Source: Tetradesmus obliquus (taxonomy: Eukaryota; Chlorophyta; Chlorophyceae; Sphaeropleales; Scenedesmaceae). Taken from it: a DNA stretch of 64,000 bases. The position numbers and the translations under genes were made by a program. A model generated the notes under the pieces. The model was not told where the DNA came from, ran no database searches, and saw nothing but the letters and a program-made list of their open reading frames with translations. Of the stretch, positions 1 through 64,000 are shown piece by piece; the first letter of the stretch is position 1, and the number at the start of each line of letters is the position of its first letter. The stretch lies in the NCBI GenBank assembly GCA_030272155.1, contig CP126204.1, positions 3,339,501 through 3,403,500 on the forward strand. Direction: 5' to 3'.

Positions 1-49
1 CGGCTGGTTCATTGCTGACATCAGTTGCGCCGCATGTCTGTGTCTGCAG

Positions 50-839
50 GCCCAGCAGGCGCTCATGGCAGCACAGCAGGCAGCAGCAGCAGCGCCGCCC
101 AAGCCTGTTGACGGCTACGTGCCCACGCGCTTCATCAGCGACGTCTTCTGCACTGCAGCACCAGCAACGCCATCGGCAGCAGGTGAGAACGCACGGCTGT
201 CACATCAACTTCTTGCACCCATATTTCTGCCGGCGCATGCTGCTTGCTGGCTGCCAATGCCGTTTGGTTGCGATTGGCGTCTGCAGCATGAATGTAACCA
301 AGCTTACAACCAGGGCTGATCTCATACTTAGTTAATCAGCTACAGCCTGTAGACGGCTACGTGCCCATGCGCTTCATCAGCGACGTCTTCTGCACTGCAG
401 CGCCGGCAGCGCCATCGGCAGCAGGTGAGAGCGCAGAATGGCGAAGCTTTAAGCATGCAATGCATGCAGTGCATGCAATGTACATGTATGCAATGGCCTA
501 CATGCATGCTGACTTCCACTCTGCAATGCACCATGTACTGACACGGTCGCGCTCTGCTGCCTCTGCTGCTGCTGCTGGCGCTGCTGCTGCAGCTGCCGCT
601 GCCACTAAAGCTGCGTCAGGTGGCCTTAGCCCGCTGTCTGGCTGCAGCCTGGCCTACCTAGCTCGTTCACTCTGCACCACAACATGCACTGACACGGACG
701 CGCTCTGCTCCTGCTGCTGCTGCTGCTGCTGCCGCCTCTGCAGCTGCACTGGGCGTCCTGAGCCGGCTGTCCGGCTGCAGCCTGGCGCACCTCATACCGG
801 CTTGACCATCCTGCACCAAAACGTACACTGACTCCATCA

Positions 840-887
<48 letters not shown>

Positions 888-1649
888 AGCTGCAGCGGCC
901 GGCCTGAGTCCGCTGTCTGGCTGCAGCCTGGCCTACTTGGGTGTGGACAGGGAGGAGGAGTTCAGCTGTGTGATGGGAGGCGGCCCTCACCTGGCTGTGC
1001 CCGAGCCGGAGATCGCTGCAGGAGACCTGCTGGCACTCACAACCAGGTAGGGTTCAGGGTTTTAAAATATAGGGTTTAGGGTTTAGGTTTGCACATGGGT
1101 GTGGACAGGGAGGAGGAGTTCAGCTGTTATGTGGCAGTCGGCCCTCGGCAGTGCCTGAACCGGAGATCGCTGCAAGAGACCTGCTGGCACTCACAACCAG
1201 GTAGGGTTTAGGGTTTTAAGTATGAGGGGTTAGGGTTTTGTGTTTGGGCATTGACAGGGAGGAGGAGTTCAGCTGTGTGATGGGAGGGGCCCTCACTTGA
1301 CTGTGCCTGAGCCAGAGTCGCTGCAGGAGACCTGCTGGCACTCACAACCAGGTAGGTTGAGAAGGTTCAGCCGCATGTTCTGTATGCTGTGGCATTGTGT
1401 GCTGCATGCAGGGCAGCATAGAGTTGCAGGGCCCCAGCTGCTCCTACAACAGCCACTTGCACAGGTTGTGTAGTCATTTTGCAGCAGTAGTGGCGCGTTG
1501 TTCAGGCTGCATTACTCTGTGATTGCCTGACTCTCATGCTGCTGCTGTTGCTGCTGCTGCAGCTGGGTGGAGAACAGTGGTGCTGTGGTCGAGTGTGTCG
1601 GAATAGCGGCGCCTTTTTTTGGGATGCATAAATATTTGCATTACCTGAC

Positions 1650-1732
<83 letters not shown>

Positions 1733-1996
1733 AGCTGGGTGGAGAACAGCGGCGCTGTGGTGGAGTGTGAGGAGGGCGTTGAAGTGTCTCCCCTCGTGAG
1801 CTATGCGGGAGAAGGCCTGGATGCTGTTGCAGGCGAGGGTGTTACTTTTGCTGAACCCTATGACCTAACACTGCAGGGTGCTACTGGGCAGGGCAAGCCC
1901 AAGCACAATGCGGGGCCTTGGGTGGCACCAGTGCTGGTGGCATATGCGGTGGGGGCTGGCTTGGCGATTGCGAAGCAGCTGACTGGCAACAAGTAG
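50..1996 (+). CDS. UDP-N-acetylhexosamine pyrophosphorylase-like protein, C-terminal part (5' end outside window)
   Basis: Three exons join in phase: 50-182, 890-1046 and 1735-1996, giving 183 C-terminal residues; the start lies before the window. Family resemblance rests on REEEF in the second exon and on CEEGVEVSPLVSYAGEGL in the last. These match the REDEF and CEISPLISYAGEGL blocks near the end of eukaryotic UAP1 enzymes, which make UDP-GlcNAc from UTP and GlcNAc-1-phosphate in the cytosol. Differences are visible: the block after REEEF is CVMGGG rather than PLKNA. The protein also ends in a hydrophobic stretch (PWVAPVLVAYAVGAGLAIA) followed by a basic tail, like a tail anchor, which is not normal for UAP1. 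Acceptors at 889 and 1734 follow (CTG)n tracts. Partial exon copies lie at 345-425, 595-665, 720-795, 1098-1201, 1247-1351 and 1563-1590. Family call moderate; exon structure fairly sure. Confidence 0.55.
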
Positions 1997-2440
1997 ACCC
2001 GCATAAAATGCAGTAGGGTGTGATGAGGCTTGATTTTTCGCGGCAAGCACACTTGCTGGCGGTGGTGTCCTAAGGCTTTTGGGTTGGTGTGGCAGGTGCA
2101 TTTGTGTGTGCTACTGGGCAGGCGCAAGCCCAAGCACAATGCGGGGCCCTGGGTGGCACCAGTGCTGGTGGCATATGCGGTGGGGGCTGGCTTGGCGGTT
2201 GCAAAGCAGCTGACTGGCAACAAGTAGACCCGCATAAAATGCAGTAGGGTGTGATGAGGCTTGATTTTTTGCGGCAAGCACACTTGCTGGCGGTGGTGTC
2301 CTAAGGCTTTTGGGTTGGTGTGGCAGGTGCATTTGTGTGTGCTACTGGGCAGGCGCAAGCCCAAGCACAATGCGGGGCCCTGGGTGGCATATGCGGTGGG
2401 GGCTGGCTTGGCGGTTGCGAAGCAGCTGACTGGCAACACG
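1879..2440 (+). repeat. Three tandem copies (about 231-bp period) of the terminal exon tail and its 3' flank
   Basis: The block GCTACTGGGCAG...CAAGCCCAAGCACAATGCGG recurs near 1879, 2109 and 2340. Copies 1 and 2 run through the stop codon and the CCCGCATAAAATGCAGTAGG flank. Copy 3 loses a short stretch and runs into unrelated sequence after 2435. They differ by point changes and small indels. Copies 2 and 3 lie downstream of the real stop and carry no acceptor, so they are probably in the 3' UTR or intergenic. Confidence 0.8.
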
Positions 2441-3344
2441 TACATGTGCTGCACCAGATTCGGAGTGGGTTGTGGTGCAGCAATTGGTCAGCACATGAGG
2501 TCTTGTTGCGCTGCTGGGTGGTGCAGCGAGCACATCTGCAGACACAGAGCAAGCACATCTGCAGCTGCTTGTGTTGCGACTTGCCGGCACCAGCGGCCTG
2601 TGGTGTGTTGATGGGGTGTGCAGGATGCATGTGACAAACCGTGATGTGACAGGTTTTACGTGACTGCCCTGCGCTACGGGATGCGGCAGCAGCCTTGATG
2701 CAGCAGGATACTGTGAGTTGGTGCATACTAGAGATTCTCGCAGGCAGAGCATTTCTGTAACCATGTTTATCTTCAAGAAAAGTTTTTCTGAGTGGGTTTG
2801 GCAGCTACGTGATAAACTGCTCAACTGAACACGTCACGTCGCAATGTATGTTTATACATAACCCATATATGGGTTAGTACGACCTGCTGCCTGTATGACA
2901 TCTGTGATGGCCTAGGCAGGAGCAGCGCCCTCTGGCACAACCAGATGTGACAGCAGTTTTGAAAGCATGCTGGCATGTAACAGACACGACAGTATAACTC
3001 TTACTGTAGTATACTAGTAGCGGATATGACAACAGGCTCAGCCAGCCTGGCTGCAAGTTAGAGGGCTTGTAGATAGATATTGACTCCATCAAGCGATGTG
3101 CCCTACTAGCAATGCACTACTGAAGAGATGTAAACCCGTAGGTACGTGAAACCCAAGAGATATGAGTGCGCAGTTATGGCGCGGTGATGGCACGTGTGTC
3201 GTCAAGCTGTCACACATGGTGGCTAAGAAGTACGTACATCATCCCCGTCGCTATCGCAATATCGCAATCTGCCCTTCCCCCCTCTCCCTCTGCTCTGGAA
3301 TAGGGACAATCTGTATACAGATGAACAAGAAATGGCTGCCATCC
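2441..3344. other. Intergenic spacer without recognisable gene
   Basis: This lies between the convergent 3' ends of the UAP-like gene and the GT71 gene. No exon chain, RNA gene or mobile element is recognisable. Base composition is ordinary for the window and long CTG tracts are absent. Confidence 0.5.
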
Positions 3345-6300
3345 TCACACATGCTTGCACATCAGCTCACTGCCCTGGATCCACCTCACAGCCTCAGGCA
3401 GCCACACCGCCTGAGCCAGCTCAAGCGCCGACCACGCTGCTGGCATTTTGAACTTTTTTGAACGCCCAGCCCCGCCAAAATCCTGCAACCCACCAGCCTG
3501 CCGCAGCTGCATCACAGGCATCGCACCATCAGCATTCGCTGCACGGGCCGGCCCTGCAGAAGCACAAACTGCGGGCGCATTTTTGGCTGCCATCAAGTGC
3601 CAGTTGAGGTACTGCAGCATGGCTGGCGGCTCAGCTGCAGCCAGCCACTTGGACAGCCCCTCGCGCTCAAGATCTGCAACACCTGCGGGTGTATTATCAG
3701 CTGCAGACAGCGCATGCACCAGCTCGTCCACAGCTGGCTGACCTGCGAGTACAGAAGCCCACTGCACCGCCGGCGCCAGCTGCTGCTGGGCAGCCTGTTG
3801 CTGCAGCAGCTGCTCCAGGCTGCCTGCTGCATGTTGCACGTGGGTGCAGGCGTCCACAGGCGCCTGCAGCAGCTGCCGGATCTGCACTTGCTGCTGCATG
3901 CCTGCAAGCGCCTCCCCTCCTTTGCTGCTGCCGTTGCTACTGCTGGTGGTGGTAGCGTCGTGTGGAAGCAGCTGTGACAGCTGCCCCTCGCATGCTGCCA
4001 GCAGCGCTGGCTGCGGCAGCAGCGCAACGCCGAGCGCCTGGATTCTAAGGAAGCGGCCCCACACGTCTTGCGGGCACGCCTGCAAGCCCTTTGGTGCTGC
4101 TGCTGCTGGCTGCTCCACTTGCAGCAGCACCAGCCGCGTAGCGTTCATCGCAAAGATGTTGGGATGATTAGAGAGGCGCGTGCCCACCCATTCTGGCATG
4201 GGCCCTGTTACTAACGCGTAAGGTGCCGGCGGCCCTTGAGCCCAGTTTTTATGCTTGTTGAGTGTGTTATGCACCCAAGCTTGCCTCCCGTAGTGATCGT
4301 GCTGTACCATAGCCCTCAGGCGGTGGAACTCGCCAGACTTGCCACTGAGTGCGGCAGCAGGCGGGATCGGCATCTGCGCGTAGCTTGCGGCCTTGCCCGC
4401 TGCTGAGAATGCGAGCATGTAGGTGTCCTTGTCGCCCCACAGGATGTTGTAGATCACGTCTGAGTGTGTGGTGATCCACCACAGGTGCTCCAGCACATCT
4501 GCCCAGCACCACATGTACACAGCAAAGCCATGAACATCATAGTTTGAAGTTGTGAGAACATGCATGCTGCAAGAGCATAGCGCAAAGGGCGCGGAGGCGT
4601 TGATGTAGATGACAGCTGAAGAATGAGCATGTACTGCTTGAGCCATATGTAGCAGACCTATATGGACTCAGCTCGCATCCAACAAATCCTAGGCTTCAGA
4701 GATAAACATCTCTATACAGATTGATGTCGCACCCGCATGCCTCACGCGGTCCAGAAGCACATGGCCAGACTCTGCCATTCCAGGTATGGGTTGCGTGCCA
4801 GCTAGCAAGCCCTACATTGGTACAAGGGCAGGCATGCACACTGAGTCACACGCTTCACACCATGCGCCGCATTGTGCGAAAGCAATCACTGACCCATGAT
4901 GGGCTGCAACTTTATTGAACCAGGGTTGTGTTGCCGCAGTTGCTACCGCATGGCACGACTAGCGGCCAGTGCTGTGTCGCTGCTGCCGCTTCACTGCACA
5001 ACCAGTGCCATGTTGCTGCAGCAGCTACATTGCACTCACCAGGCTTGCGTTGCTGATGCCCAGTGCCTTCATAGCGTCCTGCACTGCCTGGCTGCCCCAG
5101 CGCCCGTATGCGATGTCACCCCAGTGCAGGTTGCCATGCAGCGTCATGTGAGGCCCGTTGAAGAGCTCCTCTGGGTTTATTAGCGGGTAGGTGTCTGAGT
5201 CCGCCATCAGCACCTGCAGCACATGGTGTACCAGGGTGGAATTAAGGTGGTGAAGGGGTGATAAGAAGGTGATAAGCAGGATGTATCGTGTCTGATGCAG
5301 TCAACAGCTATACACACCTGCAGCAGCTGGCACATTCATGGTTACATCCAGATACTTGCAAAGAGTATGGCCCAGGTGACCTGTTGCATACACACACTGC
5401 ACGGCCACTGCTACCTTGGCTTGCTACACCTTTCACCACGGCACAGTTTTTGCATACACCATACAACCACACATGACACGACATGGCTGTGCAATGTGCA
5501 TCACAGTCGCAGCTAGCAATAGCCGCCTGCTGCAGCACTCTACTAGCAAGGTCAGCAGTTGCGCGGTCTTTTACACAAGAGCAGCTGAATGTGCACAGCT
5601 GACCTGTTTGAAGCGGGAGTTATACAGGGCCCATGCTTTTGCCTCCCAAGGCTTCTTCTGAATCTTGTGCCCAGGGTGCTCTAGCACTGCCTGCCCTGCA
5701 CTGCAACACAATACCGTATGCTGTAACAGCATGTTAGAGATAAAGCGCTACTGCAGTACATCACATGACAGGTCTGAGTCTTGCCTCAAGCACCACCGCA
5801 GGGTGCTCCAGCACTGCCTGCCTGGCCCTGTACTGCAACACAACACAGCACAACACATATCAGGATCTAGGTCTTGCCCCAAGCACTAGCCCGTGGTGCT
5901 GCAGCATCGCCTGCCCAGCGCTGCACAGCTGACCCGCAGGTGATATCGGCATGTTACACACACACGCATGTGCAGCTGTCCTTATGAGAGGTGGGAAGTG
6001 CTGAGCACAGGCCACATGGCCCTAGGCATGGCTGCAGGCACACCTGTCGGGGGAAGCTACACGCGTGTGGACCACCTCTACCAAAGTTCCTGGCAAGGTT
6101 CTGGCAGACGCCTAGCTGCTTGTAGTCATAATCGGCTTGCACGCCGCTGCACAGTCTGGCTGCACTACTCACGGGTTGTGGTGCGCCGGGTACGGCACAG
6201 CTGACAGGTCCAAGCCATATACTGGGCCAAGCGTGGCGTTCATTGCTGCAATGGCTGCTGGGTCAACCTCTTTCTTCGAGCCGATGTAAGCTACCTCAGC

Positions 6301-7582
6301 TGGCAAAGTGCAGTTGAGCTTGTGCCTCAGTGTCTACAACAGAAGGAGCAGCAGCAGCAGGAGCAGAGCAGCAGCAGCCCCAGGCGTAACAAGGTCTTAG
6401 GCGGTTGGGGCAACATAGCACACGCCGTGTGGCACACGGCACATATGCACTAAAACAAAGTACATGCACGCTGCATGTAAAGTGATTGTAGTCAGGCAAT
6501 GTTGATCGAACTTTTCCCTCCGTCACCTGCAGCGGCGCTGCTGATGTGGTGCAGGGCGCTGTCAGCATCAGCATAGCCGACAACTCTTGTCAAAAGCGCT
6601 GGGGTCAGCAGCAGCAGCAGCAGCAGTATAACATGTGTACTCACCCACAGTGAGGCGGTGATGGCGCCCAGCATGCCTTTTCCGCCGCCGACATACACTA
6701 TGCCTCGTTCCTCAGGCAGGCTAGCGAGGCGCGCCTTGCGTTCCTGCAGCAGTAGCAGTCGGAGTGTGCATGCTGTCATATGACTCAGCATCAGTTGGCA
6801 CGAGTAAGCAGCAGCAGCAGCAAGAGTAGGATTATGACTCATCATGAGTCAGCATGATGCTGAGCAGCCACAGTAGTGGGGGTGCAGCAGAGCACCTGCC
6901 AGTGTTCGGCACGGGCACTTGAAGGCAGGCTTGGCTGCTGTTGAGATTCCAGCAGTGGTTCCACATGCCAGATTCAGCAGTGTTGCTGCGTGCACGTATC
7001 AGCAGCGGAACTGCACAAGGCCAGCAGACCAGAGTTGGACCATGCTGCTAGGCATCAGCTATGGCTGCAGGAACAGGCTGCAGGAACAAGCTGCAGGAAC
7101 CAGCTGCAGGAACAGGCTGCAGGAACAGGCTGCAGGAACATGCTGCTGCAGGAACAGGCTGCAGGAACAGGCTGCAGGAACAAGCTGCACGAACAGGCTG
7201 CCAGCCTTGCCTGAAATGCTGGTGTTGCCAGGTACTGTTTCAGCGCAGTCCTGTATGCAGCGATCAGTGGCTGCGATGGCTCCTCAGTGCTGCTGCTGCT
7301 GCTGCTGCTGCTGTTGCTGTGTGCTTTGTTGTAGCAGTATCCTGGCAGGGGACAGGTCTTCATTAAGCCCTGGAGTGCTACAACTGTCTGCTGCTGCAGC
7401 AGATGCGGCTTTGCCTGTTGTGCGTGGCCAGCGCTGCTGTTGGCTGACCAAGGCATGGGGGCAGCAGCGATGCTGATGAACAATAGCCTCATGAGGAAAA
7501 TTGTTGCCAGGGCTGCCAGGATCAGCAGTGTGCTTGGACGCAGCTGCGAGCTGTGGCCGTGGTGGTACTGCTGCTGCTTCAT
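3345..7582 (-). CDS. GT71-family (MNN1/MNN2-like) glycosyltransferase, type II membrane protein
   Basis: Eight minus-strand exons join in phase: 7582-7211, 6743-6645, 6333-6173, 6146-6076, 5686-5604, 5213-5040, 4811-4733 and 4498-3345, for 730 aa. Residues about 18-38 form a signal anchor (STLLILAALATIFLMRLLF), so the enzyme should sit in the Golgi with a lumenal catalytic domain. GT71 hallmarks appear in order: GIVYVGGGKGMLGA, KAWALYNSRF, ADSDTYPLINPEELF (DxD metal site, D267/D269), ESGHVLLDRVRH, then ILWGDKDTYMLAF (about 365-377). Such enzymes transfer mannose or another sugar from a nucleotide donor to glycoproteins. After about residue 480 there is an Ala/Gln-rich tail without known motif. 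Exon 1 seems to use a GC donor at 7210, the least certain junction. The start is the only ATG ahead of the anchor. The real sugar substrate cannot be read from sequence. Confidence 0.85.
5790..5930 (-). repeat. Acceptor-side partial copies of GT71 exon 5
   Basis: The block around the exon 5 acceptor (5668-5710) recurs in diverged form at about 5790-5840 and 5870-5930, upstream in gene sense. The copies include the acceptor region and the first bases of the exon, but not the conserved KAWALYNSRF part or its donor. Confidence 0.6.
7066..7200. repeat. 12-bp minisatellite (CTGCAGGAACAG)n
   Basis: About eleven copies of CTGCAGGAACAG with few changes and one 3-bp insertion lie in the first intron of the GT71 gene, just after the proposed GC donor. 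Read on the minus strand the unit stays open, so the end of exon 1 is ambiguous here. Confidence 0.85.
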
Positions 7583-8861
7583 TCAAAATCGCCGCTTGCA
7601 GTGACTGTGCAGCATCAGAGTTAAAGGGGGCGGGGGCAGCAGCAGTGCAGGATCAGCATGGCACCAGTCAGGTCAGGACAAGGGCAGCAGCCATGAATGC
7701 TTGCTGCAGTAGCTGACCTCATGTTTAAGGAACCGGTTATATAAAACAGCATGAAGATAAGACCTTGTAATGATGGAGGTTTACCTTGTGTGTGACTGTT
7801 GGAAAAGGGCCCTTTTCCGGGTGGGAGTTCCTTCAGATTGTCCGACCCTGCTCTTTGCCGTGCGCCGATCCTTCTTTCTGAACGCTTGTGCGTAAAAAAT
7901 GCTTATGCTTATGAATATATTCAACACTATTTGGCGAGGACATACACCACAGCACAGGCAGGGACAGTAGACCCTATCCTGTCATAACGGCACAGCTGGC
8001 CCAGCGGGTCAAACTCAGAGGTGAGAGAAATGTTGAAACAGTGCTATGCAAAAATCTGAAGACCTCGATGGCCACTGGATCTACTAGAAGTGTGCGTTCG
8101 CTCTAACAGGTTTGACCATAAGATTACGGTGTGTGCCTCTGCAATTCTTCCAGATTTTTTTCGATAACAACCTTAATGGTCCTATCAGTGATTGAGGATT
8201 GATAATCAAACCTATGTACAAGTGTTTCACGGTCCCTGAGACGCTCCTAAAGCTGGGTTGTACCTAGCGTTCTACACTCATCGCTGTAATGTCCGTTAAG
8301 GCTCTTTAGGAAACATTATAGCAGACCTGACCTCTGAATTTACTTAGTTGAGTACCTTTCACATTTGAAGACAAGTGTCAGCTGTGTCGTAATTGACTGG
8401 CAGTGTGAATGGCAGTTGAGAAGTTGCGTTGGCTAATCGTAAACTGTACGTAAAACATTTGGTTTGAAACTTACGCCATTACAGGACAGCACTAGGCTGG
8501 GGCCTGCAGTTTTTGCCCCAGTGGGAGCACCACACAGCACCACAAAAACTGGCTGAAATTGATTGCAACCTGTTGTACATATGCGCATTTGATGTAGGCC
8601 ACAGTCACGCCAAATTTGTGCCTGAACATGGTGTCCAATGATTCGACACCGTGATCGTGCGTTGAGATGACAGACAAAGAAGAAGACAACCGTAACGGGC
8701 ATGCGAAAAGTGTGACTTCCTACCCTCTAAACGATTCCGCAAACTGCAGATCGCTTCACTTTTTCTGCTGCTTGACAAACAGGCACAAGTGCACACAGCA
8801 CAGCGATAGACAGCTACTGTTAGGGCTACTGCTGCCACAGCCACACGCCATCTGAGAGATC
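7583..8861. promoter_or_regulatory. Divergent intergenic region between the GT71 and ALDH genes
   Basis: This 1.28-kb spacer separates a minus-strand start (7582) from a plus-strand start (8862), so it should hold both promoters. It is more AT-rich than the genes, notably 7740-8460. TATA-like stretches are seen at about 7739-7746 (TTATATAAAA context) and 7913-7920 (GAATATAT). No coding exon, RNA gene or repeat array was recognised. Which TATA-like site is used cannot be told. Confidence 0.4.
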
Positions 8862-11800
8862 ATGTCGATCAACGCCACCAAGCTGCGCCACGACCTGGCT
8901 CCAGCCTCCCCAGACGATTGGTGAGTGCTGTTGCTGCCTCATGTGGTGCCCACAAAACTCAGCATGGTGCACAGGCCTGGCTTGCTCTGCATGAGCTGCA
9001 GCCACACATACATGTATAAGAAGGAATTTACATGTTTGTACTGCTTGCATTCAACGCCAATGCACTGCTTTTTCAGGCTGCATCAGTGATGCTCGGTCCT
9101 GGTCCTGTGTGTCACAGCTGCAGCCACATATGCTGGGCGTCTACTTGTACAGCACTGCTGCTGCTGCTGCTGCTGCCTGCTCCAGGGGTTCGCAAACAGC
9201 ATTTGTATTGCTGCATTGCACGCTTTGTGAACCTGCAGGAAGAAGCTCACTGAGAAAGATGCATTCCAAGCACTGGAGCAGGTTAAGGGACAGGTGCGGC
9301 ACTGGGACAATGCAAATGGAATCATAAATTGTTGATTATGCAGGCCCTGTGGCACCAAACCGCATGCATGTCACAAAGTATGTCTGGTGCATTGCCTGTT
9401 GGCGGTTAGTGCACCCAGCCACTAAAGTGGATTCCCTGATCAGGCAGCAATTGCTGCTGCCAAAGCAGCTGAGTGGATATCTGATCACACAGCAGTTGCT
9501 GCTGCCAATGCATGTGGCAGCTGCTAAGCCGCTTCGCACAGGCAGCTGTGTTGTCCAATGCACATGTCCAGCCCGCGTCGGCCATGTTTGTGGTAGAACA
9601 GCACAGAGCAGTACAAACCCCACATGGATTAGGCACTGCTTGACTCACACTGGCAGCTGTTGTGTGCTGCGCCTCATGCACACCACAGCACATGCTGCAA
9701 AGTGTGTGTCTGAACTGCTGCTTCTGCTGCCGCCAGCTGCCGCGTCTAGTGGTGGTGCTGCTGCTTTTGCCGCTGTATCCCCCTCCCCTGCTGCTGCCTC
9801 CTCTTCTGTTACCTCCTTCTGTGCTTCTCCTGTTGCTGCTCAACTCGGCTGCTCTATCCTGCTGCTGCATCCCTTGCTGCTGCCTCTGCCCCCTTGTGCT
9901 GCTGTTGATCCACTGCTGCTACTGCTGCTGCTACTGCTGCTGCTAATGCTGCTGCTGATGCACCTTTCCTGCTGCTGCTGCTGCTGCCGCTGCCGCTGCC
10001 ATCACTGTTGCTGCAGCTGTTCATCAACAACAAGTGGGTCGACCCCAAGGCAGGCGGCAAGCTTGATGTAGTCGACCCGCGCACCAATGACGTGGTCAAG
10101 CAGATTGCTTCTGCCGAGCCTGATGACGTGGATGCTGCTGTCAAGGCTGCTAGGAAAGCGTTTGACGAAGGCCCCTGGCCGCGCATGGGAGGCAAGGTGG
10201 GTTGTTTCGGTTAGCAAAAATGCTGTTCCAGCAAGGGGGGGCACTAAAGAAATTCCAGGACATCATCACAAGAAACCCAAACGGGGTTCCCCCCCCCCCC
10301 CCCCCCGCACTCACCTCAAAAACTTGCGCCTGCAGGCGCCTGACTTGTTGATATGTTTATTGGTAACAGCAATAATGTATCTAGACGACTGCAGCTGTGT
10401 TAACATGTGGTTGCAGCAACCTGTCCGCCAGTTTGCCCGACCAAAAAAGTTGCTGCTGCTGGGATTTGACATGCGCCACACCAGTGATCAGTCGATTGTA
10501 AGCTGCTCCACATGTAAATAAGTGTTCACTAGCCTTGAAGAGGTGTGCAATGGTTTTATTATGATCTAAGCTTTCAGACAAGCTTATGTGTGTCTCAATC
10601 AGGCACCTGGCAAAAAAGTTAGGAAATCCAAGACACAAAGTTGACCAGGCCCCTGCCCCCCCCCCCCCCCAAAAAAAAACCACGCCGGATGGCCTTAAAA
10701 ACTTTGCAGTAGGCAATTGTTATGTTAAATAACATGTCCTAACGTTTTCAGGCGGAAATGAATGATGATGCTGTCAGTGGATGGAGTGGCCCCCCCCCTT
10801 GGTTCCAGCGTATATTCTGATGTACTGGTGAAGACGGTGCGGAAAAGCTGTTTGCTGGTGCGTTGTTGGGTTTTCTGAATGAACGCCATTTCAAAGTTCA
10901 GCGCATTTCGTGCTGACGTGGATGCTGCTGTCAAGGCTGCCCGCAAGGCTTTTGATGAGGGGCCCTGGCCGCGCATAGGGGGCAAGGTGGGTTTTACATA
11001 GCGGGTTGGTAACAACGTTTGTTGCAGCAGAAAGTAACTCAAATGCTGTGTGCTGTTGCAATTGGGTTTGTTTGTGGATTGTGTTGCTGGGCAGGATTTG
11101 ACTGAAAGTGCAACACATTTGCCGGGCCTGCTGTCAAAGCAAGGCTGCTGATTCTCTGCGCAACCACCTGCATTGATTCTGGCCAGGTTGGCCTGCTGCC
11201 TGCATGCCAGCCTGGACAATACTTACAGGCACCATCCCACTGCTGGTGTGACAACGGTGTTTGCTTCTGACCTGTGTTGTTGTGTGGCCCGCGGCAGGCT
11301 GCTGAGCAAGCTGGCTGACCTTATGCAGGCCAACTTCATGCTGCTGGCGCTGCTGGGGAGCCCGGGACACACATAGCAACACGCCTGCCATGTTTTTATC
11401 ACTCACAGGGTCGCGGGCGCCTGCTGAGCAAGCTGGCTGACCTCATGGAGGCCAACCTGGCGCAGCTAGAGAGCTGAACAGAAGTAGAATTTGATTTCTG
11501 CGACTGCCTGTTGTAACATTTCCCCTGTGTAGGGGCGCGGCAGGCTGCTCAGCAAGCTGGCTGACCTGATGTCGGCCCAGCTGACGCAGCTGTCGCTGCT
11601 GGCGAGGCTGGATGCACTGAAACATGTTCTCTGTCTGCATCCGCATGCATGTCTGTTCCTGAGCAGGGCCGCGGCAGGCTGCTGTCCAAGCTGGCTGACC
11701 TGATGGAGGAGCATCTGACGAAGCTGGCGCTGCTGGAGAGCCTGGATGCAGGCAAGCCGCTCAGCCAGAGCATGCTCAAGGAGATCCCTCTGTGCATCGA

Positions 11801-12681
11801 CAACTTCAGATACTTTGCTGCGTGAGCAGTGGCTCTATACTTCTTTGTTTTTTGGGTGTGTCAGAGCATGCTCAAGGAGATCCCGCTGTGTATCGACAAC
11901 TTCTGCTACTTTGCCGGGTGAGCAGTGGCTCTATACTTCTTTATTCTTTTGGCTGTGTCAGAGCATGCTCAAGGAGATCCCGCTGTGCATTGACAACTTC
12001 CGCTGCTTTGCTGGGTGAGCAGTGGTGCGACATTACTGCAAAGTGCTGCTCAGCCAGAACATGCTCATGGAGATCCTGCTGTGCATCGACAACTTCAGAT
12101 ACTTTGCCGGGTGAGCAGCTGTGGTTTGGGTGTAACCAATGAATACACGTTGCAGGGTAGCCAATCTACAGTGCAGTCAGCCCCGGGGTGAAGCTGCAAG
12201 GTCTGAGCCTGCTCAATGGATCGATGCTGCTGTACATTGACAGCTTCCGCAACTGGCTGGGTCAGGGAGTTGTAACATTGATCTTCATCATCTGCTGCTG
12301 CTGCTGCAGGTGGGTTGACAAGCTCACCGGCAAGGTGCTGCCCACAAACGTATATGGCAAGACTCCCTCCTGCTGCTGCTGCTGCTGCTGCTGCAGGTGG
12401 GCTGACAAGCTCACTGGCAAGGTGTTGCCCACTGACACGCCCCACCACGCCTACACACTGATTGAGCCGTTGGGAGTGGTGGCGGCCATCACACCATGGA
12501 ACTTCCCACTCATGGGTGAGAACTTGAGCGTGAAGTATTTTGTTCACATTCATGCTGCTGGAGCTTCCCATTTATGAGGTTTTGTTCACTCAAACAGTGG
12601 CTTGTATTGACTGCTGAGCTGCAGCCTGCAGATTGAAAGCTGTGGTGGTTTCTGCCGCCCCATGCTGACTTTGCCTGGATT

Positions 12682-12722
<41 letters not shown>

Positions 12723-12928
12723 CCACCGCCGCTGTTGCAGAGTTCACCTGGAAGGTCACACCCACACTGGCAGCAGGCAACACAGTGGTCAACTGTGATT
12801 CCAAAGACAGCAAAAATGCCGCCTGCTGCTGCTGCCGCTCACCTGCAGAGTTCACATGGAAGGTCACACCTGCACTGGGAGCAGGCAACTCCGTGGTCAT
12901 CAAGGTCCGCGACAAAAGTGAACTAATA

Positions 12929-12976
<48 letters not shown>

Positions 12977-13068
12977 GCTCACCTGCAGAGTTCACCTGGA
13001 AGGTCACACCTGCACTGGCGGCGGGCAACACAGTGGTCATCAAGGTCCGCGACAAAAGTGAACTAATG

Positions 13069-13145
<77 letters not shown>

Positions 13146-14051
13146 GGTAACCTGCAGAGTTCACCTGGAAGGTCACCCCAGCGCTGGCAGCAGGCAACAC
13201 GGTTGTCATCAAGGTGTCAAAGGAGACTTCACTGACTGCGCTGCTCATGGGTGACCTGGCAATCCAGGCTGGGCTGCCGCCTGGCGTGCTCAACATCCTC
13301 ACGGGGCCTGGCACGTCACTAGGCGACGCCCTGGTGGAGCACCCTATGGTGGACAAGGTGGGCGGGGTCGGAAGTTTGCCATGAACTTTGAGACTTAGTG
13401 TGATGTTTGAAGTTCTTGACTGGGCCAGGCACCAGCCTGGGTGACGCTGTTGTGGATCACCGGCTGGTGGACAAGGTGGGCGGGGTGTGAAGCAGGGTGA
13501 GAACTTTGGGCCTGGCTGTGAACTTTTAACCTGGCAATCCAGGCGGGGCTGCCGCCCGACGTGCTCCACATTGGGCTTCAATGTGAAGTTTGATGTCCTT
13601 GGTGCCCGGCGTGCTCAACATCCTGAAGGGGCCGGGCACATCGCTGGGTGACGCCCTGGTGGAGCACCCGATGGTGGACAAGGTGCGGGGCGTGTTGGGT
13701 TTGTCTAAGCTCTTTGCCATTCACTGTCAACTATGAGCGGAACTTTCATTGTATGTAGTGTGCTCAGCATCCTGACTGGGCCAGGCACATCGCTGGGTGA
13801 CGCCCTTGTGGAGCACCCGATGGTGGACAAGGCGGGCAGAGTAGAGATCACATCGATTGCTTGCAATGGTGTAAAGTGTAATGCTATTTGCTGAAGACTT
13901 CTCATTACTTTGCTGCTTTGCTGCTGCTCCTGCTGCTGCTGCTCCTGCTGCTGCTGCTGCTGCTGCCAGGTCACCTTTACCGGCAGCACCTCTGTGGGCC
14001 GCGGCGTGGGTCAGACTGTTTGAGCTGCATCATGTTCTGCCTCACGCATTC

Positions 14052-14088
<37 letters not shown>

Positions 14089-14290
14089 TCACCTTCACTG
14101 GCAGCACCTCTGTGGGCCGTGGCGTGGGTCAGACTGTTTGAGATGCATCATGTTGTGCCTCACATTTCTGGCTGCTGCTGCTGCGTGCTGCCGCTGCTGC
14201 TGCTGCTTTTGCCTGCAGGTCACCTTCACCGGCAGCACCTCTGTGGGCCGTGGCGTGGGTGAGACGGTTTGAGCTGCATCATGCCGAATC

Positions 14291-14325
<35 letters not shown>

Positions 14326-15785
14326 TCACCTTCACTGGCAGCACCTCTGTCGGCCGTGGCGTGGGTGAGAAGGCAGGGGCAGGGCTCAAGAAGTACACGC
14401 TGGAGCTTGGGGGCAAGAGCCCCGTCATCGTGTGCCCTGACGTGGACATCGACAAAGCGGTTGAGGTGAGGTTTATGGCCATGGATTTTGTCCTGTGTGC
14501 TTTTGTTGTGCATTGATCGAGTGTCGTTGCAGGACTGCACGCTGAAGCTGGGTGGCAAGAGCCCTGTCATTGTGTACCCTGATGTAAACGTTGACAAGGC
14601 AGTCGAGGTGAGAGCATTTGAGGCTTGCCATGTAGGATTCAAGGTTTTGGTGATGGGTTTTAGTGCGGCGCAAGAAGTACATGCTTGAGCTTGGGGGCAA
14701 GAGCCCTGTCATCGTGTGCCCTGATGTGGACATCGATAAGGCGGTTGAGGTGAGGAGGTTTAGGGTTCAGCCTGCAGATATGAATGATTTCGACTGTTTG
14801 CTGGGTTTAAGTGTGGCTCAAGAAGTAACACGTGTCACACGCTGGAGCTGGGGGCAAGAGCCCTGTGGTCGTGTGCCCTGATGTGGACGTTGACGACGCC
14901 GCGGAGGTGAGGAGGTTTAGGGTTTGGCCTGTAGATACGACGGTTTTGACTGTCGGACGGTTGTCAGTGTGCCTGAAGGCCTGCATGCTTGGGGGCAAGA
15001 GCCCGGTCAATGTGTGCCCTCATGTGGACAGTGACAAGGCGGTGGAGGTGAGGAGGTTTGAGATGTAACAGGCATTGCTGCTCATGGTTGATGTTCAGGG
15101 GTTGTGCAGCATGCACAGCAAAATTCACTGGTGAGTCTGCAGGTGGCTGTCATCAGGCTGCTGTACAACGTAAGACGACGCTTGCTGTAACGTTGTTAAC
15201 CTCTGTTGAACACTCGCAGTCAATGCCAATATATGGCTGCCATCGGGCTGTTATAACGTAGGCTATGTCTTTCGTAACAAGTCTCCATGGGGGTGTTGGC
15301 CAACACCAATGTATAACACATTTGGTATGGTGTTGTTTTTTATTGCAGGTGGCTGCCATGGGGCTGCTGTACAACATGGGCCAGTGCTGCGCTGCCGGCA
15401 CGCGGCTGTACGTGCACGCCGACATCTATGACGACTTCGTGGGCAAGTACGTCAAGGCGCTGCAGGCCTGGTGAGTCTTTCAGCATGTCCAGCTTTTTTA
15501 CGAGCACAACGCTTTACGTGCACACAGAGATGTACAATGACAGCGCAGTGCGTCAAGCGCTGCAGGCCTGGTCAGTGCTGAACTCAAGTAGCACCCTTTT
15601 GCACACGAAGGTGGCCCCCCCCCATGATGTGGCATGGCATGATCAGAGCTAGGCCAGCACCACCAGACTGAGTTGTCCCGCTTGCAGGACGGCCCCTACC
15701 AGCCTGTAACACAGCATGGCTCCTTCTGGTTGCTGAGGCTGATACAACGCTAGCTGCTGCTGCTGCTGCTGCTGCTGCCGCCGCC

Positions 15786-15817
<32 letters not shown>

Positions 15818-15927
15818 CACGCATGACTGCTGCTCCCTCCAATATACATGTTCACCACGCAGGGAGGTGGGCAACCCCTTCAGGCCTGACAGCAAACGTC
15901 CTTTTGACGCTGATGCTGATGCAACAT

Positions 15928-15963
<36 letters not shown>

Positions 15964-16068
15964 CACATGCATGCTGCTTCCTCCAAATACATGTCCCCCT
16001 TGCAGGAAGGTGGGTGACCCGTTCCAGCCCGACGCACAGCACACCTCCTCGCAATGCTGATGCAGCAC

Positions 16069-16131
<63 letters not shown>

Positions 16132-17522
16132 CACTCGTCTGCTGCTCATGTCCTCACGTTGTTGCTTGCAGGAAGGTGGGCGACCCCTTCAAGCCCGACA
16201 CGCAGCACGGCCCTCAGATCAACACCCACCAGCTGGAGAAGATCCAGAGCTACGTGGACATGGTGAGGGAGTGATGTAAACAAACACATGTATTGCTGCG
16301 AGCAAGTCATGGCCCTCTATTATATGTCTGTGCCATGCAAAGCAGCATGCCGAAGTTATGTTGCAGCGCTGCAAGCAGCTTCCTGTTCCTGTGTTCCTTG
16401 TGGCATGAAGCCATTTGGCACCACATGCTGCCACCTGTAACATCTGTCATTCACCTATCACTCACCACTATTGGTGTCAAATTTGCAGGGCAAGAAGGAC
16501 CCGGCCTGCAAGCTACTGTGTGGCGGGGAGCGTGTGGGCGACAAGGGCTGCTACTTCCAGCCCACCGCCTTTGAGGTGTCCGACAACAACGCAAAAATCG
16601 CCCAGGAGGAGATTTTTGGGCCGGTGCAGTGCGTGTTGAAGTGGAGCGACAAGGAGCAGGTTGGTTTGTTATTTACCTTGTATTTGTGCGGTGCTGAGAA
16701 CGCCGGAAACAAACCCAAGTCTTCAAGCTGATAGATAGAGAGGTACTTGAATGGGGTTTTGGGAGGTGGTGCATAGCGGTTGCCTCAGTGCAGCGAGCCT
16801 TCACGTGGTTGCTACTCCAGCCGACTGCCTTTGAGGTGTCAGACAATGCCGCCAAGATTGCCCAGGAGGAGATCTTTCGGCCGGTGCAGTGCGTGTTCAA
16901 GTGGAGCGACATGGAGCAGGTGGGTAATTATTTCCTTTGTAATTGTGTGGTGCTCAGAATGCGCGAAAACAAAGTTTTCAAGCTGACAGATAGAGATTGC
17001 CTCAGTGCAGTGCTCTTTCTTGTGGCTGCTACTTCCAGCCCACCGCCTTTGAGGTGGCTGGCACCAATATTGTTCAGATCTATGAGCCGGTGCAATTCGT
17101 GTTCAAGTGGAGCGACATGGAGCATGTTGGTGATGTATGTCAGCGATTGCATGGCGCAGTTCATCAGGACCGCCAACAGCAGCGTGTACAGCCTAGCAGC
17201 AGAGTGCTGGGTGAAAGTCAGGACACAATCAATGTCTCACTGCTGCTGCTGCTCCTGCTGCTCCTGCTGCTGCTGCTGCTGCATCAGGTGATTGCTGCTG
17301 CCAAAAACAACGTGTACGGCCAGGCGGCTGGTGTGCTGGCCAAGGGCCAGGGCATTGATGTCTCGTCGCTGCTGCTGCTGCTGCTGCGCCTGACCCTCTT
17401 GCTGCTGCTGTTGCCACCACCACATCAGGTCATTGCTGCTGCCCACGACAACATGTACGGCCTGGCACCTGGCGTGCTGGCCAAGAGCCAGGGCAGCATC
17501 AATGCCTCAATGCTGCTGCTGC

Positions 17523-17603
<81 letters not shown>

Positions 17604-18031
17604 GTCAGGTGATCGCTCCTGCCAATGACAATGTGTACGCCCTGGCGGCTGGTGTGCCTGCCAAGAGCGAGGGCATCATTGCTGCCGCATGTCACTCATT
17701 GCTTCTTCTTCTTCTTCTTCTTCTTCCTGTACTGCTGCTTCATCAGGTGATTGCTGCTGCCAACGACAACGTGTACGGCCTGGCAGCTGGTGTGCTGTGC
17801 AAGAGCCAGGGCACCATCGACGGCCTGGTGCGGCGGCTGAGGGCAGGCACAGTGTGGGTCAACACCTACAACGTGTACGACGCAGGTGAGCCAGCAGCAG
17901 CAGCAGCAGCGATGGCGGCGGCGGCGGCAGCAGCACCAGGTGGATGACGTAATCCGTCGACAGATGGCACAGTTTGCGTCGTCACCTATGTGTGTGAAGC
18001 AGCAGCAGCAGCATACTGAGAGCAGTGATGG

Positions 18032-18073
<42 letters not shown>

Positions 18074-18459
18074 TTGCTCGACAACAGCGATAATGTGGAT
18101 CTGTCATGCTGCTGCTGCCTGCCGCACCCCGCAGGCGTGCCGTTTGGCGGCTACAAGGAGAGCGGTGTGGGGCGGGAGAAGAGCGAGTACGCGCTGCAGG
18201 CCTACACACAGGTGTGCTACTACTGCTTACCCTGCAGCTGATCATGAGTGTCAAACCTTTGCGCTTATATGCTGCTAGGTGCAACAGCTGTGCTTCACCT
18301 ATCAGCGAGAAGAGCGAGGACGCGCTGCAGGCCTACACACAGGTGCGGATTTTTGGCTAACATGCAGCTGCAGCTGCTGCCCACCCTGAATGCTAAAACG
18401 ATATGGTACCTGCCAGGTGCAGCGATGTTGCACCAGATGTCACATGTTGTGCACCGATG

Positions 18460-18528
<69 letters not shown>

Positions 18529-18677
18529 TTTATAGTTTGCACCAGATGTCACATGTTCTGCACCGATGAACTCCTGCATGTTGCTGCACCGCCTTACTGC
18601 GTGCGTACTGCCGTACTGTGTGTCATCAGGTGAAGGCGGTTTACCAGCCTCTGGAGGACCCAAAGGCCTGGCACTAG
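8862..18677 (+). CDS. NAD(P)+-dependent aldehyde dehydrogenase (ALDH1/2-like), complete
   Basis: Thirteen exons join in phase to 518 aa: 8862-8920, 9239-9293, 10017-10196, 11667-11821, 12397-12515, 13158-13357, 14325-14465, 15349-15470, 16172-16262, 16489-16659, 17747-17885, 18135-18211 and 18630-18677. ALDHs oxidise aldehydes to carboxylic acids with NAD(P)+. Visible residues: Asn185 in TPWNFPLM, Lys208 in the cofactor-binding block [10 protein letters not shown], general base Glu283 in LELGGKSP, nucleophile Cys317 in [11 protein letters not shown], Glu415 in EEIFGPVQ, and a C-terminal [13 protein letters not shown]. The first 38 residues (from [14 protein letters not shown]) are not typical of the family and show no clear transit peptide, so a cytosolic place is likely but unproven. 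Nearly every intron carries decayed one-sided exon copies. Exon 4 may join through any of several near-identical donor copies, giving FAA or FAG before WADK. Confidence 0.93.
10912..10986 (+). repeat. Donor-side copy of ALDH exon 3
   Basis: This repeats the last 75 bases of exon 3 ([19 protein letters not shown] region) with point changes and is followed by the same GTGGGT donor. It has no acceptor and an altered codon where the exon has Met (ATA for ATG). Confidence 0.85.
11295..12113 (+). repeat. Seven-copy array around ALDH exon 4: three 5' fragments, the intact exon, three 3' fragments
   Basis: The block GGCAGGCTGCTGAGCAAGCTGG recurs at about 11295, 11410 and 11533 before the intact exon (11667-11821). 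The block CAGAGCATGCTCAAGGAGAT recurs at about 11862, 11960 and 12052 after it, each time followed by a GTGAGCAGTGG donor. Upstream copies have acceptors only; downstream copies have donors only. One upstream copy has an in-frame TGA. Confidence 0.9.
12309..12360 (+). repeat. Acceptor-side copy of ALDH exon 5
   Basis: The acceptor and the first 40-odd bases of exon 5 ([12 protein letters not shown] region) are repeated here after a short CTG tract. The copy then diverges (CCCACAAACG...) and has no exon 5 donor. Confidence 0.85.
12741..13831 (+). repeat. Array around ALDH exon 6: three 5' fragments, the intact exon, four 3' fragments
   Basis: Acceptor-side copies ([10 protein letters not shown]...NTVV) start near 12741, 12850 and 12989, each after a CTG tract or a CTGCAG acceptor. 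The intact exon is 13158-13357. Donor-side fragments of the [24 protein letters not shown] part lie near 13420-13476, 13531-13571, 13605-13682 and 13760-13831; most end in AAGGTGSG or AAGGCGGG at the old donor. Confidence 0.9.
13072..13143 (+). repeat. (CTG)n tract before the acceptor of ALDH exon 6
   Basis: About 24 uninterrupted CTG units sit in the last part of the intron, about 15 bases before the CAG acceptor at 13157. They may act as the pyrimidine-containing tract of the 3' splice site. Confidence 0.9.
13971..15050 (+). repeat. Array around ALDH exon 7: three 5' fragments, the intact exon, four 3' fragments
   Basis: [14 protein letters not shown] copies with acceptors start near 13970, 14088 and 14219. 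The intact exon is 14325-14465. [20 protein letters not shown] copies with GTGAGG donors end near 14608, 14750, 14908 and 15048. All carry substitutions or small indels. This separates the Rossmann part of the exon from the part with the catalytic Glu. Confidence 0.9.
15138..15570 (+). repeat. One-sided copies around ALDH exon 8
   Basis: Acceptor-side fragments of the VAAMGLLYN block lie near 15138-15172 and 15231-15258. The intact exon with the catalytic Cys is 15349-15470. A donor-side fragment (LYVH..ALQAW) lies near 15510-15571. None of the fragments contains the catalytic GQCC block. Confidence 0.8.
15863..16041 (+). repeat. Two acceptor-side copies of ALDH exon 9
   Basis: [13 protein letters not shown] 5' fragments start near 15863 and 16006, each after a (CTG)n tract, ahead of the intact exon at 16172-16262. 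Neither fragment reaches the donor. Confidence 0.85.
16068..16128 (+). repeat. (CTG)n tract in the intron before ALDH exon 9
   Basis: About 20 CTG units follow the second decoy copy of exon 9 and precede the acceptor at 16171. Confidence 0.9.
16805..17127 (+). repeat. Two donor-side copies of ALDH exon 10
   Basis: The segment GCTACTTCCAGCCCACCGCC...AGCGACAAGGAGCAG with its donor recurs near 16811-16919 and 17029-17127. Both copies have frameshifts or substitutions (for example loss of the EEIFGP glutamates in the second). The intact exon is 16489-16659. Confidence 0.85.
17140..17680 (+). repeat. Four acceptor-side copies of ALDH exon 11
   Basis: [21 protein letters not shown] fragments start near 17150 (strongly decayed), 17287, 17428 and 17607, ahead of the intact exon at 17747-17885. 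The last three follow a CTG tract and a CATCAG or CGTCAG acceptor. Confidence 0.85.
17512..17602 (+). repeat. Longest (CTG)n tract of the ALDH gene
   Basis: About 29 CTG units with one CCG interruption end at the CGTCAG acceptor of the last exon 11 decoy (17607). Confidence 0.95.
18300..18342 (+). repeat. Donor-side copy of ALDH exon 12
   Basis: The end of exon 12 ([12 protein letters not shown]) is repeated with one Tyr-to-Asp codon change and a GTGCGG donor, downstream of the intact exon at 18135-18211. Confidence 0.8.
18462..18526. repeat. (TAA)n microsatellite
   Basis: About 21 units of TAA/ATA in the last ALDH intron. It is the only long AT-only microsatellite in the window and is flanked on both sides by a copy of TTGCACCAGATGTCACATGTT. 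Confidence 0.95.
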
Positions 18678-19950
18678 TGTGTGCTGTGGCCTACGGCTAA
18701 GGGTGTCCTTTGTTGCACCAGCATGTTAGGGCGCCGCCAAAGCGGCAGCAGCAGCAGCAGCACGCACTGTGCGCAGCGCAGCCCATGAAGTGCCTGCTCT
18801 TCGAACAAAAGATGACCCGGTCAGCAAAGCCGAACCGTGCACAAGGCTGGCTGGCAGCCGACGCGCACGAGGCTAGCTGGCATGCAGCGGTGCGCCTGGC
18901 CTGCAGTGCTAGTGGGGCAGCAGCTGCTGCAGCAGCGTCAGCTGAGGCAGGAAGTGTTGTGTGAGGCGCCATTGAGACTCGTAGCTGATGATGGATGAAG
19001 TCACATGCAGGAAACAGTGCAGCAGGTCATGCGGCGCTGGTGATAGAGTTGGCAGCAGTTGAAGTTGGCAATGTGAGTTGGCAGCTGAAGTTGGCGGTTT
19101 GTATGTGGGATTGTGAGTTGGCAGTGTGCACTGGCCCAAGGCTTGTGTTGTTTCAGTATCAGTGATTGGGCCTGATGCATGTCATTGCATGTTGGTAGAT
19201 ACATGACGAGGCTGGCGACCAGCACTGTGCAGCACTGCAGCAGAGGCGCTGCACTTGTCATGACAAGGTATGATCATGACAAGCTATGATCATAGCACTG
19301 CAGGCAACTTGAAGTGCAGCTGGTTGGCTAGCACAGAGCTGCCAAGCCCAGAGGAGCTGAACCCCTTTGGCATCCTCGATACTTAGCACCTTCCAAACCA
19401 TGGTGTAATCGAATAGTCCATTGACCAGAGAAGAGGATGCACAGGGTCCAGCAGTTGGAGATGCCCCTACTGAACAGCACCAAGGAAGTGCTCACAAGCT
19501 AAAACGCAACGCAATTTCAAAGTAAGTCAGCCGATTTGACTTAAAATGCGCCCTGTCCACTTTAAGTGCTGTTACATGCCTTCACCAGGCCGGGTCAGCC
19601 GTGCACCGTAACTCCCCTCAAGCACCCTGGTGACATTACGGAAGGTTACGGTACCACTCGGCAAACCCCAGTAGCTATAACACTTTGCAAGGCAGCCTAA
19701 TTGTTCTGATTCACATATATTCATGCGAATGCAAGGCAGGTGCAACAGGAGCCCGCGTATTCACGATCGCCCTTCATTCGTTCTTGCATAACCATTGGAA
19801 CGGCATTCAACGCGATGCTACGCTGACGCATTCCTCAAACATACATATATTCAACGATGCTTCGTTTGCTGATGGCAGCTGCAGCAGCTCAATCGTGCTG
19901 ACCAGCGACTACAGCAGTGCTGCCCGCAGCAGCTGCTGTAGCAGGCGAGC
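18678..19950. other. Spacer between the ALDH and coiled-coil genes
   Basis: No exon chain was recognised. A short tandem repeat of TCATGACAAGSTATGA units lies at about 19256-19298. The last 300 bases (19640-19880) are AT-richer, with CATACATATATTCAA near 19838-19853, and probably hold the promoter of the next gene. Confidence 0.45.
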
Positions 19951-20234
19951 ATGGACAAAGCCCTGATGCGGAGGCTGCAGAAGCACCTGAACTACAGGAA
20001 AGGCCAGGCCAGAAAGCTCGAGGAGGAGAACAGGCAGCTGCATGCAAGGTGAGCAGAATGAATGTGTGTTGGCAGCAGCAGCGCTGCTGTCCTGTGTAGT
20101 AGTGGGTGCAGACGGCGACACCATGGTGCGTATCTACAGCTGCCGCTGGCAGCAGATGAACATTTTGGTTTATGGTTGTTGTATTCCAGGCAGCAACACA
20201 TACCCTTCCTTGAACTTGATAGCTGTCCAACCCC

Positions 20235-20265
<31 letters not shown>

Positions 20266-20765
20266 TCAGGGAATCCATACTGCTGGCCTACTGCCAGACG
20301 CTGCTTTGGCTGCGGCAGCAGGAATGCCAGCAGCCGGCATTGCTCAATGACTCAGACGGCGAGCAGCAGCAGCAGCAGCAGGGGCTCTGGCTGGCCTCAG
20401 ACATGGCTCAGTTTTCAGAGGGAGAGCTGCTGCTGGTGCAACAGCTGCAATGCAGGCTGACAGAACAGTGGGCCGGCTCATTTGATCCTATTCTGCCTCA
20501 GGGGCCCATGCAGCAGCAGCAGCAGCAGCAGCATGCTGGGCCGCAGCACTGGCAGCAGCAGCAGCAGCAGCATGATCCTGGGCCGCAGCACTGGCAGCAG
20601 CAGCAGCAGCTGATGCCGCTCGCTGACGCAGCCGGTGCTTCTGCAGCTGCCGATCTGCAGCTCAGTCAAGCTGATGTCTGGCGTCAGCACTCCGGCAGCA
20701 GCAACAGCATCATGAACAGTCAAAGTAACAACAGCGGCAGCGGACCGTCGCCCAGTGCTGCTGCC

Positions 20766-20803
<38 letters not shown>

Positions 20804-23800
20804 GCCTGAAGTGCAGCAGGAGCCGACTGTAGCACCAGATGATGACTTGCTGTACCTTTTCAAGCGCGTGTTCGCCATGCAGTCTTTTCCAGGTGAGGCT
20901 GACAAGGCAAGGCCCTATCTTGGTTTACATTTACGCACTGCCTTTCAGTCGGTCCTTTTTTTCAATGCTGCACTGCTTGTGCGTTGGCTTCACATCATGC
21001 TTGACTAGTCTTATGCGCGCCTGCAGTGGCTTAAGCTGTCTGTGATGCCAACGGGGACCATGCGCAACTAATGTCCATTCTATACCATGTACTATAACAC
21101 TAATTGTACGCCATGGTCTTTTTGCAGGTGCCGCAGACATGACCATACAGGACATATCCAATGTATACAATGAGGTTGTGCGGGACCTGTCCCTCAACCT
21201 GGCCCTACACGACGCGGCATTGCAGCAGGCGGCAGATGTTGGCTGGCCGGCGGTTGACACCACGGCCTGGCACAACATCCGCGATGCATTTGACAGGTGA
21301 GCTGCCTGCAGCACAAGTGGTACATGTATGAAGACAGCAGCAGTCACAGCAGCAGCAGCAGCACCAGGTCAGCAAACGGGAGTGCGAGCGGGAGCTGTAT
21401 GGACACAGCAGCAGCAGCAGGGCAGCAGCAGCAGCACCGGCAGCAGCAGCAGCAGCAGCAGCAGACGAGCTGCCTGCAGCACGAGTTAGAGCTCTGAAAT
21501 GACATCATCATCATTAGCAGCAGCAGCAGCAGCAGTACTGGCAGCAGCAGGTGACCTGCATAAGCGCAGCAGCATCGTCGCTTGCAAGCACTCCTGACGC
21601 TGCCTGCCTGTGCGTGTGCCTTCTCGCCTGCGCTCACTTCCCACCCTGCGGGCTCGGCAATATGTTTGTGCCGCTGTGCCAGCAGCAGCGCAGCAATATC
21701 ATCACTTGCAAGCACTCCTGACGCTGCTGCCTGCGTATGTGCCGTTGCATCTGCTGTGCTCTGCATCACACAGGCTGGGCAACATGTATGTGTCGCTGTG
21801 CCAGCAGCAGCGCAGCAGCATCACCATGGTTGCTGTGCTGGTCAACCATGCTGACCTGTCACAGCCAATGCTGCAGGTAAGTGCAGCTTGCTTCATATGC
21901 GTCTTGCGGTACATAGCTAGCGCGTGTGGGAGCCTGCTGCTGCTGCTGCTGCTGCTGCTGAATGCATTTGCAGCGGTCAGGACACTACAGCATTGCTTAT
22001 CATCACTTGTACGTAAGACACGTGACTGTCTAAAATTGACTGTGTTATTCTATGTGGTATTCCATGTGTTATATCTTGTGTTATTAACACCTCACAGGAG
22101 ACCAGCTTGGAAGACCACATCCGCTGCGTGAAGCTGATGGGGCTCAGCGCAACCCAGAAGCAGCAGATCGCCGACGGCTATGCAGTATTCAGCCAGCTGC
22201 TGCAGTCCGTTCTGCTCAACATGCGGCAGCTGCAGCTGCAGCAGCCGGGTGATCTGGGTCCTGCTGCTGTTGCAGGAGGCGACGGCAGCAGCAGCAGCAG
22301 CAATCATCTTGCTGGCACCCGCAGCGGCAGCGGCTGCGCAGATGGGGTGGCGTTGGGAGCTGCTGCTGGCGAATCTGCGTCCAAAACAGCAGCAGGGGCA
22401 GCAGCAGGGGCAGCAGCAGGGGCAGCAGCAGGGGCAGCAGCAGGGGCAGCAGCAGGGGCAGCAGCAGGGGCAGCAACAAGCAGCGGCTCGTTTGCAACGC
22501 TGTCAGCAGAAGGCTACAAAATGCACAGGTGCGAGTGCGCGGTGCAGCTGTGCATTACTCATGTTTATCATTAGAATGTGCTGCTGACATTGTGTATCTG
22601 TCGCATCCCATTGCAGGCAGGCGCTGCACCAGCAGGAGCAGCGTGCGAAGCAGCTGTGCATCACATCTGATTGCCCCAAGGCATTGCTGTTGGCGCGTTG
22701 TTGATGTTACCAGTGCGTTGCAGGCAGGCGCCGCACCAGCAGGAGCAGCGTGCGGCGCAGCTGTGCATCACATTTGATTGCCCCAAGGCAGTGCTGCTGA
22801 CGCGTTGTTGATATTACCGCTGCGTTGCAAAAAGGCACTACACCAGCAGGAGCAGCAGTGGACACACAAACTCTTGAAGCGTGATTGCCATAGAAGCTGA
22901 ATCATCACGTGTCCATGTGGCTGCCGGGAGATGCTGCAGAAGCAGAAGCAGCGCGCGGCTGAAACATCATCGATGTTGCACCTCCAGCTATCCAGCGCAG
23001 CCTAGCCACTGATATATGACCCTGCCGCACTGCTTTTTTGCAGGGAGGTGCTACACCAGCAGGAGCAGCGCACAGCGCAGCTGCGGCAGCTGTTGCAGAA
23101 GGACGCACTGATAAAGCTTGCCTTCCTGGCACACATTATGGGCCGCTGCACATACAGACAGGTGCGGCCCGTGTGGTGTGCACAGAGAACTCGCAGTAGT
23201 TCTTCGAGTATTGTGGGCTTTCGCGATGTATCCTATTTTGGGATATGTAGCGCCATGTCATACTGCATGTACTTGGTGATGCTGCGGTTTATTTCGTCGT
23301 AAAGCCGGCCTTCCTGGCACACATTAAGGGCCGCTGCACATACAGACAGGTGCGGCCGTGTGGTGTGTACAGATAATTTGCAGTAGTTTGTTGTTTGCGA
23401 ATAATGCAGGCCTTCGTGGTGTATTCTGAGATATGTTGGGGCATGTCATACTGCATATTCTAACCTGTTGATGTTGTGTTTTGATTCGTCGTAAAGCTGG
23501 CCAAGCTGTTTTGTGGTGATGTACCTCCGCCAGCATGCAATTGCTGCACTCTCTGCACAGCAGACGCTGATGCTTTGACACAAATGCTTACGATTCTTTG
23601 CCCTGCTGCAGCTGGCCAAGCTGCTGAGGATGAAATAAATATGCTCGGCAGCTAACCTTGCCGTACTCTAGGGCGTGCCCCGTGCAACAGGCCTGTTGCA
23701 CGGGGCACGCTGACACTTTAATAATGTAACAAGTCATTGTCATTGTGCTACTGCAGCTGGCCAAGCTGTGTGTGGTGATGCACCCGCAGCAGCAAAGCCA

Positions 23801-24007
23801 GTGCCGTACTGTATGCCGTCCTGCCGCAGCACACTCAACACTCACCGTACTTGTCTTCTCGTGCAATTGCTGCTGCTGCAGCTGGCTAAGCTGTTTGTGG
23901 TGATGTACCCCCGCCAACCAGCCACTGCTGCAATCGCCCGCGCTGTTGAGGCAATTTTGAAGGAGGAGCAGGCAGGGCAGGGCAGCAGACAAGGTGCAGC
24001 GCATTGA
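19951..24007 (+). CDS. Coiled-coil protein, bZIP-like architecture, function unknown
   Basis: Seven exons join in phase to 555 aa: 19951-20048, 20270-20892, 21128-21296, 21774-21876, 22098-22528, 23044-23161 and 23882-24007. The N-terminus (RRLQKHLNYRKGQARKLEEE) is basic and runs into a short heptad-like coiled coil, as in bZIP factors. The strict bZIP N-x7-R signature is not met, so DNA binding is only possible. Exon 2 carries Gln runs and a poly-Ala run; exon 5 carries a GAAA repeat. Between these are two ordered blocks: ADMTIQDISNVYNEVVRDL to LVNHADLSQPML, and DHIRCVKLMGLSATQKQQI to NMRQLQLQQ. Algal bZIP-type regulators often have such a downstream helical block (inference). The start is the first ATG of the open exon. 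A TGTAA polyadenylation-type signal lies at 24168-24172. Confidence 0.75.
21655..21720 (+). repeat. Acceptor-side copy of exon 4 of the coiled-coil gene
   Basis: GGCTCGGCAATATGTTTGTG and the following Cys-Gln-rich codons repeat the start of exon 4 (intact at 21774-21876). The copy lacks the donor end. Confidence 0.75.
22388..22472 (+). repeat. In-exon 12-bp repeat encoding (GAAA)n
   Basis: About seven copies of GGGGCAGCAGCA lie inside exon 5 of the coiled-coil gene. The 12-bp unit keeps frame and encodes Gly-Ala-Ala-Ala, giving a flexible low-complexity linker. Confidence 0.9.
22616..23350 (+). repeat. Array around exon 6 of the coiled-coil gene
   Basis: Acceptor-side copies of the HQQEQR block lie near 22616, 22724, 22829 and 22925 (decayed); the intact exon is 23044-23161. 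One donor-side copy (AFLAHI.GRCTYRQ with GTGCGG) lies near 23308-23350 and has a stop-like change in place of the Met codon. Confidence 0.8.
23495..23795 (+). repeat. Three acceptor-side copies of the last exon of the coiled-coil gene
   Basis: The start of exon 7 (CTGGCCAAGCTG...GTGGTGATG) recurs near 23498, 23612 and 23757, before the intact exon at 23882-24007. Confidence 0.8.
23673..23710. repeat. Perfect 38-bp palindrome (19-bp arms, no loop)
   Basis: From GCGTGCCCCGTGCAACAG to its exact reverse complement with nothing between. It lies in the last intron of the coiled-coil gene. A perfect GC-rich inverted repeat of this size is unlikely by chance; it might be the footprint of a mobile element or a cruciform-prone site. 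Confidence 0.9.
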
Positions 24008-24522
24008 CTGCTGCAGCAGGCTTTGTGAAGACACAGACAGCAGCTAGCCAGCGCTGCAATCAGCCAACTTCTTATGGGTTGCAGTGCACAGACGATGTTT
24101 TACTTGTCTGAGGCTCTGGTGAATCACATCCAGCCTCCCACTTTGTGCACTTCTCCCTTGCTTCGCTGTGTAAACCTTACTTTCTCATAGGTCACACCGT
24201 AGAGAAAGTACAGTTGTCACGAGTGTAGCGGGTCTGCTCTGTGCAGCAGGTGCAGCAGGGTTTAACATTCAAACTAACTGGGCCCCCTCGGGGCCCACCC
24301 TTAGGCTGCAACGCAGCCCTTTCTCCCTAAGCGTTTATTTTGGGCATTTGCAGTGTAGTGCGCCTAGCGCACAGCTGCAGTATCATTCGTTCGTGTGCGG
24401 CAGTTCCCCCCCCCCCCCCTCCCCCCCCCTCATAAACCCTCTTGTGAGACTATGTTTTTGCTCTGCGACGTAAAACACGGGGTGACGAAAGATACGCTAC
24501 TGTGTCGTTTCGCCGTATAGCG
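24008..24522. other. Spacer with two hairpins and a poly-C tract before the recombinase gene
   Basis: Two GC-rich hairpins are visible at 24280-24296 (GGGCCCC...GGGGCCC) and 24304-24320 (GGCTGC..GCAGCC). A C-rich run with T interruptions lies at about 24407-24430. These could be the left part of the element carrying the recombinase, but no matching end was found to the right. Confidence 0.5.
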
Positions 24523-25566
24523 ATGATCACCTACATGGGGCGAGTGCAGGGCGCTAGGCAGCAGGAAGGCAGGTCTAGCCCCAGGCCTGTGGAGGAGTGG
24601 GATCAGAGCCTCCTGGACGGACTGCGTGATGATTTCAGGAGCTATATGCGCCTCGATCTGGCAGACTCGACAGGTCGCAGTTATGACTCGCAGGAGAGGC
24701 AGTACAGGAAGTTCTGCGTGAGGATCGGGAAGCCGGAGGTTCCCGATGCCGAGGTGTTAGCGAGGTTTGTGGTGGGCAGGGCGCTGAATGATTACAAGTT
24801 GTCCACGATAGAAGTGGGTGTGGCAGCCATTTCACGGTGGGCAGCAGATGAGGGACTGTTTGACGCAGAGCAGCAGAGCTTGGCAAGTCATAAGCTCGTC
24901 CGCAGGGCCATGCGTGTAGCAGCTAAGCATGCAGTGACCTCTGTGAACCAAAAGCGGCCTCTGAGCAGGGCAGATCTGCGGGTGCTGGTAAAGCACTTGC
25001 GCAGCAGGCGCGACTTCATTGGCGACAGGGATGCTGCAATGTTCCTCGTGGGCTGGGCGGGCATGTTTAGGTCGGCAGAGCTGGTGGGGATCGAGTGGAG
25101 GGATCTGCAGGTGTACGAGGAAGGGGGGGAGGCAGAGGAGGGCGTAGCGATCTATGTGCCATACTCCAAGACAGATCAGGCAGGGGAGGGTGCGTGGGTG
25201 TTTGTGGCAGCCTGTGAGGAAGAGAAGGAGATGTGCCCGCTGAGGGCACTGCAGCGGCTGCGCAAGTGGGGCAGTGCGGATGGGAAGGTGTTCACAGCGT
25301 ATGCGGGTGGGGTGGGCATGAAGAAGCTCACGGTGGGATCTAGGCTTAAGCAGGACCTGCGCAACGCCGGGGTGGCGGAGGCAGAGCAGTATGCAGCACA
25401 CTCCCTTAGGCGGGGCGGGGCGACACACGCGGCGCGCCAGAAGATTGCGCTGCGCAAGATACAGATGACGGGCAGATGGAAGTCAGACGTGGTGCGGCTG
25501 TACCTGTATGCAGCACCGGTGGAGCTGATGCAGGCAGCAGCGCAGATGCAGCGCAAGCAGCGTTGA
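24523..25566 (+). CDS. Tyrosine recombinase, Crypton/DIRS type, intronless
   Basis: A single open frame of 347 aa from the first ATG (in-frame sequence upstream allows up to 354). Residues about 35-125 look like a SAM-like core-binding domain. The catalytic domain follows, with Arg in GMFRSAELVGIEW, a hairpin Lys in YVPYSKTDQ, HSLRRGG as the H-x-x-R box, and GRWKSDVVRLYLYAAP, whose W and last Tyr fit the H/W and nucleophile positions. Such enzymes cut and rejoin DNA through a phosphotyrosine link and mobilise Crypton, DIRS, PAT or Ngaro elements. No reverse transcriptase or RNase H frame was found on either side, so Crypton or a domesticated recombinase fits better than DIRS. Lack of introns, exon copies and CTG tracts sets it apart from its neighbours. 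All catalytic residues seem present, so it may be active. Confidence 0.88.
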   Translation: MITYMGRVQGARQQEGRSSPRPVEEWDQSLLDGLRDDFRSYMRLDLADSTGRSYDSQERQYRKFCVRIGKPEVPDAEVLARFVVGRALNDYKLSTIEVGVAAISRWAADEGLFDAEQQSLASHKLVRRAMRVAAKHAVTSVNQKRPLSRADLRVLVKHLRSRRDFIGDRDAAMFLVGWAGMFRSAELVGIEWRDLQVYEEGGEAEEGVAIYVPYSKTDQAGEGAWVFVAACEEEKEMCPLRALQRLRKWGSADGKVFTAYAGGVGMKKLTVGSRLKQDLRNAGVAEAEQYAAHSLRRGGATHAARQKIALRKIQMTGRWKSDVVRLYLYAAPVELMQAAAQMQRKQR

Positions 25567-25950
25567 GCCGTGCGGAGCTGCAGCTCTACCAGCTGGTAGT
25601 TGCAGAGTGGAGGGGGTGGCGAGTGCAGCAGTGTGACGGGCAAGATGTAAGTTTATGCACAGGGTGAGGCGCTGAAAAGTGCGGCGACGAGATGGTTGCA
25701 GTCTGGTCATCAGCAGTGGCAGGGTGTAACAGAGAGAAGGATGGTGGCGGTGACGGGTCGGACGGGGGTACCATCAGCTCGCAGTTTATTTGTTTTGGTT
25801 TTGTTGAAAGTATGAAAGTATGTGACCCTCGGGATGAGGGCATGTTATGCTGCCGCATACGGAACCTATGCAGCCCCACGACGCACATAACTGTCTTCCC
25901 ACCCTCAGGCCAACAGGCCACATTCACACATTACTCATTCTAACACAAAA
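25567..25950. other. Right flank of the recombinase up to the inverted-repeat element
   Basis: No further gene is seen. This sequence and that beyond 31690 should be continuous if the element at 25951-31689 is removed. It may be the 3' part of the recombinase element; no end repeat was identified. Confidence 0.4.
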
Positions 25951-25973
25951 GGTACGTCGCACAGTGTTCCGTC
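25951..25973 (+). repeat. Left terminal inverted repeat
   Basis: Begins GGTACGTCGCACAGTGTTCC. All 23 bases pair with 31667-31689; similarity stops abruptly on both sides. Confidence 0.9.
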
Positions 25974-26229
25974 GGAATTTCGGCAGTTTTTGCAAATCGC
26001 GTCGTGGTGTTCTCAAAACGCTCATATATTGTTTTATACATCATGTAATGCTTATGACTGTAATATATCTGCACGAGGTGCCAACCTGAGCTTCCAGGGC
26101 CTGCAAAGCGCCGGTGCGGTACCTTGGGGCCGTGTTTGCAGGCTTAGAACGGCAGCCGTAGCAGCACAGATATGCAAAGGTTTATCGAGACATTGTAATA
26201 TTCATTTTTAGAATGTTGAAAGTGGACCG

Positions 26230-27117
26230 TGTGTCCGTTCTGAGAGTTGTTCTTACCTGTTGAGCCTGTGTACCTTCGAAGCGAGATTGCACATGAGTTT
26301 AGCAATCACCAGCAAGCCACCATATTCGCATGAGTGTTTAAGCATCTTAAATAATAACTTTCACTTGTGCAATTTGGATCGCGTGTCTCTTATGAGGGTG
26401 CTTTCCCACCTGTGCACCTTCGGAGCGAGATTGCACATGTGTTTTGGCATCTCCAGCAAGCCAATACATTCGCAAGAGCGTTTAAGCATCATAAATAATA
26501 ACGTGCACTTGTGCAATTTGGATCGCGTGTCTGTTCTGAAGGTGCTTTCCCACCTGTGCACCTTCGGAGCGAGATTGCAGAGGTGCATAGGCATCCCCAG
26601 CAAGCCACCACGCTCGCACGAATGTAAAAAGAACATAAGGAACAACATGCACTTGTGCAAAATTGATTCCGTGTCTGTGCTGAAGGTGGTTTCCCACCTG
26701 TGCACCTTCGGAGCGAGATTGCAGAGGTGCATAGGCATCCCCAGCAAGCCACCACGCTCGCACGAATGTAAAAGGAACATGAAGAACAACGTGCACTTGT
26801 GCAAAATTGATTCCGTGTCTGTTCTGAAGGTGGTTTCCCACCTCTGCACCTTCGGAGCGAGATTGCAGAGGTGCATAGGCATCCCCAGCAAGCCACCACG
26901 CTCGCACGAATGTAAAAGGAACATGAAGAACAACGTGCACTTGTGCAAAATTGATTCCGTGTCTGTGCTGAAGGTGGTTTCCCACCTGTGCACCTTCGGA
27001 GCGAGATTGCAGAGGTGCATAGGCATCACCAGCAAGCCACCACATTCGCACGATTTTGTAAATAGCATACATAATAACTTGCACTTGTGCAAATTGGATC
27101 GCGCGTCTGTGCTGAGG
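26230..27117 (+). repeat. Six tandem 144-bp units (left arm of a giant inverted repeat)
   Basis: The core TGTGCACCTTCGGAGCGAGA recurs with exact 144-base spacing at 26267, 26411, 26555, 26699, 26843 and 26987. Units carry TTCCCACCTGTGCACC and TGCACTTGTGCAA. Since 144 is a multiple of three, several frames on both strands remain open for 200-290 codons. I see no sign that these are real proteins. Confidence 0.95.
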
Positions 27118-27214
27118 AACGCAAATTCAAATGTGTAACAACAGACACGCCATCAGCACAGCGACATTAGCCAATTGCACTATCGTACAACATCTTTAAG
27201 CTGTTTAAAACATA

Positions 27215-28060
27215 CTCTAGCGTGCTCTTGCTTACTGAGGATGCCTATGCACCTCTGCAATCTCGCTCCGAAGGTGCACAGGTGGGAAACCACCTTCAGC
27301 ACAGACACGGAATCAATTTTGCACAAGTGCACGTTGTTCTTTATGTTCTCTATACATTCGTGCGAATGTGGTGGCTGCTGGGGATGTCTATGCACCTCTG
27401 CAATCTCGCTCCGAAGGTGCACAGGTGGGAAACCACCTTCAGAACAGACACGGAATCAATTTTGCACAAGTGCACGTTGTTCCTTATGTTCTTGATACAT
27501 TCGTGCGAGCGTGGTGGCTTGCTGGGGATGCCTATGCACCTCTGCAATCTCGCTCCGAAGGTGCACAGGTGGGAAACCACCTTCAGAACAGACACGGAAT
27601 CAATTTTGCACAAGTGCACGTTGTTCTTCATGTTCTTTTTACATTCGTGCGAGCGTGGTGGCTTGCTGGGGATGCCTATGCACCTCTGCAATCTCGCTCC
27701 GAAGGTGCACAGGTGGGAAAGCACCTTCAGAACAGACACGCGATCCAAATTGCACAAGTGCACGTTATTATTTATGATGTTTAAACGCTCGTGCGAATGT
27801 ATTGGCTTGCTGGAGATGCCAAAACACATGTGCAATCTCGCTCCGAAGGTGCACAGGTGGGAAAGCACCCTCATAAGAGACACGCGATCCAAATTTCACA
27901 AGTGAAAGTTATTATTTAAGATGCTTAAACACTCATGCGAATGTGGTGGCTAGCTGGTGATGCCAAAACACATGTGCAATCTCCCTCCGAAGGTGCACAG
28001 GTGGGAAAGCACCCTCATAAGAGACACCCGCTCCATTTTCCGCATGTGAACATTGTCATG
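27215..28060 (-). repeat. Six tandem 144-bp units in inverted orientation (right arm)
   Basis: The reverse-complement core (AAGGTGCACA) starts at 27271, 27414, 27558, 27702, 27846 and 27990. Unit variants appear in mirrored order with respect to the left arm: the outermost units on both sides share the CTCTTATGAGGG and TTTCACTTGTG variants. One unit has a 1-bp deletion. The symmetry centre is near 27133, with an unlike spacer of about 100 bp. Confidence 0.95.
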
Positions 28061-28159
28061 TACTTTGGATCAACAATCTTACGAATGCGAATGGTTGGTG
28101 GGGATGCCACACGTGTGCATTCCCGCTCTGAACTTGTGTGTGAAAACCACCATATATGG

Positions 28160-28280
28160 TCACCAGGCTGTCAAGTTGCACGTCAAGGCACGTCAAGGCA
28201 CGTCAAGTTGCCACAAACCGCGTCAAGTTGGCGGGTATGCGCGTCCAGATGCACATCCAGTCGTCATGCAACTGGATTTG
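28160..28280. repeat. Internal motif cluster (GTCAAGTTGC / CACGTCAAGG), left copy
   Basis: Contains GGTCACCAG, then several CACGTCAAGGCACGTCAAG-type units and an AACTGGA. It is related, in inverted orientation, to the cluster at 31150-31310. Confidence 0.7.
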
Positions 28281-28899
28281 AGCTGCTGCTGGGAGGGCAA
28301 ATGTTCACTGAAGGCCCGATTGCCGCAGTAGACAACACACACAGATGGAACAAGCGTCAAGAACATGTATTTCGCTGGTTAGGCTGCCTGTTCCTGCTTG
28401 AAATGCCGTAGGGTTTGTCAGGACCGAAGCAGCGTCGTCTCCTCTAACACAACTCAAAAAAGATGCCTAACTGCAAAAGCGTTTAACACAATGGGCTAGA
28501 ACGTGCTTCAACGTGCAGGCAGGTTTGTCACCGCATCAAGTTACCATCACGGCGGTCGCTGACACGCCCGCTGCCACATTTCAGGTATATTAAGTTGCCT
28601 AAAAAGGCGACTCAGGGATTTTGCGCGCGAACAAAGCATCGTGTCCACAGCCACGGCCCCTACGCTGAGCCCATGTCACAGAGATAGACGTGCGAGCGCG
28701 CATCTGTGTCTGATCAAACGTTTTCATTTCGTTTGCATCATTTCTGCTGATTAGCTTGTGCTTTTGGGGGTTTGCTAACAGCAACAGCTACATATGTTAC
28801 AGTACAAACACGAAGACAGGTGGCGAGGTAAATAATGATATGAGGGCAAGCACGCAATTCAACTGAGCTATGACAACCACTTTGATGCATAGTAGGGGT

Positions 28900-31010
28900 G
28901 TTTTCCTGAGACGTGATGCACTCTGTAGCTTTAATGCTGCTGCAACATACTGCAAGCTCGCGCAAGCGTCCGCGAGCAGTTCTTTATCATCAACACGGTC
29001 ATTAGACAAAACACCATCCAGTTATCTACGTGCTTCAGATTCATGCGAGTGCTGGCCGATCGAGCAGCAGAAGTATGTGCAGCAGTAGCCAGCTGTATGA
29101 TGGATCCTGCAGGTTGCTGAACGCAGGCTTATGCGTGAGAAGCTGCTCTTGGTTCTCTTGCAACTACGTGCCAACCCTCCATGGCACGATGGGCAACAGG
29201 CGGACCAGCTGCAGAAGGAACAGAGCAGTTTGCAGGCAGCAGCTGCTGCTACATGTGAAGCTGTTGCCAACAGCCGCAGCAATGCAGCCGTTTAAAACGG
29301 CTGCGGCACGGACACCGTGAGTGAACTACTGTTCGCAGTGACAGCAGTGTCAGCCTTGTCGTCAGAGTGCTGGATGCCCATCGGTCTTCACCAGGTCCAG
29401 CTATGCATCGCCACCACATATGTGGTCACCAGCGCTGCTGTCGCTGCACGCAGGCTCCAACAAATCACCTGAATATCAGACTTGTGTCTAAGGTATGTCA
29501 GGAGGACTCCCTGGGAAAGGATCGTAGTCAAATGCAGCACCCACTGCACCTTTTGGGCCACACAGCGCAACCTCTAGAATTATGTTCATCAACCTGCAGG
29601 ACATCCAGCAAAATTGCTTTGGCGCTGTTGCAGTCATGTTCCTCCCCCACACAGCTGCTACAACTGCTGACAGTTTGCTTTGCTGTGGTGTGCAATGCAG
29701 AGGAATTGCCACGCCACGCCTGGGACGCGCCATGGTTGGCAGGCATACAGTAAGGGTCATCCTCCACTACAACAACCAGCAGTAAGTAGTACGGCGAGGC
29801 AGACGCATGGACATTGAATTCTGAACACCACTCGGGTGCCATGCATGCCAGGTGCTGCTGTACACTGCTGTGCTCAACAACACCGGGCGTTGATCTTCCT
29901 TGTTGCATCTTCTTCAAGTACGGAAAGAGAGCCGTGATTTGCTTTTTGCAGAGTGCTTTGCCAAAGTGTACAACACTGCCTGCAGAGCGCTGCAAACACA
30001 CCTCACCTGCTGGCATGCATGCAGTCACCGCAGTGCTGCACTTGTTCACACAAGTCATCCAGCAGAAACCACCTGCATGGTTCGGTACGTGATTGCAGGG
30101 TGCATTGCACTGCCTGATCAAGTGCAGCAGCAGGCAGTGCCGCATTGGGCTGACCTCTCGGCACGAGGTTTCTCTCTGGTGCCACCAGAGGGCACGGTGC
30201 CCTGCTGGCAGGGCACACATGCAGCGTCACTAGAATGGCAGCATGATGCGGCTGGCGCACTTCTGGTGAGCACCCTAGGCGAAAGGCTCAAGCAACTTAT
30301 GCTAACAATGTGGGATGCACCAGATGCTGGTCTTGGCGCTGTAGGAGTAGCCCGCAATCATGAGGCCGTGCTGCACCAGGATCTTTGTACAGCAGCGCTG
30401 CTGTAGCGCTGCTAGCAGCGCCTTCCATTGAACACAGGATTGTTTACAAGCTGCGCAGCTGCGCCGGTAGCCGGGTTGTGTCAGCTGCGTGGTCGCCACA
30501 CCAGATTCGGAATTGCACTGAGGCAGTGTTCAGTGTTTCTTGATTAGCAGCTGCAGGTGATGGGCATTGCACGCATGCATTTCAAAAACTGTCCTGTCAA
30601 ACACTGTCGCTGTTAACAAATGCCACACTCTGCTGCCAGCGAGTCACAAAGAATGTTGCTGTGTCTCTGCGCGCCACGGCAGGGGCGCAACTTGGCAACT
30701 GATGCCACGGTCCAGCCATCCATGGAACAGATGCTGCAGCCTTGGCAGAAACAGGGTACAGGCACCAGCGTTGCATTCGCAAATGCAGGGCGGATCTTCA
30801 TGGTGGTCAAGAGCACCTCAGCTCACAGCGTTGTAGCAGTTTATGTCTGCACAGGTGGTTGGCACATCAGCGCATGTCACTGCCAGAGACATGATGGGGA
30901 GGGCAATGCGGTCAGCGCACTGCTGCTCTACTGGTCGTGTTGTTTGTCCTGCATTTTGTTTGTGTTGTATCGCAGCAGCTGGCTGCTTGGTTGCATTCAA
31001 CCACCTTAGC
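28900..31010 (+). other. Coding-like interior of the inverted-repeat element, product unknown
   Basis: Plus-strand stretches read like protein but were not joined into one frame. At 29113-29295 there is a Leu/Gln-rich helix (MREKLLLVLLQLRANP, then DQLQKEQSSLQ). At about 29583-29780 there is GIATPRLGRAMVGRHTVRV. At 29915-30404 there is ESRDLLFAECFAKVYNTACR, then WADLSARGFSLVPPEGTVP. At about 30740-30910 there is a Cys/His-containing stretch, VYVCTGGWHISACHCQRHD. If these are exons, the order would place a zinc-binding-like motif near the end of the protein. No family is recognised. The region could equally be a decayed transposase gene or cargo. Confidence 0.3.
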
Positions 31011-31149
31011 AGTTGCAGCTGCAGTGACAAGTCACCAGGAGGTCGACAGCGCCAACTTGAGTTTTCGGAGTCGTCGTGCTGGCTTCAAAACTCGTTTCTT
31101 GCATCATATATTCATTATTTGATACCCTTTATTGCAGTTTCGCGCACTG

Positions 31150-31310
31150 TAACTTAATCCAGTTGCACGTCCAGTTTGCTTTCTCGACGTCCAGTTGTCA
31201 ACTGGACGTCGCCCACGTCCAGTCCCAACTTGACGTGCCACATGTGACGTCCAGTTGCATAGTGTGCAACTGGACGTGCCTTGACCTGCAACTGGACTTG
31301 CTGGTGACCA
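31150..31310. repeat. Internal motif cluster (ACGTCCAGTT), right copy with a 25-nt palindrome
   Basis: About nine copies of GACGTCCAGTTG or its complement. The centre, 31186-31210, is a perfect palindrome with 12-bp arms (GACGTCCAGTTG) around one base. It ends in CTGGTGACC, matching the inverted GGTCACCAG near 28157. Confidence 0.8.
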
Positions 31311-31313
31311 TAG

Positions 31314-31337
31314 TTCCCACCTGTTAACAGGTGGGAA
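31314..31337. repeat. 24-bp perfect palindrome holding the array motif
   Basis: TTCCCACCTGTT followed by its exact complement. The half-site TTCCCACCTGT also occurs in most 144-bp units, so it may be the binding site of an element-encoded protein. Confidence 0.85.
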
Positions 31338-31666
31338 AACACCCCGTCCGTGCGCTCACGATGTGTCAAACGTACATTCAACACTTTAATTGACATGGTC
31401 AAGTTTGCTATATCAAGTGCAGCCAGTTATACGTCGAGCAATGGATGCAATGCGCGCTCGTCGTGCACTGTCGGGTGTCGCTCAGCCAATCAAGTCTTTG
31501 GATGGCCATTACATACGTTTTATACGTTTATTGTACTGTCGTAAGCTGCCTGAAATGATAGTACGTGGTGTAAGGTTCTCGGCGCAAGTTTCGGTGTGCC
31601 AATTGGCCTTCGGACGCCCAAGTTTTGACCTTTCCCAGAAAATTGCCGCTCTTCACCTGAGAAAAA

Positions 31667-31689
31667 GACGGAACACTGTGCGACGTACC
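31667..31689 (-). repeat. Right terminal inverted repeat
   Basis: Exact reverse complement of 25951-25973, followed by AAAA. Confidence 0.9.
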
Positions 31690-33465
31690 AAAATTATCTC
31701 CTGCAGCCTCATCCTCCCACTGCTGCTCTGTCTGCACAGGGAGACCGTACCGAGTGACAATCGCATGGGACACATGCAGAGCTGTACACTGTGCACGGCA
31801 ATATGGCATGTGCGTGTGCGGCACATGCTGCCTATTGGCGCCTTGTCTCAAGCAGCAGGCAGGGCAAAGTGTTGCGCCAAAATGCAGGATTGCGTACACA
31901 CAAGTGGTTTTACTACTTGCTGCTGCCATGGTCGGCAAGCAGCTCCCTGCTGCTCTGTTTGAGAGGTTGGTTGGTGCACAGCTCCGTGCTGCTTGGTTTG
32001 AAAAGTTTGCAGAGTTAGTGTATGGTGCTTGCTAAGCAATGTTGCTGCACAGCTGATCTGGTTGGTGCCTGATGCATTGCAGAAGGTTTGCAATGTTGCT
32101 GCACAGCTGATCTGGTTGGTGCCTGATGCATTGCAGGTTTGCAAATAGTATGTAGTGCACTCTGCCGGGTTGTTGTGACAACGCTATAGCGTTGTGCTAG
32201 CTAGCAGCGTTTCTGCTTGCCGCTAGGGGCCCTGTCTTTCCTTGCAAACAAATGCATGTGGATCAAGACGGCTTGCTGCAGGTGCACAAATACAGTTGGA
32301 TGCTGATTCAACGCAGTTGGTCTTTTTTTGGGCGCCATCCTGCACTGCAGACTAGAGTTGCTGTGCGTGCAGTGCTGGTTGGTGCTTACAAATCACATTG
32401 CTTTGGGTGAAGCCTTTTGGCTGCAGCCTCGACTTGCTGGCTTTGTCTGTTGCACTTTTGAGGAGAGCTGCTGCCTGCCTCCGGCTTTTGCTGACAAGGG
32501 ATTGCATTTGCATGTACACATTTGTGTGGCGCTGAAGCAGTGGTGCATCCTGCTTCTTTGTCAGTCGGGTGCGAGCCAACGTAGATGGGTCTAACACGTG
32601 AAGGGATGAATGATTTAATGGTCATATGTGCTTCAAAACATGGTACAGGTGATGACCTATGTGAAGAACTTGGATATGTCATGTGCATGTGAAAGCATGG
32701 TGTTGATCCGTGCTCAAAGCATGGTGACAATCTGCACATATCAAAGCATGGGGATGGTTGGATTCAGTCCAAGTTGATGCAGGGGTGACAGCGCTCTGTA
32801 TGCATGCACTGCCGTGGCTGGCGGCCTAGACACACCCGTGTGTCACCCTGGTGCCACCACGGGTCATCACAGTGTCACCGGGTGGCATGCTGGGTGTCAC
32901 TACGTGTCGCAGCAGCTGACTTGCATGACGGCATCCTGACTTACAAGAGCTGCTGCAGCTGCTGGCAGCAGTGCACGCGTACGCTTGTTTGCGCCACATG
33001 TGTGAGTGTTACATGCGCCTGTCAGGACATGCCGCCATTACCGCTAGGTGATACAGCCAATTCACCGCCTTGTGGAACTTTCACCGCTGCCTCCAGCAGT
33101 GGGGCCACGTGCACGTGTGTGTAGTGTGGTGGCAGGTCAGCCTGCAAGCTGCTAGTGTACTGCGCCAAAGCGTGAAGGCGTGACCTGCAATATAGTTATT
33201 GGTACATTTGTCGCAATAATGTTTTAATGTAATGCAAAAAAGGCTGTCGTTGGCGCGAGCGATAATGTTCGGGCTGTCCAAGGGTCGGTGCCTGATTCCG
33301 ATTGCGCTGCTGCACTTGATTGCTTGTTTCGTGTGTGCTCTTTCGCTGAAGCGCTCTGATTAAATGCGTTACTGTGGCCTTTTGCGTGTTGCTGCGTTGT
33401 CGTCGCGAAGTGGCAGTTTCCAGTTTGCCTGCGCTTCTTGGAGGATTCACAGCAGGAGCAGGAGC
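31690..33465. other. Spacer between the element and the 574-aa secreted protein gene
   Basis: A minus-strand stretch at about 31690-31850 (CTALHVSHAIVTRYGLPVQ) reads like a piece of protein but has no partner exons. A 54-bp tandem duplication lies at 32037-32144. Nothing else was recognised. The 200 bases before 33466 should include the promoter of the next gene. Confidence 0.4.
32037..32144. repeat. 54-bp tandem duplication
   Basis: Two near-identical copies of a segment starting CAATGTTGCTGCACAGCTGA, ending in ATTGCAG, differing only by a few bases at the join. Confidence 0.85.
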
Positions 33466-34934
33466 ATGATGCGGCAACAGCATTCGCAGCTGAAGCATTT
33501 GCTGCTTTTATGCGTGCTCGTAAGTCCCTCGGGGCTGCTGGCTCGGGCTCAGGCCGGCTCGCCGTTCCAGGCTTTTGGGGCAGAGGCAGCACAAGCAGCA
33601 GCAATGGGGGCCAAGCCTGCCAGCGCACCCATAGGGGAGACGATTCGCCAAGCGTTTACGCCAGAGACCTACAAAGAAGGTAAAAGCAACTTAACCTGTT
33701 AAGTTGCCCCCATGGAGAAGCACAGGACATGTCAGATGAAGCCTGCGCACTTCCACATCTGGTCAGCCACTGTGTGTTTGCTGCAACAAGCACTGCCTTG
33801 TGCGCCTTGGGTCGCTGCTGCTCGATCTTTACTTGCAGGAAGGCATCCAACCAGAATTTCAAAACTCTGTGCAGCATAAACAGTAACCTGTGCTGTGCAG
33901 ATCAGCCTGCCAGCCACCAGAAGTAACCACCCACCTTTATCTTCACTCTTGCAGAAACGCTGCTGCTGACTGCTTACCTGTGTGCCCGCTTCCTCAATCA
34001 CACCCTGTTGAAAACACAAACCTCGCTGTCTTGCTGCTGCAGCTGTCGATGCCTTTTCAAAGATGATGGGCAACGCGTACGACCTGACCGGCCATAACCT
34101 GTTGCACACAAACCTCGCTGCTGATACACACTGCTTCATTGCTCCGCTGCCTTGCTGCTGCAGCTGTGGACGCCTTCTCAAAGATGGTGGGCAACGCATA
34201 CAACATGAATGGCCGCTTCCACACACAATCACACCCTTTTGCACACAAACCTTATTGCTGATCACACATATAACTTCCTCATTACCTTTGTATTGCTGCA
34301 GCTGTTGACGCCTTCTCAAAGATGGTGGGCAACGCATACAACATGAACGGCCGCTTCGGAGTGGACCCTGCGCAGCTGAAGGCCATGGGGCTGCCTGACC
34401 AGTACCTGCAGGCAGCACAGACGCTGCGCAACAACTTCAGGTGCGGGACTGTTTACAGTGTGATTGTGGTTTGTTGTTTGTTTGCTGGATACTCGCTTAG
34501 GCTGCCCGGCAGCGCAGACCCTGCGGGACAACTTCAGGTGCAGAATCTTCTTCTCGTGCAGCACTAGTGTTATCAGGGTGCACACTGCTTTGGCATACAC
34601 CCTGCTCAGCTCAAGGCGATGGGGCTGCCTGACCAGTACCTGCAGGCAGCACAGACGCTGCGCAACAACTTCAGGTGCGGCTGCAAGCCTAGTTGAAAAA
34701 GATGCGCTGCGGCTGTTGCTGCTGCTGCATGCATGGAAGGGCTGGCGGACCTGACCCAGGGCAGCCTGCTGGCCAATGCCCCACTAGCTGGCCTGCACGA
34801 TTTCACTTAAACCCAACTGCTACTGCTGCTGCTGCTGCTGCCGCTGCTGCTGCTGCTGCTGCTGCTGTTGCTGATACTTTGCAGGCAAGGCTTGGCTGAC
34901 CTTACAACTTGCAAGATTCGTTGTCTTACACAGC

Positions 34935-34983
<49 letters not shown>

Positions 34984-36256
34984 TGACACTTTGCAGGCAA
35001 GGTCTGGCTGACCTCACTCAAGGCAGCCTGCTGGCCAACGCCTCTCTGGCGGGCCTGCATTGCAAGCCTTTGAAGTCATTAGAAGGCATTAAATGCTTTG
35101 ATAGGCATGTCGTCACTCACCACCTGCTGCTGCTGCATGCAGGCAAGGGCTGGCTGACCTCACTCAAGGCAGCCTGCTGGCTAACGCCTCGCTGGCCGGC
35201 ATTGGCAACGGCAGCATCGCACAAAGCATCATGAGCAGCGCGGTGCCCATGACACTCGCACAGGACGGTGGGTGCTGTGCAGGTGGCTGGTGTGCTTACC
35301 TAGTGCCTCAGAGACTGAGTACTCTGAGCTTGTGGAGGTCTCCAACGCTTGATATCTGTCACCCCCTTTTTTGCAAGTTCATTTGGTTTCTTGCTGGACC
35401 CTGTGAGCCTTGTCTGGCTCCTTATCGGGTGGGCCTGCGGCCCTACTTTGGTAGCTTGGTATCTTGGTAATGCTGTGCAGTGCTTGACTGTGTACTGGCT
35501 GCTGCTTGGCTGTGTGCTGGATGCCGTCCGCATTACGCCGAGCACCAGCAGCAGCACTTTGCGCATGGCACTCGCACAGGACGGTGAGGTGCAAAGGCGC
35601 AGCTGCCGCTGCTCAAAGCAGCTGGCACCTGGCTTGGGCAGCAGCTCAGCACTCCGAGGCTGCGCGAAGGTCCACTGCTGATATTCAGTGGTCGTCACAC
35701 TTCCCTTGCTGCTCTGTGCTGTGCAGGCACGCCGCAGCTGCCGCGGCTAAACGCTGTTGGCACCTGGCTAGGGCCACCAACATGCAAACCGCCTTTGTGT
35801 CATTCAGTAACAAGTCATTGTCTGCACTTCCTGCTGCTGCAGGCACGCCGCAGCTGCCGCTGCTCAACGCTGTTGGCACCTGGCTGGGGCAGCGGGTGCA
35901 GGAGGCCGTGAAGGGCGAGAGCCAGCCCGGCGGCCGCCTGGCTGGCCTGCTGAACATTGCCACTCCAAGCGGCCGCAAACTGCAGCAGGTGAGGCTGTTA
36001 TAACACAAAATGTAACAAATCATGTAAATTAGTATGACATGCTCAACATTGCTACTCCAAGCGGCCACAAGCTGCAGCAGGTGAGGCTGTTATAACATAA
36101 ACACACCAAACCATGCGGATAGCTTTCCTGGAAAAGTGAGAGCCTATTGTTTGCTGCTGCTGTTGCTGCTCAGCCCTATACCCCCACACACTCACATGTC
36201 ACCCCCATGCACCTGCTCCTGTGCCTGATCCTCAGTTGGAGGAGACCCCACTGGGC

Positions 36257-36287
<31 letters not shown>

Positions 36288-38486
36288 ATGAGGATACCCT
36301 GGGCGCTGCTGCTGCTGCTGCTGCTGCTGCCGTGCACAACAATTCACCCGTCAACACACTTCAACTGCTGCCCTTGCAACTGCCTGCACTGCCTTTCTAC
36401 AGCTGGAGGAGACCCCACTGGGCGCTGCTGCTGCTGCTGCTGGTGATGAGGAGTCACTGGACGCTGCTGCTGCTGCCGTGCGTGACATTGAGCGCATCCG
36501 GGCCTACGTGGCTGACCTGGCTCGCCTTGCAGCCGAAGTGATGGAGCATGCAGACCCTGAGGACGATGAGGAGGACGATGGTGAGCTTAGGCCTAACCTA
36601 CCTAGATTCCACTTGCAGTGCAGGCTGTAGTTGGTCTTTGGTGTATTTCTTTGGTTGTGCACTGGGCGGATCTTGCTCGCCTCGCAGCCGAAGTGATGGA
36701 GCACGCTGACCCTGAGGATGATGACGATGAAGATGGTGAGCTGTAAGGATTTAGGTCGGCTCATGGCATTGTTCTGGCTGTGCACTGGTGGCGCTGTGGC
36801 TGGCCAGCTGGCGCGCTTGGCCAGTGAGGTGATGGAGCACGTAGACCCCAAAGAGGATGGTGAGGATGAGAATGGTGAGCTGCAACGGGGCGTTCGTTGC
36901 CGCGGGGCTGTGTGTTGCAGTGTCTGTATGTCCAGTTGTAGAGGTTGCTGGGTTGTGGGCTTGACCTGGTCAGTGAGGTGATGGAGCATGTAGACCCTGA
37001 GGATGATGAGGATGAGGATGGTGAGCTGCAAACGGGTGCTTTCTGCTGTTCGTTGCAGTGTATGTACGGTTGTAGAGGTTGCTAAGGTGTGGGTTTGGCC
37101 TGACCAGTGAGGTGCTGCAGCTTGCTGACCCTGAGGATGATGATGATGAGGATGGTGGGCTGCAGCAGGGTGTTTTGTGCTGGATTGACGCTTCTGCAGT
37201 TCTGCTGGGCTGCGACCAGTTCTACTGGGTTGGCACCCAAGCATGTCTGTCATAATGACTACTATTGTCGCTGACCATGTCGGCTTGTGTGTTGACACTG
37301 CTGCAGATGAGGCTGATGATGGCTTGTGTGTTGACACTGCTGCAGATGAGGCTGATGATGGCTTGTGTGTTGACACTGCTGCAGATGAGGCTGATGATGG
37401 CTTGTGTGTTGACACTGCTGCAGATGAGGCTGATGATGGCTTGTGTGTTGACACTGCTGCAGATGAGGCTGATGATGGCGAGCAGGCTGCTGATGAGTGG
37501 GAGGATGTGGACGATGACGACAGGGCCCCTGCTGAGGTACGATCGCACCGCCTGCACTGCATGTACTGCCTTTGCAGCATGGTTTGCTGTACTGCATCTA
37601 CTGCATCTACTGCCTGCACTGCAATACTGCATGGACTGCCTTTGCTGCCATCTTGCAAGTGCTTACCTACACATCGAGGATCCTCATAGTATTTTGATTG
37701 CACTGCATGTACGCCTGCACTTTGTATCGCCTGCCGCCCCCAGGCCTGCAAGCGCAAGCTGCAGCAGGCCAGCACACCCCCACCCCTAGCCAGCTTCACG
37801 GCAACCTCCAACGGCCCCAACTTGCTCATTATCACTTGTCTTGTGCTGTTTGCATTTCATGGCCTCCCACAAGCGCAAGTTGCAGAAGGCTGGCACACTC
37901 GCCCCAGCCCCAAGCTTCACAGCCACCCACAACGGCCCCAACCTTTTCACCACTGCCTGCAATGCATGTGTTGTCTGTGCTGTACGCATTACCAGGCCTC
38001 CAAGCGTAAGCTGCAGCAGGCCGGCACCCCGCCACCGCCGGCCAGTTTCACAGCCACCCCCAACGGCCCCAACTTCTTCACTGCAGAAATTGTACTGCCT
38101 GTACTGCATGTACTGCTTCCACTGCTACCCGCAGGCCTCTAAGCGCAAGCTGCAGCAGGCTGGCACCCCGCCACCCCCAGCAAGCTTCACAGCAACTCCC
38201 AACGGCCCCAACCCCTTCACTGGCATTGCCAACGCCTTCCGCTTCATCTTCTCAAACACCTTTGACTGGTTCAGGGCGCGCGGTGAGATTCACAACAAAT
38301 AACTTGGGCGAGGCATTGACAGTCTGCTGAGGACTCAGTGCTCATAAGTTACAGTACGGGGCAATGTTGTGTGCAGATGGGTTCAGTGGAAGATGGTTGC
38401 AAAGAATGTGTAATAAAATGTACATGCGCGCATGCATTGGCTGCTGCAAGACCTGCATTGGCTGGTGTTTGTCTTGCTGAAACTCA

Positions 38487-38567
<81 letters not shown>

Positions 38568-38939
38568 GCAGGCCTGTATGGGCTGGTGCCTGTTATCGCT
38601 GACATCCGTGGTTTCCTGGCTCGCTACAACTGGATCGGCGACCTGCTGCTCCTCATTGCGACACCCGTGGAGAACTTGGTCAACGCCAACTTCTTCCCAC
38701 TGCCCCAGGTGAGAAGTGTGTGGTGCGAATTTCAAAGTGTACATTTATGCTTGCATCTGCAAACACCTGCATGGTCCTAGCCTCTCAACGTCCGTTGCAA
38801 TGTTTGTCAGCTTGAGCCCTTTTACGTTGAGAATAGGTGAGAATGTGTCTTGCATGCCTGATGCCAGCGCTGCGTTGCCTGCACGGCATTGCATAGCGAC
38901 TCACCACGCTCATCTGTCACTCGCCAACTAATTTGCACA

Positions 38940-39004
<65 letters not shown>

Positions 39005-41559
39005 ACCAACGATGACTTCACTGCGCTGGTGCGGCGCTTCTTTTCCGACTACTGCACCTACGAGGAGGTGGCCAGCTCAGCACAGGTGCGGCTGCTTATG
39101 CCACGAAATCATATGATTTGTTATGTTACATATTCACAATGCACCTATGAGGAGGTGGCCAGCTCAGCACAGGTGGGGCTGCTGATGCAATCTGTTTCTG
39201 TGACCACTGAAATGCTGGGCTAAGCCGGTTCGAGTGCAGTGCACCTACGAGGAGGTGGCCAGCTCAGCACAGGTGGGGCTGCTGGTCAAAATTTGTTGGT
39301 TTAACTGGTCAAAGTTATTGGTCAAACAATATAGTTTGATCCTGTGGGGCGCGGGGCCGATGGCAACGTTGCTATGGCTTAAATGGTAACATGATGATGA
39401 TGAATATAGTTTGATTAATCAAATTTGCTCATTCTTACGGGCTCTATCAGACGTGCGTGTATGACCGCCAGCTTATAGCCCTGGATCAGCTACCCACGAT
39501 GCTGCCGACAGCGCAATGTGGGACAATCTTGACATGCTCAGCTCATTCATTCACTGCACACTGCCATCTCAATGCTGCCTGTACTGCTTGTGTACTGCTT
39601 TGCTATTCAGGTGCTGGGCGGCTTTGTGGGCCCCAGCTTCCATATCCAGCTCAGGCCGGCCAGCTGCTACATCCCCAATGCACCACATACTGACATATGC
39701 TGCCTGCTGTGCTGGCTGCACTGCCTTTTGTGCTGCTGCAGGTGCTGGGTGGCTTTGTGAGCCCCACGGTTCCAGATCCAGCTCCAGCCCGTCAGCTGCC
39801 CCATTCACTGGAATCATTCCAGTGTACTGCTGCATTTTGTCGTTTGTTTGCTCTGACTTTGGTAATGCTTTTTGTACCGCCTTTGTACCACGTTGTTACA
39901 GGTGCTGGGTGGCTTTGTGGGCCCCACCTTCCGGATCCAGCTCAATCCCATGAGCTGCCCCATCTGCTCACATGTACTTCTGTATGTATCGTTTCTGTCC
40001 TCCTTATGTAATGCTTTTGTTACTGATTTCGTACTGCCGCAGGTGTTGGGTGGCTTTGTGGGCCCCACCTTCCGCATTGAGCTCAAGCCGGTCAGCTGCC
40101 CCATCTACGCCGACCCCGTGCTGGGCCGTAGCTACGTCAGCTTTGCTGACTGTGACCCGGCACAGCTCATCATCAGGACCACGCCACGTGAGTTACAGCT
40201 GTTTGTATCGATTGCTGATGTTTTGGTGCTGTTGATTACTGCGGCGCACAGCCTGGGTTCAGTTTTGCTGACGGTGACCCTGCACAGCTCGTCATCAATA
40301 CCACGCTACGTAAGTAGACAGATAAAAATATGTTTGGTGATGATTGCTGGTGATGTTGCGTTGCCGCTGATTGTGGCGGCGTAAAGCCTGGGTTCAGCTT
40401 CGCTGACTGTGACCCGGCACAGCTCATCATCAGGGCCACGCCATGTGAGTCTCGATCGTATTCTGATGCATGCTATCGTTGTGATGGCTGCTGATTATCC
40501 CACCGCACAGGCTGGATACCCTTCTGCAGCCAAGTACAAAGGCACTGAGAGCAAGTGGAACGAGGTGCTAATGCTGTGACCCTGTCTCTGACCTGAACCC
40601 CTGTCCTGCCTCTGCATGCATTCACCAACCCTGCAGTCACTGTGACGGAGGCATACCTGAGTACAGCGAGGTGCACGCCGTCACTGTGAAGCCAACAGCC
40701 ACGCTGCTGTACACTGCCTGCCTGGCTGCTGCTTATTCTGCAGTGACGGTGACTGAGGCCTATCTGTCAGCAGCTGAGTACAAGGGTGCTGAGTGCAAGT
40801 ACACCGCGGTGTACGGCAACAGAACGACACTGAAACCCCCTGTTGCTGTCATGCCGCCTGCCTGTCTGCTTGTTTTCTGCAGTCCAGGTGACTGAGGCCT
40901 ACCTGAGTGCTGCTGAGTACAAGGGAGCGGAGTGCAAGTACACCGAGGTGTACGGCAACAAAATGACACTGAAACCCCCTGCTGCGGTCATGCCGCCTGC
41001 TGTCTGCTTTTTTCCTGCAGTCCAGGTAACTGAGGCCTACCTGAGTGCTGCTGAGTACAAGGGCGCAGAGTGCAAGTACACCGAGGTGTATGGCATCGAC
41101 ACCAACCTCAACCTGGGCGGCGGCGCGCAGCAGTTCACCTTCCGGCGCTCCACACAGGCAAGCCAACCATGCTGCAGGATACAGCTTAATCTGATGTTTG
41201 ATTTTGATGTTTGCGTGTGGTTTGTGTTGACCTTTGACACCATTCCAACCTGGGCGAACGCGCACAGCAGTTCACATTCCGGCGCTCCACACAGGAAAGC
41301 TGGCTGATCTGGCTGCTGGTTTGTTATTATGTCATTTCTGCGTCACCTGGAACTGGGTTGCTGTGGCTGAACTGGTGACATGATGATATTCAATCAGCAT
41401 GCTGTGACAGCAGCAAACACTACAGCAGTTGTGCATCTGTCCCACTTGAGTGGGTTGCAAAGACGTATCTATCACCCACAGATGCATTGTGCTTGCTACT
41501 CGGCGTGCTCTGCAACAATCTTACTGAGCCGCCGCCACTGATGCTGCTGCTGCTGCTGC

Positions 41560-41594
<35 letters not shown>

Positions 41595-42163
41595 CCGCTG
41601 CTGCTGCTGCTGCAGGGCATTGACATCGTGCCCACGCTGATCCAGATCAACCCCGACCTGCGCTTCTTCCCCTACAGGGGCCCCGAGGGCGTGCGTGAGT
41701 AACAGGCAATTGGAAAGCAGCTGAGCCAGGCAGTTAGAAGCAGCTGAACAATGCAGTTCGAAAGCAGTCCAACCAGGCAGTTAGGAAGCAGTTGCCCAGC
41801 AGCACAGTCCACGGCAAGTACTTGTGGACCTTCTCATTCTTTTGTGCTAGATTGAGCAATGATTGCGTGCACAATTCGGCTCCAAAACCATGAACATCTC
41901 AAGCGGAGAAGCTCCCAGCACATAACTGCCAGCCAGCAGCTCATAAGTGTGTATTCAGACCATTAAACTGCCTCATATACCACACAACTCACAACCTACT
42001 ACTATCTGTGTTATGTTGTTACTTTGTTGTTATTTTTTCAGCGGACCCCGGCGCCGGCATTCAGCTCACTGCCGCCAACAACGTTGCCAGGAACGCCACC
42101 GGCACCTTCACTGACCCGCTCATCAGGCTTGAGGCACAGAATGCGGCCGAGGATGGCAACTAG
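33466..42163 (+). CDS. Secreted acidic protein, function unknown (574 aa)
   Basis: Thirteen exons join in phase: 33466-33679, 34302-34440, 35143-35267, 35843-35988, 36403-36580, 37463-37536, 38135-38282, 38572-38708, 39005-39085, 40043-40187, 41021-41157, 41616-41694 and 42042-42163. The first 29 residues are a signal peptide (LKHLLLLCVLVSPSGLLARAQA). The middle (exons 5-6) is strongly acidic (PEDDEEDD, EWEDVDDDD) with poly-Ala runs. A block with FRFIFSNTFDWFRARG and a hydrophobic DLLLLIATPVENL follows. The last third is a folded-looking, Cys-containing region (VLGGFVGPTFRIELKPVSCP, AAEYKGAECKYTEVYG, FRIELKP). I recognise no family. Destination by signal peptide is cell wall, matrix or lumen. 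Exon 11 seems to use a GC donor (41158). The first of two adjacent ATGs was taken as start. Confidence 0.75.
34051..34673 (+). repeat. Array around exon 2 of the 574-aa gene
   Basis: Acceptor-side copies (VDAFSKM.GNAY) start near 34048 and 34164; the intact exon is 34302-34440. Donor-side copies (AAQTLR.NF) end near 34534 and 34673. The longer one begins at CTCAGCTCAAGGCGATGGG. Confidence 0.85.
34735..35080 (+). repeat. Acceptor-side copies of exon 3 of the 574-aa gene
   Basis: GCAAGGSYTGGCTGACC fragments lie near 34738, 34884 and 34997; the last two follow (CTG)n tracts. The intact exon is 35143-35267. A short donor-side copy (MALAQDG with GTGAGG) lies at 35565-35588. Confidence 0.8.
35405..35462. 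repeat. Dispersed repeat, copy 1
   Basis: Shares GTCTGGCTCCYTAKYGGGTRGGCCTGYGGCCCTACTTTGG with 42241-42281, in the same orientation. Here it lies in an intron of the 574-aa gene; the other copy lies just after that gene's stop. Confidence 0.75.
36236..37163 (+). repeat. Array around acidic exon 5 of the 574-aa gene
   Basis: An acceptor-side copy (LEETPLGAAAA) lies at 36236-36340; the intact exon is 36403-36580. Four donor-side copies of the EVMEHADPEDDEED end lie near 36672-36736, 36812-36874, 36975-37020 and 37108-37155, each followed by GTGAGC or GTGGGC. Confidence 0.85.
37282..37480 (+). repeat. 39-bp minisatellite, five units, each holding a splice acceptor and exon start
   Basis: Units start at 37282, 37321, 37360, 37399 and 37438 with exact 39-base spacing and almost no differences. 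Each contains CTGCTGCAG followed by ATGAGGCTGATGATGG, the acceptor and first bases of exon 6. The last unit leads into the intact exon (37463-37536). If read through, the unit encodes a 13-residue acidic repeat (GLCVDTAADEADD). Confidence 0.95.
37742..38085 (+). repeat. Three acceptor-side copies of exon 7 of the 574-aa gene
   Basis: Copies of the KRKLQQAGTPPPPASFTATPNGPN block start near 37742, 37866 and 37997, ahead of the intact exon at 38135-38282. None reaches the FRFIFSNTFDWF part. Confidence 0.85.
38490..38569 (+). repeat. (CTG)n tract before exon 8 of the 574-aa gene
   Basis: About 26 CTG units end in CTGCCGCAG, the acceptor at 38571. Confidence 0.95.
39130..39275 (+). repeat. Two donor-side copies of exon 9 of the 574-aa gene
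   Basis: The exon end CACCTACGAGGAGGTGGCC...CACAG with its GTGSGG donor recurs near 39139-39173 and 39240-39274. The intact exon is 39005-39085. Confidence 0.85.
39608..40443 (+). repeat. Array around exon 10 of the 574-aa gene
   Basis: Acceptor-side copies (VLGGFVGPTFRI.L) start near 39611, 39741 and 39902; the intact exon is 40043-40187. Donor-side copies (FADCDPAQLII) lie near 40258-40310 and 40392-40444. Confidence 0.85.
40636..41295 (+). repeat. Array around exon 11 of the 574-aa gene
   Basis: Acceptor-side copies (VTEAYLSAAEYKGAECKYTEVYG) start near 40640 (decayed), 40741 and 40882; the intact exon is 41021-41157. A donor-side copy (NLGERAQQFTFRRSTQ) lies near 41246-41297. Confidence 0.85.
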
Positions 42164-42232
42164 ATACCTCATGAGCCCTGTCTGACTGTATACTAGGTGC
42201 TTGTGGTGGTTTGGGTTTCTGTGTGTTCTTCT

Positions 42233-42290
42233 TGGACTCTTGTCTGGCTCCCTAGTGGGTAGGCCTGTGGCCCTACTTTGGTGACTGGCA
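42233..42290. repeat. Dispersed repeat, copy 2
   Basis: Counterpart of 35405-35462, preceded in both places by a T/G-rich GGTTTCT..TTCTTGG stretch. It may be the tail of a short interspersed element. Confidence 0.75.
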
Positions 42291-43636
42291 AATGGTAGAT
42301 AGGGATGTTTCTGTTGCCAACTCCTTGGCTTGCTGGGTGCACTCGTGGAAGCAACTCGTGGCTGTGCTTGCATGCATAATGGGTACAGATTGGTGTTTCA
42401 GCCTAGCAGAGCCGCCAGCACCTGCCAGGCAGTGGCTGTGTGTTACATGTTACAAGTTCTACGCATCAGAAACAGGCGAGCATGCTTGAGCCTATGCTCT
42501 TGCGTGCGTTATTAGGCAAAGGACAAGCACGGACAGTGGCTTGTGTGCACTGCATCGAAGCTGTTGGTGGTTTGAGATGAGGCGTGAGCCGGCAAGCGGT
42601 GCCTGCTGCTTCATGTTTCTTCGGCATGATCATGTATGCCATGCGATGGAGGCTTGAGGTGCAAACAGCCGCAGTCACTGTTTGTTGACTGCAATGGTGT
42701 GCAGGAAGTCGAGTGCTGTGTTGACGTTTGTGCTGGTATGTGCACCTGGGTGCAGCCTCACCACCCTACTGGCAGCAGCAGCAGCAGCAGCAGCCTGCTG
42801 AGCATATGCTAAGTGCGGTCATACGTGTGCGCATATTGCATACTACGGTGTAGCACCTTGCTTGTGTTGGCTGTGTGCGGCACTTCAATCATGCGCAGCA
42901 CACCTCGTGATCCCCCACTTGATCTTAGTTGGATATGTCTTGGTCTCTTTCAGGATGCATCATGCAGTAGTAATCCAGGATGCGACAGTGTGGCAGCTAC
43001 AGCAGATGCCATCACAGCTCATCAACTGCAGGCTAGCGGTAGCAGTCTCTGACAAGAATAAGGTGGTGTTCTGTTTGTGATGCCATGATCGCCAATGCAC
43101 CGCCTGGTTCAACCACTCACGGTTCAACCGTGAGGCTGGCTAGTGAATTGTAAGTTGCTGGGCGGGCGCTGCTTCCTGCTTCCAATCAAGTGATTTCTAC
43201 GAGTTTGACCTCTGACTTGTAGTAGAGTGCACACCGGGTTTTGCTTGGTGGCACACCCGGATCACGGAGCACAGCAGCGGCGGCCACTGCTTCAGCAACT
43301 GCCACCGGGATCGGAATTCTGCCACCACGATTGGGATTTCTGCCATCGGAATATCGGCCACTGGGATCGCGGAGTAGAGCAGTGGCGGCCGCTGCTTCAA
43401 TTGCATCCAGCATGCAGAGAAACTGTAGCAATTGAGCAAGTAGTTTCCGTTGCAACGGCGCACGGCTAGAGGCTCCATGCACGGTGCATCACTTCATGAA
43501 CTGCATGCACCCCGTCGACATTGCCTGAAATTGAGATACTTCACCACAGCAGCCGCAACAGTTGGCTCAAGCTGCAAGGCCGTGCCACATACTCAGCTAA
43601 GGCGAGGGATCACACAAGACACAACAACTCCAGACT

Positions 43637-43951
43637 ATGCCAAAAAAAACAGCAGCAGTACATATGTTCTATTATGATATGATCACTTTTATGAAGCAGG
43701 CACCTGCTTTGGTGGCTGCTTTTGTGCACTGCTGCTATCTGATGCGGTGTCACCCGGACACTGATCCTGAGGTCCTTCTGTCCTGTCAGGCTATTGCTCA
43801 AGTTATTGATGATGCTGATGAGTTTTTTTTTTCTGCGTTTTCTTCTGACGGCTGGGATGATGTTGAGTTGTTCTTCGATGTTTCCTCCCCCTATGAGCCT
43901 CTCGTTGGCTCCTGTCTGGGGTTCCCACTCCTCGTTGAGTGGAGCATGTAA
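43637..43951 (+). CDS. Small intronless open frame (104 aa) with an (ATGTA)n tail; possible retroelement remnant
   Basis: Open from ATG to a stop that overlaps the microsatellite GTAATGTAATGTAATG (43948-43969). The predicted protein is acidic and rich in Phe (VIDDADEFFFSAFSSDGWDD). It matches no family I know. A short frame running into a simple-sequence tail is how 5'-truncated non-LTR retrotransposons end, so this may be such a remnant rather than a gene. Confidence 0.3.
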   Translation: MPKKTAAVHMFYYDMITFMKQAPALVAAFVHCCYLMRCHPDTDPEVLLSCQAIAQVIDDADEFFFSAFSSDGWDDVELFFDVSSPYEPLVGSCLGFPLLVEWSM

Positions 43952-44706
43952 TGTAATGTAATGTAATGTCTATTGTTTAACGCACACATGCAGTACAACA
44001 GCATGCTTTGCTGCAAATATCAGGCCAGGTTCATGGATCAGCTTAGACACTGCCATGATCTGAATTGTGTTGGCCCAGCGGCATGATCGTAGTGCACCCA
44101 CGCCAAAACAACCCAGGTGCACCCACACTACACCATGGCACAAAGTGTCACCACCGTAACGCATTGCAGCAGGATACATCAGCCGCAGGCCTAGACGAGA
44201 CACAGCTGCACACCGCTCCTTGCATGGGGATTTGGCTGCATACGAGCAGCATCTCCCTGCACACAACCCGTGCTCTGTTTGGGCTGCCAGCTGCAATAAA
44301 ATGCAATGCATTCTGAATATGAGCAGTGCATGCATATGCACACGCCGCAGCCATGCGGCATGGCCATTGACAGTTCATTTCCATTTCTGGGCTCAATCCC
44401 CAGGGGCTGGAAGTCCGAGCGCCCTGCAAATACTAGTCACGACTGCAACATTCTGCCATCACGCAACCTCCTTCGATGTTCAAAAGCCTTGCTTGAGCAG
44501 GAGCGGTGCAGGCTGCAGTGTGCATGCATGCACACATGCATGCATAAATCAAACACATGCACACTTCATTGCATGCACAGTGCGCTGGACTCAGCACCAT
44601 GCACGGCTGCCACGCGGCCAAGGTGCAAGTCACTCTGACAGCAGCAGCCCAACAGCCAACTTTGAATATTCAAGATTTGAGCTGTGCTAACTCGAATAAT
44701 GAAAAA

Positions 44707-44792
44707 TCAGCAGTCGGAGCCCTTGCCGTCCAGCTCCTTCGCCCACTTAGGGTTTTGCGCGCCCAGGTTAGCGCAGAACAGCGCCTTGCCTG

Positions 44793-44825
<33 letters not shown>

Positions 44826-44952
44826 TGCCGTGACTAGCATGGTTTCAAGGAATGCTGCAGGCAAGCTCCTAGAGGCGGCTGGACTGAGCATGAGCAGCGA
44901 ATAGGTAGGAGAAGTCAGGTGCCCGCAAGTGTGGCACCATATGTAAGCAGCA

Positions 44953-45004
<52 letters not shown>

Positions 45005-47575
45005 CAGCAGCAGCTGCCACAGCAGCAGCTCTCGCTGTTGTTGATGACCAGGCCAGGTCCACAGTGAATGCTGCGGTAACTACTTTACAACAACCATACA
45101 GCAGCACTTCTGGCTTCCAAACCTAAGTAGGTTGGGATTTACATATGCACAAGCAGTTTCATTGTCATTGTTTTCACTTGCAGCGCCACTCACTGTTCTT
45201 GATGTACCAGGCAGGGTCCTCAGCCAGCGTAACGTTATTTGCTGTGTTATATTCAAAAATGACAACACTGCGCATCTTGGACACCCAGGTCGGCTTGCCG
45301 TCATTGGCGCCGTGGCCTCGGATGGTGCCGGTGATGTTGGTGGTGGCCTCCTCAAACCATATCTGCAGATCCAAAAGCAAGCAGTTGCGGCCACTTGAAA
45401 GAAGATCCAAATCTAACTTGCAGTCTGGCTGGCAGTGGCGCTGCTTTCCAATCCTTGTGTGCATGACGTAGTGTGTTTGGCTGCGCATTCGGCATCCTGG
45501 TCTGTCTTTCCTCGGCCGCGCAATGCCACAGAACGAGCACAGCATCTGTGCCGTTGAAGATTTTTCAACGGGAGCCAGTGTGAAGCTTGATGCAACAAAG
45601 TGGCTACAACTCACATAGTTGCTGCCGGGGTTGTCTGTCTTCTGCAGCTGGAAGAGTGTGTTGCCTGGAGTGAGCAGGCCCTGGCAGCTCACTGGCAGCA
45701 GCAGCAGCAGCAGCAGCAGTGGTGACAGCGGCAGTGGCAGCAGCAGCAGCAGTGGCGGCAGCAGCAGCGGAGGCGGCTGTAAGTGTAGCCCAAGTGATGG
45801 ATTTGAGCTGGCGCTACCTGACTGTCGAACAGCTCTTTTCAGAAAACGGAACGTATGTGCGGCTGGACAGGCCGTCACACACAGTGCGTGCAACCCTGAC
45901 AATGCAGCCACCTGGCTTGCACGATTACTCCTAAACGCAGCAATGCAACTGCTTGCCAAACCCAACAAGAATGCGTATAAACAGCCATACACCAAAACGC
46001 ATGCTCACTCGTGAATACGCCGCCGGTCAGGTTGTAGTTGTCAACTGGCAGCCGGGGGCCGCTGGGGCTGTCACTCTTTGTCAGGTTCACCTCCATCTGC
46101 ACACCGAACACATGCTGCCGGCAGTACCCGCTCATTGTGCTCCAAACCCTAAAACCAGCATGCAGCAATATGAGCTGCAATTGTTAATTCCTGAGACCCA
46201 CAGTGTGCCTGATGGCCAAACACAAAACATATGCGCAAAACCCACAAAAAAACCCAAGTCACTCACTGGTGAACACGCCGCCAGTCAGGTTGTAGTTGTC
46301 AACAGGCACGCGGGGGCCGCTGGGGCTGTCACTCTTTGTCAGGTTCACCTCCAGCTGCACACTGGCAGACTGCTTCGAGGTGCAGTTCTTGTAGAGATAG
46401 AACTGCACCAGCGTGCGGCCAGCGAGCTTGGCATTGGGAACTGCAGCAGCAGCAGCAGCAGCAGCAGGTTGGTGCTGGACGTGCAAGTACTGCTGCTGCA
46501 CGTTGTCGGCCCTGTAGCACCAGGTCAACAGGCAGTCTTGCGCAGAGCTGTCAGCTGTTGTGGCTGCTGCTTTTGCGCCGCGTACGCATGCTGCGAATGT
46601 ACCGCTCTGGCACCCGCTGCCATCTGCTGCCTTGCAGGAGCTTGCAGGAGCTTGCAGGAGCTTGCAGGAGCATGCAGTGACTTGCAGGAAAGAAGATCTA
46701 TGTGAGATCCTGCTGCCCAATGACACTCACTTGCTGTAACGTTTGGCTTGTATCCCTTGTGCACCAGCAGCGGCACTGCCTGGCTGCTGAGCACAGCCTG
46801 ACCTGATAAAATATATCTATCAGACCCAGCTGCTCAAGCACACTCACTTGCTGTCACGTTTGGCTTGTATCCTTTGTGCGCCAGCAGCGGCAGCGTCCAG
46901 AAGGTGCTGCTGCTGCGGATGACTGCCAGGGGAGTGCCGCTGTCTGATGGGATGGCGGGCCCATGGAAGTGACCACTACAGGCACACAAAAGGAATAAAA
47001 AGACAGTGTTACAGACATACTATTCAGACTGAGGTTGCTCAAAAGCGTCAGAAGATGCTCAGCAATTCGCAGAGGATGTGCTGGATGTGCAGCAGAAAGA
47101 GGGATGAGAGCAAGCAGGCCCCCTGTGGGGGACAGTTGCCAGCTGGCTGCACTGCTGCCAGGTCACCACTTGACTCGCTTAGTGATGATAGATACGCATG
47201 GACATTCAAAGTAGCTGAAACCACTCATTACGCGTAAATCCTTTACTTTCGTTGCAAACAGCGTGAAGGGGGGTTTGCAGCACGGGTGGGACCCTATCCG
47301 CCGCACTCAGTTGACCACCCTGCTGCTGCGAGAAATACTAGGCTGGCACGCCATCAATAAAAACACTGTATATAAATGCTGCACCTGCCGAGGATGTGAG
47401 CCTGCTACGCGCCTTGTAACCCGAATCCTGCTGGCTCAGCATCCTACTTGACGTGGCACTGTGAGACCGAAAGCCTGCTGTGTTTAAATTCAAAAACTCA
47501 CCCATGAGATGCTGCCAATTTGAAGCACGCCAGAACAGCCACCAGAGCTGCCAGCGCATTGATCCTGTTTGCCAT
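44707..47575 (-). CDS. Small secreted glycoprotein, function unknown (234 aa)
   Basis: Six minus-strand exons join in phase: 47575-47502, 46975-46848, 46440-46267, 45691-45615, 45362-45194 and 44789-44707. Residues 1-24 are a signal peptide (MANRINALAALVAVLACF). The mature part carries several N-glycosylation sequons (NVTA, NCTS, NLTK, NLTG, NITG, NVTL) and four or more Cys, as expected of an extracellular protein. Blocks such as LVQFYLYKNCTS, PVDNYNLTGGVFTM and IWFEEATTNITGTI look like beta-strand-rich extracellular domain sequence. No known domain is recognised. The donor at 45193 (ACAGTGAGTG) keeps frame into the last exon, while the nearby GTGAAA does not, which decided the junction. It is divergent to the peroxidase gene, 325 bp apart. 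Confidence 0.75.
46000..46110 (-). repeat. Donor-side copy of exon 3 of the 234-aa gene
   Basis: The 3' two thirds of exon 3 (VNLTKSDSPSGPR.PVDNYNLTGGVFT) are repeated about 250 bp further along in gene sense, with a few substitutions and a GTGAGC donor. Confidence 0.85.
46631..46670. repeat. 10-bp minisatellite, four exact units
   Basis: CTTGCAGGAG repeated four times without change, in an intron of the 234-aa gene, with two further diverged units to 46690. Confidence 0.95.
46722..46770 (-). repeat. Donor-side copy of exon 2 of the 234-aa gene
   Basis: The exon end (PLLVHKGYKPNVTA) is repeated with its donor region; the intact exon is 46975-46848. Confidence 0.85.
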
Positions 47576-47900
47576 TTTGGCTGGAGCCCACAAAACACTG
47601 CAGGATCGTAATGTTAGATCAAAGGTAGCCAATTTGGGAGTAAGCGATGGCTTCCAGCATCCCTGCGTCTATAAGCAAGCCGGAATGGCAGTGCCCGTAC
47701 TGTCATTCGTGAGATGTACACTGCCCCACATCTGCCGTGAAAGGTACTTTTCTCCAGCAGGAGAGTTCCATTGTCACAGACATTGACCCAATGTCATCTT
47801 TCCGGACATCAGCAGTCGTTTCGGCAGCTAGCATCGGGAGTAGGTGGCTGGGCACAGTCACTGGGACTTGTTTTTACGCCAGTCAGGCTTCGATCGAACC
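47576..47900. promoter_or_regulatory. Bidirectional promoter region of two secreted-protein genes
   Basis: The 325 bp separate the start codons of the divergent 234-aa (minus) and peroxidase (plus) genes. Both proteins have signal peptides, so joint regulation is plausible. I see no clear TATA box. Confidence 0.5.
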
Positions 47901-49130
47901 ATGCGCAACACAATGCTGTGCCTGCTACTGCTTCTATCACTGGCGCCTCTCGCATCTGTCACTGCGGACGATGTGAGAACCTTGCCAGAGTTCACAGCAG
48001 CAATGCTCTGCAGGGGTGCCCTTGAAGCAGCAGCAAACTTAGGCACAGAACAGGCCTAACATTGCACTCAAATTGACGTTGAATGCAGGCGATCGTGCAG
48101 CAAGCAGTGTATGATCCTTCTACAGTGGACTGGAAGGCAGTGGTGGAGGCATGCAGGCTCATAGGTGCGCACTTTCTCTTGTGTCACCGCAGCTGCTCTG
48201 TGCAGCCTGCTGTGCCAGGCTGGCATCTTGTTACAGCAGCGGCGACAGACATGCCATGCCATGTGGGCTCTTGACAGGATGCGGCTGTTGACGCGTTTTT
48301 GGCAACATGTTGGGCAGTACGTGGTGTTTCACTGAGCTGTGTCAGCAACAAGCAGTGGCAGCAATGGCTGGCATGCTGTGCTGGGCTGCAGAGCAGTTGT
48401 TGCATCTGTACGGTTCCTGTCCCTGTACTTACAGCCGACGTGTATGCGTAGCTTCAACACAAGGTGGTTTGCCACCTGCTGCCTGCCCAAACTTCACAAT
48501 GAACTCTGCACTGAACTTCAAACCTGCACGTCCGTGCAAAAAGCGTATGGCCAGCATGATCATCAGGGCCTGCAGTTACAACATGCTGCTAACGTAATGT
48601 TCACACTGAACTCCATTTAAATGATAACTTTACATTGATTTAAAATTATGAATTGTTCAATGTAATCTGCAATGATTGCAGGCCGTTTCGAAAAGCGCAT
48701 GGCCGGCATGATCATCAGGGCAGGCTACCATGATGCAATGAGCATCGACACAGCCTGCCGAAAGAAGACACCAGGGTCCATCAAATGCGGCGGCGCAGGT
48801 GGGATGCTGCTGTTGCCACGGCACGTTCTGTGTCTGCAGCGGTGGCGCAGGTGGGATGCTGCGCTGTGTTGCCACGTCGCAAGCTGTGGCTGTAGCAGTG
48901 CAACACCAGCGGTGGCAGCAGCAACAGCACCAGCAGGCGTGGGGTGGAGAATCAGCACCAGCACACTAGGCATATATTTCACACGTTGACAGGCAGCAAA
49001 TGGCTCTGTGCAATCATTCTTGCTGAGCGTTGAGCCTTGGCTGCTGCCTCAGCAGCAGCTCTGCTGGCAATGCAGCAACACGGCAGCTGATGCTGAGTAC
49101 TGCTGCTGCCGCCGCCGCCGCCGCTGCCCC

Positions 49131-49162
<32 letters not shown>

Positions 49163-49989
49163 CTGACCTGGCACAGACGCCTCTGCGCTGCTCTCCAGCG
49201 GCAAGACCCCCGCCGTGAACGAAGCCAAGCGCAATGAGAGCCAACACAGGAGCTACCTGCGCCGTGCAGCAAAGGCAATCATCCCCATTGCCCAGAAGTA
49301 CAATGCGAGTGTGGCTGACACACTGGCTGTGTGTGCCATGGCTATAACGTCAACGCTGGCAGGGGCCTCCGGCAGGCAGGCACCCAACATGCTGGACCTG
49401 GTGCCTCTCAGGGTAAGTGGAGTTTTGACTTTGACCAGGCGTTGACTGGACTTTGAGTTGCCTTTGACGGGCTGCATAGGGGTGTAGAAGCAGCAGCCAT
49501 GGTGAGATAATGTGCCTGCTTGCAACAGAGGGATTGCGGGTGTTTGCAGTGAAGGCAGCGTGTATCTTTCCCGCATCTGCATATCGTGTGTGTGCCATGG
49601 CTGTGACATCAACGCTGGCAGGGGCCTCTGGCAGGCAGGCGCCCAACATGCTGGACCTACTGCCTCTCAGGGTGCGTGGACCGTTGACTTTGACCAGGCG
49701 TTGACTGGACTTTGACCGACTGCGTAGGGGTGTCGCAGCAGCAGCCATGGTGTGACATAAATTGCTGCTGGCACAATCATAACTGCGGTTGTCAGGAGCG
49801 CAGGCAGCTGTCCATTATCTTTGCAAGTGCCTTGCAGATGTGTTGTATCTCCATGCCAACCTTGCACTCTAAGCTATCTTGCAGGTGGGCCGGATCCACC
49901 ATGCAGAGGCCAACCCCGAGGAACCCTGCTGCCTGGCGAGGCCTGAATCACGGTGACGCCCTTATTCACACCATGCTGCTAATGCTGAC

Positions 49990-50050
<61 letters not shown>

Positions 50051-50154
50051 CTCATGACCTTCCAGGTTGGCCGCATCGACCATGCGGAGGCCAACCCCGA
50101 GAACAGCCTGCTGCCTGATGAGCCAGCCTCACAAAAGTGCATGAGATCATGCCA

Positions 50155-50194
<40 letters not shown>

Positions 50195-53100
50195 CATGAC
50201 CTTGCAGGTAGGCCGCATCGACCATGCAGAGGCCAACCCCGAGAACAGCCTGCTGCCTGGCGAGGCCAGTTTGACGCAGATGAGCGACTACTGGACTGCA
50301 CGTGGCATGAAGCTGGAGGAGGGCGTGGCGCTGCTGGGCATCCACGCACTGATGGAGGTGTGTTATATGATTATTTTTGGTATTGTTATCATTATATTAT
50401 TATTGTTATTTCTATCTATACTGTTAAATTAACTATCTTTTATATTATCATAATTAGATTATTTCATACTATTGTTAGTGTTGCTGTTATCATTGTTATC
50501 GTTTTTATCATTGTTTTAGGTTGCTTTTTGATTGTGAGAACGATTTTGGATGTTTATATATGACTTTATTTTCATCATGTTTTCTTTGTTATCGTTGATA
50601 AGGACGCATTAATTACAACGATATATTTGTTCATTAATCATTCCATGTCATGCTGCTGCCATGCTGCAGAACAAAGGCTGCATGGTGACCAGCAATGCCA
50701 GGAGGTCCGCCGCATATGGCCGCAAGCTGATGCACACGTGAGCGGCACCGCCAGCCACAGCAGCATGTACACATTGTAGTTGTTACTGCTGCTGCTGCAG
50801 CAGCTGTTGAAGCTGCATGCAATGGCATCGTGTTTTCAGAGCAGACACCGAGACTCTTCACAATGCTTGGACACAAGGTGTGCTGTAAGGCTGTGGGTAG
50901 CCATGCCAACACTACAAACAACAGCGTTTGTAACCCGTTGCTGCTGCTTCTGGTGCATGCACCTTATGATGTTGCTTCAGCTACGCTAAGGGTGCCAACA
51001 TCAGCACCTGCAACCCACCTGCTGCTGCTGCTGCTGCTGCTGCTGCTTCTGCTGCCTGCATTTGCGGTGTGCTGTTGTTGCAGCTACGCCAAGGGTGCCA
51101 ACATCAGCACCTGCAACCCAACTGCTGCTGTTGCTGCTCCTGCTTTCCTTGCCGCTGCTGCTGCTGCTGCTGCCTGCATTTGGGATGTGCTGTTGCGACT
51201 ATGCCTAGGGTGCCAACATCAGCACCTGCAACCCAACTGCTGCTGCTGCTGCTGCTTTCGTTGCTGCTGCTGCTGCTGCTGCTTCTGCTGCCTGCATTTG
51301 CGGTGTGCTGTTGCAGCTACGCCAAGGGTGCCAACATCAGCACCTGCAACCCAACTGCTGCTGCGGCTGCTTTCGTTGCTGCTGCTGCTGCTGCTTCTGC
51401 TGCCTGCATTTGCGGTGTGCTGTTGCAGCTACGCCAAGGGTGCCAACATCAGCACCTGCAACCCAACTGCTGCTGCTGCTGCTTTCGTTGCTGCTGCTGC
51501 TGCTGCTTCTGCTGCCTGCATTTGCGGTGTGCTGTTGCAGCTACGCCAAGGGTGCCAACATCAGCACCTGCAACCCAACTGCTGCTGCTGCTGCTGCTGC
51601 TTTCGTTGCTGCTGCTGCTGCTGCTGCTTCTGCTGCCTGCATTTGCGGTGTGCTGTTGCAGCTACGCCAAGGGTGCCAACATCAGCACCTGCAACCCCTA
51701 CGGTGATGGCGTGGACAACCCGGCAGGCAAGAAGCCGGTCAAGGGCAGCTGCCCGCGGCTGCAGATGCACAAGCTGGACACGCAGTTCTACCTAGACCTG
51801 GCCACACCCACAGGTGTGTTCTATACCATGTTACAACACTGTCACAAAGGCATGGTTGATGTTTGCTAAGTGTACCTGGACCTGGCAACACCCACAGGTG
51901 TGTTCTATACCATGTTACAACACTGTCACAAAGGCATGGTTGATGTTTGCTAAGTGTACCTGGACCTGGCAACACCCACAGGTGAGATGTCAGGGGTAGT
52001 GTGGCATCTGGACTACCAGGGTGTGGTGTGACGTAGCTGCAGATGCACAAGCTGGACACGCAGTTTTACCTGGACCTGGCAACACCCACAGGTGAGTCTT
52101 TAATACACTGTTACTGCTGTTACGGCGCTACCTAGGCAGAGGGCAGCTGCAAGCGGCTGCAGATGCACAAGCTGGACACGCAGCTCTACCTAGACCTGGC
52201 CGCACCCACAGGTGAGCAGTGTTATAACACTGTTAAACAATTCAAAACATTACCTAGGCAAAGGGCACCTGCCTGCGGCTGCAGATGCACAAGCTGGACA
52301 CGCAGCTCTACCTAGACCTGGCCACACCCACAGGTGAGCTGTTGTAACATGTTATAACACCGTCACAAAGGCATGGTAGATGTTTGGGGGCGAACCACAA
52401 GCCACCGACAAGCTGGACACGCAATTCTACCTAGACCTGGCAACGCCCACATGTGAGTTGTCAGGGGGTATTGTAGCACTTGGACTAACAGGGTGATGTG
52501 TGATGTGGCTGCAGATGCGCAAGCTCGACACGCAGTTCTACCTAGACCTGGCAACGCCAACAGCTGGTGACCTGTCGCCCTGTTGCTGCTGCTGCTGCTG
52601 CCGCTGCTGCAACCTGCCGTCCTTCTTACACTGTGGCTGCTGCTGATGATGCTGATGCTGATGCTGATGCTGCTGCTATCATGCAGTGTCCATGTTTGAT
52701 GTGAAGCTGGACGTTGGGCTCAAGGACCTGGATGAGGACACGTATTGCATCAACCTTCCGCCCTTCTTACACTGTGGCTGATGCTGCTGTTGCTGCTATC
52801 ATGCAGTGTCCATGTTTGATGTGAAGCTGGACGTTGGGCTGAAGGACTTGGATGAAGAAACTTATCGCGTCAACCTCAAGGACATAACCTGCTCCTTTTC
52901 CAGCGAGGAGTTCAGGAAGGTGGCCATCAAGGAGGCATCAGATGGTGTGTGGTAAAACGCGTGGTCAAACATTGGTCAAACATGCAGTCAAACATAACAT
53001 ACCAGTCCAAGCCACTGACATGACGATGGAACTAGGAACCTAGCCATCTGCTATCAGTTTGGCCACTTGGCCAGCGTCTTCCAGCCCACCTAAGGCACTA

Positions 53101-53161
<61 letters not shown>

Positions 53162-54205
53162 AGAGCGCTCCGGCGACATCGAGCACTGGCCAGACGGCGG
53201 CTGGCTGGTGCATAACCTCACAGGCGTCTTCTGGTCAACCAACAACTGCCAGGGCACTGCCAAAGACAGCAAGACACGCGCCAACTGCAACCACATGGTG
53301 TACTGGCCTTACACAAGGCTGGATGGCTTCATGGCTGCTGCTGTGCAGTCTCCGGAGGAGCTTGAAGATGCTAAGCCTGTTGTGGATCGGGTGGCGGCTT
53401 CGGTAAAGGACTACATGAACGGCAGTGCTGCCAAGTGGTATTTGGACTATGCCAAAGCGTACGCAAAGATGATGAGCGTCGGTGAGTGTCGATGCAGCTG
53501 TTGCAAGGAGCGCTAGAAGTAGCTACTTGCTTCCTGTGTGCATTAGCTGCTCCAACTGCGGCATTTGGCTACAGGAAGCATAACGCTGCCAGCGTTGCTG
53601 GTCTTGCACTTGCACAGACGGGGCAACAGCAAAGCTTGCAGCAAGTGCAGCGTGCAGGGCTGTGCCGCTCACACACACGGTCTGCAGTGCTGCCGGATTG
53701 CAGAGTTCATAGGCTACTATTTCATTCTGCTTCCTCTCTTCCTTCGTAAAATTGTCCTCACACTCGTGATGCCACTGTGTGCATGCTGCTGCTATTGCTG
53801 CTGCTGCTGCAGCCGCCGACTGGTCGCCGAAGGCTGGCTTCCCCACCTTCAGCGAGTGCACAGCATCATTCATCATGCCAACAGTGAATCCACTGCTACT
53901 GCTGCTGCTGCTGCCGTCTGCCGTGTGCTGCTGCAGCCGCCGATTGGTCGCCCAAGGCTGGCTTCCCCACTTTCAACGAATGCACAGCATACGTCAAAAC
54001 AGGCGCCAAGGATGAGTCAGGCTACTGCAAAGCCTGCACCAGGCCGGCCACTTGGGAGACCAATGCAGCAAAGGCACGCACTGCACTTGCAGCAAGCAAG
54101 AGGAGCCCTGGCCCCTGCCCTAAGGACTGTGTGTGTGCAAGTGCAGCAGCTGGCAGGGACTTTGATTGGAAGGCCATGTCGTGCGGGGTGGTGTGCGTGA
54201 ATTAG
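47901..54205 (+). CDS. Secreted haem peroxidase (plant-type superfamily), complete
   Basis: Ten exons join in phase to 531 aa: 47901-47972, 48089-48164, 48682-48798, 49177-49412, 50208-50357, 50670-50737, 51662-51813, 52807-52944, 53164-53481 and 53937-54205. Residues 1-22 are a signal peptide (MLCLLLLLSLAPLASVTA). The distal haem site is IIRAGYHDA with Arg62 and His66, followed by GSIKCGGADAS. The proximal site is EEGVALLGIHALM with His213. The end of the core (SAAKWYLDYAKAYAKMM) resembles the last helix of ascorbate peroxidases. Such enzymes reduce H2O2 while oxidising a small donor or wall polymer. After the core comes a Cys-rich extension of about 90 residues (CTAYVKTGAKDESGYCKACT, CPKDCVCA), not usual for the family. 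A possible alternative last exon ending at 54841 (CDPNNVVDAALQCRGMYPDE) could replace its end. Introns hold large arrays of exon 7 fragments. Confidence 0.9.
48520..48580 (+). repeat. Acceptor-side copy of peroxidase exon 3
   Basis: Bases around 48534-48575 repeat the start of exon 3 (KRMA.MIIRA), ahead of the intact exon at 48682-48798; the copy stops just before the distal His codon. Confidence 0.75.
49590..49672 (+). repeat. Donor-side copy of peroxidase exon 4
   Basis: The last 80 bases of exon 4 (VCAMAVTSTLAGASGRQAPN) are repeated with few changes. The following intron start (GTTGACTTTGACCAGGCGTT) is repeated too, so the unit clearly spans the junction. Confidence 0.9.
49884..50135 (+). 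repeat. Two acceptor-side copies of peroxidase exon 5
   Basis: VGRIDHAEANPE-like fragments start near 49886 and 50068, the second after a (CTG)n tract, ahead of the intact exon at 50208-50357. Neither includes the proximal His. Confidence 0.85.
49990..50048 (+). repeat. (CTG)n tract in the intron before peroxidase exon 5
   Basis: About 19 CTG units lead to the acceptor of the second exon 5 decoy. Confidence 0.95.
50360..50645. other. AT-rich island inside a peroxidase intron
   Basis: About 285 bases are dominated by T and A with recurring TTGTTATC and ATTATTATTG words. Composition is strikingly unlike the GC-rich surroundings. No gene or end repeat is visible; it starts right after the donor of exon 5 and ends about 25 bases before the acceptor of exon 6. 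Confidence 0.8.
50979..51661 (+). repeat. Six acceptor-side copies of peroxidase exon 7, period about 112 bp
   Basis: CTACGCCAAGGGTGCCAACATCAGC with its acceptor begins near 50981, 51084, 51198, 51317, 51429 and 51541, before the intact copy at 51662. Each unit also holds a CTG tract and CTGCCTGCATTTGCGGTGTG. The third copy has a mutated acceptor and a stop codon. Confidence 0.95.
51870..52562 (+). repeat. Seven donor-side copies of the end of peroxidase exon 7
   Basis: CTAGACCTGGCMACACCCACAG with a GTGAG/GTGTG donor ends near 51897, 51981, 52091, 52211, 52333, 52452 and 52562. Most include the preceding ATGCACAAGCTGGACACGCA. The first two units are virtually identical to the intact end and its intron start. 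Confidence 0.95.
52687..52750 (+). repeat. Acceptor-side copy of peroxidase exon 8
   Basis: SMFDVKLDVGLKDLDEDTY with its ATGCAG acceptor precedes the intact exon (52807-52944) by 121 bases. Confidence 0.9.
53101..53161 (+). repeat. (CTG)n tract ending in the acceptor of peroxidase exon 9
   Basis: About 20 CTG units run directly into the CAG at 53161-53163. Confidence 0.95.
53812..53870 (+). repeat. Acceptor-side copy of peroxidase exon 10
   Basis: ADWSPKAGFPTFSECTA repeats the start of the last exon (intact from 53937), after a CTG tract and CTGCAG acceptor. Confidence 0.9.
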
Positions 54206-55318
54206 CTGTTATAACAGGTTTCGTTGTTAACAAAGGGGTACCCCTTCACCGGTGAAGAAGTAACAGGCGGCAACTGAAACAGCCGCTGTATCAGTGCGTG
54301 TGGTTGGTGGATGCGGCTGTTTTTTTTGCAAACTATGGATTGATACTGTGCTTGATGGTACGCTGGTTGTGAAGCTAGTGCAAACATCTTTCTGCAGCGC
54401 ATTGTCATTGCATGGCAAAAGCCTGTTGCATGGGCACAGCAGCATTGTTGTGCGCCGCTGAATTATTCTGCTCACCACCAATAGAAAACAATATCAACAA
54501 ATTCAGGGGTTGTCCTCAGCTGTGTGCGCTCATCTGTGTGCTCTCAGAGTACGCTGGCTGGGGCCTGCATGATAATGCTGAGTCAGCAGCCTGCCTGTGG
54601 GCCCCAGTGGATGGCTGATGAATCAAGTGGTTGCCCAATGAGCCTGTTATTGGCTCAAAAACGGGCTGTGTTCCCGCCGTGTAACACACAAATCATGGGC
54701 GGCCCACACTCTTTCTCCATTCCGCGGTGCACTGCGTCTCATTGCTTTGCAGTAAAACCTCGCCATCAGGATGAACACTGTGATCCCAACAACGTGGTGG
54801 ATGCTGCACTGCAATGCAGAGGCATGTACCCGGACGAATAGAATGAGGACGGAGACTGTGGCCTTCCGGCAGGGTTACTTTTTTTGTTACAGCTGACGTG
54901 TCATCAACAAATGCGCTCGCATGTCTAAGCCTGAGACAAATTTCGTATGCGCAAATCCATGAAGATACCAAACGGTTATTATAGCGGAGTTGCTGTTGCG
55001 CAAGGCGCTGGTATTGCAGAGCGTCGAAGGGTAGTAACAGTCGCTGGATACGTCGAAGCAGGCCAGCAAATCTGCCTTGAATTTCTCACATTGTTGTTCC
55101 AAAACAATTGCGATAATTACGACCCTTAGTTCTGCTTTGTCGACACGTTCAATGGCCTCTGGTGTTTGTGTGCTTGGGTTTTGACTTTGCCAGAGGTTGC
55201 ACGCTGGTTTTTCAATCCAGGAAGAAACAGCAAATTTAGATGTGAGCAAAAGAAATTGTGGGCTTCGAAGATGGTAGGAGGGGTGGGTGGTGGCCGGAGG
55301 GCTTCATCTGCCACCCCA
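54206..55318. other. Spacer after the peroxidase gene with a possible alternative terminal exon
   Basis: A TTTGCAG acceptor at about 54751 is followed by 88 bases open to a stop at 54839-54841, encoding HQDEHCDPNNVVDAALQCRG. Its Cys content fits the peroxidase tail, and a GCAA/GTGCAG donor inside the last peroxidase exon would keep frame. Otherwise nothing was recognised. Confidence 0.35.
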
Positions 55319-55896
55319 GGGGGTGTTGACTCCCCTGTACTCCTGTCACACCCCTTGGGGCGCATGCGCAGGCCTGCGCAGGCCTGCGCCCCTAGGGGTA
55401 AATGGTGGAAGTTAGTGATTTTGCTTGCACAGCTGTGTTGTACGTGGTCTGAAAGGGCCAAAGCAACATAGTGAAATTTCAGCTTTTTTTAAACTTCTGC
55501 TACCTCCCAACTTCCACGAATTTCGGCTGTCCCACTGATGCTTAACTGCTAACTTCCCATAGCGAGCCTCTTCTCTGGGAGTCATGGGAAGTTAGGGCAG
55601 CAGCTAACTCTCCTAAATCCCAGGCTGTCACTCATGCCTCCCTGCACGTGCCTTGCCACTAAATCCCACTAGCCCCCAACTTCCCTAGTTTTTGCCTTGA
55701 CCACCAAACTTGAACCCCCAACTTCCACTGTTTTACCCCCCATTTCTAAAGAATTGAGATTTTAGTGGATGTTACCATACCTGCAGCCTTGTGACGCTTC
55801 TCAATATATTTCTGCCGATTTAAAAGTACTAACTTCCACCATTTACCCTTCTGCCCCAAGGGGTGTGACAGGGATTAAGGGGAGTCAACACCCCCT
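55319..55896. mobile_element. Foldback/MITE-like element with about 70-bp inverted arms
   Basis: The left arm runs from 55319 to 55416 and the right arm from 55828 to 55896. Matching parts in inverted orientation are GGGGGTGTTGACTCCCCT, CCTGTCACACCCCTTGGGG and GGTAAATGGTGGAAGTTAGT. The left arm has an extra 30 bases with repeats of GCAGGCCTGCGC. The interior has many CCAACTTCC words and no coding frame. It is non-autonomous by size. Confidence 0.75.
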
Positions 55897-56438
55897 TCCC
55901 CAGGCGACTGTAGCCAGGTCAAGCCATGCGCCTCGCACACAAGCAAGGAGACTATCGTCCGGGATACGGAGTCACCGACTCCCTAATTTGAGTCACTGGT
56001 GGTGGGGCAACTGGTGCTGTCATCCTCACCGTTTGAAAAACTGACATGTAACACGTGACGCTTCCCGCTCTTGTTTACAACACTTTGGATGATTGTTTTA
56101 CAATTGTTATTGAAACGCCCAGCTGTCAGCGTGGCCAATGTCTTGGAGTCCAGAGCACTACCAGCTGCTTGCCAACTGAAGCAGGCATACGTTACTGCTC
56201 ATGCGACAATAAGCAATATATTGTACTTCTACTGGTATTTGCCCTTTTGCTGACAATTACAGCACACCGTGTACTGCTGGTTCGCTTTACAATTCAAATT
56301 TCACGCAACATGTCCTGATTCGCACACATGGAAGCCTGACGTCCAGCCGTTATTCTGATCCACCAAAAAGCGCGTGGCGTGTGCGTTCAGCCGGTCGGAC
56401 CAGGCTGAGCCAGCAGCAGCTGGAACAGCAGCAGCAGC
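55897..56438. promoter_or_regulatory. Upstream region of the DNA polymerase delta gene
   Basis: About 540 bases hold no recognisable gene. The stretch 56090-56320 is AT-richer (AATATATTGTACTT near 56214-56227) and is the likely promoter and 5' UTR of the next gene. Confidence 0.4.
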
Positions 56439-57226
56439 ATGAACGGCAAACGCAACTCCACGCAGCAGGCGGGCCCTCCCGCCAAGCGAGGGCCCATCAG
56501 CGAGTTTGATGACTTGATTGAAGAGGATATGGCGGGCGATGATGCCGAGGCCGCTTTCCTGCCGGATGATTTGGATGAAGCAGACCCAGAGCTTGGAGAG
56601 GCAGGCAGGAACTGGCTTCGCCCGCCAGTGCCAGCCATGGATGCAGCAACAGACAGCCTGGGTATGTGCAGCAAATTTAACTGTTAAGTTTGTGGTTGAC
56701 GTTTGATAAGCAGTGGCACGCCATGCAGCAGAGAGAAGCAAGGGCTAGTGTGGGTTAGCTCATGGGCGCAGGCGGTGCTGTGCGCTGCGCAGCACAGGGC
56801 AGGCGCCATGCAACAGCAGCAGTGGAGCACTGATCATGTGGATTAGCAGAGTTGGCAGCTTCAGTTCGTATTATGCTTTGGTGCATGTTCTTGAGTGATG
56901 AGAGAGGCAGCAGCACCCTCTTCATACTCATATCTTCACACTCATCTGTTGATTCCCACCTTATCAGGCATACCTGCTTGCCATGCTGACTCATCTACTG
57001 TGCAGCAGCCAGTCCCACAGCACGCCAGCCATGTTCCAACCCCATGTTGAGGCTGTAAAAACCTTAACCTACACCTCTCTTGACGCTCGGTCAACCTGCA
57101 GAAGTGGATTGTGCACACCTTGCCGCAAGAACCTGCATCCACTCATCTGCTTATCAATGCCACCACCTGCTGCTCTGGAATTATAACTGCAGCAGACATT
57201 TGACAACTCTATTGCATGCTAAATGC

Positions 57227-57257
<31 letters not shown>

Positions 57258-57439
57258 GCTGCTGCTGCTGCAGTCTTCCAGCAGCTTGAGGTGGACTACT
57301 GCATTCAACGGCCGCGTCAGGACATCTGGCCCACGCGCGCACAGCAGGTGCCCGTGGTGCGCATGTTTGGCGTGAACGACGCAGGTGCGGGGATCCTAGA
57401 TTAGACTGGCTACCAGCAGCCTTTATAAGCACAGCAGCA

Positions 57440-57477
<38 letters not shown>

Positions 57478-60400
57478 TGCCCGTGGTGCGCATGTTCGGC
57501 GTGAACCACGCAGGTGCGGCACGATGCTTGCAGGATGGTGGACCCACAGCAGGATCAGCAGGCAGGGGCAGCAGCAACAGATGTGTCTGCTGTAGTGCTC
57601 TCAGCTGTGATGAAGCACAATGCCCGCTTGAGGGACACAATGCCGTCATCACGTGCTATGAATGATTGAGCTTAGCACAGCAGGTGCCCGTGGTTCGCTT
57701 GTTCGGCATGAGCGGAGCAGGCGCAGCAAATCAGCTTGGCACGCGCGGTGTCTGATAGTTGCATACGCGCGGTGTCTGATAGTTGCATGGAAGGATGCAT
57801 AGGCTAGCTGCAGCTGCAGTGCCCGCTGCGCAGAAGCAGCTGTGCCTCCATTCTGCTGGGCCGCAGTCATGGTGTCTGCACAGGAGACAAAAAGCAGCGG
57901 CATTGGCATCGACAGCAGCAAAACTACGCCCCAGTGCAGCCGCTGCATGTGTTGGAATCTAGTCGTGCTCACTGCTGCTGCTGCTGCCGCTGCTGCTGCT
58001 GCTGCTGCTGGCTGCTGCAGGCAACAGTGTGTGCGTGTTTGTGCACGGCTTTGAGCCCTACTTCTACTGCGACTGCCCGCACGGCTGGGGGCCCGAGGAC
58101 TGCCAGGAGCTGTGCAACGCGCTGCGGGTGCGTTCTGTAACATGATGGTTGTTTGTCTTTACTTGTCTCTGGGTTTCTGGAGCTTTCTGGAGCTTTCAGG
58201 TCATTGGGGTGGCTTTATTGGGATGGCTGGGCCTGCGGATTGCCAGGAGCGCTGCAACGCACTTTGGGGCTGTTGCACAGGAATGGTGGGAAGCTATAGC
58301 GCTGTAGGGTGCCAGCCACTACAGGCCCAGTGGGTCTGCACAGCTGCAGGCTTGAGGACTGCCAGGAGCACCATTGCAATGCTGGTTTGTGTTTTCAAGC
58401 GCTTTCTCTGACACTGGCGTCCTTAGGGTTGAGGCCTGCACAGCAGCGGCTGTGAGGACTGCCAGGAGCTTGCAAAATCACGTGGGGTGATTGTAAGCAT
58501 TTTTCTCTTGTATCTGCTTACAGGACCACGGGCGCCTCAAAGACAAGGGCCCTGGGGTGCCGCCTGTGGCTCGCGTGGAGCTGGTTCATATGACAAACAA
58601 TAGCGGGGCCCACTGAGCTGACATGCTGCTCCACCTATGCTTGCAAGACCACCCCCAGCTGAAAGCAGGGTCCTCGCGTGCCGCCTTTGGTGTTTGCCCT
58701 CCCTCACCTCGGTCAGTCGCACACACAGCACTGCCTTCAACTGTTGTGTGCTTGCCTGGCCGTCTGATACCTGCTTGCAGGACCACGGGCGCCTCAAAGA
58801 CAAGGGCCCTGGGGTGCCCCCAGTGGCGCGCGTGGAGCTGGTGCAGAAACCGCTACACTCGATCATACTGGCCGGTTTTGCTGATGCATGCAGAGACCCC
58901 CGAAAAAAACACTCACGCTTGACTCAGTTGCGCTTGCCCGCTGCTATCATGCTTGTTTGCAGGACCACGGGCGCCTCAAAGACAAGGGCCCTGGGGTACC
59001 ACCAGTGGCGCGTGTGGAGCTGGTGCAGAAGACAAACCTGTGGGGCTATCAGGGAGGGCTGTCGCGACCCTACCTGAAGATCGTGTGTGCGCTGCCAAAC
59101 CTGGTGGCGCCCGCGCGAGGTGAGAGGGGCGGAGAGCATATGTTTGTTGACAAGCAAGAGAAGTTTTGAGGATTGCGACTCAACGTCAGTTTGGTTGATA
59201 ACCACACACTGTGCCTCTACTAGCGCTCTGCTCTCTTAATAACCTTCGGCCTGCACCGCGAGTGGGCCTGCAAGACGCGACAGAATCATAGCTTGGTTAT
59301 CATACAGGGCGTAAGCATACATGTATGTATCAACCAGTGACGTATGTGCTGTGCGCGCTGGAGGACGGCCTGCGCTGCGTGGACCGCGCCCTGCCATCCC
59401 TTGCCAGCTACGAGAGCAACCGCCTCATCGACACATCCTTGACAGCCGCACTGATCATAGTATACATTTTCATTGTGCTTTGCTGCTGTGCAGGCGCCCT
59501 GGAGGACGGCATGCGCTGTGGTGACCGCGCCCTGCCGTCCCTCGCCAGCTACGAGAGCAACTTGACACATCCTTGACAGCCGCACTGATCATACAATACT
59601 GATTCATTGCTACTCATTGCTACGTCAATGCTACTTGTTTATTGTGCTTTGCTGCTGTGCAGGCGCCCTGGAGGACGGCATGCGCTGTGGTGACCGCGCC
59701 CTGCCGTCTCTTGCCAGCTATGAGAGCAACGTGTTGTACGCGCTGCGCTTCATGGTGGACACCAACATGGGCGGGGGGCAGTGGCTGGAGATACCGGCAG
59801 GTGCGGTACGGGGCCTTTGCCGATAGGTTTGGTGGGTTGCGCGCATTCGGTGTTGCATGCGCTGCGCTCGACTGTGGCATGGTGACAGGCGCCGGGCAGT
59901 GGCTGGAGTTCCCCGCAGTGTGACATGTCGCTGTTGTCTGCACGTACGTTGCTTCAGCAGTTGCTCTGCGTGCTGCCATGTCTTGTTGAAGGCGAGATTT
60001 GCATGGTTTATTTGATGCTTTCAGTTTGCTTGACTGGGCCTTGCACTGCACAGCTGCACCTGCAGTGCGGATACCTTGGCACATGTCATTCATGATGTTA
60101 CTTACTTCGTCACGCGCCGCTGCTGCTGCTGCTGCTGCAGGCAAGTGGCGTGCTGCAGCAGGCCCTGAAGGCGGCGCGGGGCGCGCCAGCTGGTGCCAGG
60201 TGGAGGCATCTGCTATAATCACTGCTGCCGCCTACGGTGCCATGGTGTGAAACAGCCTCACCAAAACACTGACGCCTGTGCTGCTGATGCTGCTGCTGCT
60301 GCTGTTGATGTTGCTGCTGCAGGCAAGTGGCGTGCTGCAGCCGGCCCTGAAGGCGGCGCGGGGCGCGCCAGCTGGTGCCAGGTGGAGGCATCTGCTATGG

Positions 60401-61436
60401 TTACTGCTGTTGCCTACGGTGCCATGGCGTGAAGCAGCCTCACCAACACACTGACGCCTGTGCTGCTGATGCTGTTGATGTTGATGTTGCTGCTGTAGGC
60501 AAGTGGCGGGCTGCAGCAGGCCCTGAAGGCGGCGCGGGGCGTGCCAGCTGGTGCCAGGTGGAGGCCCACTGCGTGTGGAGCGACATCATTGCACACGCGC
60601 CTGAAGGTGAGCAGCGGCAGCAGCAGCTGCAGCAGCAGCAGCGCTGACATTGAAGCGTAGACGCTGTCTGACAGTGTGGAATCGACAGCACGTTGCGTCA
60701 GCACAGCAGCAACAGCAGCAGCAAGTATGTTGCGGTTGATCTCTTTGCTTAGGCACCACCAGCAGGCCGTGCCAGCTGGTGTCAGGTGGAGGCGCACTGC
60801 GTGTGGAGCGACATCACCGCACACGCGCCTTGTGCATTGCGCCGCTGCGCGCCCGGTCACCTGTGCAACTCACATGCGGTTTGATGGTTCTGCTGCATCT
60901 GGTGCAGGCGAGTGGTCGCGCATCGCGCCGCTGCGCGTTTTGTCCTTTGACATCGAGTGTGCGGGCCGCAAAGGCCACTTCCCCGAGCCGCAGCAAGACC
61001 CCGTGATCCAGATTGCGAGCATGGTCACTGTGCTTGGAGAGGCCAAGCCGCGTGTGAAGAACATCTTGACGCTGGGCAGCTGCGCGGCGATCGTGGGCGC
61101 GGAGGTAGGCGGCTGGCTGTGTGTGTTTCAAGACGACTGGGACGCGTATGGTTTGTTGCTGTGTTGTGCAACAGTACGCGTGCTGAGCTGGGGGCTTCAA
61201 CGTATGTGATGTGGGGCGGCGGAGCAGCAGGGTGTCTTTGTGCTGCTGGTGGGTTGGGCCGGGGTGCTCAGAGTTGCCAAGCCGTGCGAGTAAAACATCA
61301 TCATGCTGGGCAGCCGGGCAGCGCTTGTATGCACGGAGACGAGGGGAAGTGCCTGTTGCTGCGTATGTGTGCATGGCTGTGTGCGCATATGGTTTCAGAG
61401 CTGGGCGCTGCTGTCTTGAGGTGTCTCTTTTGTCAA

Positions 61437-61473
<37 letters not shown>

Positions 61474-64000
61474 GTCAGGTGATGTCGTTTGAGAGCGAGG
61501 CGGAGATGCTCAATCGCTGGACCAGCCTGGTGCTGGAGACAGACCCAGACATCATCACAGGTGAGGCTGTGAGAAACAGAAATATAAGGCTATGACTTCA
61601 TTGCTTTGACCTGCTGCACCTGTTTCAGCGCCACGCTGCTTCACTGCCTTGTGTCGCCTTGTGTTGCCGCCATGCCTGACGCTAGGCTTGAGTTGTGTAT
61701 TACAGGGTGCAACACAGGGTGCGCAACACAACACAGTGTGCCAGTATGCTATCATGTGCTCTTCTACTTGCCCCCGCAGGCTACAACATCAACAATTTTG
61801 ACCTGCCCTACCTGTTTGAGCGAGCCAAGGCGCTGCGCGTGGACGGCGACGCACACCAGTGGGGGCGCATCCGGCACAGGTGCGGGAGGCCTCCAGCATA
61901 GAAGCATACATCAGTGTGTCCAGCCAGCCAGCATGCCTTTGGCTTAATGACGACAGCTGTCATGTTCATGCGCGGCGCTCCTCCCTACAGCCGTGCCTGC
62001 GCTGACCTATCTGTTCCAAAACTCTCCCTCTCTTCCTGACCCGTTGTGTGTTGCTCTTCTCAGTGCTTCCCGCAACCGTGTGCATGCTTCCCGCAGCCTC
62101 ACTGCTACTCTCACTGCTTCCAGCAGCCGTGTGCACGGCACCACCTTCAGCTGCATGGCGCTGTCATGCACGATTCGCTCACTGCTCGCACCAGCTGACT
62201 TTTGTATCACTGCTGCTCCCTGCCTGCAGCCGCGTGCGCATGCGCGACACCACCTTCAGCAGCAAGGCGTACGGCACGCACGAGTACAAGGACCTCACCA
62301 TCGAGGGCCGCGTGCAGTTTGACGTGTACATGGCGCTGCAGCGAGACCACAAGCTCAGCAGTTACACACTCAACGCGGTGAGCTCACTCGAGTAATATGT
62401 TTTTTGTAATTTTTGACATGTCAGCTATTATCCGAATGCAGTGATTGCGACAAGCTCCAGCTTCTCACGGCAGTGAGTGCTTGAATATGTGTAGCCATAT
62501 GCTGGGTTTCAGCAGTTGTCCAGTTTGACGTGTACATGGCGCTGCAGCGAGACCACAACCTGTTCAGCTACACGCTCAACGCGGTGCGTGACACTGTGGC
62601 TGATATTGCTGTTGATGCTGCTTGCAGTGAGCGCAACAAGCTCTGCAGCTGCAAGTTTGAAAGCGACATACGCGCTGATACCATTCTCATGTGTGTTATT
62701 ACCCATGCAGGTTCGGCGCACTTTCTTGGGGAGCAGAAAGAGGACGTGCACCACTCAGCCATCAGCGACCTGCAGAATGGCAACGCGGAGACGCGCCGCC
62801 GCCTGGCTGCTTCTGACACATTTGTATGCTTTTCTGCGTACCTTGTGTTCTTGCAGGTGTCGGCACGCGTCCTGGGCGAGCAAAAAGAGGACTTGCATCA
62901 CTCAGCCGTCGGACTTGCCGAACGGCAAGGCGGAGGCCAACATGTTGTGGCTGCTTCTGACAATTACGTATGTTTGTGTACCGTGTCTCTCTGCAGGTGT
63001 CGGCGCAGTTTCTAGGAGAGCAGAAAGAGGACGTGCACCACTCAGCTATCAGTGACCTGCAAAACGGCAACGCGGAGACGCCCCGCCGCCTGGCTGCTTC
63101 TGACACATATGTATGCTTTTACGCATACCTTGTGTTTTTGCAGGTGTCGGCACACTTGACCTGGGCGAGCAGAAGGAGGACGTGCACCACTCCGCCATCA
63201 GCGACCTGCAGAACGGCAACGGCAGACACTCATATCCAACATTCCTGACTTTGTGCAATTGTGCTTGGCTGCCTGTCTTCCTGTGCAGGTGTCGGCGCAC
63301 TTCCTAGGCGAGCAGAAGGAGGACGTGCACCACTCAGCAATCTCTGACCTGCAGAACGGCAACGCGGAGACGCGCCGCCGCCTGGCTGTGTACTGCCTGA
63401 AGGACGCGTACCTGCCGCAGCGGCTGCTGGACAAGCTGATGTACATGTACAACCACATCGAGATGGCCAGGGTTACAGGGGTGCCTGCGAGCTACCTGCT
63501 GACCAGGTGCGCATGGATGTCAACACTTTCAAGCGTGTTTTATGACAATATCACTTGATTTCTGGCGTGCAAGTCACTGGTAGGATATGAATGCCTATTC
63601 TTCGATATTGGGTTGACTCACAGCGAGTGTGCGCAGCGGCTGCTGGACAAGCTGATGTACATGTACAACCACATCGAGATGGCCAGGGTCACAGGCGTGC
63701 CTGCGAGCTACCTGCTGACCAGGTGCGCATGATCGCCAACACTTGCTCAGACGTGCAGCCATCTGCTGCGTGTTCACCGCTGCTCCGCTCATGTTGAAAT
63801 CGCTGCTACTTCGCACCTTTTTCATACCATATGCAGGGGCCAGTCTGTCAAGGTGTTCAGCCAGCTGCTGCTTAAGTCACCATACACGCACTGCTGCTGA
63901 TGTTCAGCTGTTCACATGCTGCCTCATGCCATGCAGGACCATTCCATCAAGGTGTTCAGCCGGCTGCTGCGGCATTTAGCTATACCTCACTATATGCACA
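56439..64000 (+). CDS. POLD1: DNA polymerase delta catalytic subunit, N-terminal and exonuclease domains (continues past window)
   Basis: Eleven exons join in phase to about 529 aa: 56439-56661, 57274-57384, 58021-58127, 58963-59119, 59663-59800, 60499-60606, 60908-61104, 61479-61560, 61780-61879, 62230-62377 and 63289-63506. The next exon ([12 protein letters not shown]) has two candidate copies near 63837 and 63937, and the true one may lie outside. The protein replicates the lagging strand and proofreads. The N-terminus has a basic PPAKR motif and an acidic stretch, then [14 protein letters not shown]. Proofreading motifs: Exo I FDIEC (Asp296, Glu298), Exo [12 protein letters not shown] (Asp382) and Exo [12 protein letters not shown] (Asp496), each 19-20 residues before the human positions. 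All exonuclease acids are present. Polymerase motifs and the iron-sulfur cluster should lie downstream. Exon fragments flank most exons. Confidence 0.95.
57466..57725 (+). repeat. Two donor-side copies of POLD1 exon 2
   Basis: CAGGTGCCCGTGGTKCGC...GGCGTGAAC with the old donor recurs at 57476-57513 and 57681-57722. The intact exon is 57274-57384. Confidence 0.85.
58205..58475 (+). repeat. Three donor-side copies of POLD1 exon 3 end
   Basis: GAGGACTGCCAGGAGC-type fragments lie near 58233, 58352 and 58453, after the intact exon (58021-58127). They are shorter and more decayed than elsewhere. Confidence 0.7.
58525..58860 (+). repeat. Two acceptor-side copies of POLD1 exon 4
   Basis: GACCACGGGCGCCTCAAAGA and following bases start at 58525 and 58782, before the intact exon at 58963-59119. 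The 5' halves are nearly identical; both lose similarity after the VELVQK codons. Confidence 0.9.
59350..59925 (+). repeat. Copies around POLD1 exon 5
   Basis: Acceptor-side copies ([20 protein letters not shown]) start near 59358 and 59494; the intact exon is 59663-59800. A donor-side fragment ([10 protein letters not shown]) lies at about 59886-59920. Confidence 0.9.
60139..60835 (+). repeat. Copies around POLD1 exon 6
   Basis: Acceptor-side copies ([20 protein letters not shown]) start at 60141 and 60324 after CTG tracts; the intact exon is 60499-60606. A donor-side copy ([19 protein letters not shown]) lies at about 60766-60830. This region is also a 180-bp-period tandem repeat. Confidence 0.9.
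61180..61350 (+). repeat. Decayed donor-side copy of POLD1 exon 7
   Basis: GAGGCCAAGCCGCGTGTGAAGAACATC is echoed near 61274-61310 (GAGTTGCCAAGCCGTGCGAG...AAAACATCATC), with several indels. Confidence 0.6.
62505..62590 (+). repeat. Donor-side copy of POLD1 exon 10
   Basis: CAGTTTGACGTGTACATGGC...CTCAACGCGGTG repeats the end of exon 10 (62230-62377) with few changes ([20 protein letters not shown]). Confidence 0.9.
62705..63240 (+). repeat. Four acceptor-side copies of POLD1 exon 11
   Basis: Copies of [20 protein letters not shown] start near 62710, 62857, 62998 and 63144, with a period of about 145 bp, before the intact exon (63289-63506). They end near the RRRLA codons, before the catalytic Exo III Asp. 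Confidence 0.95.
63625..63980 (+). repeat. Donor-side copy of POLD1 exon 11 and two copies of the next exon start
   Basis: CTGCTGGACAAGCTGATGTA...CTGACCAG with GTGCGC donor recurs at about 63640-63721. ATGCAG acceptors at 63836 and 63936 are followed by similar KVFSQLL-type codons; neither shows a clear donor. Confidence 0.8.

What the first reader, a model, noticed from the sequence alone, without database searches (positions are those of the whole stretch)
50..64000. One-sided exon decoys: acceptor halves upstream and donor halves downstream of every affected exon
Dozens of partial exon copies in the introns of all seven multi-exon genes follow one rule, on both strands. Copies before an intact exon carry the acceptor plus the 5' part; copies after it carry the 3' part plus the donor. 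I found no clear exception and no intact second exon. The simplest origin is repeated tandem duplication of segments that span an exon-intron junction, with the exon itself staying whole. Because each decoy has a single splice site, exon definition could ignore it, which would explain why even essential genes such as POLD1 tolerate the arrays. Each intron thus starts with stacked donors and ends with stacked acceptors, so nested or stepwise splicing is possible. I do not know of a described genome with this organisation.
Basis: partly seen in the sequence, partly recalled or inferred. Interest (0 to 1): 0.9.

Follow-up and report, generated by a model that had tools for sequence, protein, structure and literature searches.

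The report
Half-exon copies stacked around exons
In this green-alga genome many exons are flanked by spliced-out copies of their own nearer half; most of the strict pattern follows from how such duplications arise, but their splice-site-centred placement and the coding-like way they have changed do not.

Summary
In eight modelled multi-exon genes (70 exons), 112 partial exon copies lie beside 39 exons, in 7 of 8 genes. All 60 upstream copies are 5'/acceptor type, all 52 downstream copies 3'/donor type; none holds the opposite junction. The rule is mostly geometry: a tandem duplication across one exon edge can leave its truncated copy only on that side. Three things are not geometry. (1) Units are about 137 nt and centred on the junction. 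(2) Intron-only duplicates are nearly absent: about 8-10 detectable expected, at most 1 seen. (3) Copies differ from the exon and from each other mainly at synonymous sites, although frameshifts show they are not maintained as reading frames. I infer repeated exchange with functional exons (gene conversion or unequal exchange between diverged alleles). Nested splicing has no support here. The genome is Tetradesmus obliquus or close; the trait is patchy: 38 of 106 predicted exons in one 100-kb sample, 3 of 108 in another. The listings of 10 paper searches held no description of it.

The parts
50..1996 (+). G1, 3' end of a gene of unknown family, 4 exons in window: 50-182, 890-1046, 1417-1464, 1735-1996
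   Evidence: open frame through all junctions; no Pfam match
3345..7582 (-). G2, mannosyltransferase-like gene, 6 exons (exon 1 donor uncertain, last exon not joined in frame); no copy above threshold except a minisatellite
8862..18677 (+). G3, aldehyde dehydrogenase, 13 exons, 518 aa
   Evidence: full-length relative P0003
19951..24007 (+). G4, bZIP-like by eye (no Pfam match), 7 exons
33466..42163 (+). G6, unknown protein, 13 exons
44707..47575 (-). G7, unknown protein, 6 exons
47901..54205 (+). G8, haem peroxidase, 10 exons
   Evidence: relative P0123
56439..64000 (+). G9, DNA polymerase delta catalytic subunit (POLD1), 11 exons in window
344..435 (+). G1 E1 donor half x1
622..786 (+). G1 E2 acceptor halves x2
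1093..1356 (+). G1 E2 donor halves x2
1566..1597 (+). G1 E4 acceptor half x1
2108..2442 (+). G1 E4 CDS end + 3'UTR copies x2 (stop-spanning, not splice-spanning)
10911..10993 (+). ALDH E3 donor half x1
11286..11616 (+). ALDH E4 acceptor halves x3
11862..12118 (+). ALDH E4 donor halves x3 (96-nt period)
12308..12345 (+). ALDH E5 acceptor half x1
12736..13046 (+). ALDH E6 acceptor halves x3
13419..13837 (+). ALDH E6 donor-side copies x4
13967..14264 (+). ALDH E7 acceptor halves x3
14538..15053 (+). ALDH E7 donor halves x4
15138..15169 (+). ALDH E8 acceptor half x1
15511..15576 (+). ALDH E8 donor half x1
15859..16042 (+). ALDH E9 acceptor halves x2
16807..17131 (+). ALDH E10 donor halves x2
17172..17679 (+). 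ALDH E11 acceptor halves x4
18307..18345 (+). ALDH E12 donor half x1
22611..22763 (+). G4 E6 acceptor halves x2
23300..23388 (+). G4 E6 donor half x1
23500..23551 (+). G4 E7 acceptor half x1
34035..34219 (+). G6 E2 acceptor halves x2
34508..34680 (+). G6 E2 donor halves x2
34729..35054 (+). G6 E3 acceptor halves x2
35560..35592 (+). G6 E3 donor half x1
35598..35774 (+). G6 E4 acceptor halves x2
36040..36101 (+). G6 E4 donor half x1
36204..36256 (+). G6 E5 acceptor half x1
36665..37003 (+). G6 E5 donor-side copies x3
37788..38083 (+). G6 E7 acceptor-side copies x3
39140..39283 (+). G6 E9 donor halves x2
39580..39965 (+). G6 E10 acceptor halves x3
40259..40450 (+). G6 E10 donor halves x2
40730..40957 (+). 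G6 E11 acceptor halves x2
41252..41300 (+). G6 E11 donor half x1
46004..46104 (-). G7 E3 donor half x1
46696..46766 (-). G7 E2 donor half x1
48539..48569 (+). peroxidase E3 acceptor-side copy x1
48839..48892 (+). peroxidase E3 donor half x1
49587..49711 (+). peroxidase E4 donor half x1
49878..50126 (+). peroxidase E5 acceptor halves x2
50970..51576 (+). peroxidase E7 acceptor halves x6 (112-nt array)
51888..52566 (+). peroxidase E7 donor halves x6
52678..52756 (+). peroxidase E8 acceptor half x1
53811..53866 (+). peroxidase E10 acceptor half x1
57477..57724 (+). POLD1 E2 donor halves x2
58229..58263 (+). POLD1 E3 donor-side copy x1
58515..58848 (+). POLD1 E4 acceptor halves x2
59345..59564 (+). 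POLD1 E5 acceptor halves x2
59850..59918 (+). POLD1 E5 donor-side copy x1
60139..60389 (+). POLD1 E6 acceptor halves x2
60762..60830 (+). POLD1 E6 donor-side copy x1
61264..61338 (+). POLD1 E7 donor-side copy x1
62099..62160 (+). POLD1 E10 acceptor half x1
62518..62586 (+). POLD1 E10 donor half x1
62706..63211 (+). POLD1 E11 acceptor halves x4
63632..63744 (+). POLD1 E11 donor half x1
63831..63970 (+). two similar acceptor-like segments, probably 5' halves of the next POLD1 exon, which lies outside the window
   Evidence: pair; reading by eye; the sequence beyond the window could not be fetched

Best explanation
Shown: segments of about 137 nt centred on splice junctions (roughly 57 nt of exon, 72-76 nt of intron) have been tandemly duplicated again and again. 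Shown by logic: when a duplicated segment spans one exon edge, the copy next to the rest of the exon stays intact and the truncated copy can lie only on the outer side, so acceptor halves come upstream and donor halves downstream. Duplications of a whole exon are missing, and duplications inside coding sequence are rare; both would change the protein. Shown: the copies are not kept as reading frames (frameshifts and stops occur), yet they differ from the exon and from each other mostly at synonymous sites. Inferred: their sequence lineage has spent most of its time as coding sequence, because copies are repeatedly re-seeded from functional exons, by non-allelic gene conversion or by unequal exchange between diverged haplotypes, and decay only after the last exchange. 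Exons are the part of a gene that stays alike between haplotypes, so exon-anchored copies can be exchanged and stay recognisable, whereas intron-only duplicates drift out of sight. Inferred: splicing ignores the strong decoy sites because a decoy has no partner site at exon distance (exon definition). The result is intron growth, about twofold in affected introns, with no demonstrated function.
For: One-sidedness 112 of 112. No whole-exon copy, no copy over 71% of an exon. Period quartiles 121-138-146 nt (upstream, 56 of 60 copies) and 116-136-152 nt (downstream, 40 of 50), junction near the middle; per-family KS p = 6e-6 in 57 families, repeated in a second region, 36 families, p = 0.0026. 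Random tandem duplications would give 29% intron-only against 48% one-junction; the intron part alone is recognisable in 16 of 58 families, 13 if three doubtful assignments are left out, so about 8-10 intron-only families are expected, at most 1 seen. S 385, N 297, stops 5 over 6,525 exonic nt; 28 frameshifting against 7 in-frame indels. pN/pS copy-exon 0.28 (0.22-0.36) and copy-copy 0.34 (0.26-0.43); by my reckoning a dead copy made in one event gives about 0.5 or more. pS = 0.207 (0.16-0.255) + 0.34 pN over the 104 of 112 copies of 30 nt or more: copies without amino-acid change are already about 20% diverged at synonymous sites. Second region: pN/pS 0.20 (0.14-0.27), 18 frameshifts, 0 in-frame indels, 56 copies. 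Donor-side intron flank implied divergence 0.4-0.5 against about 0.1 for the exonic part. Introns with copies: 38 of 62, median 629 nt; without: 24, median 312.
Against: No conversion tract was shown directly: clustering of identical runs is weak (28 of 500 permutations reach it). In the 24 most diverged copies the synonymous excess (ratio 2.17 by class, against 8.6 in the least diverged) is what plain neutral decay predicts (about 2), and in families with a single copy it is 2.75 (S 89, N 88), only slightly above that. In ALDH, copies carry the residue of the relative P0003 in 9 of 28 copy-codons where P0003 differs from our exon (14 match our exon, 5 neither), so those patches were not overwritten recently. 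The slope of pS on pN, 0.34 (-0.10 to 0.82), is lower than simple decay after capture predicts (1 or more), though noise in pN flattens it. Exchange by itself does not explain why units are centred on the junction. Regional patchiness is unexplained. The re-seeding model needs deep allelic divergence, judged here only from proteins (97% and 96% identity to relatives).
Confidence: 0.5

Rival explanations
1. Plain neutral model: one-off tandem duplications across exon edges, filtered by selection on the exon, followed by neutral decay of the copies. Everything is mutation pressure plus geometry.
For: Geometry explains the one-sided rule, donor-before-acceptor order (18 of 18) and lack of whole-exon copies; splice dinucleotides are lost at about the copies' nonsynonymous rate; most amino-acid differences lie on the copy branch (85 of 99 copy-codon differences in ALDH have relative = exon); the most diverged copies have a neutral-like ratio.
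Against: pN/pS between two untranslated copies is 0.34 (0.26-0.43), below the 0.5 floor; intercept 0.207 at pN = 0; near-absence of intron-only duplicates; junction-centred breakpoints.
Confidence: 0.2
2. The copies are directly functional, either as occasionally used alternative exon ends or as splicing-regulatory decoys (including the first reader's nested splicing), and are kept by selection.
For: Exonic part conserved far more than adjoining intron; decoy splice sites nearly as strong as real ones; pN/pS well below 1.
Against: 28 of 35 indels in copies (18 of 18 in the second region) are frameshifting; splice dinucleotides not kept better than the rest; AG lies directly before the inner end in only 3 of 52 downstream copies and GT directly after it in 1 of 60 upstream copies; a purely regulatory role would not favour synonymous change; relatives are colinear with the intact-exon model (P0003 and P0004, 518 aa without gaps; P0123, one extra residue).
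Confidence: 0.18
3. Assembly artefact or collapsed haplotypes.
For: Repeated sequence is a classic source of assembly error.
Against: 91 of 112 copies differ from their exon by 5% or more; a separate T. obliquus annotation (P0001) with other exon residues holds peptides read from the same two decoys (36 of 37 residues at 36763-36873, and NKMTLKPPAAVMPPA from 40954 on); two distant regions show the pattern and a third does not.
Confidence: 0.02
4. The duplication step itself is tied to splice junctions, for example by nucleosome-sized breakage units or transcription-linked damage at exon-intron borders. This may hold together with the best explanation.
For: Unit size near 137 nt and junction-centred in donors and acceptors alike; intron-only and intergenic duplicates nearly absent.
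Against: One family spans a stop codon instead (1878-2442); unit ends are read from diverged alignments; no chromatin or break data.
Confidence: 0.25

Closest known systems
Intragenic partial tandem duplication (known mutation class, recalled)
   Same: Head-to-tail units spanning an exon edge, reading frame of the intact exon kept
   Different: Here at 39 of 70 exons in one window, both edges, units of similar size centred on the junction
Duplicated exons kept alike by non-allelic gene conversion (for example Nav1.4 exon 26a/26b of salamanders, PMC8476164; abstract and passages seen)
   Same: Local duplicate exon sequence inferred to exchange with its partner
   Different: There whole exons with open frames and expression; here untranslated halves with one splice site
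Mutually exclusive duplicated exons (recalled)
   Same: Tandem exon copies inside a gene
   Different: Those are whole exons with both splice sites and frame; here none of 112
Stwintrons (PMC8469720, search listing with start of abstract) and recursive splicing (recalled)
   Same: Several donors and acceptors within one intron
   Different: Here no splice element is interrupted by another intron, and decoys derive from the neighbouring exon
Introners (recalled)
   Same: Green algae, intron growth, repeated sequence with splice sites
   Different: Each copy resembles its own exon; the self-comparison shows no family shared between genes of the window apart from one CTG tract

Membership tests
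Partial tandem duplication across one exon edge | Direct repeats adjoining the parent in tandem | tested here: met
   Full-period arrays, e.g. 96, 112, 154, 231 nt; no inverted pair touches an exon at E <= 1e-8; neighbour spacing 94-259 nt for 5-95%
Partial tandem duplication across one exon edge | Truncated copies only on the outer side of the duplicated edge | tested here: met
   112 of 112 with curated models; 67 of 83 with automatic models in a second region
Non-allelic gene conversion / concerted evolution | Similarity of copies higher than flanking sequence and not explained by selection on the copy | tested here: met
   Exonic part about 0.1, intron flank 0.4-0.5; reading frame not kept. 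Selection of another kind is not excluded
Non-allelic gene conversion / concerted evolution | Discrete conversion tracts or shared states after a datable split | tested here: inconclusive
   28 of 500 permutations reach the observed clustering; some ALDH copies keep older residues
Mutually exclusive / duplicated whole exons | Copy with both splice sites and open frame | tested here: not met
   0 of 112 whole; 19 of 112 with a frameshift, 5 with a stop
Stwintron | Splice element interrupted by an internal intron | tested here: not met
   Modelled donors and acceptors of the intact exons are contiguous (60 of 62 donors GT, 1 GC, 1 an unresolved model)
Recursive / nested splicing | Splicing intermediates using inner sites | not testable with these tools
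   No RNA data held
Introner | Near-identical element in many unrelated introns | tested here: not met
   Repeat pairs of the window are local, at most about 1.9 kb apart, except one CTG tract. One 1-kb stretch searched genome-wide gave its own neighbours and short CTG-like matches; other stretches were not searched genome-wide

The most novel reading that the evidence does not exclude
A genome compartment in which silent half-exons beside functional exons form a concertedly evolving template bank: they are seeded and overwritten by functional (often diverged) alleles and can give sequence back to the exon, so they stay under indirect coding constraint although never translated.
Probability: 0.27. 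Interest if true: 0.82.

Novelty: new variant of a known kind. Interest (0 to 1): 0.62.

Why it matters
It would be a natural, large-scale experiment on two open questions: how the splicing machinery ignores one to six near-full-strength decoy sites beside an exon edge (family sizes 1-6), and how untranslated copies keep a coding-like substitution pattern. It also matters in practice: an existing gene model of this species (P0001) takes decoys for exons, so gene models here need caution.

Tried and rejected
Idea that copies are complete cryptic exons: inner ends show no donor or acceptor excess of the needed kind (AG before 3 of 52, GT after 1 of 60). Idea of purely neutral copies: disfavoured by copy-copy pN/pS and the regression, though the most diverged copies fit it. 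Idea of two parental haplotypes only: most differences are private to one copy (single 321, shared 38, all 45 events in families with at least two copies), so two allele classes do not suffice. Idea of copy-to-exon transfer of amino-acid changes in ALDH: of the residues in which our exon differs from both relatives and which copies cover, only codon 453 is shared with copies. Raw BLAST with loose scoring over-extended the pairs and was replaced by exon-anchored alignment. First gene-finder setting over-predicted (214 exons against 71); tuned setting 71 predicted, 55 exact of 71, on its own training data. A wider genome sample and a whole-genome family search were tried but not answered, so genome-wide prevalence rests on 200 kb plus the window. 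Paper searches; no description of this organisation among the papers listed (8 to 20 shown of up to 594 found per search, fewer where fewer were found). Three Scenedesmus genome papers were searched for words only: no occurrence of 'intron' in any of the three, and nothing on exon duplication. In the second region, 27 of 83 hits were dropped (9 exons with mixed hits and one repeated-protein stretch) before computing pN/pS and unit sizes; by construction no exceptions remain there.

Full report
What was checked. The window is part of contig 14 of a 104.7-Mb, 17-contig genome. Proteins of the window match Tetradesmus obliquus: aldehyde dehydrogenase 97% over 518 aa (P0003) and a second gene whose public model is largely identical in exon stretches but wrong at its start and near its end (P0001). 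I therefore call it T. obliquus or a close relative. Exons were located by reading frame and splice consensus: eight multi-exon genes with 70 exons. Pfam names three as aldehyde dehydrogenase, peroxidase and DNA polymerase delta, and one as mannosyltransferase-like; the others it was given had no match (G6 was not scanned).

The pattern. Aligning each exon to its adjoining introns gives 112 partial copies after dropping two minisatellite hits; no reversed-query control hit reached the threshold. They lie beside 39 of 70 exons, on both sides of 19, in 7 of 8 genes. Twenty-eight of 62 acceptors and 28 of 62 donors are affected, plus the last POLD1 donor in the window. All upstream copies come from the 5' part and all downstream copies from the 3' part; none contains the opposite junction. 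Affected introns are about twice as long as unaffected ones (629 against 312 nt).

Why the rule is not the surprise. A tandem duplication of a segment that crosses one exon edge leaves the complete exon on the inner side and the truncated copy on the outer side. Duplications inside an exon or of a whole exon alter the protein. A simulation with the observed unit sizes gives 48% one-junction, 29% intron-only, 13% within-exon and 6% whole-exon events. Removing the harmful classes leaves one-junction and intron-only ones. One-sidedness and donor-before-acceptor order follow.

What does not follow. First, intron-only duplicates: of 158 direct repeat pairs 60-1000 nt apart, 104 have one copy in coding sequence, 39 join two copies, 2 lie in coding sequence on both sides, 1 adjoins a copy, and 12 are noncoding only; of these 12, ten belong to one repeat element at 26-28 kb, one is probably the next POLD1 exon, and one is intronic. 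With exonic parts masked, 16 of 58 families are still recognisable from their intron part, or 13 without three doubtful assignments, so about 8-10 intron-only families should have been visible. Second, units are centred on the junction: exonic part median 57-58 nt, intronic part 72-76 nt, period 136-138 nt, using 96 of 110 copies with periods of 60-220 nt; no family has its break in the far quarter of the allowed range (0 of 57, KS p = 6e-6). Upstream and downstream copies of one exon overlap by more than 2 nt in 2 of 19 exons, against 8.5 expected (P = 0.001). The second region repeats the centring (0 of 36, p = 0.0026). Alignment ends of old copies may be cut short, so the exact break positions are approximate.

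Third, the substitution pattern. Over 6,525 aligned exonic nt there are 385 synonymous, 297 nonsynonymous and 5 stop differences; indels are 28 frameshifting and 7 in-frame. Copies are therefore not maintained as reading frames. Yet pN/pS is 0.28 for copy against exon and 0.34 (0.26-0.43) for copy against copy; two dead copies of one exon should give 0.5-1. Regression over the 104 copies of 30 nt or more gives pS = 0.207 + 0.34 pN. The second region gives pN/pS 0.20 with 18 of 18 indels frameshifting. Most differences are private to one copy. Against this, the 24 most diverged copies have a synonymous excess of 2.17, as neutral decay predicts, so the signal comes from the less diverged ones (8.6 below 5% divergence, about 5 between 5 and 15%). 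The simplest reading is that the lineage of each copy was coding for most of the time since it parted from today's exon, that is, copies are taken from or overwritten by functional exons, including diverged alleles, and then decay. Deep lineages exist: relatives differ by 3-4% in protein. For a related Scenedesmus strain a genome paper reports separated alleles in a genome that is likely diploid (PMC7955037, passage seen).

Splicing. Decoy donors are as strong as real ones and decoy acceptors somewhat weaker (39 of 49 and 48 of 60 above the 10th percentile of real sites; other intronic GT and AG 6.5% and 32%). Where the junction is inside the alignment GT is kept in 39 of 45 and AG in 47 of 51 copies, which favours well-aligned copies. 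The loss is close to the copies' nonsynonymous divergence (6.3%), so there is no sign of protection or purging. Relatives are colinear with the intact-exon model; one, P0123, comes from a source whose longest contig is 2.8 kb, too short for this gene with introns, so it is probably from cDNA. The public T. obliquus model P0001 instead begins in one decoy (36 of 37 residues equal to ours) and runs through another, showing that decoys mislead gene prediction and that the arrays exist in another assembly.

Prevalence. With one automatic gene finder (55 of 71 window exons exact, training data), exons with copies are 40 of 71 in the window, 38 of 106 in a 100-kb stretch of contig 11 and 3 of 108 in a 100-kb stretch of contig 2. 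Sixteen of 83 hits on contig 11 break the rule under these automatic models, in 9 predicted exons that I take mostly for copies predicted as exons; this was not proved case by case. The cause of the patchiness is open; the genome tools did not answer further requests.

Verdict. Real, patchy and not found described in the papers listed by my searches; the headline rule is mostly forced by geometry, while junction-centred units and coding-like divergence of silent copies are the parts worth a specialist's time.

Noticed in passing
24523-25566: Intact single-exon tyrosine-recombinase reading frame (Pfam Phage_integrase 26.3 bits, just under its cut-off of 27.1), Crypton-like by recall.
   Followed up: no
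26091-31300: Repeat element with two inverted 144-nt tandem arrays (26265-27115 and 27230-28132) and short CACGTCAAG / CGTCCAGTTG repeats near its ends; its limits are read by eye.
   Followed up: no
inner ends of the downstream copies: GT stands directly before the inner end in 14 of 52 downstream copies (about 3 expected from 1 in 16); no explanation.
   Followed up: no
37282-37479: Five identical 39-nt units, in frame within G6 exon 6 as modelled, each with its own CTGCAG acceptor-like site, so the used acceptor is ambiguous.
   Followed up: no
1878-2442: A 231-nt, 98% identical duplication of coding end plus 3'UTR: a stop-spanning counterpart of the splice-spanning copies.
   Followed up: partly
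55318-55896: Short (44-nt) inverted repeat about 0.5 kb apart in intergenic DNA, MITE-like.
   Followed up: no
window, upstream of many acceptors: Long CTG/TGC tracts precede many acceptors and vary in length between copies.
   Followed up: no
L009-L018 (contig 2, 3.00-3.10 Mb): Gene-dense 100 kb almost free of local duplications (3 direct pairs in 100 kb, against 147 in the 64-kb window).
   Followed up: partly
P0001 (T. obliquus OEZ85_004583): Public gene model starts in a donor-half decoy and reads through an acceptor-half decoy; probably a wrong model.
   Followed up: partly

Follow-up and report, generated by a model that had tools for sequence, protein, structure and literature searches.

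Half-exon copies beside intact exons in introns of Tetradesmus obliquus, probable products of tandem duplication across splice junctions

Three modelled genes and their half-exon copies

The window, i.e. the whole stretch of 64,000 nucleotides analysed here, comes from chromosome C14 of the freshwater green alga Tetradesmus obliquus, whose genome was reportedly described by Biondi et al. in Algal Research in 2024. Three plus-strand genes, ALDH, a heme peroxidase and POLD1, were modelled from genomic DNA, which represents one haplotype of the strain, with the help of protein guides; together they comprise 46 exons and 86 splice junctions. The POLD1 model has 24 exons and matches the annotated protein P0001 letter for letter; a 27-nt exon, itself part of a decoy (as we call the half-exon copies), was dropped before all counts, leaving 23. 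The 13 exons of the ALDH model are gap-free against the guide protein P0121, and the ten of the peroxidase model show one gap against P0241, a second guide (P0242) giving a different start. Copies of each exon were sought in its own adjoining introns only, and the decoy totals given below (105, 88, 86 or 83) vary with the cut-off of each analysis.

Within the ALDH gene, exon 3 (10017..10196) has a donor half at 10911-10986, and exon 4 (11667..11821) lies between acceptor halves at 11287-11365, 11409-11474 and 11533-11616 and donor halves at 11862-11917, 11959-12014 and 12045-12110. An acceptor half (12310-12345) precedes exon 5 (12397..12515). Exon 6 (13158..13357) has acceptor halves at 12741-12791, 12849-12906 and 12989-13046, donor halves at 13419-13475, 13604-13682 and 13760-13831, and an inner fragment at 13529-13571; for exon 7 (14325..14465), the acceptor halves are found at 13970-14015, 14088-14133 and 14219-14267, and the donor halves at 14538-14607, 14667-14749 and 14987-15047, with a fragment at 14837-14894. 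One half of each kind accompanies exon 8 (15349..15470; acceptor 15143-15169, donor 15511-15570). Acceptor halves precede exon 9 (16172..16262; 15863-15891 and 16006-16042) and exon 11 (17747..17885; 17288-17354, 17429-17500 and 17609-17679, with a fragment at 17172-17230), and donor halves follow exon 10 (16489..16659; 16807-16919 and 17024-17124) and exon 12 (18135..18211; 18307-18342).

The densest arrays of the heme peroxidase gene surround exon 7 (51662..51813), with six acceptor halves within 50981-51576 and seven donor halves within 51873-52563. Exon 3 (48682..48798) has a fragment near its 5' edge (48539-48569, exon bases 10-40) and exon 4 (49177..49412) a donor half (49587-49671). Acceptor halves belong to exon 5 (50208..50357; 49885-49943 and 50066-50126), exon 8 (52807..52944; 52687-52756) and exon 10, which contains the stop codon (53937..54205; 53813-53866).

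For POLD1, donor halves follow exon 2 (57274..57384; 57471-57513 and 57675-57720) and exon 10 (62230..62377; 62518-62583), exon 3 (58021..58127) has a donor-side fragment that stops 4 nt short of the edge (58229-58263), and exon 7 (60908..61104) a donor-side half (61264-61338). Exon 4 (58963..59119) is preceded by acceptor halves at 58524-58598 and 58781-58848. Both sides are occupied at exon 5 (59663..59800; acceptor halves 59353-59420 and 59494-59564, donor-side half 59850-59918), exon 6 (60499..60606; acceptor halves 60141-60207 and 60323-60389, donor-side fragment lacking the donor 60762-60830) and exon 11 (63289..63506; acceptor halves 62710-62809, 62857-62935, 62997-63096 and 63144-63221, donor half 63632-63722). 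Two acceptor halves of exon 12 lie at 63837-63876 and 63936-63971, exon 12 itself being located beyond the window end, in L009. Furthermore, one array spans the POLD1 stop codon, where no splice site exists.

On the minus strand, a predicted exon (46262..46432) has one donor-side half downstream (46004-46104), and two coding segments with weak mannosyltransferase matches (4320-4520 and 5037-5222) showed no half-exon copies. The earlier note had described such copies in all seven multi-exon genes and on both strands; the former holds for the three modelled genes but not for these two segments, and the latter is borne out by the single clear minus-strand exon of the window and by more on other chromosomes.

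Side and orientation of the copies

Comparison of each exon with its adjoining introns yielded 107 matches in the three genes, 105 of them direct and 2 inverted. Among the direct matches, 88 of 105 are anchored to within 6 nt at the expected edge: 51 upstream copies by their start at the 5' edge of the exon, and 37 downstream copies by their end at its 3' edge. None of the 105 reaches the opposite edge and none is a complete exon copy with both splice sites. The remaining 17 touch no edge, 15 deriving from the expected half and 2 from the wrong half, the latter both being 17-nt matches from POLD1 exon 18. The rule that acceptor halves lie upstream and donor halves downstream is thus obeyed by every edge-anchored copy, and in the three genes no intact second exon was found, as the earlier note had stated. 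Decoys occur at 43 of the 86 junctions, namely at 20 acceptors and 23 donors out of 43 each.

Comparison of the window with itself revealed 134 direct repeats less than 4 kb apart, against 4 distant direct and 11 inverted ones (9 of these belonging to one element), indicating that half-exon copies exceed chance. An annotation-free scan of the window gave 4 wrong-half matches, all with a decoy as query, and 4 further mid-segment matches, of which a doubtful minus-strand segment accounts for 2.

The same architecture is found elsewhere in the genome. Indeed, 240 kb taken from chromosomes C1, C2, C3, C4, C5, C8 and C11 contain 86 right-side and 2 wrong-side matches, affecting 39 of 127 predicted exons; 18 further matches extend over almost all of the query segment, and 1 is inverted. 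The many wrong-side fragments by which, according to the earlier note, the rule would fall were therefore encountered neither in the window nor on these seven chromosomes. The part read of an ALDH paralogue on C11 shows 4 donor halves for exon 3 and 2 acceptor halves for exon 4, alongside four weak inverted matches. A partly read phytochelatin synthase gene has two exons with one acceptor half each, their boundaries being judged by eye. Decoy use was considered for the phytochelatin synthase variants of Scenedesmus acutus and set aside: in the accessible part of their description the variants are retained introns, and the corresponding T. obliquus intron appears to begin with Val-Arg, which makes a decoy unnecessary.

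Origin of the half-exon copies

The side rule was examined by a sequence-level simulation in which POLD1 exons were placed between random introns. Tandem duplication produced 1416 right-edge, 0 wrong-edge and 0 no-edge copies, plus 310 whole-exon copies. Hence the geometry of tandem duplication suffices to yield one-sidedness and no splicing logic, such as the exon definition invoked earlier, is needed; the array over the POLD1 stop codon fits an origin of this kind and weakens any splicing-specific one. The exon breakpoints of decoys of one exon vary (76, 81, 100 and 100 nt for POLD1 exon 11), indicating that duplication events recurred. A CTG/CAG microhomology at the breakpoints was considered and rejected, a 4-mer of this kind lying within 5 nt of 26 of 66 distinct breakpoints for 22.4 expected, i.e. 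without enrichment. The simulation departs from the data in its whole-exon copies: these made up 310 of 1726 simulated exon copies and 0 of 105 observed ones, and near-whole copies (>0.67) occur on 1 of 43 sides versus a simulated mean of 11.5. This whole-exon deficit requires selection or another cause.

We favor, with a probability of about 0.6, repeated short tandem duplications straddling splice junctions, some of them joining diverged alleles, as the source of the half-exon copies. Duplications of mostly about 85-290 bp would have recurred across exon-intron junctions, and, a segment being repeated in place, the copy still attached to the remainder of the exon would constitute the intact exon. 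A duplication crossing the acceptor would leave its half upstream and one crossing the donor would leave it downstream. Whole and near-whole exon copies were probably removed by selection. The decoys now decay neutrally, splicing being predicted to skip them so that they are presumably left out of the mRNA. A share of the events may have joined two diverged alleles by a slipped template switch or by unequal exchange between homologues; the exon part of a decoy could then resemble another allele while its intron part does not match.

The side rule and the spacers support the earlier proposal that junction-spanning segments were duplicated in tandem, spacer homology being present in 18 of the 83 pairs of neighbouring copies. 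Plain duplication predicts matching spacers and leaves the other 65 pairs unexplained, as these have no homologous spacer and only weak residual similarity of the flanks. On the donor side, identity is about 0.87 in the exon, 0.90 and 0.83 at +1 and +2, and about 0.3 from +7 onwards (a profile that excludes the recent acceptor array of peroxidase exon 7). This stop at the splice consensus would suit a junction-targeted process copying an exon edge with its splice site into the nearby intron, e.g. by way of RNA-DNA hybrids or of repair where splicing or transcription complexes pause, as would the several decoys per junction with differing breakpoints and the scarcity of intron-only arrays: even after masking of the exon parts, 16 arrays reach a junction against 2 confined to introns, a junction share above the 37-63% expected by position, and some junction preference may be real. 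Such a process is nevertheless unlikely given the array lacking a splice site at the POLD1 stop codon, the homologous spacers and weakly similar flanks, and the strict side rule, which points to duplication in place. Mobile or templated filler was also considered for the spacers and set aside; each of the two searched matched only itself, in a search that skips common words and simple repeats.

Mismatches between exon and decoy concern 103 of 1732 first, 104 of 1725 second and 322 of 1716 third codon positions, and those between decoys 285 of 1361 third positions versus 110 of 1386 and 93 of 1368 at the others. Coding constraint on the decoys is a poor source of this excess, in view of their 8 stops, their indels (13 frameshifting, 3 in-frame) and the equal rates at the first two codon positions. 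Where exon and decoy differ, the conserved residue, by outgroup majority, sits in the exon at 80 of 86 POLD1 and 76 of 90 ALDH differences, which likewise speaks for neutral decay of the decoys. Gene conversion acting on old, ordinary tandem duplications could keep exon parts alike while spacers decay; it accounts for exon parts far more alike than spacers, its tracts stopping where homology stops, and could explain near-identity beside unrelated spacers at POLD1 exon 17. By reasoning, however, it should raise the third-position excess to about twofold at most, whereas 3.1-fold (exon-decoy) and 2.8-fold (decoy-decoy) are observed, and the excess persists when each side contributes a single decoy (165 seen versus 96.6 expected); we regard it as improbable too.

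Unmatched spacers and third-position excess both fit a heterozygous and possibly hybrid diploid whose diverged alleles would have supplied the copies. The strain is extensively heterozygous, possibly through hybridisation, according to the accessible part of a published report (PMC12633428), and the ALDH protein P0121, entered under the other locus-tag series (OEZ85), shows 17 differences in 518 residues. The allelic reading becomes strained where the exon parts of a spacer-unmatched pair are 95-99% identical and carry few silent changes, as at the POLD1 exon 17 donor half. A more far-reaching and rather doubtful version holds that the decoys are fossil alleles, each recording a slipped junction exchange between diverged homologous chromosomes, that introns archive exon versions of lost haplotypes and that junction-focused exchange between diverged alleles is a main engine of intron growth in this genome.

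The splice dinucleotides of the decoys are retained in 70 of 83 cases (AG 41 of 48, GT 29 of 35), close to the neutral expectation of about 42 AG and about 31 GT at 6% per site. Together with the stops and frameshifts, this makes the decoys look neutral at present and leaves the stepwise or nested splicing suggested in the earlier note without support. The same observations render it very unlikely that selection maintains decoys because they are used, be it as splicing regulators or as nested or alternative splice sites. One decoy does have its start (59494-59520) included as an exon in the gene model from which the annotated POLD1 protein P0001 derives, but the resulting repeat is absent in the relatives P0002, P0004, P0005, P0006 and P0008 (P0012 has no coverage there). 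Least probable of all are dispersed copying of local DNA in the course of break repair, with which unique spacers would agree but which in simulation (592 right-edge, 448 wrong-edge, 76 no-edge and 230 whole-exon copies) misplaces 448 of its 1040 one-edge copies, against 0 of the 88 observed, and an assembly artefact, since assembly duplication does not produce the many substitutions between copies.

Significance and related systems

These genes offer a natural experiment on exon definition: several half copies, nearly identical and with their splice sites intact, lie beside the true exons, and the local splice-site sequence gives the spliceosome little guidance in choosing the intact exon. 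Decoys are a hazard for gene finders as well, as illustrated by the decoy-derived repeat of the annotated POLD1. The introns moreover preserve a record of junction-spanning duplications, which may help to explain their length (mean 462 bp in T. obliquus versus 230-302 bp in four other algae, in one table of a partly accessible source, PMC5966456).

Several known systems share some of these traits. Recursive (stepwise) splicing likewise involves stacked donors or acceptors within one intron, whereas the T. obliquus decoy sites appear, from their sequence, free of constraint. Tandem exon duplication, including mutually exclusive exons, also repeats exon sequence in the same orientation in neighbouring introns, but the copies described here are partial and reach at most one exon edge. 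Intron gain by tandem genomic duplication, the AGGT model (e.g. PMC4974935), also involves splice sites, while the T. obliquus copies sit inside existing introns. Introners, as presented in the accessible part of PMC9860276, similarly add intron sequence with splice sites to many genes, unlike the two T. obliquus spacers searched, which match only themselves. The closest likeness is to internal (partial) tandem gene duplication, which also repeats part of a gene in place and in direct orientation; in the three genes, by contrast, copies recur at half of the junctions, end at the exon edge and never comprise a whole exon. No published description of a half-exon intron architecture was found among titles and abstract openings, in a literature search largely confined to papers outside subscription, and, judged on these, the architecture is an extreme, previously undescribed form of internal tandem duplication.

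Half-exon copies in the three modelled genes

Each exon of POLD1, ALDH and the heme peroxidase was searched against its own two neighbouring introns, which gave 107 matches, 105 of them direct. Among the latter, 51 upstream copies begin within 6 nt of the exon 5' edge, 37 downstream copies finish within 6 nt of the exon 3' edge and none reaches the opposite edge, so that the one-sided arrangement of exon decoys claimed in the earlier note holds. The three genes are likewise free of whole-exon copies, as the absence of an intact second exon had implied. That there is no clear exception stands for opposite-edge copies and needs tempering for the 17 edge-free matches: 15 fall within the half that the rule predicts; the remaining 2, short matches (17 nt) from POLD1 exon 18, fall in the other. 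At E ≤ 1e-5, at least one decoy accompanies 20 of the 43 acceptors and 23 of the 43 donors.

The genome comprises 104,662,953 bases in 17 contigs, and the window (G000:C14:3339501-3403500) belongs to C14, of 4,804,715 bases. For strain UTEX 3031, a phased diploid assembly free of gaps was reportedly published in 2024; if the window comes from it, as is presumed, assembly error would be an unlikely source of the decoys. Exon models were built with a purpose-written splice-aware aligner. For POLD1, which starts at 56.4 kb and whose protein is annotated in Tetradesmus obliquus as OEZ86_008668, the 24-exon model matches the annotated protein P0001 letter for letter; ALDH has 13 exons, gap-free against its OEZ85-series protein P0121, and the peroxidase has 10, with one gap against the guide P0241 and a different start when P0242 serves as guide. 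In the P0001 model, the 27-nt exon at 59494-59520 coincides with the beginning of a decoy and duplicates GALEDGMRC in the annotated protein. Because this repeat is missing from POLD1 of the five relatives displayed (P0002, P0004, P0005, P0006 and P0008), the annotated gene model is probably wrong there, and this exon was excluded.

Other repeats were also seen. An ORF at 24448-25563 matches Phage_integrase below threshold (26 bits against a cut-off of 27.1), and after it come two inverted arrays (26223-28132) built of 144-bp units; together they look like a recombinase-bearing mobile element. A perfect 39-bp tandem repeat in five copies (37282-37479) looks far younger than the exon arrays. At 19 of the 43 acceptors of the modelled genes, the last 60 intron nt contain a CTG-type repeat of at least five units.

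In-place duplication and exon junctions

If a segment spanning an acceptor were duplicated in place, the copy lying downstream would stay attached to the exon, making the upstream one a half; a donor-spanning segment would do the reverse, leaving the half copy downstream. When POLD1 exons with random introns were simulated at the sequence level, tandem duplication (4000 events) yielded 1416 right-edge, 0 wrong-edge, 0 edge-free and 310 whole-exon copies, against 592, 448, 76 and 230, respectively, for 4000 dispersed copies. One-sidedness is thus a sign of in-place duplication rather than of a splicing rule, in agreement with the tandem origin proposed in the earlier note. Past the window end, in the stretch L009 (about 6882-7469), a four-copy partial array takes in the end of the POLD1 coding sequence together with its stop codon and 3' flank; it holds no splice site, yet its geometry is that of the decoys at junctions.

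Tandem duplication also predicts frequent whole-exon copies (310 of 1726 simulated) and, since the three genes have none, these are probably selected against or avoided by the mechanism. Near-whole copies are scarcer than expected (1 of 43 sides above 0.67, against 11.5 expected), a depletion that plain duplication leaves unexplained.

Taken at face value, the 48 of 50 unmasked arrays that touch an exon edge may overstate the junction bias, because exon parts remain recognisable for longer. With exon parts masked, 18 arrays could still be recognised from intron sequence, and by hand 16 of these were assigned to junctions and 2 to introns alone. The junction share expected from position is 0.37 for introns of present length and would be 0.63 were they half that length, which gives P values for 16 of 18 from 7e-6 to 0.017, and 0.094 at 0.4 times the intron length; a modest junction preference is therefore likely but not secure.

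Decay of the decoys and a possible allelic source

The decoys decay neutrally. Across 86 exon-decoy pairs, mismatches at codon positions 1, 2 and 3 number 103/1732, 104/1725 and 322/1716, with 8 stops and 13 frameshifting versus 3 in-frame indels. Judged by outgroup majority, the conserved residue lies in the exon at 80 of 86 POLD1 differences (in the decoy at 2) and at 76 of 90 ALDH differences (in the decoy at 10). The acceptor AG is kept in 41 of 48 decoys and the donor GT in 29 of 35; as our arithmetic gives 42 and 31 at 6% change per site, these dinucleotides bear no sign that selection retains or removes decoy splice sites.

Two further patterns are not explained by plain duplication. 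In 65 of the 83 pairs of adjacent copies, including 30 of the 34 donor-side pairs, the test used found no homology between intron parts; donor-side identity is about 0.87 within the exon and down to about 0.3 by +7, and on the acceptor side it declines gradually. Flanks below the homology cut are still slightly closer than unrelated ones (p 0.0015 for donors, 0.0068 for acceptors), as very diverged homologues would be. Furthermore, third-position changes exceed the limit for a neutral decoy plus an evolving exon (165 observed versus 96.6 expected, one decoy per side), and decoy-decoy differences follow the same third-position pattern as exon-decoy ones.

Together, these patterns look like differences between diverged alleles. 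The OEZ85 and OEZ86 series are taken to be two haplotypes; P0121 differs from the ALDH encoded here (8862-18677) at 17 of 518 residues, and at sites 424, 429 and 449 the ALDH decoys carry the state common to P0121 and the covering outgroups. The strain has since been described as extensively heterozygous, potentially via hybridisation (PMC12633428). From the unmatched spacers, silent-change excess, ALDH differences and reported heterozygosity, we infer that many duplication events may have joined two alleles. Such an allelic origin fits poorly for a few pairs whose spacers are unrelated although silent changes are nearly absent, e.g. the POLD1 exon 17 donor half, and would need more than two source alleles, since decoy variants do not form two clean types.

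Decoys on other chromosomes

The side rule extends beyond the window: in 240 kb taken from seven further chromosomes, at places we picked at round coordinates, and scanned without using annotation, 86 matches fell on the right side and 2 on the wrong side, 18 spanned nearly the entire query segment and 1 was inverted; 39 of 127 predicted exons carried decoys. For the 94-kb C14 region, where some predicted segments used as queries are themselves decoys, 38 of 56 segments were affected: 119 matches lay on the right side and 2 on the wrong side, 4 were mid-segment and 8 near-whole; the wrong-side matches in the window arise from such queries. One-sided decoys also occur in a second ALDH on C11 and in a phytochelatin synthase gene, each partly read.

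Among bases close to coding segments, the fraction inside near direct repeats is lowest in the samples of C2, C3 and C4 (about 0.03-0.04), higher in those of C1, C5, C8 and C11 (0.10-0.30) and highest on C14 (0.38-0.56). Half-exon decoys are real and occur in every chromosome sample read, at very uneven density. Among the titles and abstract openings of the literature searched, no description of this architecture was found, and the extent of the arrays is extreme.
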